DNA of 52,947 nucleotides from Acidimicrobiia bacterium (GTDB taxonomy: Bacteria; Actinomycetota; Acidimicrobiia; Acidimicrobiales; Aldehydirespiratoraceae), in contig JAGWAO010000010.1 in assembly GCA_021296315.1 (NCBI GenBank), positions 3,762 through 56,708 on the forward strand, in the 5' to 3' direction. A program made the translations under genes and the position numbers. The notes beneath the pieces were generated by a model, which saw nothing but the letters and a program-made list of their open reading frames with translations, was not told the origin of the DNA and did not search any database. The stretch's first letter is position 1. Each line of letters starts with the position of its first letter. Below, in pieces: positions 1 through 52,947 of the stretch.

Positions 1-88
1 GCCGTTGGGCGAAGTCACGAGCCGCCTCCCGCGCTGTGGGAGCCGTTGGGCGAAGTCACGAGCCGCCTCCCGCGCTGTGCGAGCCGTT
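1..88. repeat. 41-bp tandem duplication at a stop/start junction
   Basis: Positions 1-41 and 42-82 are the same 41-bp unit with one mismatch near the end, and the first six bases of a third unit follow at 83-88. On the minus strand each unit carries the last codons of the SNF2 gene, its TGA stop and an overlapping GTG. The period is not a multiple of three, so the duplication inserts a short closed frame between the SNF2 gene and whatever follows beyond the window. Confidence 0.9.
15..59 (-). other. relay mini-ORF (14 codons) after the SNF2 gene
   Basis: A GTG at 57-59 overlaps the SNF2 stop (GTGA). It opens a 14-codon frame, MTSPNGSHSAGGGS, whose TGA at 15-17 overlaps another GTG at 16-18. 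The second GTG starts with the same codons and would open the next gene, which lies outside the window. The peptide largely repeats the SNF2 C-terminus because it comes from the 41-bp duplication. Translation is not shown; the claim rests on the double GTGA overlap. Confidence 0.4.
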
Positions 89-3000
89 CTCGCCGTTGTC
101 GTCGACGAGCAGCAGGTCCTGATCGATGCCCAGCGCGGCCCGCAGCTGATCGCTGTTGAGGTCACCCACCGAGGACGACTTGGGCAGCACCATGTCGGCG
201 ATGCGGCGCTTGCCCGCCACGACCTCCTCGACCCTCTCGTCGACCGTTCCGGGGCATACCAGACGGTGGCACACCACCGTGTTGCGCTGGCCGATGCGCC
301 AGGCGCGGTCGCGGGCCTGATCCTCCACCGCCGGGTTCCACCAGCGGTCGTAGAGCACCACATGGTTGGCCGCGGTCAGGTTCAGTCCGGTTCCGCCCGC
401 CTTGAGCGACAGCACCAGGGCCCCGGCTCCCCGGCCCTTCTGGAACGACTGCACCAGGCGGTCGCGGGCGCCGCGGGCCAGCCCGCCGTGATAACAGCTG
501 ATGTCCAGCCCGGTCTGCTCGCTGAGATGGGCTGCCAGCCGCTCGCCCCAGGTTGCGAAGTGGGTGAAGATCAGCATCCGCTCCCCGGCCGCGAAGACCT
601 GGCCCATGATCTGCTCCAGCCGGGCCAGCTTGCCCGAGCGCCCGTCCAGCGGGCCGCCGTCGTCCTCGTAGTTGACCGGATGGTTGCAGATCTGCTTGAG
701 GGCGGTGATGGCGGCCAGGACCGCTCCCTTGCGCTCCGGAGCGGCCTCGACCCCCTCGACTTGGGTTCGAGCGACCAACTCGTCGAGCACCGCCTGGTAG
801 AGCCCGATCTGCTCGGCGGTCATCGTGCAGTGGTCGAGCTCGTCGATACGGTCGGGCAGCTCGGCGGCGATGGCCGGCTCGGCCTTGGTCCGGCGGAAGA
901 CGAGGATGCCGTTGAGCGCGGCCAGCGCGCCCTCTCCGGCTGCGGCCGCCTTGGGCATTGCCGCCGCTGGTGGAGTCGTGAGAGCCTGCGATCCGTTGGA
1001 GGACTCCGACCCGTTGGATCCCGCAGCGCCGTCGGGGCTCTCTTCGGGCTGCTTGGAAACCCTCGACATCTCCGCGATGAACCGGTTGCGGGCCCCGAGC
1101 AGGCCCGGGTTGCAGAAGTCCATGATGGCCCACAGGTCGCCCAAGCCGTTCTCGATGGGGGTGCCGGTCAGCGTGACCCGGCAGCGAGCATCGAGGCGGC
1201 GGAGTTGCTGGGCGGTCTCGCTGGCCGGGTTCTTGATGGCCTGCGCCTCGTCGAGGACCACCGTCGACCACTCGACCTTCTCGAGCACATCCAGGTCGCG
1301 CATGGCCGTGCCGTAGGTGGACACCACCAGATCGGCGCCCTTGACCATGGCCGGCACCCGTTCGGCGGGCGTGCGGCTGGGACCGTGATGGACGACGACG
1401 CGCAGACCCGGCACGAAGCGCCGCGCCTCTGACGCCCAGTTGCCCACCACCGCGGGCGGTGCAGCCACCAGCGAGGGGCCGTTGCCGCGCGTGAGGTAGA
1501 TGTGGGCCAGCATGGTCGGGGTCTTGCCCAGGCCCATGTCGAGGGCCAGGCAGCCGCCCAGGCCGGCCTGCTCCAGGAAGCCCAGCCAGACCAGGGCGTC
1601 GGCCTGGTAGGTCCGCAGTGTCCCGTTGAAGCCGTCCGGTTTGGTAGGGAGTTCCGCGGGTATGTGGCCAGCGCTGCTGAGCAGCTCGGCGGCCCAGCCC
1701 TCCCCCGCGATCATCGTGCCCCCGGCCAGGGGCGATCCCTCCAAGCCGAGGGCGTGGCGCAGCATGTCGGCGCCGGTCAACCGGGTCATGTCGGCCCGCT
1801 CGGACAGCGCGGCCGCGGCCTCGTTCAGGTCGGCCCGGTCCAACTCCACCCAACGTCCCCGGCTCTTCACCAGGGGTCGGGCCTGGGTGGCCAGGTCGCG
1901 GATCTCGGCTGCGGTGAGTTCGACGTCGTCGAAGGCGGCCGACCAGCGCACGTCTGCGAGCTGGCGGGCTCCCACGACGGTCTCCTGGGCCTCGACCGAT
2001 GTGAGGCGCAGGGACGGCTTGGGCCGCCGGCGCGACAGCGCCGGGACCCGCACGTCGTATCCGACGGCCTGCAGGACATGACCCGTCCCGGTCATCAGCT
2101 GCCAGGCCTCGTCGGCGTTGAGGATCACTTCTCCCCGCCGCCGCCCCCCGAGCCGCACCAGCTCCGGGAAGAGCCTCTCGAGGCGCGACATCTGGTGCTT
2201 CACTGCCTGGCGTCTGGTCCGCGACGCGATGACCAGGGCCCGCTCCACCGGTTGCAGCTCGCCCGCGCTCGACTCCGACAGCACCGACAGGTGCCACGCC
2301 CCGATGTCGTCGGGAGGATCGAGCTGCACGATCAGGCGCAGACGGCGGTCGTAGGACTCGGTTACCGGTCGGGCCCACTGATCCAGGCGGCGTGTCAGGT
2401 CGGCGGCATGCCGGCTCGGGACGTCGAAGGGAGTGCCGTCGAGCTTGGCCAGGGCCGTCTCGGCCACGTCGGCCTTGGTGCGGGGGACGGGCGGCGGCGC
2501 GGGCGCTTCGAGACGCTCGGCTGCGTCGGTGGCTATGGCGTCGACGATGTCGGCCAGCGCCGCCTGGGTGAAGGCATTGGCGTCCCGCTGGTTCTCGAAC
2601 GCAGCTGCAGCTCCGGGCAGCGATTCTGCCAGGGCGGCGATGACGTCGGATTCCACCAGCGCGGGGACCCAGCGCACTACGTAGGTGGCACTGTCGGAGC
2701 GCGCCGCGGCTGCGCCGTTGGAGCCGTCACCTACAGGTTCGTCCAGTCGGTAGCGACGGCGGACCTTCTTGAGCTGGGGAACCATACGTCCCTGCGCCGC
2801 GAGCCGCACCGCCAGCGCGGCCACCAGGCCCAGCCACGACACGCTGGCTCCGATTCCGTCCTGCTCGGCCGCCTCGCCAAGGGCGACGAGCCACCCTAGG
2901 CAACTCTCGATCGGTGCCGACACCGTTTCGGCCCGCGTCCCGCCACCGATCTTCACCGGTCGGTGCTGGCTCCAGTCGACGGTACCGGCCCCGGTGTCGC

Positions 3001-3481
3001 GCAACCGCCGGAGCACGTCTGGTGCGCTCTCGGCGGATCGGCCGGGCCCCGCGGCCCAGGCGATTATCCGCCCCGGCACCCACGACAGCTGCAGCTCGAG
3101 GTGGCCGGTGTCGCGAGGCTCGGGGGAGGCGCCGTTGTCCAACGGCGCCTCTGGCGGCCCTGCCAGGGTCGTCAGCACAGCGTCGATGGCGCGGTAATCC
3201 TCCTCCAGATCGGCGACTATCACGGCGCGCTGGTGTCCCCTCACTGAGGCTCTGACAGCGTCGATGGACTCAGCGACGTCGTCGAGGAGTCGGTAAAGGG
3301 CTCGAACCCACAGCCTGGTGTTGGCCTCCAGGAGCGCCAGGTCCGCGTCGCTGGCCAGGCCATCGACATGGCGGCGCACAGCTTCAGCGAAGTCCTTGGA
3401 CAACGCCAAGTGTGGGTCCAAGGTGGCGGTAGCAGTCGTCGTCACCATTGGGTTGGGAACCAGCCTATCAACATGGTTCAC
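56..3481 (-). CDS. SNF2/RapA-family DNA-dependent ATPase
   Basis: A 1141-residue SNF2-type ATPase, expected to remodel or translocate along DNA rather than to unwind it. The N-terminal ~600 residues match the variable SNF2_N-associated region of bacterial family members. Motif I (MGLGKT) lies near residue 650, the DEAQ Walker B box near 745, a low-complexity Gly/Ser/Asn/Ala linker around 800-850, and the C-terminal helicase half carries FTHFATWGERL (~970), GGTGLNLT (~1030) and RAWRIGQ (~1063). In other actinobacteria this gene is usually followed by a SWIM zinc-finger gene, and the GTGA overlap at the left edge suggests a coupled downstream gene. Start is uncertain: GTG at 3481 or ATG at 3448, neither with a clear ribosome binding site. 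Confidence 0.93.
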   Translation of the reverse strand: MNHVDRLVPNPMVTTTATATLDPHLALSKDFAEAVRRHVDGLASDADLALLEANTRLWVRALYRLLDDVAESIDAVRASVRGHQRAVIVADLEEDYRAIDAVLTTLAGPPEAPLDNGASPEPRDTGHLELQLSWVPGRIIAWAAGPGRSAESAPDVLRRLRDTGAGTVDWSQHRPVKIGGGTRAETVSAPIESCLGWLVALGEAAEQDGIGASVSWLGLVAALAVRLAAQGRMVPQLKKVRRRYRLDEPVGDGSNGAAAARSDSATYVVRWVPALVESDVIAALAESLPGAAAAFENQRDANAFTQAALADIVDAIATDAAERLEAPAPPPVPRTKADVAETALAKLDGTPFDVPSRHAADLTRRLDQWARPVTESYDRRLRLIVQLDPPDDIGAWHLSVLSESSAGELQPVERALVIASRTRRQAVKHQMSRLERLFPELVRLGGRRRGEVILNADEAWQLMTGTGHVLQAVGYDVRVPALSRRRPKPSLRLTSVEAQETVVGARQLADVRWSAAFDDVELTAAEIRDLATQARPLVKSRGRWVELDRADLNEAAAALSERADMTRLTGADMLRHALGLEGSPLAGGTMIAGEGWAAELLSSAGHIPAELPTKPDGFNGTLRTYQADALVWLGFLEQAGLGGCLALDMGLGKTPTMLAHIYLTRGNGPSLVAAPPAVVGNWASEARRFVPGLRVVVHHGPSRTPAERVPAMVKGADLVVSTYGTAMRDLDVLEKVEWSTVVLDEAQAIKNPASETAQQLRRLDARCRVTLTGTPIENGLGDLWAIMDFCNPGLLGARNRFIAEMSRVSKQPEESPDGAAGSNGSESSNGSQALTTPPAAAMPKAAAAGEGALAALNGILVFRRTKAEPAIAAELPDRIDELDHCTMTAEQIGLYQAVLDELVARTQVEGVEAAPERKGAVLAAITALKQICNHPVNYEDDGGPLDGRSGKLARLEQIMGQVFAAGERMLIFTHFATWGERLAAHLSEQTGLDISCYHGGLARGARDRLVQSFQKGRGAGALVLSLKAGGTGLNLTAANHVVLYDRWWNPAVEDQARDRAWRIGQRNTVVCHRLVCPGTVDERVEEVVAGKRRIADMVLPKSSSVGDLNSDQLRAALGIDQDLLLVDDNGENGSHSAGGGS

Positions 3482-3526
3482 GGATCAGGCTCGCGGCGAT
3501 CGGGCTCGCGGGGATCAGGCTCGCTT
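3482..3526. repeat. three imperfect 15-bp tandem repeats
   Basis: Three adjacent 15-bp units of the form (G/C)GATC(A/G)GGCTCGC plus two bases fill the spacer between the SNF2 start and the oxidoreductase stop, and the last unit supplies the final codons (Arg-Ala-stop) of the oxidoreductase. Confidence 0.7.
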
Positions 3527-6500
3527 CAATTCGGATCGCATCCTGTCGATCCCGGCCATCTTGAGGTGCTCGTAGCCCCGTACCATCTCCGGCAGCGCGG
3601 CTCGGGCGAGCACGGCTTCGTAGCAGCCGGGGTCCAACGTCGCGAGGTCGGATGTGATGGCGGCGCGGTACTTCGGAGGCAGGGACCGCTCCGCCCGCCG
3701 CACCGCGGTGTATCCGAACACGTCGAAGGGAGTGCCCCGCAAGCCGCGCATGGAGGCCAGCAGCCGTATGGCCGGCGTCCACGACACCGGCACCGAGATC
3801 TTCGACTTCATGCCGAGGGCCCGCAGGATCGGCGGGTGCAGCCTCCAGGCCAGCCTCCCGGAGGTGGTTGCGGCCCGCCGGCGGGCCTCGGCGGTGGCCT
3901 CGGGGTCGAGCATCAGCCTAGCCACCTCGTACTCGTCCTTGTAGGCCAGCAGCTTGAAGTAGCCCCGGGCCGCGGCTCGGGCCAGCCGTCCCGACCCGTC
4001 GCCTCGCTCGGCGTCGGCTGCGGCCACGGCCTCCACGAAGTCGAGATGTTTGCGGGCCAGCTTCGGCGACTGGTAGGCGCAGAGTTCCTTCGCCATCAGC
4101 TCCAGGTCGACGGGACCCCGGTAGCCGTCCTCGGAGCCGGCCCCGCCGGCTGTGGTCCCGTCGAAGCCGGCGGCACCGGCCAAGTGCCTCACCCTGGCCG
4201 CGAGCCGCTCGTCGAGTTCGGGCAGTCCGTCGCGGCGGGCCGACCCGGAGGCGGCCGCAGTCTCCACGGTCTCGGGCCGAGCCACCATGGCCCTGCCCCA
4301 CCGGAACGCCTCGATGTTGCTTCTCGTCGCCACGCCGTTGAGCTCGATGGCCTGCTCCACCGACCACGGCGACAGCGGCAGCGCGCCGGCCTGCACCGCC
4401 ATTCCCACCACGAACACGTTGGCCGTCACCGAGTTGCCCAGGAGGGCCTCGGTGAGGGCTTGGGCGTCGGCCCAGTGGCGGCAGTCGGCCCGGGTGACCG
4501 ACGCGATCACGGCCTCCAGCTCGGCAGGCTCCGGCATGGCCCGTTCCGGGTGCGCGACTATCGCTCCCGTAGGGGTCTGCGAGGTCGAGCCGACCACCAC
4601 GGTGCGCTCCGGGTCGGCCCTGCTCATGCCCGACGGCGACGCCGCCCCCAGCTGGTCGAAGGCCAGCAGCACGTCGGCCTGGCCCTCGCCGAGGCGGTTG
4701 CTGGCCGCCTCGTCGCCCCGGTACAGACGCAGATCGCTCACCACCGGTCCGGCCTTCTGGGAGAGCCCGATCTGGTCGAGGCCCCGCACCCCGTAACCGT
4801 CGAACATGGCCGCGGTCCCGATCACCTGGCTCACCGTGACCACGCCGGTGCCGCCAATGCCGACGATGCGGACCGACAGGTCGTCGGTGGGGACGGTAGG
4901 CGCAGGGTCGCCCAGATCGGTGGGCGCGGGCCCCGCCGGGCCGCTCGGGGCGCCCGCCGGGACCCGGTCCTGCCCGGTGATGCGGTGCAGCCACGACCGC
5001 AGGCGCCCGGGCCGGGTCACGGTCATGAACGACGGGCAGTCGCCCTCCAGGCACGAGAAGTCCAGGTTGCATGTCGTCTGGTCGATGCGGGTCTTTCGCC
5101 CGAAGGCGGTCTCCACCGGCTGAACCGACAGGCAGTTGCTGATCGAGGCGCAGTCCCCGCAGCCCTCGCAGATCCGCTCGTTGATGAACACCCGCTGGCG
5201 GGGCACGGCCACCGTGCCGCGCTTGCGCCCCCGCCGGGCCTCGGCTGCGCACTGCTGGTCGTGTATGAGGACGGTCACGCCGCCGATGCGGGCCAGCAGA
5301 TCGTGGGCCTCCATCAGCCGGCTGCGGGGCCAGACGTCCACGCCCTCGGGCAGGTCGGCGTCGCGGTAGCGGGCGATGTCGTCGGTAGTCACCAGCACCC
5401 GGGCCGCTCCCTGGGCCAGCAGAACCCGGCACACCTCGGCCACTCCCAGCATGCCTTGCGGGTCCTGGCCCCCGGTCATGGCCACCGTGCGGTTCCACAG
5501 CAGCTTGTAAGTGACATCGGCGCCGGCTGCGATCGCGCCTTGGATGGCGAGTTGGCCGCTGTGGAAGTAGGTGCCGTCACCGATGTTCTGGAAGATGTGC
5601 GGCGTCTCGACGAACGGGGCCATGCCGATCCACTGGGCCCCCTCCTGGCCCATGCAGGTGAGCCCCACGATGTCGCCGAAGCCGTCGGAGTCCATCAGCA
5701 GGGTCATCGTGTGGCAGCCGATCCCAGCGCCGACGGCGGCGCCATCGGGGACCTTGGTCGAGCGGTTGTGGGGGCATCCCGAACAGAAGTAGGGCGTGCG
5801 GGCCACGCCCTCCTTCAGCGGGATCAGCTCGCGATGCGGCTGTTCGGGCGCGAGGCGGTGGCCGATGCGATCGGACAGGCGGCGGCGTAGCGGTTGCAGC
5901 AGGTCGTCGGCGGTGAGGCCCCCGTGGCCGGGCAGCAGCATGGTGTCGTGCTCGTCGAACTTGCCCGTCACCAACGGTCGTCGGGGCTCGTTGTAGAGGG
6001 CGTCCTTCATGAGCGACTCGATGTTGGGCTGCTTCTCCTCCACCACGAAGATCTCCACGAGACCTCGGGCGAAGTGGCGGGCCCGCTGGGGGCTGAACGG
6101 GATGGGCATGTGCATGCACATGAGCCGGATGCCGGCCGCGGCGATCTCGGAGTCGTCGGCCAGTCCCAGCCGGCGCAGGGCCTCGCGCAGCTCCCGGTAG
6201 GTGATCCCCGAGGCCACGATCCCGATCCAGGCGTCGGATGGGTTGACGGTGGCGTGGTTGAGCTGGTTGAGGGCCGCGTACTCGATGGCCAGCGGGTGCC
6301 GGACCTCGTAGATCTCCCGCTCGGCGTCGACTGTCTCGGGGGTCAGCAGCCTGCCGTCGGGGGTGTGGACATAGGGCTCGCCGTCGATGGTGGGGATGAC
6401 GGGGTCAACCCGGCGGGGATCGAGGTACACCGTCCCCGAGCCGTCGGCCACATCGGCCACGATCTTGAGGCTGGTCCACAGACCGGTGGCCCTCGACAGG

Positions 6501-7066
6501 TACACCGCGTGGCGGCCGAGGTCCAGCGCCTCGCGCGGCGTCCCCGGGTAGAGCACCGGGATGTGCTTGTCGGCGAGGGTTCCCGCCGACGACGACGGGA
6601 TGGTCGAACTCTTGGCTGCGGGGTCGTCGCCCGCGATCACCACCGCACCGCCGCGGGGGTCCGAGCCGGCGAACACCGCGTGGCGGAGTGCGTCCCCGGC
6701 GCGGTCCACGCCCGGCGCCTTGCCGTAGAAGATGCCGAGAACGCCGTCGTAGCGCGAGTCGGGGCGGAGCGAGGCCAGCTGGGATCCCATCACCGCGGTG
6801 GCCGCCTGCTCCTCGTTGAGGGCCGGGGCCAACACGATGGGCAGGTCCGGGGCCTGCTCGATCGCCCTGCTCAAGTCACCGTCGTAGCCGCCGACGGGAG
6901 AGCCCGGGTAGCCGCTGACGAAGGCCGCGGTCTGCAGCCCCGCGTGCCGGTCGGCCCGCAGCTGTTCGATCGGCAGCCGGGCCAGCGCCTGCAGTCCCGT
7001 CATGAACACCGTCCCGGAGTCGTCGGTGTACCGGGTGGACAGGCGGTACGTGTCAGCGACGGTCAA
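3515..7066 (-). CDS. indolepyruvate:ferredoxin oxidoreductase, fused alpha/beta-type
   Basis: A 1183-residue fused indolepyruvate ferredoxin oxidoreductase, which decarboxylates aryl-pyruvates (or related 2-oxo acids) with thiamine diphosphate and CoA and passes electrons to ferredoxin in the cytoplasm. The order is an N-terminal pyrimidine-binding part (GYPGSPVGGYD near residue 50), a thiamine-diphosphate domain with YFCSGCPHNRS (~425) and CMGQEGAQW, a ferredoxin-type iron-sulfur region with ICEGCGDC and a further CLEGDC (~630-680), and a C-terminal gamma-like domain starting GIGGTGVVTVSQ (~735). The TTG start is supported by GGAGGT five bases upstream (7072-7077). It stands alone after the his operon and a hairpin. 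The exact 2-oxo acid cannot be read from the sequence. Confidence 0.93.
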   Translation of the reverse strand: MTVADTYRLSTRYTDDSGTVFMTGLQALARLPIEQLRADRHAGLQTAAFVSGYPGSPVGGYDGDLSRAIEQAPDLPIVLAPALNEEQAATAVMGSQLASLRPDSRYDGVLGIFYGKAPGVDRAGDALRHAVFAGSDPRGGAVVIAGDDPAAKSSTIPSSSAGTLADKHIPVLYPGTPREALDLGRHAVYLSRATGLWTSLKIVADVADGSGTVYLDPRRVDPVIPTIDGEPYVHTPDGRLLTPETVDAEREIYEVRHPLAIEYAALNQLNHATVNPSDAWIGIVASGITYRELREALRRLGLADDSEIAAAGIRLMCMHMPIPFSPQRARHFARGLVEIFVVEEKQPNIESLMKDALYNEPRRPLVTGKFDEHDTMLLPGHGGLTADDLLQPLRRRLSDRIGHRLAPEQPHRELIPLKEGVARTPYFCSGCPHNRSTKVPDGAAVGAGIGCHTMTLLMDSDGFGDIVGLTCMGQEGAQWIGMAPFVETPHIFQNIGDGTYFHSGQLAIQGAIAAGADVTYKLLWNRTVAMTGGQDPQGMLGVAEVCRVLLAQGAARVLVTTDDIARYRDADLPEGVDVWPRSRLMEAHDLLARIGGVTVLIHDQQCAAEARRGRKRGTVAVPRQRVFINERICEGCGDCASISNCLSVQPVETAFGRKTRIDQTTCNLDFSCLEGDCPSFMTVTRPGRLRSWLHRITGQDRVPAGAPSGPAGPAPTDLGDPAPTVPTDDLSVRIVGIGGTGVVTVSQVIGTAAMFDGYGVRGLDQIGLSQKAGPVVSDLRLYRGDEAASNRLGEGQADVLLAFDQLGAASPSGMSRADPERTVVVGSTSQTPTGAIVAHPERAMPEPAELEAVIASVTRADCRHWADAQALTEALLGNSVTANVFVVGMAVQAGALPLSPWSVEQAIELNGVATRSNIEAFRWGRAMVARPETVETAAASGSARRDGLPELDERLAARVRHLAGAAGFDGTTAGGAGSEDGYRGPVDLELMAKELCAYQSPKLARKHLDFVEAVAAADAERGDGSGRLARAAARGYFKLLAYKDEYEVARLMLDPEATAEARRRAATTSGRLAWRLHPPILRALGMKSKISVPVSWTPAIRLLASMRGLRGTPFDVFGYTAVRRAERSLPPKYRAAITSDLATLDPGCYEAVLARAALPEMVRGYEHLKMAGIDRMRSELKRA

Positions 7067-7197
7067 GGACGACCTCCAGGCGTCAGCGGTCGAAGCGGTG
7101 GCGCGGCAGCGACCCTAGTGCGCCGCAGGGCCCTGTGGAAGAGGCGATCCGCGAACCGCCGTTGGCGCGCTATGGGCAATTCGCTCCCGATGGTGGT

Positions 7198-7272
7198 GGG
7201 TTCCGGCCGGCGGGTCCTGTCGCAGGGCCCGTTCGGCCGACGGGCTTCGCCCATTCTCGGCCGCCGGAACCC
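7198..7272 (-). terminator. hairpin region downstream of the his operon
   Basis: Within the 236-bp spacer between hisF and the oxidoreductase, GGGTTCCGGC (7198-7207) pairs perfectly with GCCGGAACCC (7263-7272), and a second hairpin GCCCGT/ACGGGC (7227-7232/7240-7245) lies in the loop. There is no T-run, so intrinsic termination is an inference. No gene is supported in this spacer. Confidence 0.45.
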
Positions 7273-7302
7273 GGCGCCACCCACCGGCCTGGCGTGTCGC
7301 GC

Positions 7303-8070
7303 CTAGGCGGGGCGGACGGCTATTCCGGCTGCGGCCATGCGGGTCTTGGCTTCGGCGATCGTGTGTTCTCCGTAGTGGAAGATGCTGGCGGCCAGCACCG
7401 CGTCGGCCTTGCCCTCGATGACACCATCAACCAGATGGTCCAGATTGCCCACTCCCCCGCTGGCTATGACCGGTATGCCCACCGTGCTCGCAACCCTCGA
7501 TGTCAAGTTCAGCTCGAAGCCTTTCTTGGTGCCGTCCCGATCCATTGACGTGAGGAGGATCTCGCCGGCGCCGAGACGCTCGGCCTCGGTTGCCCACACC
7601 AGCGCGTCGATACCGGTCCGGGTGCGTCCTCCGTGAGTGAAGACTTCGTAGCCGCTCGGCGCCGCGGTCGAGCTGCGGGCGTCGATGGCGACCACGCAGC
7701 ACTGGGCGCCGAACTCCCGGCTGATCTCCCGCACCAACTCTGGGCGGCGGACTGCTGCCGTGTTGACGCTGACCTTGTCCGCGCCCGCCCGCAGCAGGCG
7801 GCGGGCGTCGTCGAGGGTGCGGATGCCACCGCCGATGGTGAACGGTATGAACACCCCATCGGCTACCGCCCGGGCCATGGCCACGGTGGTGTCTCGGCGG
7901 TCAGACGAGGCGGTGATATCCAGGAACACGAGCTCATCGGCACCTTCGGAGTCGTAGCGGGCGGCCAGCTCGACCGGGTCGCCGGCGTCGCGGATGTCCA
8001 CGAAGTTGATCCCCTTCACTACTCGTCCGGCGTCTACGTCGAGGCAGGGGATGACCCGAGCTACCCGCAT
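7303..8070 (-). CDS. hisF: imidazole glycerol phosphate synthase, cyclase subunit
   Basis: A 255-residue (beta/alpha)8 barrel that closes the imidazole ring from PRFAR and ammonia delivered by HisH, giving imidazole glycerol phosphate and AICAR. The N-terminus [20 protein letters not shown], the first-half phosphate loop ([17 protein letters not shown]) and the second-half [15 protein letters not shown] are typical, and the catalytic aspartates are at CLDVD and near [10 protein letters not shown]. The ATG at 8070 follows the hisA stop by one base, so translation is probably coupled. It is the last gene of the his operon, and a hairpin follows. The frame stays open upstream into hisA, but the family length fits the start given. 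Confidence 0.96.
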
Positions 8071-8071
8071 G

Positions 8072-8815
8072 TCAGATGTTCTTGTCGTCCCCGGCCAGTG
8101 TGGCCACCGCCTGGGCAACCGTGAAGCGGCCCTCGTAGAGCGCGGTGCCCACGACGACACCGCCCAACCGGCGACCGTCGCGACCTTCGAGCCCGGCCAG
8201 GGTCCTCAGATCCGCGAGCCGTCCCACGCCCCCCGAAGCGATGACGGCCACCGCCACCGCATCGAGCACAGATGCGAGCCCCTCGATGTCGGGTCCCCCC
8301 AGCGTTCCGTCGCGGCTGATGTCGGTGACCACGAAGGCGTCCACACCGTCGGTGGCGAAGCTGCGGGCCACATCCAGCACCGGCCGTCCCGAGCCTTGCA
8401 GCCAGCCGTCGGTGGCGACGTCGCCGGCCCGGGCGTCGAGACCGACCGCGATGCGGTGCGATCGGGCCAGATCCCGGACCAGGCCGGGGTCGCGCAGCGC
8501 GGCAGTGCCTAGGACCACCCGATCAACGCCGGCCGCGAACCACGCCTCGGCGGTCGCGGCAGTCCGTACTCCTCCACCGGCCTGGACCGGAACGTCGACC
8601 GCGCCGGCGATGGCTGCCACGACGGCCGCGTTGTCGGGTTGCCCGGACCGGGCCCCGTCGAGGTCCACCACATGGATCCAGCCCGCGCCCTGGCCCGCGA
8701 AGTCAACGGCCCGGGCGACCGGGTCGTCGTCGTAGACGGTCTCGGCGCCGTAGTCGCCCTGGTGCAGGCGCACGCAGCGACCGCCGCGGATGTCCACTGC
8801 GCCGAACAGTTGCAT
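8072..8815 (-). CDS. hisA: ProFAR isomerase
   Basis: A 247-residue phosphoribosylformimino-AICAR-phosphate isomerase of the same barrel fold as His[19 protein letters not shown] opens the barrel with the catalytic Asp, and TDISRDGTL carries the second Asp. The segments [10 protein letters not shown] and [11 protein letters not shown] look like dedicated HisA proteins rather than the bifunctional HisA/TrpF enzyme PriA of streptomycetes and mycobacteria, so a separate trpF would be expected elsewhere (inference). The ATG at 8815 lies five bases after the hisH stop; the longer open frame upstream is a shadow of hisH. Confidence 0.94.
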
Positions 8816-8820
8816 GGCGC

Positions 8821-9456
8821 TCAGACGGAAGCGGCCGGCGCGGAGGCCGTCACGAAGTTGGCCAGGATCTGCAGGCCCACCTCGGATGACTTCTCCGGGT
8901 GGAACTGAGCGGCCCACACGTTGTGGCGGGCCACCGCGGCCACCACCGGGCCGCCGTAGTCGCAGGTGGCCACCACGTCGGATGCGTCTGCCATCTCCGG
9001 GGCCAGCGAGTGGACGAAGTAGGCCCACACCGGGTTGTCCAGACCGTCGAGCATCGGGTGATCGCGGCTGGGCTGGAGCACGTTCCACTGCATCTGCGGG
9101 CGCTTCACCGGTCCCGGGATCCACCGCACCATGCGGTCGAACACGCCCAGCCCTGAGACGCCCGGGGCCTCGTCGGAGCCGGCGAAGAGCACCTGCATCC
9201 CCACGCAGATTCCCATGAACGGCCGACCCGACTGCACGGCGTCGACCGCGGCCGCGTCCAGCCCGGTGCGGCCCAGCGCGGCCATGCAGGGCGCGAAGGC
9301 TCCCACGCCCGGGAGCACCACTCCGTCGGCGGCCTTGATGAGACCGCGGTCCGCGGTGAGCCTCGCGTCGGCTCCGGCATGCTCGAAGCCCTTCTGGGCC
9401 GAGTGCAGGTTGCCGATGCCGTAGTCGAGGATGGCGACGAGCGGTCTGCCCGTCAC
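8821..9456 (-). CDS. hisH: imidazole glycerol phosphate synthase, glutaminase subunit
   Basis: A 211-residue class I glutamine amidotransferase that feeds ammonia to HisF. The nucleophile Cys is in GICVGMQVLF (about residue 83), and the His/Glu pair of the triad in AAQFHPEKSSEVG near the C-terminus. ILDYGIGNLHSAQKGFEHAG and LPGVGAF are also standard. The GTG at 9456 overlaps the TGA of a 12-codon relay mini-ORF rather than the hisB stop itself, and I see no ribosome binding site for it, so it probably depends on ribosomes arriving from upstream. Confidence 0.95.
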   Translation of the reverse strand: MTGRPLVAILDYGIGNLHSAQKGFEHAGADARLTADRGLIKAADGVVLPGVGAFAPCMAALGRTGLDAAAVDAVQSGRPFMGICVGMQVLFAGSDEAPGVSGLGVFDRMVRWIPGPVKRPQMQWNVLQPSRDHPMLDGLDNPVWAYFVHSLAPEMADASDVVATCDYGGPVVAAVARHNVWAAQFHPEKSSEVGLQILANFVTASAPAASV

Positions 9457-9512
9457 AGCGCGCCCTTGGTGGAGGGCTTGGGCGTGGTCACAGAGCGCCC
9501 TTGGTGGAGGGC
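9452..9512. repeat. 26-bp direct repeat spanning the hisB stop and hisH start
   Basis: Positions 9452-9477 and 9487-9512 are the same 26 bases with one mismatch, 35 bp apart. Each copy carries codons for Pro-Ser-Thr-Lys-Gly-Ala-Leu, a TGA and an overlapping GTG. One copy ends hisB, the other ends the mini-ORF and starts hisH, so a short tandem duplication pushed the two genes apart while keeping a stop/start overlap at each side. Confidence 0.9.
9453..9491 (-). other. relay mini-ORF (12 codons) between hisB and hisH
   Basis: The frame MTTPKPSTKGAL begins at a GTG (9489-9491) overlapping the hisB TGA, and its own TGA (9453-9455) overlaps the hisH GTG. It therefore exactly bridges the 31-bp gap between the two genes. 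Its last seven residues repeat the HisB C-terminus. Whether the peptide matters or only the act of translating it cannot be told from sequence. Confidence 0.5.
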
Positions 9513-10078
9513 AAGGCCGAGCCCTCCACCCGCACCGCGTCGCGGATGGCCCGGGCCACGCCCTTGAAGGACGCTTCCACGATGTGATGGGTGTTGCGGC
9601 CCCGCCGCATCACGATGTGCAGCGTGATCGCGGCGGCGGTGGCGAAGGCTCGCCAGAACTCCTCGGCCAGCTGCGGATCGAAGGGCGGGTCGCCGAGGAT
9701 CTTCTCGCCGGGGAAGTCCACGTCGTAGTGCAGGAACGGCCGTCCCGACAGGTCGAGCACGACCTCGACCGCGGCTTCGTCCAACGGCACCGTGATGCTG
9801 GCGAAGCGGCGCACGCCCGCCTTGTCGCCGAGGGCCTCGCGGAAAGCCTCGCCCAGCACGATGCCGGTGTCCTCGACGGTGTGATGGGCGTCCACTGCGA
9901 GGTCGCCCTGGGCCTGCACCGACAGCCCGAGCCCGCCGTGCCGGCCGAGTTGGTCGAGCATGTGGTCGAAGAACGGCAGGCCGGTCGAGACGTCGGTGAC
10001 GCCCGCGCCGTCGAGGTCGAGGCTCAACTCGATGCGGGTCTCCTTGGTGGAGCGGGAGCGGGTGGATGTGCGGCTCAT
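9488..10078 (-). CDS. hisB: imidazoleglycerol-phosphate dehydratase
   Basis: A 196-residue manganese-dependent dehydratase converting imidazole glycerol phosphate to imidazole acetol phosphate. The two metal-binding motifs DAHHTVED and NTHHIVEASFKG are present, along with LPFFDHMLDQLGRHGG. It is the monofunctional type, with no phosphatase domain. The ATG at 10078 has a strong AAGGAGA site (10086-10092) seven bases upstream, unlike most genes here, which are coupled by overlap. The last codons form one half of a 26-bp repeat shared with the mini-ORF in front of hisH. Confidence 0.96.
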   Translation of the reverse strand: MSRTSTRSRSTKETRIELSLDLDGAGVTDVSTGLPFFDHMLDQLGRHGGLGLSVQAQGDLAVDAHHTVEDTGIVLGEAFREALGDKAGVRRFASITVPLDEAAVEVVLDLSGRPFLHYDVDFPGEKILGDPPFDPQLAEEFWRAFATAAAITLHIVMRRGRNTHHIVEASFKGVARAIRDAVRVEGSALPSTKGAL

Positions 10079-10146
10079 GCGAGAATCTCCTTGACGCGCG
10101 CCCCTTGAGGCTACGAGGCCGAACCGCTCACGCCAGTATCTCCTCG
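10072..10146. repeat. diverged duplication at the hisC-hisB junction, with the hisB ribosome binding site
   Basis: The bases around the hisB start (10072-10094) match those around the hisC stop (10124-10146) at about 18 of 23 positions. On the minus strand both read roughly (G/A)AGGAGAT-CT-GC(A/G)TGAGC, so the HisC tail Glu-Ile-Leu-Ala-stop recurs just before hisB and supplies its AAGGAGA ribosome binding site. The GTG at the hisC stop opens only a 6-codon frame that ends at a TAG (10111-10131). Confidence 0.5.
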
Positions 10147-11219
10147 AGGGCGGCGAGGAAGCGGTCGTCCTCCTGTCGGGTGCCGACCGTCACCCTCAGG
10201 CAGCCGTCCAGGCGCGGCCACGACGAGCAGTTCCGCACCAGAACCGACCGGTCCACGAGCTGCTTCCAGACGTCTGCGCCGTCGCGGCCCCGGGGCCGCA
10301 TCAGCACGAAGTTGGCCCCCGAGGGCCACACGTCCACCGGCAGCCCGCCCAGCCGGTCCGCCAGCCGCGTGCGCTCGGCCACGATCGCGCCCACCCGGGC
10401 CTGCATGTCGTCGACGAACTCGAGGGCGGTGATGCCCACGGCCTGCTTGAGGGCGTCCAGGTGGTAGGGCAGGGCCACCTTCTCGAGCTCGGCCACCAGC
10501 CACGCCGGCCCGACCAGGTAGCCGAGGCGGGCCCCGGCCATGGCCCAAGTCTTGGAGTAGGTGCGGGTCACTGCCAGCGGGGTCTCGTCGTCGACGAAGT
10601 CCAGGGCGCTGTGGGGGGCGAACTCAGCGTAGGCCTCGTCGACGCACAGCAGTCCGGAGGTTGAGGCGGCCGTGTCGAGGAGCGACGCCACCACCGAGCG
10701 CGGCTCGACCGTGCCGGAAGGGTTGTTGGGCGAGCACAGGAAGGTCACCGCGGGCCGGGCCGAGTCCATCAGCGCCTCGGCCGCGTCGGGGTCCAGCGTG
10801 AAGTCCTCGCCCCGCTCTCCCTCGACCACGGCAGTGCCGGTCACCCGAGCCAGGTGCGAATGCAGCGCGTAGGTGGGCTCGAACACCACCGCGCTGCGGC
10901 CTGGGCCGCCGTAGGCGAGCAGCAGGCACTGGAGCACCTCGTTGGAGCCGTTGGCGGCAAAGACCTGATCGGGGGCCACGCCGTGGCGGGCCGCGATCCG
11001 AGACCTCAGCTCGGCGGCCTGACGGTCCGGGTATCGGTTCCACACCACCGACCGGGTCGCGGCCGCGACCGCATCGGCGAAGGCGGCCGGGGGAGGCAGC
11101 GGGCTCTCGTTGGTGTTGAGACGCACGGCCACGTCGAGCTGCGGCGAGTGGTAGCCGGCCATGAGGGCGATGTCGTCGCGGGGCCGGACCAGACCGGCCG
11201 TCGCATCCACCGGAGTCAT
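10128..11219 (-). CDS. hisC: histidinol-phosphate aminotransferase
   Basis: A 363-residue fold-type I pyridoxal-phosphate enzyme that transaminates imidazole acetol phosphate to histidinol phosphate with glutamate. RLNTNESPLPPP near the N-terminus, ANGSNEVLQCLLLAYGG, SPNNPSGT, CVDEAYAEF and the cofactor lysine in TYSKTWAMAGARLGY are all visible, and the C-terminus has the arginine region RVTVGT. The ATG at 11219 overlaps the hisD stop as ATGA. The longer upstream open frame is a hisD shadow. Confidence 0.95.
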   Translation of the reverse strand: MTPVDATAGLVRPRDDIALMAGYHSPQLDVAVRLNTNESPLPPPAAFADAVAAATRSVVWNRYPDRQAAELRSRIAARHGVAPDQVFAANGSNEVLQCLLLAYGGPGRSAVVFEPTYALHSHLARVTGTAVVEGERGEDFTLDPDAAEALMDSARPAVTFLCSPNNPSGTVEPRSVVASLLDTAASTSGLLCVDEAYAEFAPHSALDFVDDETPLAVTRTYSKTWAMAGARLGYLVGPAWLVAELEKVALPYHLDALKQAVGITALEFVDDMQARVGAIVAERTRLADRLGGLPVDVWPSGANFVLMRPRGRDGADVWKQLVDRSVLVRNCSSWPRLDGCLRVTVGTRQEDDRFLAALEEILA

Positions 11220-12544
11220 GGCGCCTTCGGGGGCGCCGACCGCGGAGCGGCCCCGGCGAGCCGCAGCCGCACCGACTCGGCATGGGCGGTGAGCCCCTCG
11301 GCCTCGGCCAGCGCGATCACATGCGGGGCCAGACGCCGCAGTCCCGGCCCGTCCGCCGTCACGATGTGCATGCTCTTGAGGAAGTCGCGCGCCGAGAGGG
11401 CGCCTGCGAATCGGGCTGTGCCGTCGGTGGGCAGCACATGGCTGGGGCCGGCCGCATAGTCGCCGAGCGAGGCGGGCGTCCACGGCCCGCAGAACACGGC
11501 TCCGGCGTTGCGGACCAGCCCTACGAGAGCCTCGGGGTCGGCCACGATCAGCTCCAGGTGCTCGGGGGCGATCTCGTTGACGACCTCGAGGGCCTGCTCG
11601 GCATTCGAGCACAGCACGCTGTGGCCGGAGTGCCTCAGCGTCGCCTCGATCTCGGACCGCCGGTCGGCTCGGGCCGCGAGCCGCTCGACCTCGGCCTCGA
11701 TCGCGTCTGCGGTGGCGATGTCCCATGTCACCAGCCACGCGAGCCCGTCGGGGCCGTGCTCGGCCTGCAGGATCACATCGGCCGCGGCGAACGTGGCATC
11801 GGCGGTGGCGTCAGCCACCACAACCACCTCCGAGGGGCCTGCGAACCCGGCCGGGATGCCCACGACCCCGGCCACCTCGCGCTGAGCCAGCGCGACGTAG
11901 GCATTGCCCGGCCCGGCGATCAGGTCGACTGGGGTGATCGACTCCGTTCCGTAGGCCAATGCGGCGATGGCCTGGGCCCCGCCCACGGGGTGGACCTCGG
12001 TCACGGCCGCGGCCCCGGCCGGGGCGGGGGCCGCGGCCAGGGTCACATCGGCGATGCGACCGTCGGGTCCGGGCGGCACGCACACCGCTATCTCCTCCAC
12101 GCCGGCCACCCGGGCCGGAACCGCGGTCATGATCAGCGTCGACGGGTAGGCCGCTCGTCCTCCGGGCACGTAGCAGCCGGCCCGGCGCAAGGCAAGATGC
12201 TTCTCCCTCACCGCGATCCCGTCCCGCTCGTGGAGGACGTCGTCTGGCATCTGGTGGCGGTGGTAGGACTCGACATTGGCCACCGCCACCGCGAGGGCAT
12301 CGCGCACCTCGGACGGCGTGCGGGCTGCGGCTTCGGCGATCTCTGCCGGCTCTACCGTGAGGCTGGCCAACTCGACGCCGTCGAAGCGAGCGGTCAGTTC
12401 TCGAAGGGCGGCGTCGCCGCGCTCCCTGACTGCCGCGATGATGGCCCGCACGGCTTCCAGGGGGCCGTCGGGCGCGGGCTCGGGCCGGGGCAGGCGAGAG
12501 GCGACGGGACCGTCACGGCCGCGCAGGTCAAGGCGGATCAGCAC
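11216..12544 (-). CDS. hisD: histidinol dehydrogenase
   Basis: A 442-residue zinc enzyme that oxidises histidinol to histidine in two NAD-dependent steps. Diagnostic segments are CYVPGGRAAYPST, GGAQAIAALAYGTE, DLIAGPGNAYVA, PAGFAGPSEVVVVAD, QAEHGPDG, NEIAPEHLEL and the C-terminal GPSHVLPT. It is the first gene of the his operon. The GTG start lies six bases from a TAGCGT -10 box, so the message is probably leaderless. Confidence 0.96.
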   Translation of the reverse strand: MLIRLDLRGRDGPVASRLPRPEPAPDGPLEAVRAIIAAVRERGDAALRELTARFDGVELASLTVEPAEIAEAAARTPSEVRDALAVAVANVESYHRHQMPDDVLHERDGIAVREKHLALRRAGCYVPGGRAAYPSTLIMTAVPARVAGVEEIAVCVPPGPDGRIADVTLAAAPAPAGAAAVTEVHPVGGAQAIAALAYGTESITPVDLIAGPGNAYVALAQREVAGVVGIPAGFAGPSEVVVVADATADATFAAADVILQAEHGPDGLAWLVTWDIATADAIEAEVERLAARADRRSEIEATLRHSGHSVLCSNAEQALEVVNEIAPEHLELIVADPEALVGLVRNAGAVFCGPWTPASLGDYAAGPSHVLPTDGTARFAGALSARDFLKSMHIVTADGPGLRRLAPHVIALAEAEGLTAHAESVRLRLAGAAPRSAPPKAP

Positions 12545-12550
12545 CCCCCA

Positions 12551-12556
12551 ACGCTA
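12551..12556 (-). promoter_or_regulatory. -10 box of a leaderless promoter for the his operon
   Basis: On the minus strand TAGCGT is followed after six bases by the hisD GTG. This spacing puts the transcription start at the start codon, a layout repeated at several genes here. Confidence 0.5.
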
Positions 12557-12571
12557 CCTGGCGGGACCCCT

Positions 12572-12660
12572 CAGAGGCCGAGCGAATAGGCGGGCGAATA
12601 CGCCCCATACGGACGAGGCCGTGGCCCGAGCGGCCCGTGAGCGAAGCGAAGAGGAGCGCG
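12572..12660 (+). repeat. dispersed intergenic repeat, copy 1
   Basis: Head CAGAGGCCGAGCG at 12572-12584, a variable spacer, then the core (GTGGCCCGAGCGGCCCGTGA and the following AGCGAA-rich part) to about 12658. It fills the spacer between nth and hisD, opposite to their direction of transcription. This copy differs in the tail (GAGGAGCG instead of CAAGAGCGG). Confidence 0.85.
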
Positions 12661-12708
12661 ACACTCTCGAGATGCCGACTACGGCGTCGAGTTCTCCCGC
12701 GGTGGAGG

Positions 12709-13350
12709 TCACACGGTGCTGGAGGGGCAGAAGTCGTTCAGGACGCAGTCCTCGCAGCGGGGTCGGCGAGCCACGCACACCCGGCGGCCGTGCAGGATCA
12801 TCCGCAAGCTGAAGTCGCCCCGCTCGGCTGCCGGGATCATACCGTTGAGCTCCAACTCGATCTTCACCGGGTCGGTCTCGTAGGTGAGGTCGAGCAGGTT
12901 CGACAGCCTGGTCACATGGGTGTCGACGGGCAGGCCCGGCAGGCCCAGGGCCACGCTGCGGATCACGTTGGCCGTCTTGCGGCCGACGCCGGGCAGCCGC
13001 ACCAGGTCACGCATGGCGCCGGGCACCTCGCCCTCGTAGTCGTCCACCAGCATCCGAGCCATGCCCACCAGGCTCTTGGACTTGTTGCGGAACAGCCCGA
13101 TGGTGCTGATGTAGGGCTGGACGTCCTCCGGCTCGGCCTCGGCCAGCGTCTCGGCGTCCGGGTAGCGGGCGAACAGGGCGGGCGTGGCCTTGTTGACGCC
13201 CACATCGGTGGCTTGCGCAGACAGGATGGTGGCCACCAGCAGCTCGAAGGCGTTGCCGTGATCGAGTTCGCACACCGCGTCGGGATACTCCGAGGCCAGG
13301 CGCTCGTGGGAGCGGCGGGCGCGGCCTTTGGGCGTGCGGGGACGGGCCAT
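12709..13350 (-). CDS. nth: endonuclease III (DNA glycosylase/AP lyase)
   Basis: A 213-residue base-excision repair enzyme removing oxidised pyrimidines and cutting abasic sites. The helix-hairpin-helix LPGVGRKTANV contains the catalytic lysine, VDTHVTRLSN the catalytic aspartate, and the C-terminus has the 4Fe-4S pattern C-x6-C-x2-C-x5-C (CVARRPRCEDC...C). Length is normal. The ATG at 13350 follows a TAGCGT box by seven bases (13358-13363), suggesting leaderless expression, and the gene diverges from mshD. Confidence 0.96.
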   Translation of the reverse strand: MARPRTPKGRARRSHERLASEYPDAVCELDHGNAFELLVATILSAQATDVGVNKATPALFARYPDAETLAEAEPEDVQPYISTIGLFRNKSKSLVGMARMLVDDYEGEVPGAMRDLVRLPGVGRKTANVIRSVALGLPGLPVDTHVTRLSNLLDLTYETDPVKIELELNGMIPAAERGDFSLRMILHGRRVCVARRPRCEDCVLNDFCPSSTV

Positions 13351-13357
13351 CGGTGCG

Positions 13358-13363
13358 ACGCTA
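13358..13363 (-). promoter_or_regulatory. -10 box of a leaderless promoter for nth
   Basis: TAGCGT on the minus strand, seven bases before the nth ATG. It is the same hexamer as upstream of hisD. Confidence 0.45.
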
Positions 13364-13500
13364 GCTGCATCGGGCCGATGCGTTCAGCCTCAGTCTACGG
13401 ACCGTCGCTGACCGCCCGGCCCGGCGTTGAATCCGAATTGGCAGCGGAGAGTGCCGTCTTGGGAGCTCCCGGCTGCCATTCTGTCGAGCACGGGCGGCGG

Positions 13501-13506
13501 TACCAT
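13501..13506 (+). promoter_or_regulatory. -10 box of a leaderless promoter for mshD
   Basis: TACCAT is followed after seven bases by the GTG at 13514, where the mshD coding match begins. The 163-bp divergent spacer 13351-13513 otherwise shows no gene. Confidence 0.45.
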
Positions 13507-13513
13507 CTCCGCG

Positions 13514-14206
13514 GTGCGCTACGAGGTCAACAGGACCGCGCTGCCGGGCGGCGAGGCGCGAATCGTGGTTCACGAGGATCGGGGCGCCGACGGGGCGGAG
13601 GCCATCCTGGCCGAGGCAGTGGCCGAGCTGGACGACCGCACTGCGGCCCAGCTCTGGATCAGGGAGGTCGCACCGGGCGACGACGCCGCGGCGCGCCGCT
13701 TCGGCTTCGAGCCCTACCGCGACCTGTGGCAGCTGCGCTGCGAGCTGCCGTCCGAGCCGTCGGGGCTACGGACCAGGGCCTTCAGGCTCGACGACCTGGA
13801 TGAGTTCGTGTCGGTGAACAACCGGGCCTTCCACTGGCATCCCGAGCAGGGCGGGCTGACCGCCGCCGGCATGCGCGACCGGATGGCTGAGCCGTGGTTC
13901 GACGCCGACGGCTTCCGCCTGCACCACCGCGAGGGCCGGCTGGCCGGGTTCTGCTGGACCAAGGTCCACGCTGATCACGACCCCCCGCTGGGTGAGATCT
14001 ACGTGATCGCGGTCGACCCCGACTTCGCAGGCCGGGGCCTGGGCGGGCCCATGACCCTGGCCGGCCTGGAATGGCTCGCCGCCCGCGGGCTGACCGTCGG
14101 AATGCTCTACGTGGAGTCCGACAACCACCCCGCCAACGTGGTCTATGAGCGCATCGGCTTCGAGCACCACCACACCGACCGCGCCTATTGCCGCCCGACG
14201 GGCTAG
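13514..14206 (+). CDS. mshD: mycothiol synthase (acetyltransferase)
   Basis: A 230-residue protein resembling mycothiol synthase, which acetylates Cys-GlcN-Ins to complete mycothiol, the main low-molecular-weight thiol of actinobacteria. Two GNAT halves are expected. The C-terminal active half shows NNRAFHWHPEQGG, GEIYVIAVDPDFAGRGLG (acetyl-CoA loop) and MLYVESDNHPANVVYERIGF; the N-terminal half is short and weak. It is shorter than the roughly 300 residues usual in mycobacteria and streptomycetes. The GTG is chosen because the -10 box leaves no room for a longer frame; the open frame begins at 13427. Another mycothiol-unrelated GNAT is possible but less likely given the HWHPEQGG segment. Confidence 0.82.
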   Translation: MRYEVNRTALPGGEARIVVHEDRGADGAEAILAEAVAELDDRTAAQLWIREVAPGDDAAARRFGFEPYRDLWQLRCELPSEPSGLRTRAFRLDDLDEFVSVNNRAFHWHPEQGGLTAAGMRDRMAEPWFDADGFRLHHREGRLAGFCWTKVHADHDPPLGEIYVIAVDPDFAGRGLGGPMTLAGLEWLAARGLTVGMLYVESDNHPANVVYERIGFEHHHTDRAYCRPTG

Positions 14207-14214
14207 CCAGCCTG

Positions 14215-14220
14215 CATACT
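14215..14220 (+). promoter_or_regulatory. -10 box for the membrane protein-menG pair
   Basis: CATACT lies six bases before the ATG at 14227, just after the mshD stop. Confidence 0.4.
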
Positions 14221-14226
14221 GGGGGC

Positions 14227-14616
14227 ATGCAGCCCCGTGTGTGGGTCAACCCCCGTCAGCCCCAGACGCTGTACATCGCCCAGCTGCTGATGTACTTCCG
14301 GGGCGGCATCGCACTGGTGTTCGGGGTTCTGTTCGGACGGTCCTTCACCGTGCTGTCATTGCTGTTCGCGGTGGGCAACGTGATGGCCGCATACGGCATC
14401 GCCAACGAGAGGCGATGGGGCTACAAGCTCGGCGTCGCCGTGGCCGCGCTCGCTCTGGTCGGATCGCTGCTGGTACTGGTCGACAGCTTCACCCGGGTGT
14501 GGAGCCAGCTCATCGGCCTGCTGTTCGACGTCGCGCTGGTCGCCCTCCTGCTGCATCCCATGAGCCGCGGCTACCAGCGGTACTGGCCCAAGCGACAGCG
14601 AAGACAGCGCGGGTGA
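14227..14616 (+). CDS. small membrane protein of unknown function
   Basis: A 129-residue protein with about four hydrophobic segments (roughly residues 16-36, 40-58, 67-86 and 92-112) and a basic C-terminal tail rich in Arg and Lys, suggesting a cytoplasmic C-terminus. I do not recognise the family. Its TGA overlaps the menG GTG (GTGA), so it is translationally coupled to a menaquinone gene, but nothing in its sequence shows a role in quinone synthesis. Confidence 0.75.
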   Translation: MQPRVWVNPRQPQTLYIAQLLMYFRGGIALVFGVLFGRSFTVLSLLFAVGNVMAAYGIANERRWGYKLGVAVAALALVGSLLVLVDSFTRVWSQLIGLLFDVALVALLLHPMSRGYQRYWPKRQRRQRG

Positions 14617-15311
14617 GCGAACTGCCCTCCGGCGCGGCCAAGCGCCGGGCCGTGAGGGAGATGTTCGACGCCATCGCACCCCGCTACGACCTGGTGAACC
14701 GCATCATGACGCTGCGGCTCGACGTGGCCTGGCGGCGCCGGACCGCAAGGGAGCTGGCCCTGCCACCGGGATCACTGGTGGCCGACCTTGCTTGCGGCAC
14801 CGGCGACTTCTGCCGGGAACTCGCCCGGCTCGGCCATCATCGGATCGGCTTCGACTTCTCGATGGGAATGCTGCGGGCCGCCCCCGCTGGTGTCGGTGAC
14901 GGCGCGGCTCCGCTGGTCAACGCCGACGTGCTGGAGCTGCCGCTTGCGGACGGCGCGCTGGACGGCGCGACCTGCGGGTTCGCCCTGCGAAACCTGACCG
15001 CGATCTCGTCACTGCTCACCGAGCTGGCCAGGGTGCTGCGACCAGGGGGACGTGTAGGGCTGCTGGAGGTCGACTCCCCCACCAATCCCGTCCTGCGCTG
15101 GGGACACGGCCTCTACTTCGGCCGGGTCGTGCCCCAGATCGGCGCGTTGCTCTCCGACCGCGATGCGTACCGGTACCTGCCCGAATCGGTCGCCTACCTG
15201 CCGCCGCCGGAGGAACTGATCGACGGGCTGCGTTCCGCCGGCTTCGACGACGTGCGCCGCCACAAGCTCAGCGCGGGCATCGCCCAGATGATCACCGCCA
15301 CCCGCGGCTGA
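14613..15311 (+). CDS. menG: demethylmenaquinone methyltransferase
   Basis: A 232-residue class I SAM methyltransferase of the UbiE/MenG family, performing the C-methylation that ends menaquinone synthesis. MFDAIAPRYDLVNRIMTLRLD opens the family signature, DLACGTGDF is the SAM loop, FALRNLTAISSLLTELARVLRPGG is the second signature (family form usually FGIRN), and LEVDSPTNP follows. The ATGs upstream belong to shadows; the GTG at 14613 overlaps the previous stop. The prenylation step for the same pathway, menA, is nearby on the other strand. Confidence 0.93.
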   Translation: MSELPSGAAKRRAVREMFDAIAPRYDLVNRIMTLRLDVAWRRRTARELALPPGSLVADLACGTGDFCRELARLGHHRIGFDFSMGMLRAAPAGVGDGAAPLVNADVLELPLADGALDGATCGFALRNLTAISSLLTELARVLRPGGRVGLLEVDSPTNPVLRWGHGLYFGRVVPQIGALLSDRDAYRYLPESVAYLPPPEELIDGLRSAGFDDVRRHKLSAGIAQMITATRG

Positions 15312-15347
15312 CCCGCGGCTCCTGTTTCCAGATCGATGTCGATGATG

Positions 15348-15361
15348 GGGCCTCCAGGCCC
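15348..15361. terminator. small hairpin between convergent menG and ybaK-like genes
   Basis: GGGCCT CC AGGCCC forms a six-bp stem with a two-base loop in the 3' spacer shared by the two converging genes. There is no T-run. Confidence 0.35.
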
Positions 15362-15422
15362 AATATGTCATCAATATCAATATGTCATCCATGTCGCAAT
15401 ATCAATATGTCATCCATGTCGC
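15362..15422. repeat. 25-bp AT-rich tandem repeat
   Basis: Two exact 25-bp copies (15373-15397 and 15398-15422) of a unit beginning AATATCAATATGTCATCC, preceded by an 11-base partial copy (15362-15372). It lies in the convergent spacer and is much richer in A and T than its surroundings. Confidence 0.9.
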
Positions 15423-15432
15423 AGAATGAGCG

Positions 15433-15909
15433 TCACGCCTGCGGCGGCGGTGTCTTGGCCAGGTCGTCGACCACCTCGGCTCCCTCGACCGCCAGCAGCG
15501 AAGCGGGCGGGCACAGGATCTTGCAGTCCCGCGAGCCCCCGCCCACGATCACCTGGTCGCATTCCATGACCGGCAATCCGGCCGGCAGCCCGAACGGGGT
15601 CACCCCGCCGATCATCATGCCGGTACGCTCCACCGTGGAGCCCGCGTCGGCGAAGGAGGCCTTGCGGGTGCCGAGCCGGCGGCGCACCACCCCGTTCACG
15701 TCCAGCCTGGTCGAGGCCAGCACGACGCAGCACGCCATCGGCCGCTCGGCCGACTTGCCGACCACGCAGATGGCGTTGGCCGACGCCTCCATCGAATATC
15801 CGTAGCGCTCGCAGAACCGGGCTGTGTCCGCGAAGTCGGGATCGCACTCCACCACCTCGTACCGCACGCCCAGCGCGTCGAGATGGGCCACCACGGCTTC
15901 ACGGCTCAT
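15433..15909 (-). CDS. YbaK/EbsC-family aminoacyl-tRNA deacylase
   Basis: A 158-residue trans-editing protein of the YbaK/ProX group, which hydrolyses mischarged tRNAs such as Cys- or Ala-tRNAPro. The core shows KASFADAGSTVERTGMMIGGVTPFGLP, with the lysine and the GGVTP loop conserved in the family, and GGGSRDCKI near the end. Substrate cannot be assigned. The start is either this ATG or a TTG three codons upstream (15918); neither has a clear ribosome binding site. Two dispersed repeats occupy the spacer upstream. Confidence 0.85.
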   Translation of the reverse strand: MSREAVVAHLDALGVRYEVVECDPDFADTARFCERYGYSMEASANAICVVGKSAERPMACCVVLASTRLDVNGVVRRRLGTRKASFADAGSTVERTGMMIGGVTPFGLPAGLPVMECDQVIVGGGSRDCKILCPPASLLAVEGAEVVDDLAKTPPPQA

Positions 15910-15947
15910 GATCGACAAGTCTGCTCAACTGATCAGCATGACGCCTA

Positions 15948-16035
15948 AGAGGCCGCGCGGGTAGGCGAGCGGATCAGGCACATACGGGCGCGGCCGTGGC
16001 CCGAGCGGCCCGTGAGCGCAGCGAACAAGAGCGGG
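15948..16035 (+). repeat. dispersed intergenic repeat, copy 2
   Basis: Head at 15948-15960 (AGAGGCCGCGCGG) and core ending in AACAAGAGCGGG at 16035. A copy of TCTGCTCAAC precedes it at about 15920, as also before copy 3, so the two copies may have arisen by a larger duplication. Confidence 0.85.
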
Positions 16036-16091
16036 AGACACCACCCTGCACCGCGAAGCGGTCTAACGCCATCGCCGGAAATCTGCTCAAC

Positions 16092-16190
16092 CAGAGGCCG
16101 GGCGCAGGCAGCGGTTCGTGGAGAGTCTCCGCGAGTCGATGAGCGAGGCTGTGGCCCGAGCGGCCCGTGAGCGCAGCGAACAAGAGCGGG
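16092..16190 (+). repeat. dispersed intergenic repeat, copy 3
   Basis: Head CAGAGGCCG at 16092, a long spacer, core ending at 16190, only three bases beyond the menA stop. It lies downstream of menA in reverse orientation to it. Confidence 0.85.
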
Positions 16191-16193
16191 CAT

Positions 16194-17069
16194 CTATGTG
16201 AGCGCGATGCCTACTGCCATGGCCAGGCCCGAGGCGAGCTGGACACGGGCGGTCGCTCCCAGGATCGGGATCAGCTCGAAGCCGCATGCTCCCCGCAGGA
16301 CGCGGCGCACTGCGCCTACCGCGAAGGGGGCACCAACCGCCGCGGCCGCCGCGGCCCGGCCCGTGATCGAGGCGACCAGGGCCGCCGCGTAGGAGCCTTC
16401 CAGCACAGCCATGTACAGGAGACGGGTGCGGCGCTCGCCCAGGCGCACGGCCAGGGTTCGCTTGCCCGCGGCGGCGTCGCCGTCGATGTCGCGCAAGTTG
16501 TTGGCCACCAGCAGCGCCACCGCCCACAACCCGACCGGCACGCCGCACAGCACCGCGAACCAGTCGAGCCTCTCCAGCAGCACATAGGTCGTGCCCGCAG
16601 TGGCCACCAGCCCGAAGAAGACGAACACGAACACCTCGCCCAGCCCCAGATAGCCGTATGGCTTGGGTCCGCCTGTGTAGGCCCATCCCGCCGCCAGGCA
16701 CACCGCTCCCGCGGCCAGCAGCTCCCAGCCCGCGACCGCTGCCAGCACCGCGCCGGCTGCGGCGGCTATCCCGAGAGCGGTGATCGCGGCCCACTTGACC
16801 CGGCGGGCCTCGACCAGTCCCGAACCGACCAGCCGGCGGGGGCCGATCCGGGTGGAGTCGTCCGTGCCCCGAACGCCGTCGGAGTAGTCGTTGGCGAAGT
16901 TGACGCCCACTTGCAGCGCCATCGCCACCAGCAGCGCCATCCCGGCCCGCCACCACGCGGTCCCCGATCCTTCCCCCACCGCCACTGCCGTTCCGGCAGC
17001 CACAGGCACCAGTCCTGCGCTGAGGGTGCGGGGGCGGGCCCCGGCCACCCATATCCGGATCCGTGCCAT
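16194..17069 (-). CDS. menA: 1,4-dihydroxy-2-naphthoate polyprenyltransferase
   Basis: A 291-residue integral membrane prenyltransferase of the UbiA superfamily, attaching the isoprenoid chain to dihydroxynaphthoate in menaquinone synthesis. Both aspartate-rich motifs are visible: NFANDYSDGVRGTD (about residue 60) and NNLRDIDGDAAAGKRTLAVRLG (about 185), with RPRTL near the N-terminus and eight or so hydrophobic helices. The start is taken at ATG 17069; a TTG four codons upstream is possible. A TACACT box lies about 20 bases upstream in the 22-34 bp gap after the response-regulator gene. Confidence 0.94.
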   Translation of the reverse strand: MARIRIWVAGARPRTLSAGLVPVAAGTAVAVGEGSGTAWWRAGMALLVAMALQVGVNFANDYSDGVRGTDDSTRIGPRRLVGSGLVEARRVKWAAITALGIAAAAGAVLAAVAGWELLAAGAVCLAAGWAYTGGPKPYGYLGLGEVFVFVFFGLVATAGTTYVLLERLDWFAVLCGVPVGLWAVALLVANNLRDIDGDAAAGKRTLAVRLGERRTRLLYMAVLEGSYAAALVASITGRAAAAAAVGAPFAVGAVRRVLRGACGFELIPILGATARVQLASGLAMAVGIALT

Positions 17070-17089
17070 GTTCGGCTGCAAGAAACGAG

Positions 17090-17095
17090 AGTGTA
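17090..17095 (-). promoter_or_regulatory. possible -10 box for menA
   Basis: TACACT on the minus strand, about 20 bases before the menA ATG, between the end of the response-regulator gene and menA. Confidence 0.3.
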
Positions 17096-17103
17096 GAGAG
17101 CCG

Positions 17104-17805
17104 TCAGGGTGTCACGTACTTGTAGCCGAGACCCCTGATGGTGACGATGCGCTCGGGTTCGGCCGGGTCGCGCTCGATGCGGGACCGGAGCCGCTTGATG
17201 TGCACGTCGAGGGTCTTGGTGTTGCCCACGTAGTCGAACCCCCAGACCCTGTCGATGAGAGTCTGGCGGCTGACCACGAACCCGGCGTTCTCCATGAGCA
17301 GGGCCAGCACCTCGAACTCCTTGAGCGGGAGGCGTTCCAGCTCGCCGCCGATGGTCACCTCGTGGCGGTCCCGGTCCAGAGCGACGTCGCCGACTTGCAG
17401 CTCGGCGGTGCCGTTGAAGGAGTTGACCGGCCGGGACCGGCTGCGGCGCATCACGGTGCGCATCCGGGCGACCAGCTCCCGCACCCGGTACGGCTTGGCC
17501 ACGTAGTCGTCCGCGCCGACCTCCAGTCCGACGACCGTGTCGATCTCCTCCCGCCGAGCCGAGACCATGATCACCGGCGTGTCGGCGATGGCGCGGATGC
17601 GGCGGCACACGTCGATTCCGGACAGCCGGGGCAGCATCACGTCGAGCAGCACGATCTCGGGCTCGAGAGCCTCGAACATGGCCAGGGCCTCCTCGCCGTC
17701 GGCGGCGACGTCGACGATGAATCCCTCGGCCCCCAACGCCACCTGCAGGCCTTCTCGATACGAGGGCTCGTCGTCGACGACCAGTACCCGGACTCCCGCG
17801 CTCAT
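17104..17805 (-). CDS. OmpR/PhoB-type response regulator, RegX3-like
   Basis: A 233-residue response regulator. The receiver has the acidic pair VVDDE, the phosphoacceptor Asp in IVLLDVMLPRLSGIDV (about residue 53), the Ser in IMVSAR and the Lys in DDYVAKPY. The winged-helix DNA-binding domain shows LPLKEFEVLALLMENAG, VWGFDYVGNTKTLDVHIKRLRSRIE and TIRGLGYKYV, very like mycobacterial RegX3, the phosphate-starvation regulator. No histidine kinase lies beside it, whereas regX3 normally follows senX3, so a phosphate role is inferred from similarity only. It is upstream of menA on the same strand. Confidence 0.92.
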   Translation of the reverse strand: MSAGVRVLVVDDEPSYREGLQVALGAEGFIVDVAADGEEALAMFEALEPEIVLLDVMLPRLSGIDVCRRIRAIADTPVIMVSARREEIDTVVGLEVGADDYVAKPYRVRELVARMRTVMRRSRSRPVNSFNGTAELQVGDVALDRDRHEVTIGGELERLPLKEFEVLALLMENAGFVVSRQTLIDRVWGFDYVGNTKTLDVHIKRLRSRIERDPAEPERIVTIRGLGYKYVTP

Positions 17806-17855
17806 CTGTGCCAGTCTGCCCCACCAGCGACCCTGTCGCTCACCGGGCGCGGTAT

Positions 17856-17906
17856 CCCGCTCTTGTTGGCTGCGCTCACGGGCCCCGGGCTCGGGCCACG
17901 GCCTCG
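17856..17906 (-). repeat. dispersed intergenic repeat, copy 4
   Basis: Core in reverse orientation, CCCGCTCTTGTT at 17856 to GCCTCG at 17906, with a few changes (TTGTTGGCTG, GGGCCCCGGG). It sits in the divergent spacer between the response regulator and the DUF255 gene and ends directly against the latter's -10 box. Confidence 0.85.
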
Positions 17907-17912
17907 TAGGCT
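17907..17912 (+). promoter_or_regulatory. -10 box of a leaderless promoter for the DUF255 gene
   Basis: TAGGCT six bases before the ATG at 17919, directly adjoining repeat copy 4. Confidence 0.5.
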
Positions 17913-17918
17913 CGGTTC

Positions 17919-19940
17919 ATGAACCGGCTCGGCGAAGAGACCAGCCCGTACCTGCGCCAGCATCGCGACAATCCGGTGGACTGGTACCCCTGGGGAACGG
18001 AGGCCTTCGCGGCGGCCGGGGAGCGGGACCGCCCGGTGCTGCTCTCGGTGGGCTACTCCAGTTGCCACTGGTGCCACGTGATGGCCCACGAGTCGTTCGA
18101 GGATCCCGAGACTGCGGCGGTGATGAACCGGTTGTTCGTCAACGTCAAGGTCGACCGGGAGGAGCGTCCCGACGTGGACGCCATCTACATGGACTCGGTG
18201 CAGGCCATGACCGGCCGGGGCGGTTGGCCCATGACCGTGTTCCTGACCCCCGACGGTCGCCCCTTCTTCGGCGGCACCTACTACCCCGACCGGCCGCGAG
18301 GTCAAATGGCCTCGTTCCGCCAGGTGATGGAGGCCATCGACGAGGCCTGGACCAACCGTCGGGCCGACGTGGACGCCCAGGCCGATCAACTGGTCGCCCT
18401 GATCGATCGGACTTCGCGGGTCGCCGCCTCGCTGAGCGCGGATTCTTCGGGCGACCCCGGCGGGGACCGGATGCTCGACCAGGCAGGCGACGCCGTCCTT
18501 GCGTCCTTCGATCCTGAGTGGGGCGGTTTCGGCGGCGCGCCCAAGTTCCCGGCGGCCATGACGTTGGCCTCGGCTCTTCGTATCCATCACCGCAGCAACC
18601 GTCCCGAGCTGCTGCGGGCGGTGCGGACCAGCCTCGACGCCATGGCCTCCGGCGGCATATACGACCACCTCGGCGGCGGGTTCGCCCGCTACTCGGTGGA
18701 CCGCCGGTGGCTCGTGCCCCACTTCGAGAAGATGCTCTACGACAATGCCCTGCTGACGAGGGTGTATCTCCACGCCTGGATGGTGACCGGCGTGCCGGTG
18801 TACCGCCAGGTAGTCGACGAGACGATCGGCTACGTGCTGCGGGACCTGCGCCACGCCGGTGGAGGCTTCTACTCGGCTGAGGATGCCGACTCCGAGGGCG
18901 TTGAGGGGAAGTTCTACGTCTGGTCCGAGCCCGAGCTGCGAGCGGTTGTGCAGAACGCCGCCGGTGCGGAGGCCGCCGATGCGGCCGCGGCCTGGTGGGG
19001 AGTGACCGCGGCCGGCAACTTCGAGGGGGCCAACATCTTGAACCGGCCGGTGCGGGGCGATCTGATCCGACCCGATGAGGTGGAGGCCGCCCGCCAGGCC
19101 CTGTTCGTGTGCCGGGAGAGCCGCGCGCGCCCCGGTCTCGACGACAAGGTCCTCACCGAGTGGAACGGCCTGATGCTGTCGGCGCTGGCCGAGGCCGCCG
19201 CGGCCACCGGTGATCCGCAGTGGCGGGCGGCGGCGCTGGCCAACGGCGAGTTCCTGGTGTCCAATCTGCGGCGCGACGACGGCCGATGGCTTCGCTCCTG
19301 GCAGGCCGGTGACGCCGGACGCCCGGCTCAGGCCCGCCACCTGGCCTACGCCCAGGACTACGCGGCCCTCATTGACGCTTTCACCGGGCTGGGAGAGCTG
19401 TCGGGCCAGGCCCGCTGGATTGACGAGGCCCGAGCCGCAGCCGACGGCTTGCTGGAACTGTTCTGGGACGACGCGGCGGGCGGAGTGTTCACCACCGGCG
19501 CCGATGCCGAGAAGCTGGTGACCCGGCCCAAGGACCTGATGGACAACGCCACGCCGTCGGCCCAGTCGCTGGCCGCCTGCGGGCTTCTCCGGCTGGCCGC
19601 ACTGACCGGCGAGTCCCGCTACGGCGAGCACGTTCACCGCATCATCGAGCTGTTCAGTTCCGCTGCGGCCCAGCACCCCACCGCCTTCGGCCGGGCCCTG
19701 GAAGCGCTCGACATGGCCGCCCACGGCCTCGACGAGATCGCGATCGTGGGCGACCGGGCCGACCTGGTGGCCGCGGTGCAGACCCGCTACCTGCCCAACG
19801 CGGTCCTGGCCTGGGGCGAGCCCTACGACTCCCCGCTATGGCACGACCGCCCCGGAGGCTTCGCCTACGTCTGCCGCGACTTCGCCTGCCAGTCCCCCGC
19901 GTCCACCGCTGAGGAGCTGATCGCCCAACTCCAGGGCTGA
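17919..19940 (+). CDS. DUF255 thioredoxin-fold protein (YyaL/SSP411 family)
   Basis: A 673-residue protein of the family that includes Bacillus YyaL and mammalian SPATA20/SSP411. The N-terminal thioredoxin-like DUF255 domain (about residues 1-165) has [28 protein letters not shown] and [16 protein letters not shown]; the rest is an (alpha/alpha)6-barrel-like region resembling glycan-epimerase folds, with [17 protein letters not shown] and [10 protein letters not shown]. The function of the family is not established; a role in redox or carbohydrate metabolism is often suggested. Length is normal. Expression is probably leaderless. Confidence 0.93.
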
Positions 19941-19950
19941 GCGCCGGCCC

Positions 19951-19999
19951 TGATCTCAGCCGGCCGGAAGGGAGACTCACGAGCCGGTGGGTGAGATCA
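19951..19999. terminator. hairpin between convergent DUF255 and thiolase genes
   Basis: TGATCTCA (19951-19958) pairs with TGAGATCA (19992-19999), with GCCGGC and GCCGG extending the inner stem. It sits in the 96-bp convergent spacer and could terminate from both sides. Confidence 0.45.
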
Positions 20000-20036
20000 C
20001 CTCTATGCCCACAGGAGCGCTAGCCGCGAGGAGAAC

Positions 20037-21254
20037 TCAGGCGGCGGCCTTCTCCAGGATGTGGACTCCGCAGGCTGAGCCGAGGCCGATGACGTGGGCC
20101 AGCCCGACGGTGGCGCCCTCGACTTGGCGGTCGCCGGCCTCGCCCCGCAGGTGGGTGGTGATCTCGAAGACGTTGGCCACGCCGGTGGCTCCGATGGGGT
20201 GGCCCTTGGAGATGAGCCCTCCGGAGACGTTCACCGGGGTGGCGCCGTCCCGGAACGGCCCGCCCGAGTCGATGAACTCCCCGGCGCCGCCGGGCTCGCA
20301 CAGGCCCAGATTGTCGTAGTGGATCAGCTCCGCGGTGGCGAAGCAGTCGTGGAGTTCCACCAGGTCGAGATCTTCGGCGCCGACCCCGGCCGTCTCGTAG
20401 GCCTGAGCTGCGGCATTGCGGGTGAGGGTGTTCACGTCCGGCTGCACCTGGCAGTCCTCGGTGAACGGGTCCGAGGTGAGCACCGATGCCGAGACCTTGA
20501 CTGCCCGTTTCTGGACGTGGGACGGCATCGAGGCCAGCCGCTCCCCCGACACCAGCACGACCGCGGCCGCGCCGTCACCGGTCGGGCAGCACATCAGCAG
20601 AGTGTTGGGGTAGCTCATCATGGGCGACTCCATGATCTCGCCCATCGAGAACTCCTTCTGGTACTGGGCCAGCGGGTTCAGGGTCGAATGGAGGTGGTTC
20701 TTGTAGGCCACCCGGGCGAACTGCTCGAAGCCGACCTCGTCGTGGTCGTGGGCGTAGGCCATACCGGCCTGGGCGAACACGCCGGGCATGGTCTCGGTGC
20801 CCAGATAGCCGTCCACGCCGGTGACCGCTCCGTAGCGCCCGGACGGTTCGAAGACCTTCTTCTCCTTCTTGGCCGCACCGCCGCCCAGCAGTCCCATCTT
20901 GCCCATCTTCTCGGCTCCCACGGCCAGGCCGATCTCGGCCTCTCCGGAGCGGATGGCCATCATGACGGCACGTATGGCGGTGGCCCCGGTAGCGCAGGCG
21001 TTGGCCACGTTGTAGACCGGCACGCCGGTCTGGCCGATCTGCTTCTGGATCCGCTGGCCGATCCCACCCGAAGCCTGGAACAGCGATCCGCAGGCCAGGA
21101 CGTCGACGTCGGCCACCGTGACCTCGCCGTCGGCCAGCGCGCCCATGGCGCTCTCGGAGGCCAGGTCGATCAGGTCCAGGTCGGGATAGCGGGCGAAGCG
21201 GGTCATGTGGGCGCCGAGCACCCACACGCTGTCCGGAGAGATCTTGGCTGTCAT
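20037..21254 (-). CDS. thiolase-family acetyltransferase (SCP-x/lipid-transfer type)
   Basis: A 405-residue thiolase-like protein of the SCP-x group, which act in degradation of fatty acids or sterol side chains, sometimes as aldolases together with a DUF35 partner. The nucleophile Cys region NVANACATGATAIRAVMMAI is near residue 88, the second motif is LVELHDCFATAELIHYDNLG, and GGLISKGHPIGATG carries the catalytic His; the final Cys lies in LGSACGVHILE. The ATG at 21254 has GGAGG about ten bases upstream. The gene follows a DUF35 gene on the same strand by 51 bp; that partner is frameshifted, so the pair may be inactive or depend on another DUF35 protein. Confidence 0.92.
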   Translation of the reverse strand: MTAKISPDSVWVLGAHMTRFARYPDLDLIDLASESAMGALADGEVTVADVDVLACGSLFQASGGIGQRIQKQIGQTGVPVYNVANACATGATAIRAVMMAIRSGEAEIGLAVGAEKMGKMGLLGGGAAKKEKKVFEPSGRYGAVTGVDGYLGTETMPGVFAQAGMAYAHDHDEVGFEQFARVAYKNHLHSTLNPLAQYQKEFSMGEIMESPMMSYPNTLLMCCPTGDGAAAVVLVSGERLASMPSHVQKRAVKVSASVLTSDPFTEDCQVQPDVNTLTRNAAAQAYETAGVGAEDLDLVELHDCFATAELIHYDNLGLCEPGGAGEFIDSGGPFRDGATPVNVSGGLISKGHPIGATGVANVFEITTHLRGEAGDRQVEGATVGLAHVIGLGSACGVHILEKAAA

Positions 21255-21305
21255 TGTCGAGGTGCCTCCCTGCTGTGTGGATGACGCTCCGGGTCGGTAC
21301 CGGCC

Positions 21306-21685
21306 TCAGGCGGGCTCGTAGCCGAAGGCGACGGCCTCGGTGCCGTCGTCGTCAGTGCCGATCGGATAGATGGCGAGCCGCACCCGCATCCCGAGCTTGA
21401 CCGCCTCGGGGGTGGCGTCGCAGTTCACCACGTTGGAGCGCACCCAGGTGCCGTCGTCGGTGCGGACGATGGCCGACACGAACGGCACCGGGATGCGATG
21501 GAGAACGCCCGCAGCTCGCCGGCGCCGTCGACCGCAGCCGCCCCGAAGTAGGTTCGGCCGCAGCGCGCGCAGGCGTTGCGGCGATCGAAGAACCGCGCCC
21601 CGCAGTGGCCGCACTCATGGGCCACCAAGTGCGGCTCCGGCTCGAGATGCAAGTAGTCGACGAGCGGGACTTGCGCCGGAGTCAT
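21306..21685 (-). pseudogene. frameshifted DUF35 OB-fold/zinc-ribbon partner of the thiolase
   Basis: The first frame, from ATG 21685, reads a rubredoxin-like zinc ribbon (HECGHCGARFFDRRNACARCGR) and enters the OB-fold at GELRAFSI. The match then continues in the -1 frame as HRIPVPFVSAIVRTDDGTW and on to EAVAFGYEPA at 21306. The switch is near 21500-21510. Intact relatives have a few extra residues between the FSIVHR strand and IPVPFV, so a small out-of-frame deletion (about 13 bases) is the simplest reading. A sequencing error is the alternative; I see no slippery heptamer for programmed shifting. DUF35 proteins normally pair with thiolases as substrate-binding subunits. Confidence 0.75.
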
Positions 21686-21693
21686 CGCAGGGC

Positions 21694-21699
21694 AGGTTA
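21694..21699 (-). promoter_or_regulatory. possible -10 box for the DUF35-thiolase pair
   Basis: TAACCT on the minus strand, eight bases before the ATG at 21685. Confidence 0.35.
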
Positions 21700-21820
21700 C
21701 CGCGCGCCGTGCGGCATGCCGCCAACGCGCGGCCGCGGCGGCTGTAGGGCCTCGGCTCCCGAAATCTGGGCGGGTCTTGCCCGTATTGACGACTTTCTCT
21801 GCAGGTTGGTACTGCACCGG

Positions 21821-23041
21821 TCAGAGTCCGGCGAGAGGATCGTCAGAGACGAGCAGTTCGGCGGCGCCGATGGCGGTGATCCGGCTCGCGAGGGCGAAGC
21901 GATGCGCGCCTGCGTGAACGATGACGAGATGGTCGAGCCCGAGGTCGGCTAGGGCGCTGTGCATGGATCTGGTGGCTGCGGGCCGGTCGGTGCGCTTGAT
22001 CTCGAACCCGATCACCTGTCCGTCGATCTCGAGCCGCAGGTCGAGCTCGGCCCCGCTGTGGGTCGACCAGAACGCGGCCGCGGTGTCGCTGAAGCGGGCC
22101 GGGAGCTGTTCGAGCACCATCCCTTCCCAGCTCGCGCCCAGTTTGGGGTGGCGCTCGAGGTCGAGGCGGGTATCGATCCCCAGCAGGCGGTGCAGAAGGC
22201 CACAGTCGCGTACATAAACCCGCGGCGCCTTCACCTGGCGTTTCGAGATGTTGGCGAACCAGGCCGGCAGCTGGCGCACGACGAGAGCGTCGGTCAGCGC
22301 ATCCACGAGGCGGCGCACCGTCTTCTCGGAGACGTCGATTGACCGGGCGATCGCCGCGCCGTTCCACGTCTGGCCGTGATAGTGGGCGAGCATCGTCCAG
22401 AACCGGTGCATCATCGTGGCCGGGAAACGAAACCCGAAGCCGGCGAGGTCTCGCTCCAGGAAGGTCGCAATGTAGTCGTCCCGCCACGCGCTCGATGCTT
22501 GATCGTCCGCGGCGAGGAACGACTCCGGCAGTCCGCCGCGCAGCCACAGGTCGTCGAGCCGGTGAGCGCCGACGTCGCCGAGTCGAAACCCCGTGAGCTC
22601 GACGAGCGTCACCCGTCCCGCCAACGACTCCGAGCCGAGGCCGGTCAGGTCCGGTGAGGCGCTGCCGAGCACCACGAAGCGCCCCGGGCGGCGGTTCTCG
22701 TCGACGAGCACTCGCAGCGACTCGAACAGTTCGGGCATTCGCTGGGCCTCGTCGATGACGATCGTCTCGCCCGTGTCGCGCAGCGCGAGCATCGGCTCGG
22801 CGAGCCGCGCTAGGTCCCGGTAGTCCTCTAGGTCGAAGGCCGACGCCGGAGACGGCCTGACCACCCGTTGCGCCAGGGTGGACTTGCCGGCCTGTCGTGG
22901 TCCGGTGAGCAGTGTCACCGGGGAGCGTGACATGGCGGTTCGCAGGGCTTGTTCGTCTGACGGCCGTTCGATGTAAGCGCCTTCTGCTGCGGCTTCCCCG
23001 CTCGGGTCTAGTGCTGTGTCAGATCCCGTCTCATCAGCCAT
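21821..23041 (-). CDS. AAA_14/DUF4143 ATPase
   Basis: A 406-residue ATPase with the AAA_14-DUF4143 arrangement. Walker A is LLTGPRQAGKSTLAQRVV (about residue 50), Walker B TIVIDEAQRMPELFESLR, the sensor LGSASPDLTGL; the C-terminal half has a winged-helix-like stretch (GAAIARSIDVSEKTVRRLVDAL) and a PD-(D/E)XK-like fold (GAELDLRLEIDGQVIGFEIKRTD) containing the conserved Glu and Lys. These proteins are common and mobile in bacteria and archaea, but their function is not settled. A palindrome covers the promoter, and the ATG lies six bases from a TAGAAT box. Codon use and base composition look slightly less GC-rich near its 5' end than nearby, compatible with transfer (impression only). Confidence 0.9.
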   Translation of the reverse strand: MADETGSDTALDPSGEAAAEGAYIERPSDEQALRTAMSRSPVTLLTGPRQAGKSTLAQRVVRPSPASAFDLEDYRDLARLAEPMLALRDTGETIVIDEAQRMPELFESLRVLVDENRRPGRFVVLGSASPDLTGLGSESLAGRVTLVELTGFRLGDVGAHRLDDLWLRGGLPESFLAADDQASSAWRDDYIATFLERDLAGFGFRFPATMMHRFWTMLAHYHGQTWNGAAIARSIDVSEKTVRRLVDALTDALVVRQLPAWFANISKRQVKAPRVYVRDCGLLHRLLGIDTRLDLERHPKLGASWEGMVLEQLPARFSDTAAAFWSTHSGAELDLRLEIDGQVIGFEIKRTDRPAATRSMHSALADLGLDHLVIVHAGAHRFALASRITAIGAAELLVSDDPLAGL

Positions 23042-23047
23042 GCCGAC

Positions 23048-23053
23048 ATTCTA
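23048..23053 (-). promoter_or_regulatory. -10 box of a leaderless promoter for the AAA/DUF4143 gene
   Basis: TAGAAT on the minus strand, six bases before the ATG at 23041, immediately next to the palindromic operator. Confidence 0.6.
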
Positions 23054-23054
23054 T

Positions 23055-23089
23055 CTTGAAAATCTGCCGCCAGCGGATAGATTTTCAAG
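23055..23089. promoter_or_regulatory. palindromic operator of the AAA/DUF4143 gene
   Basis: CTTGAAAATCT (23055-23065) and AGATTTTCAAG (23079-23089) form a perfect 11-bp inverted repeat with a 13-base centre. The arm nearest the gene fills the -10/-35 spacer and the other arm lies where an upstream activator or repressor arm would be. The AT-rich arms stand out in this GC-rich DNA. Confidence 0.7.
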
Positions 23090-23117
23090 TATGTTGATGT
23101 GGGCACGCTACCCGGCC

Positions 23118-23717
23118 CTACCAGTGCGCCCTGTGGACCACATCACTCAGATCGGGCCGGTCGCGGCCGGTCGAGCGGCTGGGCCGGTCGTCTTCGGCTC
23201 GATGGCCCATGGCGACGGTGCCCACGCCACGCCGGTCGGGCGGGACGCCGAATTGCCGGCGCACAGCCCCCTCGTGGTCGAACATCCCGAAGAACGCCGC
23301 GCCCAGTCCCCGGTCCCGCGCCGCCAGCAGCATGGTCATCACCGCCGCCCCGCCGTCGACGAACCAGTAAGGCACCGGCCAGGCCTCCTCGCCGGCACCC
23401 AGGCCGGTGTGGGCCTTGTCCGGCTCGCGGTATCGGCTCACGTACGCGCCCGGATCGACCCATGCCACCACCAGCACCGGCGCGGCCAGCAGCCCGGGCC
23501 AGGTGAAGCCCTCCCGCTGACCTGAAGGCAGCGTGACATCCCAGTAGGCCCTGGTGCTGTCGCCCTCCAGCACCAGGAACTCCACGGCCGCGGTGTTGCC
23601 CGCGGTCGGTGCCCGCCGGGCGAGGTCGCAGATCTCATCGACCACCGCCGGCGCCACCGGCTCGGGTGTGAAGGAGCGCACCATCCGGCGGCCCTGAACG
23701 GCCTGCTCGAACTCCAT
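23118..23717 (-). CDS. nitroreductase-family flavoprotein
   Basis: A 199-residue FMN-binding nitroreductase-like protein. MEFEQAVQGRRMVRSFTPEPV opens the FMN-phosphate motif, followed by LARRAPTAGNTAAVEFLVLEG and, in the C-terminal half, DGGAAVMTMLLAARDRGLGAAFFGMFD and GTVAMGHRAEDDRPSRS. Family members reduce nitro compounds or quinones with NAD(P)H; some act in F420 or cofactor chemistry. The substrate is unknown here. The ATG at 23717 is chosen because the family match starts there; a longer open frame upstream has no support. Confidence 0.87.
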   Translation of the reverse strand: MEFEQAVQGRRMVRSFTPEPVAPAVVDEICDLARRAPTAGNTAAVEFLVLEGDSTRAYWDVTLPSGQREGFTWPGLLAAPVLVVAWVDPGAYVSRYREPDKAHTGLGAGEEAWPVPYWFVDGGAAVMTMLLAARDRGLGAAFFGMFDHEGAVRRQFGVPPDRRGVGTVAMGHRAEDDRPSRSTGRDRPDLSDVVHRAHW

Positions 23718-23756
23718 GCCGCTTCGCTCTCTATGCCTGCTCGAAGCCTGCGCGCT

Positions 23757-23782
23757 CCGCCCCACCGCAGGGGGAGGGGCGG
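23757..23782 (-). terminator. hairpin between the unknown gene and the nitroreductase gene
   Basis: CCGCCCC (23757-23763) pairs with GGGGCGG (23776-23782) around a 12-base loop, in the 74-bp spacer just after the TAA of the upstream gene. Confidence 0.4.
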
Positions 23783-23791
23783 CAGCCTCGC

Positions 23792-24460
23792 TTACAGCAG
23801 CTTCTCGAGCTCCTCGGCCATCACCCATCCGTGGACGATCAGCGTGTCACCGTCGTGGAGGACCAGGCTGTCCAGCAGGTCGGCGGTGCCGGCCGGAATC
23901 TGCTCGGGCTTGAGGCTGGCGTGATCCAGTACTACCGGGGGTCCGCCCTTGCCGCGTGTGGTGAAGACCCGGTCCTCGTAGCTGAGGGGTCCGATGCCGA
24001 ACCGCTTGGCGAGGCGGCGGCCCCACGCCCGCTCCTCGCCGGTTGCCTTGTGGCCGGAGCGGGGAACGACGTCGTGAAGGCTCTTGAACGCTTCGAAGGC
24101 CCCCGGATCGTTGATCTGCATGCCGACCAGCACATCCTCATCTGGGAAGGACAGGGCGGCCCGGCGGAGCTTGTCGGTGACGATCCCTCTCAGCACGGTG
24201 TCGCGACGGGTGGTGCGGCAGGTGTGGCCGGCACCGATGAGCACACACGGCGTTCCGCCGATGCGCTCCAGGGTGCAGAAGGAGAAGCCCCTCAGCTTGC
24301 CGTTGTCGCGGGCCTCGGTGACCAGTACCCAGGCCTCAGCCTGCTTGGAGAGCGAGCCGACCTCGTATGCGCTGGAGGAGACGGCGCAGAGATCGGCCAT
24401 CTCGGCAAGATCGGAATCTCCCAGCGCGGTGCAATCCCTGGTCTCGATCGCGATCGCCAT
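23792..24460 (-). CDS. protein of unknown function
   Basis: A 222-residue protein I cannot place. It begins MAIAIETRDCTALGDSDLAEM and contains EAWVLVTEARDNGKLRGFSFCTLERIGGTPCVLIGAG, a pattern of strands and helices reminiscent of a GNAT acetyltransferase, with a basic stretch TCRTTRRD in the position of an acetyl-CoA loop. The C-terminal part is acidic with a LDSLVLHDGDTLIVHG segment. No signal or membrane helix. ATG 24460 is preferred over GTG 24472; a TATAGG box (24474-24479) lies 13 bases upstream of the ATG. The frame is well conserved in coding character and ends in a TAA. Confidence 0.7.
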   Translation of the reverse strand: MAIAIETRDCTALGDSDLAEMADLCAVSSSAYEVGSLSKQAEAWVLVTEARDNGKLRGFSFCTLERIGGTPCVLIGAGHTCRTTRRDTVLRGIVTDKLRRAALSFPDEDVLVGMQINDPGAFEAFKSLHDVVPRSGHKATGEERAWGRRLAKRFGIGPLSYEDRVFTTRGKGGPPVVLDHASLKPEQIPAGTADLLDSLVLHDGDTLIVHGWVMAEELEKLL

Positions 24461-24570
24461 GACCGCTTCCACCCCTATAGCTCGCCCGTACCGTCGCTCC
24501 AGTCTCAGGGGCGCGAGGCGGTTTCACAACCTTCCGGGCCCCGTTTCGCCCCGGTGCGAGCCGCCGGGTT

Positions 24571-24585
24571 CCCGCCCGGTGCGGG
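24571..24585 (-). terminator. hairpin downstream of dnaE
   Basis: CCCGC (24571-24575) pairs with GCGGG (24581-24585) a few bases after the dnaE stop. The short stem and lack of a T-run make this tentative. The spacer 24461-24589 holds no gene. Confidence 0.35.
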
Positions 24586-24589
24586 CAGA

Positions 24590-27500
24590 TCAGACCCCGG
24601 CGATGGCCTCCGCGCCGAGCAGCTCGCGCAGCTCGGCCGGCAGGCCGTTGGCGGGGTCCACCGCGAAGTCCTCGGGGAGACGGGCCACCCGCCGGTCGCC
24701 CAGCATCAACTCCACCGGTGAGCCGCCCGGATGGGCGCGCAGCACCGACTTGAGCTCGCGCAGCTGCCGGTCGTTCTGGTGCTCGAGCGGCAGGTTCACC
24801 CGCAGCGGGGGGTCCTCCTCGGTGCTCTCCACCAGGTGGACGTCGTTGGCGAAGAACCGGAGTGTGTCCTCCCGGGTGTCGAGCCGCCCTCGCACCACGA
24901 CGACGGCGTCGTCGGCCAGCTTCGGACCGTGCTCGGACATGGCCCTCGGGAACACCAGTACCTCGATCTTGTCCTCGAGGTCCTCCAGGGCGAAGGTGGC
25001 CATCAGCTCGCCCTTGCGGGTCCAGCGCCGCTGCAGACCCGTGATCACCCCGCCGACCGACCAGAAGCCGGCGTCGTCGCTGTGGGCCGCACCGGACGCG
25101 AGGTCGCCGATGGTGCAGTCGGCGAGGCGGCGGACCCGGGCTTCCATGCCCTTGAGCGGGTGGTCGGAGATGTAGAGGCCGAGCATCTCCTTCTCGTAGG
25201 CCAGCTTCTGCATGCGCTCGTACTCGGCGTCTCCGATCTCGGGCCTGTCGTCGAAGGAGGGGCCCTCGCTCTGCTCCCCGAACAGCGACATGACGCCGGC
25301 TTCGTGCTCTCGGCGCTTGCGCACCGTCATGTCGATGATGGCCTCGTGCACGTTCAGTAGGCCCTTGCGGGGGTGGGCGAGAGAGTCGAAGGCGCCCGCC
25401 TTTATCAGCGACTCGATGGTGCGCTTGTTCAGGACCTCGATATCCACCCGCTCCACGAATTCGACGAACGAGGCGTAGGGCCCGTTGGCCTCGCGCTCCG
25501 CGATCACCCGCTCGACCATCCCCTCCCCCACGTTGCGCACCGCCGAGAGGCCGTACACGATTCGGCCCGGGCTGGCCACGGCCTGCTGGGCGTCGTCGTG
25601 GGGCACCGGCGTGAAGTCGGACGCGGACCGGTTGATGTCGGGAACCTGCACCTCGATCCCCCGCAGCCGGCACTCGTTGAGGTAGACCGAGGCGTTCTCC
25701 AGCTTGCTCTTGACGCTGGTCAGCAGGGAGGCCAGGTACTCCACCGGGTAGTTGGCCTTGAGGTAGGCGGTCTGGTATGCGACCAGGCCGTAGCCGTAGC
25801 TGTGGCTCTTGTTGAAGGCGTAGTCGGCGAACTGCTGGATGATCTTGAACAGCTCGGTGCCTAGGCCCTCCTCGTAGCCGTTGGCCGCGACCCCGGCGAC
25901 GAACTTCTCCTCCTCGGCCGCCATGGCCTCGCGGATCTTCTTGCCCATGGCCTTGCGCAGCGAGTCGGCCTCGGCCAGCGAGTAGCCCGCGAAGCGCTGG
26001 GCCACCCGCATGACGCTCTCCTGGTAGATCATCAGCCCGTAGGTGTCGGCCAGGATGTCGGCCGCGTCGTCGTGGAAGTACTCCACGAGGCGGCGGCCGT
26101 TCTTGCGGTCGGCGTAGTCGTGGTGCATGTTGGCCGCCATCGGTCCCGGCCGGTACAGCGCAACCAGCGCGCAGATGTCGTCGAACTCGGTGGGCGCGAG
26201 GGAGCGGACTAGCGAGCGCACCTGGGGATTCTCAAGCTGGAAGACGCCGATGGTGTCCCCTTCCTGCAGCATCTTGAAGGTGGCGTCGTCGTCCAGCGGG
26301 ATGGTGTCGATGTCGACGGTGACACCCCGGGTGCGCTCGATCAACTCGACGGTGTCGGTTATGACGTCCAGGTTTCGCAGGCCCAGGAAGTCCATCTTGA
26401 GCAGGCCCAGGTCCTCCACCCCGTGCATCTCGTACTGGGTGACGATGGGCGCCTCGCTGACGTCGCGGCCGGACTCGGGCTTGCGCTGGATGGGCATGTA
26501 CTCGGTCAGCGGCTCGGGGGTGATGACCACGGCCGCGGCGTGGATGCCGTCCTGGCGCCGCATGCCCTCCAGCCCCCGGGCAACGTCCACGACCTCGGCC
26601 ACTTCGGGGTCGGTGTCGCACATCTGGCGCAGCTCGGCCGCGGCCACATACCCGTCGTGGTGAGTCTCCGAGTCCTCGAAGCAGTACTGGAGAGGGGTGT
26701 CGCGGCCCAGGATGAGCGGCGGCATGGCCTTGGCGATGCGGTCGCCCAGCGAGTGGGGATAGCCGAGGACCCGGGCCGCGTCGCGCACTGCGGCCCGGGC
26801 CTTGATCCGGCCGAAGGTGACGATCTGGGCCACATGGTCGTTGCCGTCGCGGCTGTACTTCTGTGACGCGTACCTGATGATCTCGTCGCGGTAGCGCGAG
26901 TCGAAGTCCATGTCGATGTCAGGCATCGAGACCCTGGACGGGTTGAGGAACCGCTCGAACAGCAGGTCATACCGGATGGGGTCCAGGTCGGTGATGCGCA
27001 GGCTGTAGGCCACTGCGCACCCCGCGGCCGAGCCCCGGCCGGGACCCACCCGTATGCCCCTGCGCCGCGCGTAGGCGATGAGGTCCCAGGTGATGAGGAA
27101 GTAGGAGGCGAATCCCATGTTGTTGATGACTTCGAGCTCGTAGGCCAGCCGCTTGGCCACGTCGTCAGGCAGGGGGTCGCCCCAGCGCTCACGGGCGCCC
27201 GACAGCGTGAGGTGCTCCAGGTACTCGCGGTCGCTGCCGTAGCCCTCGGGCACCTCGAAGTGGGGCAGCCGGGGCGTGCCGAACTCGATGGCCACCTCGG
27301 CTCGCTCCGCGATCTGAAGGGTGCTGTCGCAGGCCTCCGGAATGTGGGAGAAGAGGTGCCGCATCTCCGCTGAGGTCTTGAGGTAGTGGTCGTCTCCGTG
27401 GAACTTGAGGCGGTCGGTGTCGGTGAGCAGGGATCCGGTCTGCACGCACAGCAACGCGTCGTGGGCCGCGGCATCGCTGCGGTGCGTGTAGTGGCTGTCG

Positions 27501-28156
27501 TTGGTGGCCAGCAGTGGAGCCCCCAGCTGGCGCGCGATATCGAGGAGTTGCGGGTTGATCCGGTGTTGTTCGGGGATTCCGTGGTCCTGCATCTCGACGT
27601 AGAAGCTGTCGCGACCGAATATCTCCTGGAACCGGGCCGCCTTCTCGAGGGCCTCGGCCGTGTTGCCGCGCAGCAGGGCCTGGGGCACCTGGCCTCCCAG
27701 GCAGCCGGTGGTGGCGATCAGTCCCGCGCTGTGGTCGCTGAGCGTCTCCCAGTCGCAGCGGGGCTTGTAGTAGTAGCCCTCCATGAACGCCCGGCTGGCG
27801 ACCTTTATGAGGTTCTTGTAGCCGGTGTCGTCCATGGACAGCAGTGTCAGGTGGTAGTAGAGCTTGCCGCCGCCCTCTATGTTGCCGCCGGAGTCGTCGA
27901 CCCGCCCCCGGCGCGGCGGCCGCTCAAACCGGGAGTCCTGGGCCATGTAGGCCTCCATGCCGATGATGGGCTTGATGCCGTGCTCGGAGCACTTGCGGTA
28001 GAAGTCCAGGACTCCGTACATGTTGCCGTGGTCGGTGATGCCCAGTGCCGGCTGGCCGTCGGCGGCCGAGGCCGCGATCAACTCGTCGAGCCGGGAGGCG
28101 CCGTCGAGTATCGAGTACTCGGTGTGGGTGTGGAGGTGGACGAAGGAGTCAGCCAC
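24590..28156 (-). CDS. dnaE: DNA polymerase III alpha subunit
   Basis: The 1188-residue catalytic subunit of the replicative polymerase (DnaE1 size). The N-terminal PHP domain opens FVHLHTHTEYSILDGA; the palm carries the catalytic aspartates in MPDIDMDFDSRYRDEII (about residue 410), with GPGRGSAAGC before it; further C-terminal are a helix-hairpin-helix region, an OB-fold (MATFALEDLEDKIEVLVFPR, about 1055) and a tail. The GTG start follows a GGGAGG only two bases upstream, too close to be ideal. A TATGGT promoter and a GAATCACA palindrome lie about 50-75 bp upstream. Confidence 0.97.
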   Translation of the reverse strand: MADSFVHLHTHTEYSILDGASRLDELIAASAADGQPALGITDHGNMYGVLDFYRKCSEHGIKPIIGMEAYMAQDSRFERPPRRGRVDDSGGNIEGGGKLYYHLTLLSMDDTGYKNLIKVASRAFMEGYYYKPRCDWETLSDHSAGLIATTGCLGGQVPQALLRGNTAEALEKAARFQEIFGRDSFYVEMQDHGIPEQHRINPQLLDIARQLGAPLLATNDSHYTHRSDAAAHDALLCVQTGSLLTDTDRLKFHGDDHYLKTSAEMRHLFSHIPEACDSTLQIAERAEVAIEFGTPRLPHFEVPEGYGSDREYLEHLTLSGARERWGDPLPDDVAKRLAYELEVINNMGFASYFLITWDLIAYARRRGIRVGPGRGSAAGCAVAYSLRITDLDPIRYDLLFERFLNPSRVSMPDIDMDFDSRYRDEIIRYASQKYSRDGNDHVAQIVTFGRIKARAAVRDAARVLGYPHSLGDRIAKAMPPLILGRDTPLQYCFEDSETHHDGYVAAAELRQMCDTDPEVAEVVDVARGLEGMRRQDGIHAAAVVITPEPLTEYMPIQRKPESGRDVSEAPIVTQYEMHGVEDLGLLKMDFLGLRNLDVITDTVELIERTRGVTVDIDTIPLDDDATFKMLQEGDTIGVFQLENPQVRSLVRSLAPTEFDDICALVALYRPGPMAANMHHDYADRKNGRRLVEYFHDDAADILADTYGLMIYQESVMRVAQRFAGYSLAEADSLRKAMGKKIREAMAAEEEKFVAGVAANGYEEGLGTELFKIIQQFADYAFNKSHSYGYGLVAYQTAYLKANYPVEYLASLLTSVKSKLENASVYLNECRLRGIEVQVPDINRSASDFTPVPHDDAQQAVASPGRIVYGLSAVRNVGEGMVERVIAEREANGPYASFVEFVERVDIEVLNKRTIESLIKAGAFDSLAHPRKGLLNVHEAIIDMTVRKRREHEAGVMSLFGEQSEGPSFDDRPEIGDAEYERMQKLAYEKEMLGLYISDHPLKGMEARVRRLADCTIGDLASGAAHSDDAGFWSVGGVITGLQRRWTRKGELMATFALEDLEDKIEVLVFPRAMSEHGPKLADDAVVVVRGRLDTREDTLRFFANDVHLVESTEEDPPLRVNLPLEHQNDRQLRELKSVLRAHPGGSPVELMLGDRRVARLPEDFAVDPANGLPAELRELLGAEAIAGV

Positions 28157-28204
28157 CGCGCCTCCCTGTGGACACTGTGGACCGGTGTTGACGGGGCTGT
28201 GGAT

Positions 28205-28224
28205 GAATCACACAGCTGTGATTC
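28205..28224. promoter_or_regulatory. palindrome in the dnaE leader
   Basis: GAATCACA CAGC TGTGATTC is a perfect eight-bp inverted repeat with a four-base centre, lying just downstream of the proposed dnaE -10 box. TGTGGA occurs three times beside it (about 28168, 28177 and 28199), the last as TGTGGATGA, close to a DnaA box. Confidence 0.55.
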
Positions 28225-28226
28225 GC

Positions 28227-28257
28227 ACCATAGTCCGCGCTCAGGACTCTCGCGCAA
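28227..28257 (-). promoter_or_regulatory. proposed dnaE promoter
   Basis: On the minus strand TTGCGC (28252-28257) and TATGGT (28227-28232) are separated by 19 bases, slightly longer than ideal. Confidence 0.4.
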
Positions 28258-28303
28258 TGGATCTGGCAGGTCCGGTCGGCGGGTCCTTTCACCGGCGCGG
28301 CCT

Positions 28304-28321
28304 GGCGCCGCGAGCGGCGCC
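28304..28321. terminator. hairpin between bpa and dnaE
   Basis: GGCGCCGC GA GCGGCGCC is a perfect eight-bp stem with a two-base centre in the 243-bp spacer after bpa. It is likely to end bpa transcription, although no T-run follows. Confidence 0.5.
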
Positions 28322-28399
28322 ATCCCCTGCCCCGGCGCCACCCCCCGACCGACCGGTGCCGCGCCGGCCGGCGACCTCGGCTGGACGGTACTGAATTGC

Positions 28400-28930
28400 C
28401 TACAGGTATGTGCCGGGGCGGCTCGCGGCGTCGCCTCCGGACTGCGGTCTCTGGTACGGCTCCGCTCCCGGCAGCAGTTCGCCCCGCATCGACTGGAGTT
28501 GCTGGTGGGCGCTCATCTGCTGGGCGAGCAGCATCGCCTTCATGCCCTGGATGAGGCCTTCGAGCCACCCGACAAGCTGAGCCTTGGCGATCTGGAGTTC
28601 CATTGTGGACGGGGTCTCGGTCTGCTCGAAGGGTGAGGCGAGCCTCGTCAGCTCCTCGCGCAGGTCCGCCGACAGGGCCGAACCGACCTCCCCCACCGAC
28701 GTCTCGTAGATCTCGCGCAGCCGCTGCCGGCTGGCCTCGTCCAGATCGGTGGAGCGCACCTCGGCCAGCAGTTGCTTGAGCATGGTGCCGATGCGCATGA
28801 CCTTGGCCGGGTGATCGATCGTCTCGTTGATCTCGTCGCCGGCATCGCTCTCCGCGACTACGACGACGTCGGGAGCCAGCACCTCGTGAGGTTCGCTCCC
28901 AGCGCTGTTGCCACTGTCGTCGGCGTTCAC
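28400..28930 (-). CDS. bpa: bacterial proteasome activator
   Basis: A 176-residue ATP-independent activator of the 20S proteasome (Bpa, also PafE; DUF2587). It shows the core HPAKVMRIGTMLKQLLAEVR, LDEASRQRLREIYETSVGEV, LREELTRLASPF and AKAQLVGWLEGLIQGMKAMLLAQQM, the helices that form the dodecameric ring, and ends in Gly-Thr-Tyr-Leu, the Tyr-containing tail that docks into the proteasome and opens its gate. Its presence implies a 20S proteasome elsewhere in the genome (inference). The GTG at 28930 is seven bases from a TAGGGT box. Confidence 0.95.
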   Translation of the reverse strand: MNADDSGNSAGSEPHEVLAPDVVVVAESDAGDEINETIDHPAKVMRIGTMLKQLLAEVRSTDLDEASRQRLREIYETSVGEVGSALSADLREELTRLASPFEQTETPSTMELQIAKAQLVGWLEGLIQGMKAMLLAQQMSAHQQLQSMRGELLPGAEPYQRPQSGGDAASRPGTYL

Positions 28931-28937
28931 GACCTAA

Positions 28938-28943
28938 ACCCTA
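28938..28943 (-). promoter_or_regulatory. -10 box of bpa overlapping the upstream stop codon
   Basis: TAGGGT on the minus strand includes the TAG stop of the preceding phosphodiesterase gene and lies seven bases before the bpa GTG, so bpa can be read as a leaderless message from inside the operon. Confidence 0.45.
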
Positions 28944-30065
28944 CGAGACGTGTACCAGAAGTGGAACCAGCATCTCGGCGGAGGTCAGTGAGCCGTGGCG
29001 GCCGAGGAGGCTTCCGGAGCCGTCGTCGGGATGGCTGAACGCCCAGGCGTCCCGGGCCACCAGGGCCACATCCCCCAGCCGGGAGCGGGCGGCGTCGGTC
29101 ACCACCGGTCCCAGCCAGCCACCTTCGATGATCTCCTCGGCGGTATGGACCCAGGCCTGCGCTCCATGGGCACTGGCCGCGGCCTCGTACAGGTCGCGGC
29201 TCCGGCCTCGCCGGGCGTGCAGCCAGCGGAACCGCGCCTCCCCCGACTCTGCGTGGGCGCAGTCGAGCACGGAGCGGTCAATTCTGACCAGGCCGTCCGA
29301 GCAGTCCACCAGGCCGTGGTCGGATGTGGCCACCACCGCGGTGTTCCGAGGAAGGACGGTGAGCAGGTCGGCCATCAGGCGATCGCAGGCTCGCAACTCT
29401 GCGGTGTAGTGCTCGCCGAAGGCGTGCTCGTGGGCCACTATGTCGAGGCCCTCGTAGTAGGCGTAGATGAAGGACTCCCCCGCGGCCAGGAGCTGCCTCA
29501 CCTCCACCGCCAGGCTCGACAGCATCTTGTACCCGTACCGGCGGGCGTCGCGCAGGTAGGCGCGGCTGAAGCCTGACTTGCGGTACGCATCCTTCTGCAG
29601 TGCGGGCGGCCGCTGACCCCCGAAGGCGGCGACCGGTTGGAACAGCTCGGGCCGGTGGCGGTCCAGGCCGTCACCCTGGGGGGTCCTCCACCTGAGGATG
29701 TTGAGGTTGCCGTCATCGGTTCGGATCCGGTAGCCCACGATTCCGTGCTCGCCCACCCCGACGCCGGTGGCAATGGAGGTGAGGGCGGAGGCGGTCGTGC
29801 TCGGGGCCACGGTCGTGACCGTGGCGACCTGCATCTCGTGCAGCGTTGGCGCCACCCGCGGCCGCGTCGCAAGCTGCTCGGCGCCCAGCCCGTCCAGAAT
29901 CAGCACCACTACGGCCCGAGCTTCGAGGACTTCCGCCGGTACCGGTCCCGGCGCGGCGTGCGGGCGGGGCTCCAGAATTGCGGGCACGATGTCGGCCACG
30001 CATCCGCCGCCGTAGGCCGGCAGGACCGGCTCTCGGCGCGCCGGGATCGGTTCCGGGCGGGCCAC
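28941..30065 (-). CDS. alkaline-phosphatase-fold nucleotide pyrophosphatase/phosphodiesterase
   Basis: A 374-residue member of the type I phosphodiesterase/nucleotide pyrophosphatase family. Metal ligands and nucleophile are visible: VLILDGLGAEQL (Asp), TTVAPSTTASALTSIATG (nucleophile Thr/Ser), YYEGLDIVAHEHAFG (Asp and His), VVATSDHGLVD (Asp-His) and the C-terminal LLGRHGSLTSAEM (His). No signal peptide, so it is probably cytoplasmic. Natural substrate unknown. The GTG at 30065 diverges from rrf2 and its leader, and their start regions share the few bases around 30066-30083. Confidence 0.88.
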   Translation of the reverse strand: MARPEPIPARREPVLPAYGGGCVADIVPAILEPRPHAAPGPVPAEVLEARAVVVLILDGLGAEQLATRPRVAPTLHEMQVATVTTVAPSTTASALTSIATGVGVGEHGIVGYRIRTDDGNLNILRWRTPQGDGLDRHRPELFQPVAAFGGQRPPALQKDAYRKSGFSRAYLRDARRYGYKMLSSLAVEVRQLLAAGESFIYAYYEGLDIVAHEHAFGEHYTAELRACDRLMADLLTVLPRNTAVVATSDHGLVDCSDGLVRIDRSVLDCAHAESGEARFRWLHARRGRSRDLYEAAASAHGAQAWVHTAEEIIEGGWLGPVVTDAARSRLGDVALVARDAWAFSHPDDGSGSLLGRHGSLTSAEMLVPLLVHVS

Positions 30066-30071
30066 GGCATC

Positions 30072-30077
30072 TAGGAT
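30072..30077 (+). promoter_or_regulatory. -10 box of a leaderless promoter for the rrf2 leader ORF
   Basis: TAGGAT six bases before the GTG at 30084. The same bases lie seven to twelve bases from the divergent phosphodiesterase GTG, so the two promoters must overlap. Confidence 0.5.
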
Positions 30078-30083
30078 GCCACC

Positions 30084-30143
30084 GTGACTGGGCCGACACG
30101 CGACGATCGCGCCACTCTCGCCGTCGCAGAGGCACGCCCATGA
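30084..30143 (+). other. leaderless 19-codon leader ORF coupled to rrf2
   Basis: GTG at 30084 opens the frame MTGPTRDDRATLAVAEARP, whose TGA (30141-30143) overlaps the rrf2 ATG (30140-30142) as ATGA. The -10 box places the transcript start on this GTG, so ribosomes would load there and reach rrf2 by coupling. I see no ribosome binding site for rrf2 itself. Confidence 0.5.
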
Positions 30144-30589
30144 GGGTGTCGACACGCGGGGACTACGCATCCCGCGCCCTGCTGTCCCTGGCGCTGCACA
30201 GCGAGAACGCTCCGACCTCGGTGCGGGAGATAGCAGAGCGCACCGCGCTGCCCCAGCCGTACTTGGAGCAGATCCTGCTGGCCCTCAAGGGAGCCGGCCT
30301 GGTGCGCTCCAAGCGAGGCGTGGGCGGCGGGTACGTGCTGGCCCGCGACCCCGCCGACATCAAGCTGTCGGAGATAGTGCGGGCTGTGGACGGCCCGATC
30401 GCGGCGGGCGACTTCGGAGAGCCTCACACCGACGGCGCCTGCGATCACGAGGGGCAGTGCGTGCTGCTGGCGATCTGGTCGGCCTCGGGCTCCCACATGC
30501 GCCGGTTCCTGGACTCCTTCAGCCTGGCCCAGATCACCGACATGGCCCAGGGTGAGGCTCCCTGGCCGGTCGACGAGGATCCCTCCTAG
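30140..30589 (+). CDS. Rrf2-family transcriptional regulator
   Basis: A 149-residue regulator of the Rrf2 family (IscR/NsrR/CymR relatives). MRVSTRGDYASRALLSLAL, ALPQPYLEQILLALKGAGLVRSKRGVGGGYVLARDP (winged helix with wing) and LSEIVRAVDGPI are typical. The cluster region has only two cysteines, CDHEGQC, where the iron-sulfur members carry three, so cluster binding is uncertain. No iscS, suf or nitric-oxide gene is nearby. It is preceded by the leaderless mini-ORF. Its target cannot be assigned from context; the divergent phosphodiesterase is one candidate. Confidence 0.9.
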   Translation: MRVSTRGDYASRALLSLALHSENAPTSVREIAERTALPQPYLEQILLALKGAGLVRSKRGVGGGYVLARDPADIKLSEIVRAVDGPIAAGDFGEPHTDGACDHEGQCVLLAIWSASGSHMRRFLDSFSLAQITDMAQGEAPWPVDEDPS

Positions 30590-30602
30590 AGGCCCGGCCT
30601 CT
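30588..30602. terminator. hairpin between convergent rrf2 and rluD-like genes
   Basis: AGAGGC CCG GCCTCT overlaps the rrf2 stop codon. Six-bp stem, three-base loop, no T-run. Confidence 0.4.
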
Positions 30603-30613
30603 GGCGGTGCTGC

Positions 30614-31552
30614 CTATCGGCAGGACGCCAGCACCTCGGCCAGCTCGGGCGGAAGGGGCGACTCCGCTCTCACCGTCTCTCCGCTCACGGGGTGGCTGAA
30701 CGACAGGGACCGAGCGTGCAGGAACGGACGGGACAGCCCGAAGACATCGCCGCCGCGCCCTGCTGTGGCGTGCCCGGATCCATAGGTGGGATCGCCGACG
30801 ACGGCGTGGCCGATGGCCCGGAGGTGGACTCTGATCTGGTGAGTCCGGCCGGTCTCGAGCCGGCAGGCAAGCAGGGCGACCTGCGCCGGCTCGGCGAAGC
30901 GCTGCTCCACCTCGTAGTGGGTGCGGGCGGGGCGGCCCCGGTCGGTCACGGTCATGCGCAACGGGTTGCGGCTCGACCGGCCCACGGGAGCATCGACAAC
31001 CCCTGAGGAGGTTTCGGGGTGACCCCAGACCAGCGCGCCGTAGAGCCGATCGGGTTCGTGGGATCGCATCTGCTCGACCAATGACCGGCGGGCGCGCTCG
31101 GTGCGGGCTACCACCAGCAGCCCCGAGGTGCCTCGATCGAGCCGGTGAACGATGCCGGGCCGGTAGGGGTCACCGACCCCCGCGAGCTCCGGATAGCGAG
31201 CCAGCAGTCCGTTGACGAGGGTGGCCCCGTCGTGTCCCGCGCCGGGGTGCACCACCAGGCCGGCGGGCTTGTCCACCACGATCACGTCCGGATCCTCGAA
31301 GACTGTCGTAAAGGCCACGCCGGCATCGGGTACCGGGACAGGATCGTCGTGGGATTCGAAGTCGATGGACAGCGACTCGCCCGCCGCGACCCGCCGAGCA
31401 CCCGAGGTGACCACAGCCCCATCCAGGCGCACGCAGCCCTCGGCCACCAGCCGGGCTGCCGCCGAGCGACTCACGTCGGCCACCAGGGCCACGGCCCGGT
31501 CGAGCCGCAGGCCGTCGAGGGCTGCGCCTACGACCTCCCCCGCTGAAGTCAT
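30614..31552 (-). CDS. RluD-type ribosomal RNA pseudouridine synthase
   Basis: A 312-residue pseudouridine synthase of the RluA/RluD family, modifying uridines in rRNA. An S4 RNA-binding domain occupies the first 75 residues or so (LRLDRAVALVADVSRSAAARLVAEGCVRLDG), then DVIVVDKPAGLVVHPG and the catalytic Asp in GIVHRLDRGTSGLLVVA (about residue 145), with RLETGRTHQIRVHLRAIGH near the end. The ATG overlaps the lspA stop as ATGA, the usual lspA-rluD pairing. Target position (23S U1911/1915/1917 for RluD) is inferred from the S4-RluD layout. Confidence 0.93.
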   Translation of the reverse strand: MTSAGEVVGAALDGLRLDRAVALVADVSRSAAARLVAEGCVRLDGAVVTSGARRVAAGESLSIDFESHDDPVPVPDAGVAFTTVFEDPDVIVVDKPAGLVVHPGAGHDGATLVNGLLARYPELAGVGDPYRPGIVHRLDRGTSGLLVVARTERARRSLVEQMRSHEPDRLYGALVWGHPETSSGVVDAPVGRSSRNPLRMTVTDRGRPARTHYEVEQRFAEPAQVALLACRLETGRTHQIRVHLRAIGHAVVGDPTYGSGHATAGRGGDVFGLSRPFLHARSLSFSHPVSGETVRAESPLPPELAEVLASCR

Positions 31553-32037
31553 CCTGCTCGGCGGCACGCGTGCCACACCAGGGCCGCACCTCCCAGCACG
31601 ACCCCCATGTCGGCCACGTTCCACACCGGCCACCACTGGACGTCAATGAAGTCGATCACCGCACCCTGCAGGAAGCCGTCGCTGGATCGGAAGAGGCGAT
31701 CGATCAGGTTGCCGAGCGCTCCCCCGGCGATGCACCCGGCCGCGACGGCCGACCACCGTTCGGAGGCCAGCCGCCGATTGAGGAGCAGGACTGCGGCGAT
31801 CGCCGCCGCCGCGATCCCGAGCAGCGGTCCGAGGCCCTGGAAACTGCTGAAGGCCGCTCCGGTGTTGAAGACGAGGCGCAGCCGCAGCGTCCACACCAAG
31901 TCGATGACGCGCCCGTCATCGAGGGCCTCCAACGCCCACCACTTGGTGAGTTGATCGACTCCGACCACCGACGCGGCCGCAACCACAGCCCTGAGGGCAT
32001 GGCAGTAGGCGGGCCCGGCCGTTACCGGGGCGGTCAT
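31549..32037 (-). CDS. lspA: lipoprotein signal peptidase
   Basis: A 162-residue membrane aspartyl protease removing signal peptides from diacylated prolipoproteins. Four hydrophobic segments; the catalytic aspartates are in GALGNLIDRLF and VWNVADMGVVLG, and VDQLTKWWA and VFNTGAAFS are family motifs. Its ATG lies 13 bp after the DksA-like stop. It is coupled to the rluD-type gene downstream. Confidence 0.96.
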   Translation of the reverse strand: MTAPVTAGPAYCHALRAVVAAASVVGVDQLTKWWALEALDDGRVIDLVWTLRLRLVFNTGAAFSSFQGLGPLLGIAAAAIAAVLLLNRRLASERWSAVAAGCIAGGALGNLIDRLFRSSDGFLQGAVIDFIDVQWWPVWNVADMGVVLGGAALVWHACRRAG

Positions 32038-32050
32038 GGGGCCGGGCGCT

Positions 32051-32446
32051 TTACCGGCGACCGAGGCCGCCCGCCTTCACCTCGACGCGCTCGGCAGCCC
32101 AGGGGATGGCTCGGAGGCGGGCTCTGGGAATCGGCGCACCCGACGTGATGCAGAAGCCGTATGTGCCGTTGTCGATGCGCTCCAGCGCGGCATCGATCTG
32201 GCTGACTGTGTGGCGCGCTTGACTGGACAGGGCGAGGTCGCGCTCCCGCTCGACCGCGACGGTGGTGCCCTCGCCTCCCTCCTCGTCGAACTGCACGTCG
32301 CCCGGCTCGCGCGTGGCCAGCAACGACTCTGCCTCAGCCTGGTACTCCTCGGCCGAGTGGAGGTACTTGGCTCTCTCCTTGAGCAGCTTCCGGCGCATCT
32401 CATCAAGGAACTGTGAATCGAAACGGGGATTGGCAGTCTTGGCCAT
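32051..32446 (-). CDS. DksA/TraR-family protein with a degenerate zinc finger
   Basis: A 131-residue DksA/TraR-like protein, expected to reach into the RNA polymerase secondary channel or otherwise bind polymerase. It has the coiled-coil region (MRRKLLKERAKYLHSAEEYQAE; SQIDAALERIDNGTYGFC) and the C-terminal finger fold IPRARLRAIPWAAERVEVKAGGLG, but only one of the four zinc-ligand cysteines (YGFC) remains; the others are Ser, Glu and Val or similar. The frame is open further upstream to a TTG at 32521 that overlaps the DivIVA stop as TTGA, so a 25-residue N-terminal extension is possible, but the family match starts at the ATG. Confidence 0.88.
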   Translation of the reverse strand: MAKTANPRFDSQFLDEMRRKLLKERAKYLHSAEEYQAEAESLLATREPGDVQFDEEGGEGTTVAVERERDLALSSQARHTVSQIDAALERIDNGTYGFCITSGAPIPRARLRAIPWAAERVEVKAGGLGRR

Positions 32447-32517
32447 GTCTCTCAATCTCGGTCCTGCCGTCCAGGAGGACCCTAGGACGTGACGGTGGTT
32501 CAGACGGCTCGGGGTGG

Positions 32518-33837
32518 TCAAGCCCGAGGGCCGAGCCTACCGCCGCCGTCGTCGTGGTCGAAGAAGGCAGCCATGGCCGCGTCCCCGTCGGGCAGGGGCG
32601 CATCGCTGCTGACCACCTGCCGGAGCTGTTCGATGAACTCGTCGTCCTCCTCCGCGTCCATGTCGAAGAGTTCGGGGCTGTCAACGCCGAAGGGCATGGT
32701 CGCCGGTCCGGCAGAAGCGACCTCGTCGCCGCGGAGGGAGTCGTCCGGCTCCCGGCTTGCCGAACCGTTGCCACCCGCTGAGGGCTCCAACCGGATCACA
32801 TCCGACGCGACAGGCTCAGGCTCCGCGGTGTCGATGTCCTCCGATGGATCGTGCTCGGCCTCATCGGCCCACTCGACCACGGGCAGATCGGGCACAGTGC
32901 CGGCATCAACGGCGCCTGCGGGCCGAGCTTCTTCAAGGGCGCCCCCAGGCGCTCGAGCGGTGCCCTCTGAAGCCGGCAGGAACTCGAGAGCGGGCCCTCC
33001 TGCCGGTTCGGGATCCGCATCGAGGGCTCGATCGACTTGAGTGTCACCGGCAGCACTCGGGGGAGCTTGCTCATCCTCTGAGGCTTCGAGGGCTTCAGCC
33101 CCGTCGCCGCCGGTGCCCGCATCGTCGGCGGCCGCAGCGCGGTCGTCGGCGTCCGCGTCCGCCGCGACCGCGCTCTCCCCGGCCTCGGGCTCGCCGACGG
33201 ATTCGGTGATGCCGGTGACTGGCTCGAACTTCTCGGCGAAGGACTGGAACGAGACCGCGAGGCTGCGGAGCATGTCCCGCTCGCTGTCCAGCCTGGCCTG
33301 GATTTCGGCCACAACCGTCTCCAGTTGGCTCCTGGACGCTTCGAGATCCCGTAGCTCCCCCTGTGCCCGTTCCCGTTCCGAAGCCAGTTCGGTCGCGGCC
33401 GTTCTCTTGGCCTCGGCGATGATGAGCTGGCCGCTCTCCTCAGAGTCGGCCAGCATCCGGGCGGCGCGCTCCTCAGCCGAGCGCAGGCGCTCGTTGGCTG
33501 CCGTCTCGGCTTCGGAGACAGTCTTGGCTGCCCGCTCCTTAGCGGAGTCGGTTATCGACTTCGCTTCGGATCGTGCTTCCGACACGGCCGAGTCGGCGGT
33601 GCGCTGCGCCAGTACGAGCGTTCGTAGAAGCGTCTCGCGGATCTCCGTGCCCCCGTCGTCGCTGCCGGGCTGGGACTCGAGCTGGGCCAAGCGATGCTCG
33701 AGCTCCCCGATCCGATCCTTGGCTTGAGCTGCCGCGCGGTTGACCGTCTTGACGTAGCTGTCCACCTCTTCGTAGTCGTAGCCACGCATCCGCTCGCGGA
33801 ACTTGACCTCGGACGCGAGGTCGCTGAGTGCGTTCAT
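32518..33837 (-). CDS. divIVA: DivIVA-domain coiled-coil protein
   Basis: A 439-residue DivIVA-like protein, related to the polar scaffold Wag31 that marks curved membrane and directs polar or septal growth. The N-terminal membrane-binding module is KFRERMRGYDYEEVDSYVK; residues 40 to about 225 form a long coiled coil rich in Arg, Glu, Ala and Leu (AQAKDRIGELEHRLAQLES and onward). The C-terminal half, unusually long, is acidic and low in complexity (Asp/Glu/Ala/Gly/Pro) and ends with Asp-His-rich residues. Position near sepF, yggT and ftsZ matches actinobacterial order. CATCAT lies seven bases before the ATG. Confidence 0.92.
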   Translation of the reverse strand: MNALSDLASEVKFRERMRGYDYEEVDSYVKTVNRAAAQAKDRIGELEHRLAQLESQPGSDDGGTEIRETLLRTLVLAQRTADSAVSEARSEAKSITDSAKERAAKTVSEAETAANERLRSAEERAARMLADSEESGQLIIAEAKRTAATELASERERAQGELRDLEASRSQLETVVAEIQARLDSERDMLRSLAVSFQSFAEKFEPVTGITESVGEPEAGESAVAADADADDRAAAADDAGTGGDGAEALEASEDEQAPPSAAGDTQVDRALDADPEPAGGPALEFLPASEGTARAPGGALEEARPAGAVDAGTVPDLPVVEWADEAEHDPSEDIDTAEPEPVASDVIRLEPSAGGNGSASREPDDSLRGDEVASAGPATMPFGVDSPELFDMDAEEDDEFIEQLRQVVSSDAPLPDGDAAMAAFFDHDDGGGRLGPRA

Positions 33838-33880
33838 GCGGGCGATGATGCCACGGCCACCGTCCCGGTTGGTGGATGCC

Positions 33881-33921
33881 CAGGGCCCGAGCGGCCCGTG
33901 AGCGCAGCGAACAGGAGCGGG
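33881..33921 (+). repeat. dispersed intergenic repeat, copy 5
   Basis: Core only, without a head: CAGGGCCCGAGCGGCCC to AACAGGAGCGGG, in the yggT-divIVA spacer and opposite to their direction. Confidence 0.85.
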
Positions 33922-33937
33922 AACCACCGACGGCTCC

Positions 33938-33965
33938 GGCCGGACGGTGGCGCCACCGTCCGGCC
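33938..33965. terminator. 28-bp perfect palindrome after yggT
   Basis: GGCCGGACGGTGGC is followed at once by its exact complement, GCCACCGTCCGGCC. In RNA this gives a 12-bp stem with a four-base loop, only eight bases past the yggT stop. No T-run follows on the minus strand, so it may end transcription by a different route, block 3' decay, or bind a protein. Confidence 0.65.
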
Positions 33966-33973
33966 CGCAGTGG

Positions 33974-34228
33974 CTAGCAGATGATTCTCTGGAGGATGGC
34001 GATACCGAAGATCACGATCACCGGCGAGAAGTCGAGGGCCATGCCGCCGAACCGTGCCGCGGGCAGCATGCGCCGCACCGGCTTCATGACCGGGTCGGTC
34101 ACCGTGTAGAGGAACCCGGCGACGGTGGCCATCGCGCCGTTGGGGTTGAGGGGAAACCAACTCAGCAGCACGCGACCGAAGATCGCGAACAGGTACAGGG
34201 ACAGCAGCAGGCAGAGGATCCCGAGCAC
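33974..34228 (-). CDS. YggT-family membrane protein
   Basis: An 84-residue membrane protein with two hydrophobic segments (about residues 1-24 and 62-84) and the family core FGRVLLSWFPLNPNG and DPVMKPVRRMLPAAR. YggT proteins lie beside sepF and divIVA in many Gram-positives; they have been linked to osmotic tolerance and division but the mechanism is unknown. GTG start. A dispersed repeat in the spacer separates it from sepF. Confidence 0.9.
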   Translation of the reverse strand: MLGILCLLLSLYLFAIFGRVLLSWFPLNPNGAMATVAGFLYTVTDPVMKPVRRMLPAARFGGMALDFSPVIVIFGIAILQRIIC

Positions 34229-34233
34229 CTATT

Positions 34234-34282
34234 CCCCGCTCTTGTTCGCTGAGCTCACGGGCCGCTCGGGCCACGGCCTCGC
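34234..34282 (-). repeat. dispersed intergenic repeat, copy 6
   Basis: Core in reverse orientation (CCCGCTCTTGTTCGCTGAGC at 34235 to GCCTCGC), between sepF and yggT. Confidence 0.85.
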
Positions 34283-34345
34283 TGAGCACCCGCCGGTATC
34301 CGCGTCATCTGCGGTCCATCCGCTCGGTCTCGTCTCACGGTGTGT

Positions 34346-34903
34346 TCAGGGGCGCTTGCGACGGGCGGCACCTCGCGACACCTCCACATCGGCCGGGGTC
34401 AGCAGGTACACCTGGTCGGCGACGCGGTCCATCTTGCCGCCCATCGCGTAGCAGAGGCCGCTGGAGAAGTCCACGAGGCGACGTCTCAGATCCCGGTCGA
34501 CCGCTTGAAGATTCACGATCACGGGCTGGCCCGACTTGAACCGGTCCCCGATCTCCTGGGCGTCATTGAAAGCGTCGGGGGAGACGGCGTGCGGCTTCAT
34601 CGTCTTGGAGGGCATCGAATGCACGATCCGCACCGAGCTGTCGGCGTCGGGGTCGTCCATGTGTGCCCCATCCTCGCCCGACGCGAGGCTGATGGGTCGG
34701 ACGGTCCGGCCCAGTACGGTGCTGTCCGGGGCTGAGCCCGACGCGACGGACACGCCTTGCCCGGGGACGGTCTCGGCTCCGGCCGGATAGCGGCCCGGCG
34801 TTGCGACCGGGGGTTGATGCGGGCGGATCGGGTCTTCGTAGCCCTCGTAGTGCTCGTCGGGCCCGAGCCCGAGGTAGATCATCGCCTTCTTCAGCATCGA
34901 CAT
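34346..34903 (-). CDS. sepF: cell division protein SepF
   Basis: A 185-residue SepF, which polymerises under the membrane and anchors FtsZ. The N-terminal amphipathic helix MSMLKKAMIYLGLG binds membrane; an acidic, Pro-rich linker follows (to about 95), then the core RIVHSMPSKTMKPHAVSPDAF, AQEIGDRFKSGQPVIVNLQAVDRDLRRRLVDFSSGLCYAMGG and VYLLTPADVEVS. It probably takes over the FtsZ-anchoring role, since ftsA is missing from the cluster (inference). AAGGAG (34909-34914) sits five bases before the ATG, with TAAAGT (34921-34926) as -10. Confidence 0.95.
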   Translation of the reverse strand: MSMLKKAMIYLGLGPDEHYEGYEDPIRPHQPPVATPGRYPAGAETVPGQGVSVASGSAPDSTVLGRTVRPISLASGEDGAHMDDPDADSSVRIVHSMPSKTMKPHAVSPDAFNDAQEIGDRFKSGQPVIVNLQAVDRDLRRRLVDFSSGLCYAMGGKMDRVADQVYLLTPADVEVSRGAARRKRP

Positions 34904-34920
34904 CGTCGCTCCTTGAGCAG

Positions 34921-34926
34921 ACTTTA
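34921..34926 (-). promoter_or_regulatory. -10 box for sepF
   Basis: TAAAGT on the minus strand, about 17 bases before the sepF ATG and just ahead of its AAGGAG site. No clear -35. Confidence 0.4.
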
Positions 34927-34979
34927 GCGCGTCACGCCCGTCATCGATTCTCCGGTGGTGCGTGTCATTGTGGCACGGT

Positions 34980-35078
34980 CAGAGGCCGAGCGGATCGACC
35001 ATGATTGACCGGGGTATTGCGAATCGGCGAGCGAGGCCGTGGCCCGAGCGGCCCGTGAGCGCAGCGAACAAGAGCGGG
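34980..35078 (+). repeat. dispersed intergenic repeat, copy 7
   Basis: A full copy: head CAGAGGCCGAGCGG at 34980-34993, 50-bp spacer, core GTGGCCCGAGCGGCCCGTGA at 35039-35058 and tail to 35078. It separates sepF from yggS and is the best copy for defining the family. Confidence 0.9.
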
Positions 35079-35106
35079 AGTGGCACCGCTGTGACGCGAC
35101 CGGCTG

Positions 35107-35796
35107 TCAGCTGCTTGCGCTCGCTCTCAGCGCACCGCGGCGGGGACGTTCGCCGAAGAGGCTCCTCCCGATTCGCACCATCGTCGCGCCCTCGGCCACC
35201 GCGACCTCGAGATCGTCGGTCATGCCCATCGAGCAGTGGCGGAGGCCGAGAGTGTCGACCATCTGCCGCAGCGACCTGAAGCTGCTTCGAGCCCCCTCGG
35301 GTGGCCCGAGCGTCCCGATGCCCATCAGGCCAACCAGGTCCAGCCCCGCGTCGGCGACTACGGAGGCCAGTTGCTCTGCCTCCGCGGCCCGGCAGCCCCC
35401 CTTGGACTCATCTGAGGAGATGTTCACCTGAATCATCACTTCCGCCCCCGGGGCGCGACGACCGATCTCACGGGCCAGCTCCGGTCGGTCAACCGTCTGC
35501 CACACGTCGACGCAACCGGCCAGCATCTTGACCTTGTTGCGCTGCAGGTGTCCGACGAAGTGGACCCGGGGTCTGGGCACGGCGGTCACCCCGGTCAGCT
35601 TGGCCAGGAACTCTTGGGCGTAGTTCTCTCCGATGTGGCCGATACCGCATGCGGCTGCGGCATCGATGGCCCATGAGTCGAGCGCCTTTGTGACCGCGAT
35701 CACGGTGACGTCATGGTCTGCAGCACGGGCGATTCGCGCTTGCACGGCCTCGTAGCGCTCGCCGATGGCGGCCACGGTTCGCGGCGACACGCTCAT
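35107..35796 (-). CDS. YggS-family pyridoxal-phosphate homeostasis protein
   Basis: A 229-residue PLP-binding protein of the YggS/PROSC (PLPBP) family that buffers free pyridoxal phosphate and affects amino-acid balance. The cofactor lysine lies in VTVIAVTKALDS, with GIGHIGENYAQEF, HFVGHLQRNKVKML, VNISSDESKGGC, LVGLMGIGTLGP and MGMTDDLEVAVAEGATMVRIGRSLFG. The ATG overlaps the pgeF stop (ATGA). The frame is open upstream, but that part is a shadow of pgeF. Confidence 0.94.
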   Translation of the reverse strand: MSVSPRTVAAIGERYEAVQARIARAADHDVTVIAVTKALDSWAIDAAAACGIGHIGENYAQEFLAKLTGVTAVPRPRVHFVGHLQRNKVKMLAGCVDVWQTVDRPELAREIGRRAPGAEVMIQVNISSDESKGGCRAAEAEQLASVVADAGLDLVGLMGIGTLGPPEGARSSFRSLRQMVDTLGLRHCSMGMTDDLEVAVAEGATMVRIGRSLFGERPRRGALRASASS

Positions 35797-36503
35797 ACGC
35801 GTTCCAATCGGACTGTGGTCGCTTGTCTGGCCAGTTCGCCGCGGACCCGGTGCGAGAAGAAGCACTCGTGGGAGGTGTCGAATCCCAGATCCTCGACGTC
35901 GCTGACGCCAACTGTGCGCAGGGCTTCCCGCACCGCCAAGACGAGATCGAGCGCGGGCGCGCCCCAGGAGGTGACGCCAGCGACATCGCGGCGAACCGCA
36001 CCCCTCACCGCGGCGAGCTCAGCCGGGCCGAACTCGTATACGGAGGCTCTGATCACCGGCCCCACCACCGCTCGTAGGCCGGCGCCGCCCGGGTCTGGTG
36101 TCAGGCTGCGCAAAGCCTGAACGACCTCGCTGAGTACGCCGGCCACGATGCCTCGCCATCCGGCGTGGGCCACACCCGCTGCGCCGTTGCCCACCACGAC
36201 AACCGGCGCGCAATCGGCCGTGTGCAGGGCGAGTACCGCCTCAGGCACGGCGGTCACCGCGCCGTCGGCCACGGATCCCGCACCGCCGCCCGGTTCGGTC
36301 ACCACCACGACGTCGGCACCGTGGACCTGCTCGAGCCACGTCCACTCCCCGACCATCAACCCCTGGCGCCTGCGCTCGAGGCGGCGGCGGTGATCGGTGC
36401 TCGGATCCGGTTCGGTGACGCAGCGAAAGTCGCCGTCGGATCTCTGGGAGCAGCGGACCCTGGCGACCAGTCCCTCGCCCGCGGGCACCAGCCGCTCGAT
36501 CAT
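35793..36503 (-). CDS. pgeF: peptidoglycan editing factor (laccase-domain, YfiH family)
   Basis: A 236-residue zinc protein of the YfiH/PgeF family, linked to removing L-Ser mis-incorporated into peptidoglycan stem peptides and also showing purine nucleoside phosphorylase activity in some members. EQVHGADVVVV, LHTADCAPVVVV, GVAHAGWRGIVAGVL and DTSHECFFSHR contain the metal ligands (His and Cys). Its usual place is directly after ftsZ, as here. GGGAG lies four bases before the ATG. Confidence 0.93.
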   Translation of the reverse strand: MIERLVPAGEGLVARVRCSQRSDGDFRCVTEPDPSTDHRRRLERRRQGLMVGEWTWLEQVHGADVVVVTEPGGGAGSVADGAVTAVPEAVLALHTADCAPVVVVGNGAAGVAHAGWRGIVAGVLSEVVQALRSLTPDPGGAGLRAVVGPVIRASVYEFGPAELAAVRGAVRRDVAGVTSWGAPALDLVLAVREALRTVGVSDVEDLGFDTSHECFFSHRVRGELARQATTVRLERV

Positions 36504-36558
36504 GCGGCTCCCGCTCGAGGACCCAACTACCGGCGGCCGGACCGCTCGGCCTCTGGGC

Positions 36559-37686
36559 TCATCTCAGGAAGTCGGGAACATCGAACTCGTCGTTGAGGTC
36601 GACGCCGACTGGCGCGTCCGAGTGTTCGCCGGTAGCGAAGACGTCAGCGATCTGCATGGCGTCGGAGGAGCCGGCTCGCGTGGCTGGACGGCTCTCCCGC
36701 CGCGTCCGGCGCTGGTTGCCGCTGCCCCCGTAGCTCTGCCGGTCGCCCTCGAAGCCCGCGGCTATCACCGTGACCCTGACCTCGTCCTCGAGCGCGTCGT
36801 CGATCACCGTTCCGAAGATGATGTTGGCGTCCTGGTGAGCAACGGACCGCACAACCTCGGCCGCTTCGTTCACTTCCATCAGACCGAGGTTCGAGGCGCC
36901 TGAGATATTGAGCAGCACGCCTTGGGACCGGTCGATCGAGGACTCCAGCAGCGGGCTGGAGATAGCAGCCCGTGCCGCGGCAACGGCCCGTCCCTCGCCG
37001 CTGGCCGCTCCCATGCCCATGAGGGCGCTGCCCGCTTCGGTCAGCACGGTCCGGACGTCGGCAAAGTCCGTGTTGATGAGTCCGGGGGTGGTGATGAGGC
37101 TGGTTATCCCCCCGACACCCTGCATCAGGACCTCGTCGGCCATACGGAAGGCGTTGAGCATGGAGGTCTTCTCGTCGGCGATCGCGATCAGGCGATCGTT
37201 GGGGATGACGATCAGGGTGTCGACCTTGTCCTTGAGTCGCTGGATGCCCTCCTCCGCCTGCACCGAACGGCGGGCTCCCTCGAAGGTGAACGGGCGTGTC
37301 ACCACTCCGATCGTGAGCGCGCCGGAACTCTTGGCCACTTCGGCGACCACCGGAGCGGCGCCGGTGCCGGTACCGCCGCCCTTGCCCACGGTGATGAACA
37401 CCATGTCCGATCCGTTGAGAGCCTCGCGGATCTCGTCGATGTGTTCTTCGGCCGCCTGCTTGCCGACCTCTGGATTGCTGCCCGCCCCCAGGCCTCGCGT
37501 CAAGTTCTGCCCGAGGTCGATCCTGACGTCGGCGTCGCTCATGGCCAGAGCCTGCGCATCGGTGTTGGCCGCGATGAACTCGACGCCCCGCAGGCCGGCA
37601 TCGATCATGCGGTTGACGGCGTTGACGCCACCGCCTCCGACTCCGATCACCCTTATGACGGCGAGGTAGTTGTGAGGATCGGCCAT
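36559..37686 (-). CDS. ftsZ: cell division GTPase FtsZ
   Basis: A 375-residue tubulin homologue forming the Z ring. The nucleotide loop [14 protein letters not shown], the tubulin signature [17 protein letters not shown] (about residue 104), and the T7 catalytic loop with [10 protein letters not shown] are intact; a Gly-Ser-Arg linker (about 318-350) leads to the C-terminal anchor peptide [10 protein letters not shown], the site bound by SepF. GGGAGGT (37697-37703) stands ten bases before the ATG, with TAAGAT (37724-37729) as likely -10. Confidence 0.97.
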
Positions 37687-37723
37687 CGCTGCGTCAACCT
37701 CCCTGGCATTGAACCTTCACTGC

Positions 37724-37729
37724 ATCTTA
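37724..37729 (-). promoter_or_regulatory. -10 box for ftsZ
   Basis: TAAGAT on the minus strand about 38 bases before the ftsZ ATG. No convincing -35. This gives ftsZ its own promoter inside the division operon, as is common. Confidence 0.4.
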
Positions 37730-37763
37730 GGGCAGACAACCGCGATGTCGGCCCTCGGGGCGC

Positions 37764-37886
37764 GCTCATGCTCGCTTCGCTCACGGGCCGCTCGGGCCCG
37801 GGCCTCGCTACCCGCTCGGCCGGGGCCCGCTCATGCTCGCTTCGCTCACGGGCCGCTCGGGCCCGGGCCTCGCTACCCGCTCGGCC
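37764..37886 (-). repeat. dispersed intergenic repeat, copies 8 and 9 in exact tandem
   Basis: Two identical 58-bp units at 37764-37821 and 37829-37886, 65 bp apart, form the compact version of the family: the head (GCTCGGCC in this orientation) is joined to the core by only a few bases, and the tail reads GCTCATGCTCGCTTC. They occupy much of the 227-bp spacer between ftsQ and ftsZ. The exact identity points to a recent duplication. Confidence 0.92.
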
Positions 37887-37913
37887 TTCAGGGTCTGAAC
37901 GGATGCTCTAGGG

Positions 37914-38687
37914 TCAGCAGGGGCGGTGGCGGGTCACGGTGGCGATGTCGGGCATGGTCACGTCGATGATGGTGACGCACTGCAGATCAGCGGTCGCCAG
38001 CAGCGCTCGCAGAGCGCTGATCTTGTCGTCGACCAGGACCGGCTCACCCAGCACGACGGTGGCGCCGCCGACCAGCGTGAGGCCCATCTCGTCGCGGTCC
38101 GTCTCGAGGGTGACGGTGGAGACCCAGGCGCGGAGATCCTCGGGCATGGCCGTGACGACGGCAAGCGGCCCATCCGCGGCCGTGTGAATGTCACCGAGCT
38201 GTCCGGAGAACGGAACCGACACATGGGGCACCGCGGTTGACTCAGACCCCCAGCCGATTGCGTAGCCGTTGGCGTCGATCAGAGCCGTCCGGCCCTCCGA
38301 GGCCGGCACCACGGCAGCCGGCACGCGGGGCTCTACGGCAATGCGCACCGTGGCCGGCCAGTCCCTCCACACCTGCGCCGACCTGACCCAGGGCAACGAC
38401 GCTACGGACCGCTGCACCTCGTCGACGTCGAGGAACAGCATCGGCAGGCCGACCGACACGTTCGAGCTCTTGAGGATCTCGGCGCGGTTGGCGGGATCGG
38501 TGCCGGTGATCGTGATCCGGTCCACGTCCAGCAGAGGCGTGCGGCTGACGCCCCAAGCGGCGGCGGTCGCCAGAGCGATGCCCGACACCACCGCAATGAC
38601 CCGCAGGCGTCGGCGCCCCTGGGCCCTTATCACGGCGATGCGGCGTGCCTTCATGCGCGGGTCCACAGCCACGGTCCCGGCGCTCAC
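37914..38687 (-). CDS. ftsQ: cell division protein FtsQ (DivIB)
   Basis: A 257-residue bitopic division protein. A basic cytoplasmic tail of about 35 residues, one membrane helix (VIAVVSGIALATAAAWGV), an extracytoplasmic POTRA domain (RTPLLDVDRITITGTDPANR, about 48-120) and a beta domain with SLPWVRSAQVWRDWPATVRIAVEPRVPAAVV. FtsQ binds FtsB/L and holds the divisome core together. The GTG overlaps the murB stop. Length is in range. Confidence 0.92.
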   Translation of the reverse strand: MSAGTVAVDPRMKARRIAVIRAQGRRRLRVIAVVSGIALATAAAWGVSRTPLLDVDRITITGTDPANRAEILKSSNVSVGLPMLFLDVDEVQRSVASLPWVRSAQVWRDWPATVRIAVEPRVPAAVVPASEGRTALIDANGYAIGWGSESTAVPHVSVPFSGQLGDIHTAADGPLAVVTAMPEDLRAWVSTVTLETDRDEMGLTLVGGATVVLGEPVLVDDKISALRALLATADLQCVTIIDVTMPDIATVTRHRPC

Positions 38688-39643
38688 GGCAGCTCCCAGG
38701 GTTCGAATCCCACGAGGTGGGTCTCCGCCGACAGCTCGACGCCGTGGGCGTCCCTGACACGGCGGCGCACCTCGCGCATCACTGCGACGATGTCTGAGGC
38801 TTGCCCTCCCTCATCGGACTGGATGAAGTTGGCGTGCTTCGCAGAGACCTCGGCCGTGCCGATGCGCAGGCCCTTGGCGCCGGCGGACTCGATGAGCTCG
38901 CCGGCGGCCGCATGCTCGGGATTGGTGAACACTGACCCGGCGTTGCGCCCGCCCGGCTGGTTGGCCCGGCGCCAGTGAACTATCTCGGTCAGGCCGGATC
39001 GGGAGGTCTCACGATCCCCAAACCTCAACTTCAGCCTTACCGAGGCGACTACCTGATGGGCAGCGATGCTGCTGGTGCGGTATCCCAGTTGGAGATCGGC
39101 CGCGGCCCGCACGGTGGTGTCCCCACGGTGCAGATCAACGGTGACCGCGTCGATGAGCGGCTCGGACATGTCCGAGCCGTGACCGCCCGCGTTCATCCTC
39201 ACTGCTCCGCCCACGGTGCCGGGCACCCCTACGGCCCACTCGAAGCCGGTGAGCCCGGCCTCGACCGAGGCGCGGGCGACCACGGGAAGCAGGGCGCCCC
39301 CGGAGGCGCCGACCGTTGGGCCGTCGATGTCGAATCGCGTCAGCCGGGATTCCAGGGCGACGGCCAGGCCGTCGAAGCCGCGGTCGGCCACGAGCAGGTT
39401 GGACCCTCGCCCCACCACGAGCACCGGCACGGGCGGGCCGGCTCCGCCCGCGCCGGAGACGATGGCCGCCAGCATCTCGAGTTCCGCGAGGTCGGCCACG
39501 GCGACGAAGAGCCGGGCCGGCCCGCCGACCCGGTATGTGGTGTGCGAGGCCAGCCCGTAGCCCCTCCTCAGCGACGGCCCCAAAGGCGAGGAGGCCAGTC
39601 GGCGGTCGAGGTCGGCGAGCACATGCTGCACGGCCGCGGTCAC
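38684..39643 (-). CDS. murB: UDP-N-acetylenolpyruvoylglucosamine reductase
   Basis: A 319-residue FAD enzyme reducing enolpyruvyl-UDP-GlcNAc to UDP-MurNAc with NADPH. SHTTYRVGGPARLFV, VVGRGSNLLVADRGFDGLAV, GVPGTVGGAVRMNAGGHG, RRANQPGGRNAGSVFTNP (proton-donor Ser) and AKHANFIQSDEGGQASDIVAVM are present. The GTG overlaps the TGA of a 14-codon relay mini-ORF from murC. A run of five G lies nine bases upstream, a weak ribosome binding site. Confidence 0.95.
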   Translation of the reverse strand: MTAAVQHVLADLDRRLASSPLGPSLRRGYGLASHTTYRVGGPARLFVAVADLAELEMLAAIVSGAGGAGPPVPVLVVGRGSNLLVADRGFDGLAVALESRLTRFDIDGPTVGASGGALLPVVARASVEAGLTGFEWAVGVPGTVGGAVRMNAGGHGSDMSEPLIDAVTVDLHRGDTTVRAAADLQLGYRTSSIAAHQVVASVRLKLRFGDRETSRSGLTEIVHWRRANQPGGRNAGSVFTNPEHAAAGELIESAGAKGLRIGTAEVSAKHANFIQSDEGGQASDIVAVMREVRRRVRDAHGVELSAETHLVGFEPWELP

Positions 39644-39684
39644 GCTACGACCCCCGCATCTCGGGCCTTCGCCGGGATCCTCAC
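39640..39684 (-). other. relay mini-ORF (14 codons) between murC and murB
   Basis: GTG (39682-39684) overlaps the murC TGA and opens MRIPAKARDAGVVA; its TGA (39640-39642) overlaps the murB GTG. It therefore spans the 37-bp gap exactly with a GTGA overlap at both ends. Unlike the hisB-hisH case there is no visible duplication. Confidence 0.5.
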
Positions 39685-41075
39685 GAGTCGCTCGCGGTCC
39701 GCGCGGCCTCTAGGCGCTCGATGACGGCGTCGGGCGTGGCGGTCAGGTCGCCGGCTCCCAAGGTCAGACACAGATCGCCGCTGCGCAACCGGGCCTCCAG
39801 CCAGTCGGCAACCTCGTCGAGCCGCGGCAGCCAGGTCACCGACGACCATGGATGCGCGTCTAGGACTGCGTCAAGGACGATCTTCGAGGTGACACCGGGT
39901 AGGGGCGCCTCACCGGACGGGTAGATCCCGGTCAGCAAGAGGTGGTCCGCACCCACGAACGAGTGCGCGAACTCCGAGCCGATGGAGGCGACGCGGCTGT
40001 ATCGGTGGGGCTGGAACACGCACACCACCCGGTTCCAGTGCCCGGTTCTGGCCGCGGCGAGCGCGGCCTCGACCTCGCTGGGCAGGTGGGCATAGTCGTC
40101 CACGAAGGTGATGCCGGAGACGTCGCCGCGGAACTCGAAGCGCCGGGCCACACCCCCGAAACGGGCCAGCGCCCGGACCGAGTCGGCGAAGGACGCCCCG
40201 GCGGCGATAGCGGCCACGATCGCGGCGGTCGCGTTGAGGGCGTTGTGCAGGCCGGGGATCGGCAGCCTCACGACTCCCATCCTCGTGTCGCGCTTCCACA
40301 GTTCGAACTCGGAAGTGGGCATCCTCAGCGAGACGTCCACCATGCGGAAGTCGGCGTCCGGGTCAGTGCCGTAGGTGGTCGCGCCGAGGGCGGCACCCAG
40401 CCGGGCGGCGCCCCGGTCGTCGCCGCACACTATCCGGTGGCGAGACGAGGCCAGGAACTGTTCGAAGGCCTCGGCCAGAGCGGCCGGCGAGTCCTGGTAG
40501 TTCTCCAGGTGGTCGGATTCGACGCTGGTCACCACGGCCACTTCCGGGTCGAGGGACAGGAACGTGTGGTCGTTCTCGTCGGCCTCCACCACGAACCACT
40601 CGCCGGTGTCCCACATAGCACCGGTGCCGATCTCGTTGACGTCGCCTCCAATGATGAACGAGGGGTTGAGACCGGCCTCCACCAGCACCAGCGCCAGCAT
40701 GGAACTGGTCGTGGTCTTGCCGTGTGTGCCCGCCACCGCGATGGTCCTGCGGCTCGACACGATTGCGGGCAGGATCTCGCTGCGCCTCACTACCGGCACG
40801 CCGTACTCCCGTGCCGCCCGTACCTCGGGGTTGCTGTCGCGGACGGCCGATGAGACGGCGACGAGGGCAGCGTCGCCCAGGTTGGCCGGATCGTGGCCGA
40901 TGGCGACCGGCACTCCCTCGGCGCGAAGCCGGGCTACGACCGGACCGTCGCGCAGGTCGGATCCCGTCACCTCGTGGCCCATGGACCGGAGCACCGACGC
41001 AATGGCGCACATCCCCGCGCCGCCTGCGCCGATCACATGGATGGAGGTGGGCGTGGAGAGGTCGACGGTACTCAT
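39681..41075 (-). CDS. murC: UDP-N-acetylmuramate-L-alanine ligase
   Basis: A 464-residue Mur ligase adding L-Ala to UDP-MurNAc. N-terminal substrate loop HVIGAGGAGMCAIASVL, ATP loop VAGTHGKTTTSSM, VVEADENDHTFL, and the central HNALNATAAI and FEFRGDVSGITFVDDYAHLPSEV motifs typical of MurC, with QPHRYSRV. The ATG overlaps the murG stop (ATGA). Confidence 0.96.
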   Translation of the reverse strand: MSTVDLSTPTSIHVIGAGGAGMCAIASVLRSMGHEVTGSDLRDGPVVARLRAEGVPVAIGHDPANLGDAALVAVSSAVRDSNPEVRAAREYGVPVVRRSEILPAIVSSRRTIAVAGTHGKTTTSSMLALVLVEAGLNPSFIIGGDVNEIGTGAMWDTGEWFVVEADENDHTFLSLDPEVAVVTSVESDHLENYQDSPAALAEAFEQFLASSRHRIVCGDDRGAARLGAALGATTYGTDPDADFRMVDVSLRMPTSEFELWKRDTRMGVVRLPIPGLHNALNATAAIVAAIAAGASFADSVRALARFGGVARRFEFRGDVSGITFVDDYAHLPSEVEAALAAARTGHWNRVVCVFQPHRYSRVASIGSEFAHSFVGADHLLLTGIYPSGEAPLPGVTSKIVLDAVLDAHPWSSVTWLPRLDEVADWLEARLRSGDLCLTLGAGDLTATPDAVIERLEAARTASDS

Positions 41076-42238
41076 CCTGCGCCCCCCGACGGCTGCCAAC
41101 CGTCCGCTCGGTCTCTCGACAGCGCGCAGCTCTCCATCAGGTCCACCACGGCTCCTGCGGCGTCGGGCTTGGCCAATGATCGGGCCGCGCCGGCCATCGA
41201 GTCAAGGCGGCCCGAGTCCTCCAGCAGGGCGTCCACCTCGGTCACCAGCCGGGCCGCGTCGAGGTCCTCGTCGCTGACTCGCACCGCACCGCCTGCGGCC
41301 TCCAGCCTCCGGGCGTTGGCGTTCTGATGGTCGCCGGGCGCGCCCGGAAGCGGCACCAGCACGGCCGGCACTCCCACCGCGGCCACTTCGGCCACGGTAG
41401 TGGCACCGGCCCGGCCGACCACCAGGTCGGCCGCGGCGTACACCGCCGCCATGTCGTCCTCGTAGGCGACCAGGTCATAGGAGAGGGCGCGCTCCGGGTC
41501 GGCAGACACGCGGCGCGACAGGTCCTCGTAGTCGCGGTGTCCCGCGATGTGTCGAATATGGAGATCGCGCCGATCTCTCCAGAGGCTCAGGGCCCCGGTG
41601 ACCGCATCGTTGATCGTGCGGGCCCCGAGCGAGCCTCCGAATACGGCCACCATCCGGCGCCCGTCATCGACGCCCAGCGCGGCCCGGGCTGCGGGCCTGT
41701 CCACCGAGCGGTCCACGGCAATCACCTCGCTCCGCACGGGATTGCCCGTCCAGGTGGCACCCCGCAGGTCCGTGGATTCGAAGGCGGTGGCGGTTCCGGC
41801 GGCAAGCCGGCTCAAGAGTCGGTTGGCCAGGCCGGGCACCGCGTTCTGCTCCGTGATCACCAGAGGCACGCGCAGCAGGGCCGCAGCCACTCCACAGGCT
41901 GCCGAGGCGTAACCGCCCAGCCCCACCACGACGGCCGGCTTGCGGCACCTCAGCACCATCAGCGCCTGGACGAAGGCCCGAGCGAGCCCGGCGGCCGCGA
42001 TCGCATTGGCGGCCATGCTTGACAGGGCGAGCCGGCGTTGCAGGCCCCGGCCGGGCAGAGTGGTGAGGGTGAATCCGGCCTCGACGACCAGCCGCGTCTC
42101 GACACCGCGAGCGCTGCCGACGAAGTGGACGGCCTGGCGCGGGGCGCCCCGGCGGATGATCTCCCGGCCGATGCTGATGCCCGGCAGCACGTGGCCTGCA
42201 GTGCCACCCCCGGCTATGAGGGCCCAAGTCCGGCTCAC
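41072..42238 (-). CDS. murG: lipid II synthase (GlcNAc transferase)
   Basis: A 388-residue GT-B glycosyltransferase that converts lipid I to lipid II on the inner face of the membrane. N-terminal IAGGGTAGHVLPGISIGREI, VGLGGYASAACGVAA, TEQNAVPGLANRLLSRLA, VFGGSLGARTINDAV and DLVVGRAGATTVAEVAAVGVPAVLVPLP are standard. The GTG overlaps the ftsW stop. Confidence 0.96.
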   Translation of the reverse strand: MSRTWALIAGGGTAGHVLPGISIGREIIRRGAPRQAVHFVGSARGVETRLVVEAGFTLTTLPGRGLQRRLALSSMAANAIAAAGLARAFVQALMVLRCRKPAVVVGLGGYASAACGVAAALLRVPLVITEQNAVPGLANRLLSRLAAGTATAFESTDLRGATWTGNPVRSEVIAVDRSVDRPAARAALGVDDGRRMVAVFGGSLGARTINDAVTGALSLWRDRRDLHIRHIAGHRDYEDLSRRVSADPERALSYDLVAYEDDMAAVYAAADLVVGRAGATTVAEVAAVGVPAVLVPLPGAPGDHQNANARRLEAAGGAVRVSDEDLDAARLVTEVDALLEDSGRLDSMAGAARSLAKPDAAGAVVDLMESCALSRDRADGWQPSGGAG

Positions 42239-43437
42239 CGGATCTGCCTCGCCACGTTGAGCAGCACCCCCATGGCGGCCAGCGTCGCCACCAGGGACGT
42301 TCCGCCGAAGGAGAGCAGGGGCAGGGTGATCCCTACGACCGGGAATATGGCGAGAACCGCACCCATGTTGAGTGCGGCCTGCAGGATGATCCAGGACGTG
42401 ATTCCCACCGCGAGCAGCATTCCGAACCGGTCCGGAGCCCGGAGCGCCACACCGAGCCCGGCCGCGGCCAATCCCACGAACAGGATCACGACGAACAGCG
42501 AGCCGATCATTCCCAGTTCCTCGCCGATTACGGCGAAGATGAAGTCGGTGTGCGCATAGGGGAGGAAGCCCCACTTGGCCCGTCCGGCGCCGAGCCCCAT
42601 GCCTTCGAGGCCGCCGGAGGCCATGGCGTGCAGCGACTTCAGTGGCTGGTAGCCGTTGCCGAGGGGGTCCTCCCAAGGGTCCAGGAATCCGAGCATGCGG
42701 TCCCTGCGCCAGGGCGAGTAGGCGACCATCATGGCCGTCATCGCCGCCCCGGCCACCGTCGCGACCACCAGATGGCTGAGCCGGGCTCCGGCGAAGTACA
42801 GCATCGTCAGGGCTACACCGGCGATCACGAGAGTTGTGCCCAGATGGGGCTGCAACATCAGCAGCACGGTCATCAGGCCGGTCAGCAACAGGACGGGCTG
42901 GAGTGTCGACCGGGCGTCCTCCATGTGCCGGTCGGGCCGGGACAGGAGGTCGGCTACGAAGACCACGAAGGCGATCTTGGCCAGCTCCGAGGGTTGGAAC
43001 ACGATGGATCCCACTCCGAGCCAGCGACGGGCGCCGTTGGCGCTCAGGCCCACGCCGGGAACGGCGGTGAGCGCCAGCAGCACGAGCGACACGACGAGGC
43101 CCATGGGCGCGAGCCGCTTCCAATGGTGGTAGTCGACGCGCAAGAGCACCAGGAGAGCGACCACGCCCACGCCCAGCCACGTGGCCTGACTCTTGAACAG
43201 GGACCAGGCCGAGTTGGTGCCCGACAGGCTTGGAGCGGCCGTGGCCGACAACGCCATCACCAAACCCAGCATCACCAGCGAGATGACAGACAGGAACAGC
43301 GCCAGGAACAGTCCGGTGCGCCTTCCGATCGGGGGCCGGGGGCCGCGACCGTCGGCTGGAGCTCTGGCGGTCGCGTGGCGGGCTCGGGCCTCGACGAGCG
43401 CCAGTCGGCGGGCTCGGGTGCGCTCGGTCAGGATCAC
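42235..43437 (-). CDS. ftsW: septal peptidoglycan glycosyltransferase FtsW
   Basis: A 400-residue SEDS-family polymerase with about ten membrane helices. SANGARRWLGVGSIVFQPSELAKIA, LMLQPHLGTTLV, FLDPWEDPLGNGYQPLKSLHAMASGG and FAVIGEELGMIGSLFVV are hallmark segments; the catalytic Asp is probably the one in FLDPWEDP or nearby as known for SEDS proteins. A basic N-terminal tail of about 38 residues precedes the first helix. The GTG overlaps the murD stop. Confidence 0.95.
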   Translation of the reverse strand: MILTERTRARRLALVEARARHATARAPADGRGPRPPIGRRTGLFLALFLSVISLVMLGLVMALSATAAPSLSGTNSAWSLFKSQATWLGVGVVALLVLLRVDYHHWKRLAPMGLVVSLVLLALTAVPGVGLSANGARRWLGVGSIVFQPSELAKIAFVVFVADLLSRPDRHMEDARSTLQPVLLLTGLMTVLLMLQPHLGTTLVIAGVALTMLYFAGARLSHLVVATVAGAAMTAMMVAYSPWRRDRMLGFLDPWEDPLGNGYQPLKSLHAMASGGLEGMGLGAGRAKWGFLPYAHTDFIFAVIGEELGMIGSLFVVILFVGLAAAGLGVALRAPDRFGMLLAVGITSWIILQAALNMGAVLAIFPVVGITLPLLSFGGTSLVATLAAMGVLLNVARQIR

Positions 43438-44792
43438 TTCGACACCCGCCGGGCGCGGTCCTTCACGGCGCGGATGAAGTCCTCGCCTCGTGCCGCATAG
43501 CCGGAGTAGCAGTCGAAGGAAGCACAGGCGGGCGACAAGAGCACGGCCGTACCCGGCTCGGCCGCGGCCGCGGCAAGATCCACGGCCTCGGCCATGTCGC
43601 CCGCCATCAGAACCGGCCTGTCGGCCGCAAAGACTTCGGCCACCTCGCCCGCAGCCTCGCCCAAGGCCACCACGCAGCTCACCCTGTCGATCGCGTCGCG
43701 CAGTCTCAGAAGGTCGAGGCCCTTGTTGCGACCGCCGGCGATCAGCACGGCATCCTCGAAGGAGCGCAGCGCTGCGACGGTGGCGTGGGGAGTCGTCGCC
43801 TTCGAGTCGTCGACGTACGTCACCCCGTCGATAGTGGCGACCCACTGGACTCGGTGGGCTCCGGGTCGCCAGTTGCGCAGCGCCTCGCCTGTCCCCTCGG
43901 TGGTGGCCCCCAGCACCGAGGCGGTGGCCGCGGCCGCTAGAGCGTTGGCGATGTCATGGGGCATTGCCCGGCGCAACTCCCCCACTTCGACCACCGGTCC
44001 ATCCGGCCCGGTCAGCACATTGTTGTCGCGCCGCCAGTCGGCTCGACCCTCATCAGAGAAGGTCCACGCAGCCCGGTCGTCTCGAAGGTGGCTCATGACT
44101 GTGGGATCCCGACGGTTGGCGACCGCGGTCGCTCCGGGAGGCAGCCGTTGCCACAGCCGGGCCTTGGCCGCCTCGTAGGAGGCGAGGTCGCGATGCACGT
44201 CGAGGTGGTCGGGTGCGAAGTTGAGCCAGCAGGCGGCGTCGGCCTCGAAGCTGCGGCTGTGGCTGAGACGGAAGGAAGAAGCCTCGACCACGAAGACCTC
44301 CACGTCGCTTCGCTCGATCGCGCTCACCAGGGGCAGGTCGTTGTTGCCGGCGGCCACCGCGGCCACACCCGAGGACTCGAGCGCGGCCACCACCATTTCG
44401 GTGACTGTGGTCTTGCCGCTGGTTCCGGTGACGGCCGCGATGGGCCGCGAGTCCCAGGCGCCGGCCAGATCGAACTCGCTGGCAGTAGGTACGCCGCGGG
44501 CGGTTGCTGCCTCCAGGACCGGGTGACGCTCGGGCAGCCCGGGCGTGGGGATGACCGCTCCGGCCGAGCGGACCAACTCGTCGAGTCGATCGGGACCGGG
44601 GGCGACCGCCAATTCGAGTCCGAGGGTCGCCGCGGCCGTCACCACAGCCGAGTCACCTCGGTCGTCGAACACGATGAGCTCGTGGTCCCTCGCCATCAGA
44701 GCCCGGGCGACAGCCTGGTTGGCTGCGCCGAATCCGGCCAGGAGCAGCGTCGGGGGCACCTCGAAGGGATCGTCGGCTCGAGACGGTCTCAT
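43434..44792 (-). CDS. murD: UDP-N-acetylmuramoylalanine-D-glutamate ligase
   Basis: A 452-residue Mur ligase adding D-Glu. The N-terminal Rossmann loop LLAGFGAANQAVARALM, ATP loop AVTGTSGKTTVTEMV, FAPDHLDVHRDLASYEAAK, the AHRVQWVATIDGVTYVDDSKATTPHAT motif and LSPACASFDCYSGYAARGEDF are typical of MurD. The ATG overlaps the mraY stop (ATGA). Confidence 0.95.
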   Translation of the reverse strand: MRPSRADDPFEVPPTLLLAGFGAANQAVARALMARDHELIVFDDRGDSAVVTAAATLGLELAVAPGPDRLDELVRSAGAVIPTPGLPERHPVLEAATARGVPTASEFDLAGAWDSRPIAAVTGTSGKTTVTEMVVAALESSGVAAVAAGNNDLPLVSAIERSDVEVFVVEASSFRLSHSRSFEADAACWLNFAPDHLDVHRDLASYEAAKARLWQRLPPGATAVANRRDPTVMSHLRDDRAAWTFSDEGRADWRRDNNVLTGPDGPVVEVGELRRAMPHDIANALAAAATASVLGATTEGTGEALRNWRPGAHRVQWVATIDGVTYVDDSKATTPHATVAALRSFEDAVLIAGGRNKGLDLLRLRDAIDRVSCVVALGEAAGEVAEVFAADRPVLMAGDMAEAVDLAAAAAEPGTAVLLSPACASFDCYSGYAARGEDFIRAVKDRARRVSK

Positions 44793-45841
44793 GGCGTGAG
44801 CCTCGAGATCGAGTCGACTATGCCGGTGTTGACCGCGTCGCCGTAGAACAGCCCGAGCCCGAGACCGGTACACAAGCCCGACAGGATCCACAAGCGCACG
44901 ATGACCGTGGTCTCGGGCCAGCCGCGCAGTTCGAAGTGATGGTGGAGAGGGGCCATGCGGAGAAGGCGCCGGCCGAAGCCCCTGAACGAGATGATCTGCA
45001 GTATCACCGAGAGGGTCTCGATGACGAACAGTCCGCCGATGATCACCAGCAGCAGTTGTGTGTTGGTGGCCAGCGCCAGGGCGGCCAGGCCGCCGCCCAG
45101 CGCCAGCGAGCCGGTGTCGCCCATGAAGATGCGGGCCGGCGCGGCGTTCCACCACAGGAACCCGATGATCGCGCCCACCATGGCTGCGCTCACCACGGCC
45201 AGATCGAGGGCGTGGGCCACCTGGTAGGAGTCGTAATGGTCGAACTGCCAGAAGCCGATGATCATGAACGCGCCGTAGCCGACTCCGCTGGCTCCCGCGG
45301 CCAGCCCGTCGAGCCCGTCCGTCAGGTTCACTGCATTGGTGGTCGCGAGGATCAGAAGGACGGCCCATATCGACCAGCCCAGCCTTCCCAGCTCTAGGCC
45401 GGGGCTGTCGAAGCGGGTGAAGGAGATGGTGGTGTGGGCCGACGTGAACTCGGTCATGGCCCATGCGAAGCCGATCCCGACGATGAGCAGCCCGACGATC
45501 TTGGTCTTCTTGTTGAGTCCCAGGTTGCGGGCGGCAACGACCTTGATCCAGTCGTCGAGCAGCCCGACGATGCTCCCGGCGATGATGGTGAGCATCACGA
45601 TGATGCCGGTGCGGGTGTAGATGCCGCCGAACACGTCGCTGATCACGTACCCGGCGGTGGCCGCGAACACGACGGCGATGCCGCCCATCGTCGGTGTGCC
45701 CGACTTGAGCCGATGCTCGGAGGGACCGTCGTCCCGGATGGGCTGTCCGATTCCGTAGTGCACCAGGACGCGAATCAGCAGCCAGCAGCCCGACAACGAC
45801 ACAAGCATCGCGATGCACCCCGCGATCAGTAGCCGGATCAT
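44789..45841 (-). CDS. mraY: phospho-N-acetylmuramoyl-pentapeptide transferase
   Basis: A 350-residue membrane enzyme making lipid I from UDP-MurNAc-pentapeptide and undecaprenyl phosphate. Ten hydrophobic segments and the family motifs SGTPTMGGIAVVF, LLDDWIKV (catalytic Asp), NAVNLTDGLDGLAAG, FMGDTGSLALGGGLA and MAPLHHHFELRGWPETTVIVR are intact. It follows murE with an ATGA overlap, where a murF gene would normally stand between them. Confidence 0.96.
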   Translation of the reverse strand: MIRLLIAGCIAMLVSLSGCWLLIRVLVHYGIGQPIRDDGPSEHRLKSGTPTMGGIAVVFAATAGYVISDVFGGIYTRTGIIVMLTIIAGSIVGLLDDWIKVVAARNLGLNKKTKIVGLLIVGIGFAWAMTEFTSAHTTISFTRFDSPGLELGRLGWSIWAVLLILATTNAVNLTDGLDGLAAGASGVGYGAFMIIGFWQFDHYDSYQVAHALDLAVVSAAMVGAIIGFLWWNAAPARIFMGDTGSLALGGGLAALALATNTQLLLVIIGGLFVIETLSVILQIISFRGFGRRLLRMAPLHHHFELRGWPETTVIVRLWILSGLCTGLGLGLFYGDAVNTGIVDSISRLTP

Positions 45842-47286
45842 CGGCTGGGCTCCCTCCTCCCGAGACGCTCGAGTTCCTCGCTCACCACGTCCCGGTCGTC
45901 GAAGGCCAGCATGCGGTCCCCGATGATCTGCCGGCTCTCGTGCCCCTTGCCGGCGATCACCACCATGTCGCCCCGCCGGGCGGTGGCCACTGCGTGGCGC
46001 AGGGCCCGGCGCCGGTCCGGCTCCTTCAGCTCGGGGGCGCGGCCCATGCCTTCGATGATGTCGTTGATGATCTTCTCCGGATCCTCAGAGCGCGGGTTGT
46101 CGCTCGTGACGATCACCCGGTCGGCCAGTCTCTCGGCGGTCGCGCCCATTTCGGGACGCTTGCCACGGTCCCTGTCACCGCCGGCGCCGAACACCACAGT
46201 GAGGCGATGCTCGGTCAGGCTTCTAGCAGCCTGCAACAACGCGGCGAGACCATCGGGGGTATGGGCGTAGTCCACTATTACCGCGAAGTCCTGTCCGGCG
46301 TGCACGGGCTCGAATCGGCCCGCGACCGGTGCGGCATCGGCCAGCCCCGCCGCGATCGCTTCCGGGCTCTGGCCCAGCAACAGTGCGATCTCGGCCGCGA
46401 GCACCGCGTTGGCCCGGTTGAAGGCCCCCGCCAACGGCAGAGTCACAACCTGGTCTCGCCAGCGGAACACGCTGGAGCGGGTGTCGGCACCTAGGAGCTC
46501 GACGGCGCGCTGGTCCACCGTCACCAGCGGCATCTCCGATGAGACGACCTCAACCAGACGTCGCCCCCACGGGCCGGTGACGTCCACTACCGCGCTCTCG
46601 GTGAGTCCCGGAGTGAACAGCCGGGCCTTGGCCTCGAAGTAGTCGTCCATCGAGCCGTGATAATCGAGGTGGTCGTGGCCGAGATTGGTGAACACGGCCA
46701 CACGGAACCGGCATCCGTCAACACGGTGCTGGGCCAGACCGTGCGACGAGACTTCGACGACCGCGGCACTAGCCCCGCGACCGGCCGCCTCGGAGAGGGT
46801 GCGCTGCAGATCGGTGGCCTCGGGAGTGGTCAGCGTGCCGGTCAGCGTGCCAATCTCAACCGGCTCACGACCAGCCGCCCGTAGCAGGCCTGCGGCCAGG
46901 CGGACCGTGGTCGTCTTGCCGTTGGTGCCGGTGATCCCGACCATATCGAGACGCTGCGCGGGATGGCCGTGCACCATGGCCGCGGCGGGTCCCAACGCCC
47001 GGCGGACCGACCCCACTACCAGGCTGGGCACGGCTGCGGGGACGGGCCGCTCCACCAGCAGACCGGCCGCGCCGGCCGCGACCGCGCCGGCCGCGAACCG
47101 GTGCCCGTCGCTGACCGCGCCCGGAATGCACGCGAAGAGGGCACCGGGCTCGACGCTCCGGCTGTCGTGCTCCACATCGCCGACGCGGGTGGCGGCGGCT
47201 TCGGAGATGTCCTGCGGCCCGCCGGCTTCGCCGGGCGGAAGCAGGTCGGCCTGCAGCGATCGGGCGAGCTCGCCGAGCGTGGTCAC
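45838..47286 (-). CDS. murE: UDP-MurNAc-tripeptide synthetase (meso-DAP type)
   Basis: A 482-residue Mur ligase adding the third residue of the stem peptide. GITGTNGKTTTVRLAAGLL (ATP), VEVSSHGLAQHRVDGC, FTNLGHDHLDYHG, the carbamylated-Lys region EAKARLF and the DNPR signature (TSDNPRSEDP) indicate meso-diaminopimelate as substrate. The GTG at 47286 (MTTLGELARS) is chosen as the family start and overlaps the TGA of the second relay mini-ORF; a GTG 12 codons upstream is also in frame but lies inside the mini-ORF region. Confidence 0.95.
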   Translation of the reverse strand: MTTLGELARSLQADLLPPGEAGGPQDISEAAATRVGDVEHDSRSVEPGALFACIPGAVSDGHRFAAGAVAAGAAGLLVERPVPAAVPSLVVGSVRRALGPAAAMVHGHPAQRLDMVGITGTNGKTTTVRLAAGLLRAAGREPVEIGTLTGTLTTPEATDLQRTLSEAAGRGASAAVVEVSSHGLAQHRVDGCRFRVAVFTNLGHDHLDYHGSMDDYFEAKARLFTPGLTESAVVDVTGPWGRRLVEVVSSEMPLVTVDQRAVELLGADTRSSVFRWRDQVVTLPLAGAFNRANAVLAAEIALLLGQSPEAIAAGLADAAPVAGRFEPVHAGQDFAVIVDYAHTPDGLAALLQAARSLTEHRLTVVFGAGGDRDRGKRPEMGATAERLADRVIVTSDNPRSEDPEKIINDIIEGMGRAPELKEPDRRRALRHAVATARRGDMVVIAGKGHESRQIIGDRMLAFDDRDVVSEELERLGRREPSR

Positions 47287-47309
47287 GTGTGTTCGCCCTG
47301 GCTCGTCAT
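47283..47309 (-). other. second relay mini-ORF (8 codons) between ftsI and murE
   Basis: ATG (47307-47309) overlaps the TGA of the first mini-ORF and reads MTSQGEHT; its TGA (47283-47285) overlaps the murE GTG. Confidence 0.5.
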
Positions 47310-47329
47310 GTCTCCGCCCCACTGCTCAT
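47306..47329 (-). other. first relay mini-ORF (7 codons) between ftsI and murE
   Basis: ATG (47327-47329) overlaps the ftsI TGA and reads MSSGAET; its TGA (47306-47308) overlaps the ATG of the second mini-ORF. Together they hand translation from ftsI to murE across 39 bp with three overlaps in series. The bases around the first and last overlap (GAACACATGAGC and GAACACACGTGACC) look like diverged copies of one another. Confidence 0.5.
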
Positions 47330-49182
47330 GTGTTCACCTGGTCGGCGACCAGCGTTGGCGGCGGGGGCTCCGGCGCCGGTTCTGCTCGTCGGCGCTCACC
47401 CGGTGTGGCATTCAACTCCGCGGGGACCCGCAACTGGCGCAACGCGTACTCGGCGATCTTGCGTACGGTCGGCGCGGCCAGCTTGCCTCCCGATATGCGT
47501 TCGCCCTTGGGCTGGTCGATGATCACCAGCACGACCATTGCCGGGCCGTCATCGTTGCTCACGATCCCCGCGAATGTCGCGGTGTGATGGCGGCCGATCA
47601 GCTCGTTCCTCTCGTTCACGCATTGGTACCCCACATCGCAGGGTTGCCAGGCAGTGCCGGTCTTGCCGGCCATGGAGAAACCTTCCACACCGGCCTCTCG
47701 ACCGGTCCCCTCCTCCACCACCGACGTCAGCATCCGCATCAGCGTCGCAGCCACGGCAGGACTGAGGACCCGCACCGGCGCCGGCTCATCTTCGGCGCCG
47801 GCACCGGTGTCGCCGACGATCAGCTTCAGCGGCACCAGCACTCCGCCGTTGGCGATCGTGTTGTAGGCCTGGAGAATCTGCAACGGGGTCACGGCCAGGC
47901 CCTGGCCGATGGCCATGTTGGGCAGGCTGAGACCGCTCCACTGGCTCAACGGCAGCAGGATCCCCTTGGACTCTCCCTTGAAGTCGAGGGCTGTGCGACT
48001 CCCGAAGCCGAAGGACCGAATGGTCCGGTACAGCTTCTCCTCGCCGGTCATCTGCGCCATCCGAATGGTGCCGATGTTCGATGACCGGGCGACGATCTCC
48101 GTGGGAGTCCACTGCGTGTCCGGGTGGGTAGGAGTGTCCTCGAAGCGATGCTCCCAGATCGTGAGGTACGACGGCACGTCGATGGCCGCATGCTCGGACA
48201 CCGCCCCGCTCGACAGGGCGGCAGCCGCAGTCACCGGCTTGAAGACCGATCCCGGTTCGTAGCTCCAGGTTGCCGCCAGGTTGTGTCGCGTGCAATCAAC
48301 GATTCCGTTGGAGCCCCGGGCCACATTGGCCATGGCGACGATCTCGCCGGTGGCCGGGAGCGCGACCAGTGCCACGCCGGAGGAGGCGCCGGCGTCGGCG
48401 ACGGCCTCGAGCATCATCGACTCGGCCTGGTACTGGATGTTGCGGTCCAGGGTCACGGTGATGTCTCGCCCCTCGGTGGGCGCGGTCACTTCCTGGAGAC
48501 CCCCTGGGATGGTCGTGCCGTCCACACCGACTTCCTTCATCACCCGCCCGGCGGTACCCGACAGGTGCTCGTCGTGGCTCTCCTCGATGCCGCTCATGCC
48601 CGCATGGTCGATGTTGACCCGCCCGACCGCGGCCAGGGCGGAGCAGTCGCCGTTGGGATGCTCGCGCCGCGGTTCGGAGATGACCTTGATCCCCTCGATT
48701 CCCAGGTCGTCGACTTGTTCTCCGACGCGGGCATCGACCTGGCGCGCCAAGTAGCGAAAGGCTCCCTCGCCCTGCAACTTGTCCAGTAGTGCCTCCGGCT
48801 CGACTCCCATCACTGCGGAGAGGGCGGCGGCGGCACCCTTCGGATCCGCAATCAGCCGGGGGTCGGACACCACCGTGGCTGCCGGCAGCGACAGGGCGAT
48901 GGTGCGACCGTTGCGGTCGAACACCGTCCCCCGGGGCGCCGGCACGACTATCTCGCCGAGTGGGTTCGACACCTCCTCGAGAACTCGCGGATCGGGAGTG
49001 GCCTGAACGTCGACTATGCGGTAGACGAGGACTCCCATAGCGAGCGCAAGCACCACCAGCACGGTCACCACCCGGCCGCGGCCTACCAGCGGCAGCGGTG
49101 GCGCGGGCCGGGATGTGCCGGTCGAGCCCGAGCGGCTGGGATGCCGCTCCGACGCGTCGAAGCGCCGCCGGGTCGGCTTCAT
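47326..49182 (-). CDS. ftsI: septal transpeptidase FtsI (PBP3)
   Basis: A 618-residue class B penicillin-binding protein. A short basic, Ser/Pro-rich N-terminus precedes one membrane helix (VTVLVVLALAMGVLVYRIVDV); the dimerisation/linker domain starts at APRGTVFDRNGRTIAL; the transpeptidase domain has the nucleophile Ser in YEPGSVFKPVTA (about residue 314), SSN in IVARSSNIGTIRMA (about 366) and KTG in FSMAGKTGTAW (about 507). The C-terminal tail is Pro- and Glu-rich. ATG overlaps the ftsL stop (ATGA). Confidence 0.96.
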   Translation of the reverse strand: MKPTRRRFDASERHPSRSGSTGTSRPAPPLPLVGRGRVVTVLVVLALAMGVLVYRIVDVQATPDPRVLEEVSNPLGEIVVPAPRGTVFDRNGRTIALSLPAATVVSDPRLIADPKGAAAALSAVMGVEPEALLDKLQGEGAFRYLARQVDARVGEQVDDLGIEGIKVISEPRREHPNGDCSALAAVGRVNIDHAGMSGIEESHDEHLSGTAGRVMKEVGVDGTTIPGGLQEVTAPTEGRDITVTLDRNIQYQAESMMLEAVADAGASSGVALVALPATGEIVAMANVARGSNGIVDCTRHNLAATWSYEPGSVFKPVTAAAALSSGAVSEHAAIDVPSYLTIWEHRFEDTPTHPDTQWTPTEIVARSSNIGTIRMAQMTGEEKLYRTIRSFGFGSRTALDFKGESKGILLPLSQWSGLSLPNMAIGQGLAVTPLQILQAYNTIANGGVLVPLKLIVGDTGAGAEDEPAPVRVLSPAVAATLMRMLTSVVEEGTGREAGVEGFSMAGKTGTAWQPCDVGYQCVNERNELIGRHHTATFAGIVSNDDGPAMVVLVIIDQPKGERISGGKLAAPTVRKIAEYALRQLRVPAELNATPGERRRAEPAPEPPPPTLVADQVNT

Positions 49183-49649
49183 CCGGTCGACTTCCCACCC
49201 GCCGATGGCGGCGGCGTCCAGCCCGAAGACTTGAGATCGAAGGGATCGGCGTCGGGTGGCGGGAGCCGGTTCGGGCCGACCGGGGTGAGGACGGCCAGGT
49301 CGCCTGCGGGGACGAGACCTGCGGATTGCGCCTGGTCGGCGAGGCCCTCCGGGGAGTCGAGGTAGGCGATCTCCGCCTGCAGTTGGTCGATCCGCTCGAA
49401 ACGCTGCTCGTTGTGCTCGATCAGATCATCGAGGGAGGCTTGGTTCTCGACGAGCACCGCGTGCAGAGCGGCGAGAGCCAGGCACACTGCGAACAGGCCC
49501 AACGCCACCAGTGTGCCGATGCCGCCTATGGAACGGCGGGCAGCAGCCGGCGATCGGGCGACCTTGAGGTCTGGTGACGGCCGCTCGGGTCTCGAAGCGG
49601 GCGCACCGGCGGTTTGCCGGGAAGCTCGCCGCTGAGGCTGCGATGCCAT
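49179..49649 (-). CDS. ftsL: FtsL-like division protein
   Basis: A 156-residue bitopic protein in the ftsL position between rsmH and ftsI. A basic, Arg/Pro-rich N-terminus, one membrane helix (GIGTLVALGLFAVCLALAALHAVLV, about 43-67), a short leucine-zipper-like coiled coil (NQASLDDLIEHNEQRFERIDQLQAEIAYLDSP) and a Pro-rich end. Sequence similarity in this family is weak, so identity rests on position and topology. Confidence 0.85.
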   Translation of the reverse strand: MASQPQRRASRQTAGAPASRPERPSPDLKVARSPAAARRSIGGIGTLVALGLFAVCLALAALHAVLVENQASLDDLIEHNEQRFERIDQLQAEIAYLDSPEGLADQAQSAGLVPAGDLAVLTPVGPNRLPPPDADPFDLKSSGWTPPPSAGGKSTG

Positions 49650-49659
49650 CAGTCATCAC

Positions 49660-50622
49660 CTATTCGCGCTTGTGCTCAGACAGGCGTTCCACCGCTCGCA
49701 GTCGTGCCGCGCCCGCTCTGTGGTTGGCCGCCTTCTCCGACTCCGTCGGCGTACGGGCCCGCCGTCCCAGCAGCCGTACCGTGGCTTCAGGTCCGGGTGC
49801 CGGTGGCAGGCCTGGCCGTGGCGGCGGGAACTCGCCGGCGGACCGTCTGAATGCGGACTTGACGATCCGGTCCTCTCCGGAATGGTAGGCGAGCACGACG
49901 CAGCGTCCAGAACCCGCGAGACGATCGATGCCCTCGGTCAGGGCCGCTTCGAGGATCTCCAACTCGTGGTTCACCTCGATCCGCAGCGCCTGGAACGTGC
50001 GCCGGGCGGGATGGAAGCGGCGGCGCGCCGGGGCCGGAACGGCCTCGGCCACGACCCGGGCGAGTTGCGTGGTGGTGGCAAAGGGTCGTCGGGCCACGAT
50101 GGCGGCCGCGATGCGGCGGCACTGCCGCTCGTCGGCGTTGCGTCGGAGGATTGAGGCCAGACTGCGCTCGTCGGTGTGATTGACGATGTCGGCGGCGGTC
50201 ACGCTGGTGGCTGGGTCCATCCGCATGTCGAGCGGGCCGTCGAGGCGGTAGCTGAAGCCGCGCTCGGGCCGGTCGAGTTGGGCGGAGCTGACTCCGAGGT
50301 CGAACAGGCAGGCGGAGATCCGCGGCTGCCCGATCTCGTCCAGCAGATCACCGAGCGCATCGAACCTCCCATGATGCAGGGCAACCCTGTCGCCGTAGCC
50401 GGCGAGGCGCTCGGTGGCGGCTTGCAGCGCGTCGGGGTCGCGGTCCAGGCCGACCAGGCGCAGGTGCGGAGCGCGTTCCAGGAGGGCTTCGGCATGGCCG
50501 CCCCCTCCGACGGTGGCGTCGAGGACGACGCCGTCGGGCACTTCGGCCAATACCTCCACGACCTCCCGGCACATGACCGGCAGGTGGTAGGCACTGGGGC
50601 CGGGCCCGGCACGGGCTGTCAT
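49660..50622 (-). CDS. rsmH: 16S rRNA (cytosine-1402-N4) methyltransferase
   Basis: A 320-residue SAM methyltransferase (formerly MraW). HLPVMCREVVEVL, the SAM loop VVLDATVGGGGHAEALLE, FDLGVSSAQLDRPERGFSYR, DGPLDMRMDP, FQALRIEVNHELEILEAAL and LAYHSGEDRIVKSAF are diagnostic. The frame is open upstream for 110 more codons to a GTG (50952) overlapping the mraZ stop; that part is repetitive and low in complexity and is probably untranslated spacer, so ATG 50622 is used. Confidence 0.94.
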   Translation of the reverse strand: MTARAGPGPSAYHLPVMCREVVEVLAEVPDGVVLDATVGGGGHAEALLERAPHLRLVGLDRDPDALQAATERLAGYGDRVALHHGRFDALGDLLDEIGQPRISACLFDLGVSSAQLDRPERGFSYRLDGPLDMRMDPATSVTAADIVNHTDERSLASILRRNADERQCRRIAAAIVARRPFATTTQLARVVAEAVPAPARRRFHPARRTFQALRIEVNHELEILEAALTEGIDRLAGSGRCVVLAYHSGEDRIVKSAFRRSAGEFPPPRPGLPPAPGPEATVRLLGRRARTPTESEKAANHRAGAARLRAVERLSEHKRE

Positions 50623-50676
50623 GTCAGTCCGGCTGTCCGAGCGGGCTGTGCGACAGATGAGGGTTGGACGGATCGG

Positions 50677-50803
50677 TGCCCGGCCATCTGCAGTTCCCCG
50701 ACCGACGGCGCACGTCGGGATTTCTCCCCCGATCGAGCTAATGGCAAGCGGGCGGAGTACGGGTCTTCCATCTGCCAATCGGGGAACTGCACATGACCGG
50801 GCA
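50677..50803. promoter_or_regulatory. 25-bp inverted repeat in the mraZ-rsmH spacer
   Basis: Positions 50677-50701 and 50779-50803 are complementary at 23 of 25 positions around a 77-base loop. On the minus strand the right arm begins TGCCCGGTCATGTGCAG. The RNA could fold into a long stem between mraZ and rsmH, acting as attenuator, processing site or partial terminator; it could also be a relic of a small mobile element. Confidence 0.6.
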
Positions 50804-50820
50804 GTGCTTCGACGACTGCT

Positions 50821-50910
50821 TCGGTGTGGGTGGTTGGTTTGGTCTTGGGGTCGGTGTGGGTGGTTGGTTTGGTCTTGGGGTCGGGGTGGGTGGTTGATGC
50901 GGTGTTGGGG
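50821..50910. repeat. 30-bp tandem repeat, three copies, in the mraZ-rsmH spacer
   Basis: Two exact 30-bp units (50821-50850, 50851-50880), beginning TCGGTGTGGGTGGTTGGTTT, and a third diverged unit (50881-50910). On the minus strand, in the rsmH frame, they would encode repeats of PQDQTNHPHR. Not a CRISPR: there are no spacers. The spacer 50623-50944 holds no other gene I can support. Confidence 0.9.
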
Positions 50911-50944
50911 GCTGGGGTGGGCCGGCTGGAGTGGGAGCCCGCGA

Positions 50945-51394
50945 TCAGACACTGGCGATCCCCCTTCCGTGCGTGATGGCGTCGGCGAGGCGCTCGGTGC
51001 CCACGGACTGAACCTCCGTCCACCGATCGGGGTTCCAGATCTCGATGCGGCGGATCATGCCGGTGACGATCACCTTGCGCTCGAGTCCGGCCGCAGCCCG
51101 CAGATGGGGCAGGATCCTCATGCGCCCCTGGCCGTCGGGAACTACGAAGTCGGCCTGGGCGGCGAAGCTCCGCAGCGCGTTGATGTCCACCTCTTCGGTG
51201 CCCACCTGTGACCGGAGCTGCTCGGCGGTGTCCGCGAACTCGTCGACCGGAAGGATCCCCACGCAGGAGTCGAGCGCGGTCACGTAGGCGCCGCTGGCCA
51301 ACTGGCTGCGAAAGCCGGAGGGGAGGATGAGCCGGCCCTTGCCGTCGAGGGTGTGCTCGTGGACGCCGACGAATGGCGTGCGATGGGCGGTCAT
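50945..51394 (-). CDS. mraZ: MraZ transcriptional regulator
   Basis: A 149-residue AbrB-fold regulator that opens the division and wall cluster in most bacteria and binds repeats upstream of itself. FVGVHEHTLDGKGRLILPSGFR is the first swapped-hairpin motif and DFVVPDGQGRMRILPHLRAAAGLERKVIVTGMIRRIEIWNPDRW the second. Ring-forming and DNA-binding residues (Arg and Lys of the loops) are present. The ATG at 51394 follows an 80-base leader with no strong ribosome binding site. An array of boxes overlaps the promoter. Confidence 0.95.
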   Translation of the reverse strand: MTAHRTPFVGVHEHTLDGKGRLILPSGFRSQLASGAYVTALDSCVGILPVDEFADTAEQLRSQVGTEEVDINALRSFAAQADFVVPDGQGRMRILPHLRAAAGLERKVIVTGMIRRIEIWNPDRWTEVQSVGTERLADAITHGRGIASV

Positions 51395-51413
51395 TGTCGA
51401 CGCTCACGCCCTT

Positions 51414-51431
51414 GGAGGCCGAGCGAATCGG
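51414..51431 (+). repeat. head fragment of the dispersed intergenic repeat
   Basis: GGAGGCCGAGCGAATCGG in the mraZ leader matches the head of the family; no core follows. Confidence 0.5.
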
Positions 51432-51452
51432 CGCGAATGGCCGGTTGATCTC

Positions 51453-51502
51453 GTGACTCCCAAGCACTCCACAAAGCACCACTGTACTCCCTTTCACACC
51501 AC
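51453..51502 (-). promoter_or_regulatory. MraZ-type operator: five boxes with a 10-bp period
   Basis: On the minus strand GTGG(A/T)G or close variants (GTGGTG, AGGGAG, GTGGTG, GTGGAG, TGGGAG) recur exactly every ten bases; on the plus strand the C(T/A)CC cores are at 51457, 51467, 51477, 51487 and 51497. MraZ is known to bind direct TGGG-type repeats with this period upstream of its own gene. The array covers the -10 box and the start of the leader, so binding should repress. Confidence 0.8.
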
Positions 51503-51509
51503 CGCGCAA
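51481..51509 (-). promoter_or_regulatory. mraZ promoter
   Basis: On the minus strand TTGCGC (51504-51509), a 17-base spacer and TACAGT (51481-51486), embedded in the box array. The start would be near 51474, leaving a leader of about 80 bases. Confidence 0.6.
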
Positions 51510-51553
51510 GTTCAGCGCGCCAAATCCCTCACGATCGCTTGGCGTTGCTCTTG

Positions 51554-52324
51554 TCAGGAAGCGGACTGGGCTTCCAGAGCTCGAAGCAGGGCTCCGGTCA
51601 AGTCGGCCTCGGTGGCCGGGACGGAGCCGCAACGGGTGGCGACCACCGCCCGGCCCGCCACCCGATCGGCTGGTGGGAGGTCCAGGAGTTCAAGCTCGTC
51701 GAGGTCGTGATGGGGTGCTTCGCTGCTCGCGGCCGGGTTCTCGAGCAGGGCCGTGGTCTGAATGCGCGCCCGTTGGCGACCGCGGTGCTGGCTGATCCCC
51801 ACGACCTTGAGCCCGCCTACGAACACCTCACCGGGGCCGCGGCCCGCGAAGCACACCAGCCTCCCCCACCGGTCGGCTACAAGCCGGCCCGAGTGCACCG
51901 AGATCGGTTTGGCGACCAAGGGTTCGATCACCGCGGACCACAGCTCGCCGACCCGTTGCGCGGCGTGCGCGACATCGTCGCTCCAGAGTGGGTCGGGGGC
52001 CGGAATGAAGAAGTCCGCCCAAACCTGGCTTGCGGGACGCAACAGTACGGCTCCCCCGCCGCTGCGACGTCGCAGGATCTGTGCGCCTGCGGCCGCCGCT
52101 CGGCTCTCATCCGCAGTCTCGAGCCTCTGCGTGCTGCCCAGCACCAGACCGGGCTTGGTGACGGTGTGAATCCTGGCCAGTCGGGTCGCGGTTGCCGGGG
52201 GCTCCGCTGTCGCCAGCAAGCTCGCGACCGAGCCGTGCAAGCGCTCGACTGTCCACGGATGAGCGCTCGAACCGGTCGCGGCGCCGCCGGCCTCGGTGCC
52301 GGCAAGCCTGTGGGGCCGGCTCAC
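51554..52324 (-). CDS. lipoate-protein ligase A family protein
   Basis: A 256-residue protein with the biotin/lipoate ligase fold. RRRSGGGAVLLRP matches the lipoate-binding RRxSGGGAV motif, and GEVFVGGLKVVGISQHRGRQ has the conserved Lys and the KxxGxxQ-like pattern. Such proteins attach lipoate or octanoate to carrier domains; in actinobacteria single-domain members of this type are often uncharacterised. The GTG overlaps the HNH stop (GTGA). The longer upstream frame is a shadow. Confidence 0.85.
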   Translation of the reverse strand: MSRPHRLAGTEAGGAATGSSAHPWTVERLHGSVASLLATAEPPATATRLARIHTVTKPGLVLGSTQRLETADESRAAAAGAQILRRRSGGGAVLLRPASQVWADFFIPAPDPLWSDDVAHAAQRVGELWSAVIEPLVAKPISVHSGRLVADRWGRLVCFAGRGPGEVFVGGLKVVGISQHRGRQRARIQTTALLENPAASSEAPHHDLDELELLDLPPADRVAGRAVVATRCGSVPATEADLTGALLRALEAQSAS

Positions 52325-52833
52325 GCGGTGCGGAGACCGCCTCGTGGTTGCAGGTAGGCGGTCCAGACGTCGGGCACGCCTCCGGCGGCGATCTCGACCC
52401 AGGTCGACGGTGACGGCGCCTCGGGGCGGCGTCGCAGCCGCATGCCACTCTCGCTGGGCAGGCGGTCCCGCTTCTTGGCGTTGCAGCGCCGGCAGGCCCC
52501 GACCACGTTCTCCCAGGTGTGCATCCCGCCACGGCTGCGGGGCACCACGTGATCCATCGTCTCCGCCCGGTCGCCGCAGTACTGGCAACAGTCGCGGTCC
52601 CGGGCGAACACGGCCCGCCGGTTCGGAGAGCGGTGCCGGGGACGGGGCACGCTCACGTAGTGGCTCAGCCGCACCACCGAGGGCACCTCCACCGATCGCC
52701 GCTCAGAGCGGAAGGCCCGGCCCGTCGCGTGCAGCATCTCCACCTTCTGGGCCAGCACCAGACATACGGCGCGCCGCGCGCTCACCACCGCCAGCGGCTC
52801 GAAGGTGGCGTTGAGGACGAGCACCCCGGACAT
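52321..52833 (-). CDS. HNH endonuclease
   Basis: A 170-residue HNH-family nuclease of the small type found throughout actinobacteria. The zinc pairs CQYCGD and CRRCNAKK flank the HNH core ETMDHVVPRSRGGMHTWENVVGAC; the N-terminal domain MSGVLVLNATFEPLAVVSARRAV is the conserved partner of this subfamily. Cellular role unknown. The ATG lies seven bases from a TAGCCT box. Confidence 0.93.
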   Translation of the reverse strand: MSGVLVLNATFEPLAVVSARRAVCLVLAQKVEMLHATGRAFRSERRSVEVPSVVRLSHYVSVPRPRHRSPNRRAVFARDRDCCQYCGDRAETMDHVVPRSRGGMHTWENVVGACRRCNAKKRDRLPSESGMRLRRRPEAPSPSTWVEIAAGGVPDVWTAYLQPRGGLRTA

Positions 52834-52840
52834 CGGGGGC

Positions 52841-52846
52841 AGGCTA
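52841..52846 (-). promoter_or_regulatory. -10 box of a leaderless promoter for the HNH gene
   Basis: TAGCCT on the minus strand, seven bases before the ATG at 52833. Confidence 0.5.
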
Positions 52847-52866
52847 GCCGGACCGGCGCGGTCTAC

Positions 52867-52947
52867 CAGAGGCCGAGCGGGTGTGGCCGTCGTTGGCGCG
52901 GGTTCGCGGGGTGGAGTGAGGCCGTGGCCCGAGCGGCCCGTGAGCGC
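52867..52947 (+). repeat. dispersed intergenic repeat, copy 10 (cut by the window end)
   Basis: Head CAGAGGCCGAGCGG at 52867-52880, spacer, and core GTGGCCCGAGCGGCCCGTGA at 52925-52944; the tail continues beyond the window. Confidence 0.88.

Follow-up and report, generated by a model that had tools for sequence, protein, structure and literature searches.

Through comparative analysis of a 52,947-nt stretch of an Acidimicrobiia genome (hereafter, the window), we found that short gaps between operon genes can be bridged by relay mini-ORFs, tiny frames that start on the TGA stop of the upstream gene and stop on the start of the downstream gene, with a four-base DTGA overlap (D = A, G or T) on each side. 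Such frames exceed their controls, tandem duplications over DTGA stops show a length bias, and linked states occur at many junctions in relatives. From these sequence patterns, gaps opened by duplication or insertion probably persist when DTGA steps keep a ribosome path into the downstream gene; ribosomes would reinitiate at every step, coupling would be the selected trait, and the mini-peptides themselves may be functionless.

In this lineage, many operon genes share a 4-nt DTGA stop/start overlap with their neighbour; in the proposed model, a small tandem duplication of that overlap or a nearby insertion pushes such genes apart. A ribosome would stop on the upstream DTGA, restart on the overlapping DTG and translate the open mini-ORF to the next DTGA, and such steps could repeat until the frame of the downstream gene is entered; the variants that persist would mostly be of this kind. 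Since each step moves the start by 2 mod 3, a unit crossed in k steps would have a length of 2k mod 3.

Between hisB (9488..10078, minus strand, NCBIfam HisB) and hisH (8821..9456, minus strand, NCBIfam TIGR01855), the relay at 9453..9491 on the minus strand runs from a GTG at 9491 to a TGA ending at 9453 (13 codons including the stop), with GTGA at both ends. This junction is a 35-bp tandem duplication of the overlap itself (35 = 2 mod 3). The first copy of the hisB 3' end, whose GTGA provides the relay start, spans 9488..9512 (unit 35, score 23), and the second, whose GTGA provides the relay stop and the hisH start, spans 9453..9477, both on the minus strand with limits set by eye; the C-terminal end of the mini-peptide resembles the HisB C-terminus. 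The murC (39681..41075, minus strand, TIGR01082) and murB (38684..39643, minus strand, Pfam MurB_C) genes are joined by a relay at 39640..39684 (minus strand, 15 codons including the stop, GTGA at both ends), and genome G007 carries a longer relay here, with a gap of 79 versus 37 nt, a difference of 42 (0 mod 3). From an ftsI-type transpeptidase gene (47326..49071, minus strand, Pfam Transpeptidase, NCBIfam models below cut-off) to murE (45838..47286, minus strand, TIGR01085 above cut-off), two minus-strand mini-ORFs in series (47306..47329, 8 codons, and 47283..47309, 9 codons, each including the stop) form a two-step relay with hand-overs ATGA, ATGA and GTGA; the halves of this gap are, by eye, partly repeated.

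At the window edge, a minus-strand mini-ORF at 15..59 with GTGA at both ends lies 3' of an SNF2-family helicase gene (56..3379, minus strand, Pfam SNF2-rel_dom, start as called). This edge is a 41-bp tandem duplication of the overlap itself, and the array extends beyond the window: adjoining DNA of the same contig holds four complete 41-bp units, with partial ones flanking a run of N, and the array terminates on the GTGA of the next gene. Among relatives, the SNF2 junction is a direct −4 overlap in 11 of 14 cases, and G003 has a 70-nt one-step relay. On the plus strand, a 20-codon leader mini-ORF (including the stop; 30084..30143) runs from a GTG at 30084 to a TGA at 30141-30143 that overlaps the ATG, at 30140, of an rrf2-type regulator gene (30140..30589, plus strand, Pfam Rrf2). 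Upstream of rrf2, G003 carries a different insert and G009 begins rrf2 itself at the leader position; the two unlike inserts, located between a TAGGAT motif and the gene, shift the start by 56 nt here and 26 nt in G003, both 2 mod 3 by eye. The motif resembles a −10 box. These five cases had been proposed in the initial annotation, and every one of the mini-ORFs is present.

Our independent gene calls also reproduced the proposed tally of about 13 short same-strand gaps with three full patterns (13 gaps of 8-80 nt, three relays); under a retrained gene-call model, the murG start shifts and one extra, in-frame gap of 44 nt appears. The suggested chance rate of about one in twenty proved accurate, as shuffling gap interiors gave a mean of 8.6 relays per 178 gaps (about 1 in 21). 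At such a rate, three relays in one window are not very rare by themselves, which would fit a purely random origin in GTG- and TGA-rich sequence. Genome-wide, however, relays occupied 19 of the 178 gaps of 8-100 nt in 802 kb of the host genome, where shuffled gaps gave 8.6 (sd 2.4), and reached 45 in 800 kb of G018, a sister genus, where they gave 17.8 (sd 3.6); none of 400 runs reached the observed count in either genome. Frame-shift controls predicted 9.6 and 15.2 relays, respectively. Under a stricter null pooling all three frames, the excess was weak in the host genome (19 versus 12.7, p = 0.04) and still strong in G018 (45 versus 25.1, p = 1.4e-5). With an excess under all three nulls in G018, the duplication length bias and many linked states in relatives, chance appears very unlikely as the explanation. 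The relay pattern holds, more often than chance, in two genera of uncultured Acidimicrobiales. No clear relay excess was observed in the small samples from the Rhodococcus plasmid pRHL1 (3/18 versus 2.0 expected) and E. coli (0/13 versus 1.5), nor was one seen across 23 dcw loci from more distantly related genomes, counted with L216-L218 and L222 set aside (2/43 versus 5.8).

The other classes of gap bear on a further explanation, in which restart on DTGA is inevitable and wrong-frame passage blocks downstream initiation, so that relays are merely harmless and the gene initiates by itself. Consistent with this, wrong-frame run-over was the strongly depleted class against shuffled gaps (11 versus 25.0 in the host genome; 13 versus 40.3 in G018), whereas no depletion of dead ends was found (11 versus 11.3; 16 versus 13.5), so that part of the signal may reflect avoidance of run-over rather than the need for a bridge. 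Removal of run-over alone would, however, raise relays and dead ends alike, and only relays rose, 2.2-fold in the host genome and 2.5-fold in G018. These outcome tests covered N-free gaps of at least 8 nt; where no start sits on the upstream stop, as in 113 of the 178 host gaps and 125 of the 227 in G018 (8-100 nt), the pair falls outside them but counts toward the one-in-twenty figure.

The initiation signals speak to the same alternative. In G018, Shine-Dalgarno-like matches were about as frequent at relay starts as at −4 overlaps (0.47 versus 0.46), which fits genes that initiate for themselves and does not support the earlier idea that ribosomes pass on without a new binding site. In the host genome, the fraction was 0.21 at relay starts versus 0.41 at −4 overlaps and 0.16-0.18 at random positions; outliers distorted the random-position mean there, and Shine-Dalgarno matches were therefore compared by fractions only. 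A lack of such sites was accordingly rejected as a hallmark of relays, whose starts are not Shine-Dalgarno-poor.

Relatives provided a further comparison. Among 238 orthologous junction cases of the genus with a DTGA upstream stop, 205 were frame-linked (108 overlaps, 57 direct, 40 relays), with 13 run-overs and 20 dead ends unlinked; the whole table of 384 cases comprised 114 overlaps, 61 direct, 41 relays, 13 run-overs, 22 dead ends and 133 without a start. For 16 rows chosen by rule (at least 5 genomes, most with DTGA), 193 of 217 cases were linked. Eleven junctions, from ftsL to ftsQ together with hisB-hisH and hisD-hisC, were linked in 160 of 160 cases, a set selected post hoc from the table, and had zero dead ends. 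At hisB-hisH, relay gaps of 10, 31, 64 and 67 nt occurred alongside direct overlaps, G009 showing a −4 overlap and G003 a 14-nt relay; G004 is absent from the hisB-hisH and dcw-cluster rows, and its hisB-hisH is in frame by eye. Five junctions broke the rule: hisC-hisB (n = 13; 7 relays, 1 overlap, 2 dead ends, 3 without a start), ftsZ-pgeF (n = 13; 4 relays, 8 dead ends, 1 without a start), 35107-34346 (n = 10; 8 run-overs, 1 dead end, 1 without a start), rsmH-ftsL (n = 13; 4 run-overs, 4 direct, 3 without a start, 1 dead end, 1 overlap) and ftsQ-ftsZ (n = 13; 8 without a start, 4 dead ends, 1 run-over). The expectation that relatives would retain the mini-ORFs was borne out only in part: many junctions are linked, but in most relatives a direct overlap replaces the relay, and some junctions have lost the link. 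The dead ends among the 238 cases would be tolerated if only run-over were avoided, and their absence from the eleven post hoc junctions points the other way; overall, we regard run-over avoidance as a rather unlikely account of the pattern.

The preferred reading, in which gaps persist when a ribosome path is kept, draws further on tandem duplications, an origin that the initial annotation did not mention. Many G018 relays and two relays of the window are tandem duplications of the DTGA stop/start overlap. Duplications spanning DTGA stops were linked in 25 of 26 cases versus 14.5 expected, and unit lengths of 2 mod 3 made up 17 of 26 at DTGA stops versus 2 of 16 at other stops; among units of 1 mod 3 at DTGA stops, three of five had a two-step path, matching the 2k rule. 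Duplications over stops facing convergent genes likewise lean to 2 mod 3 (8/17). The count sets aside contig-edge events (D-type: window 41, L118 35, L127 21, L238 45), the N-containing L125, L102 (a second-species contig), one event at L241 whose gap is −4, and units longer than their gap (L131 89, L163 67, L176 38), and homologous loci of the genus were not pooled into it. Local repeats with a score of at least 14 were present in 18 of 45 G018 relay gaps versus 14 of 125 gaps without a start on the stop. In the host sample, only 2 of 19 relay gaps held local repeats, so other routes must exist; a local-repeat origin of all relays, which suits G018, was rejected on this count.

Errors in start calling or assembly indels could also mimic such frames, given that our gene caller does not model ribosome-binding sites, placing 8 of 11 starts exactly when tried on E. 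coli, and that direct cases are, on our reading, largely mis-called starts; the excess of in-frame direct gaps in the host genome (24 versus 14.6 in simulation) probably reflects such mis-calls. Neither type of error, by argument, should favour a relay over a run-over frame, and the 35-bp form of hisB-hisH recurs in six genomes, for three of which shared binning or recombination is possible. We consider an artefact highly improbable. Overall, the idea that a bridging frame is kept is supported by frame links beyond chance in the host genome, the sister genus, tandem duplications and many junctions of relatives, while its binding-site component is not, and the initial interpretation as a whole is partly supported.

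Mycobacterial MIRUs and −4 termination-reinitiation coupling are the closest known systems. MIRU units measure 77, 53 and 101 bp, all of which would be 2 mod 3. MIRUs and relays share, at the sequence level, a short ORF within the unit that overlaps the next gene by 4 nt, and the same mod-3 arithmetic if these lengths hold; MIRUs form one mobile-seeming family, whereas the clear relays of the window are local junction copies, unrelated between junctions. A review describes MIRUs as a mobile-seeming family that carries a short ORF at a gene start with −4 spacing and whose insertion does little harm (PMC12548453). Mobile MIRU-like elements that bring a preformed relay ORF with them when inserting at DTGA sites might accordingly be envisaged here. 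A dispersed repeat does lie within two relays of relatives, the hisB-hisH relay in G012 and the murC-murB relay in G007, and in the host sample 18 of its 56 core copies are followed by a DTGA within 14 nt. Yet the relays at hisB-hisH and SNF2 each duplicate their own local junction, and the repeat sits mostly elsewhere in the host sample: nine of the 56 core copies occupy gaps between same-strand genes where the upstream stop is DTGA (3 relays, 4 dead ends, 2 run-overs), the remainder falling after other stops (25), between opposed genes (18), in genes (3) or at an edge (1). The genus repeat did not favour relay gaps (3 of 56 copies), and no dispersed family of related units spanning many junctions was found. 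At a loose cut-off, matches elsewhere were found for 17 of 42 G018 relay gaps (13/100, 7/24, 1/16 and 2/12 in the other classes) and for 3/15 relay, 3/11 dead-end and 3/9 run-over gaps of the host genome; the G018 count taken alone resembled a MIRU-type picture. A stricter cut-off left five G018 relay gaps with short, GC-rich matches, 8 of 10 inside genes; because these matches lie mostly in genes, a dispersed-element origin in G018 was dropped, and we give MIRU-like elements almost no credence as a source of relays.

The DTGA overlaps at both ends of the hisB-hisH, murC-murB, ftsI-murE and SNF2 mini-ORFs resemble −4 termination-reinitiation coupling as described previously (PMC6728339, PMC10666635), although that coupling joins two genes directly and relays insert one or several non-gene frames in series. 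In the latter, a gap of about 20 nt nearly abolished coupling in the tested E. coli and Haloferax pairs, the final 15 nt of the upstream gene were enough, and drift versus coupling as the cause of short overlaps is under discussion (PMC10666635). Short upstream ORFs that bring ribosomes to a downstream gene (PMC12548453, PMC5574718 for IraD) likewise stop on the next start, a likeness that the rrf2 leader shares in its position alone; they precede a gene, whereas relays sit inside operons between two genes. An intergenic small ORF in a Salmonella Mg2+ transporter operon similarly promotes downstream translation, but it is titled translation-aborting and shows no apparent stop-start chain in the part of the article available (PMC8092293). 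In titles and abstract openings, with thin coverage of subscription papers, no description was found of relay mini-ORFs arising in operons from overlap duplication.

More tentatively, the unbroken ribosome path might act as a second reading-frame rule on the intergenic DNA of this lineage, in which the length of a duplication or insertion between coupled genes would have to equal 2k mod 3, k being the number of DTGA steps; the 41-bp array at SNF2 and others like it would then be relay chains whose copy number could tune ribosome delivery to the next gene. Any genome can be surveyed for the mod-3 rule, the variant junctions of relatives form a ready reporter series, and such short frames are easily missed by gene annotation. 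Relays represent a natural experiment in which, once a gap has opened, the lineage tends to retain a frame useful only to coupling or to the avoidance of run-over.

The window lies in a 2.66-Mb draft genome of 83 contigs, which we compared with 15 further genomes of the genus. Most of the genes concerned are on the minus strand and, named by profile matches, include his genes (hisD, hisC, hisB, hisH, hisA, hisF) and a dcw cluster (mraZ, rsmH, ftsL, ftsI, murE, mraY, murD, ftsW, murG, murC, murB, ftsQ, ftsZ, pgeF), where the names mraZ, ftsL, ftsQ and pgeF rest on matches below curated cut-offs. Within this cluster, murF was absent between murE and mraY (window 44789-47286). The 4-nt stop/start overlap (-4) and reinitiation are both standard. 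The initial annotation had described relays, mini-ORFs that start on the upstream stop and end on the downstream start through ATGA or GTGA overlaps (here DTGA, with D = A, G or T), at hisB-hisH, murC-murB and ftsI-murE (two in series), with further mini-ORFs at the SNF2 edge and before rrf2. All were found in the window sequence as described, and its count of 13 same-strand gaps, three of them relays, was reproduced for gaps of 8-80 nt with our own gene caller, a periodic 4-mer model without an overlap or RBS term whose starts agreed with the annotation in 8 of 11 E. coli dcw genes.

Genome-wide, we took each same-strand gap of 8-100 nt in which a start lies on the upstream stop, traced restarts via overlapping starts and assigned one of four classes: direct (the downstream frame is entered immediately), relay (it is entered after at least one extra stop), over (wrong-frame reading across the downstream start) or dead (ending ahead of it). 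Relays numbered 19 of 65 in 801,706 bases of the window's own genome (direct 24, over 11) and 45 of 102 in 800,000 bases of G018, from a sister genus in the same family (direct 28, over 13). Shuffling of gap interiors, with length varied by at most one base, gave means of 8.6 (sd 2.4; direct 14.6, over 25.0) and 17.8 (sd 3.6; direct 26.6, over 40.3), respectively; none of 400 runs matched the observed relay counts or sank to the observed over counts, bearing out the predicted excess over permuted gaps. Frame-shift controls yielded 9.6 and 15.2 relays, and a stricter null averaging three frames 12.7 (p = 0.04) and 25.1 (p = 1.4e-5). Downstream starts of the form NTGA followed DTGA upstream stops more often than other stops in G018 (54/98 vs 39/129, p = 0.0002); the own-genome figures were 25/59 vs 36/119 (p = 0.13).

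These counts also bear on a rival reading, in which selection merely avoids wrong-frame run-over across the downstream start. As a signal, the shortage of over cases matches the relay excess in strength, and dead ends show no depletion against the shuffle (11 vs 11.3 in the own sample, 16 vs 13.5 in G018). That relays rise while dead ends do not favours a bridge, and the lack of dead ends among 160 picked cases (below), noticed after the fact, points the same way; we consider run-over avoidance rather unlikely. As for how a translated bridge might act, in the reporter experiments of PMC10666635 gaps of ~20 nt almost abolish reinitiation and the upstream gene's last 15 nt suffice for it; because of this, a relay of at least five codons could restore the hand-over destroyed by a gap. 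The supposition that no new binding site is needed found no support in that form: relay starts resemble other starts in Shine-Dalgarno-like energy, and relays are thus not general substitutes for binding sites.

An ortholog table of the window region (39 rows with data, up to 15 genomes a row) comprised 384 cases: 114 overlap, 61 direct, 41 relay, 13 run-over, 22 dead and 133 with no start on the stop. The 238 with a DTGA upstream stop divided into 108, 57, 40, 13 and 20 of the first five classes. In 16 rows picked by rule (at least five genomes, most with DTGA), 193 of 217 cases were linked. At 11 junctions selected after the table was seen, namely nine in dcw (ftsL-ftsI to murB-ftsQ), hisB-hisH and hisD-hisC, with 12-15 genomes each, 160/160 were linked (78 at -4, 50 direct, 27 relay, 5 other overlaps or near-overlaps). 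The pattern of linked frames is broken at hisC-hisB, ftsZ-pgeF, 35107-34346, rsmH-ftsL and ftsQ-ftsZ. Relay gap length varies between genomes at one junction, the states not all being independent: 31 nt (six genomes), 10, 64 and 67 at hisB-hisH; 36, 39, 58, 76 and 157 at ftsI-murE, in one to four steps; 37 and 79 at murC-murB; 73 and 94 at murG-murC; 67 and 64 at murD-ftsW; 85 at ftsW-murG; and 46 and 109 at hisD-hisC. The SNF2 junction is a -4 overlap in 11 of 14 relatives, a one-step relay over 70 nt in G003 and a direct frame in G011; in G004 the neighbour gene was not called. By eye, TCTAGGATGCCACC stands immediately 5' of the rrf2 ATG in the relative G009; the window genome and G003 carry GTG in place of this ATG after TCTAGGATGCCACC, then differing inserts, each readable as a mini-ORF with its stop on ATGA at rrf2, and the motif is absent upstream of rrf2 in the other two relatives viewed.

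Two observations concern genome composition. G006 (L043) shares one hisB-hisH junction sequence, over the stretch compared, with G014 and G007 (L042, L044), although its FtsI has lower identity to that of the window (77%, as compared with 86%); this may reflect recombination or mixed binning. A second dcw cluster in the window's draft genome (L102, G000:C15), with an FtsI 78% identical to the window's (34-51 kb), suggests that the bin holds contigs of a second species.

Two relays of the window are tandem duplications of their own junction, DTGA included: a 41-bp unit at the SNF2 edge (TRF) and a 35-bp unit, unlisted by TRF, at hisB-hisH. Both lengths are 2 mod 3. Since translation restarts one base ahead of the stop, a one-step copy at distance L must have L = 2 mod 3 for its TGA to fall in the restart frame; by the same arithmetic a k-step path requires 2k mod 3. 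The mini-peptide of such a relay would join the beginning of the downstream gene (B) to the end of the upstream gene (A), and at hisB-hisH its C-terminal end, read from the sequence, resembles that of HisB. The SNF2 array crosses a 163-base N run (L099 with window 1-59) across which no whole number of units fits between its visible parts, so that the length given to this run may be an estimate, with the copy number uncertain.

We examined tandem duplications in the own sample and G018 in which the upstream stop falls within the first copy (score at least 13). Of these, 26 involved a DTGA stop followed by a gene on the same strand (4 own, 22 G018). All but one were linked (23 relay, 2 direct; one dead), against 14.5 predicted by frame shifts (p = 6e-6). 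Their lengths fell 17, 5 and 4 at 2, 1 and 0 mod 3, against 2, 4 and 10 for 16 duplications at other stops (p = 0.001 for 2 mod 3); in the own sample alone, only one unit of four was 2 mod 3. Three of the five units at 1 mod 3 lead to the next copy in two steps, matching the 2k rule, and the remaining two get to gene B via later steps. At 17 stops before convergent genes in both samples the split was 8, 4 and 5, a lean to 2 mod 3 that may in part arise where such a stop precedes an uncalled small gene.

Other repeats were also present. The mraZ-rsmH spacer holds three copies of a GT-rich 30-bp unit (91% matches; window 50821-50910), and an AT-rich perfect 25-bp tandem repeat (2.1 copies) lies between two called genes at 15372-15423. 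A REP-like dispersed repeat with the core GTGAGCG.AGCGAACA (window 37756-37886, L108, L122, L129, L139 and others) has 56 core copies across 805 kb of the window's genome, with 94 BLAST hits for one query, and the same query had no hits in the 800-kb G018 sample; in same-strand gaps, 25 core copies follow non-DTGA and 9 DTGA stops.

Relays showed no clear excess on the 550-kb Rhodococcus plasmid pRHL1 (3/18, 2.0 expected), in 250 kb of E. coli K-12 (0/13, 1.5 expected) or at 23 dcw loci from less closely related genomes, by title mostly Acidimicrobiia or Acidimicrobiales (2/43, 5.8 expected), these being small samples in which we take most of the many direct cases to be wrongly called starts. 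Evidence for the effect comes from two genera only. Among the papers listed in our literature searches, none described duplication-made relay mini-ORFs inside operons in its title or the opening of its abstract; the nearest precedent is MIRUs, as reviewed in PMC12548453. What is added here is that such bridges appear to arise from local duplications and insertions, that unit lengths of the duplications are biased, and that in parts of essential operons of this genus an unbroken path appears, by sequence comparison, to be kept through many changes.
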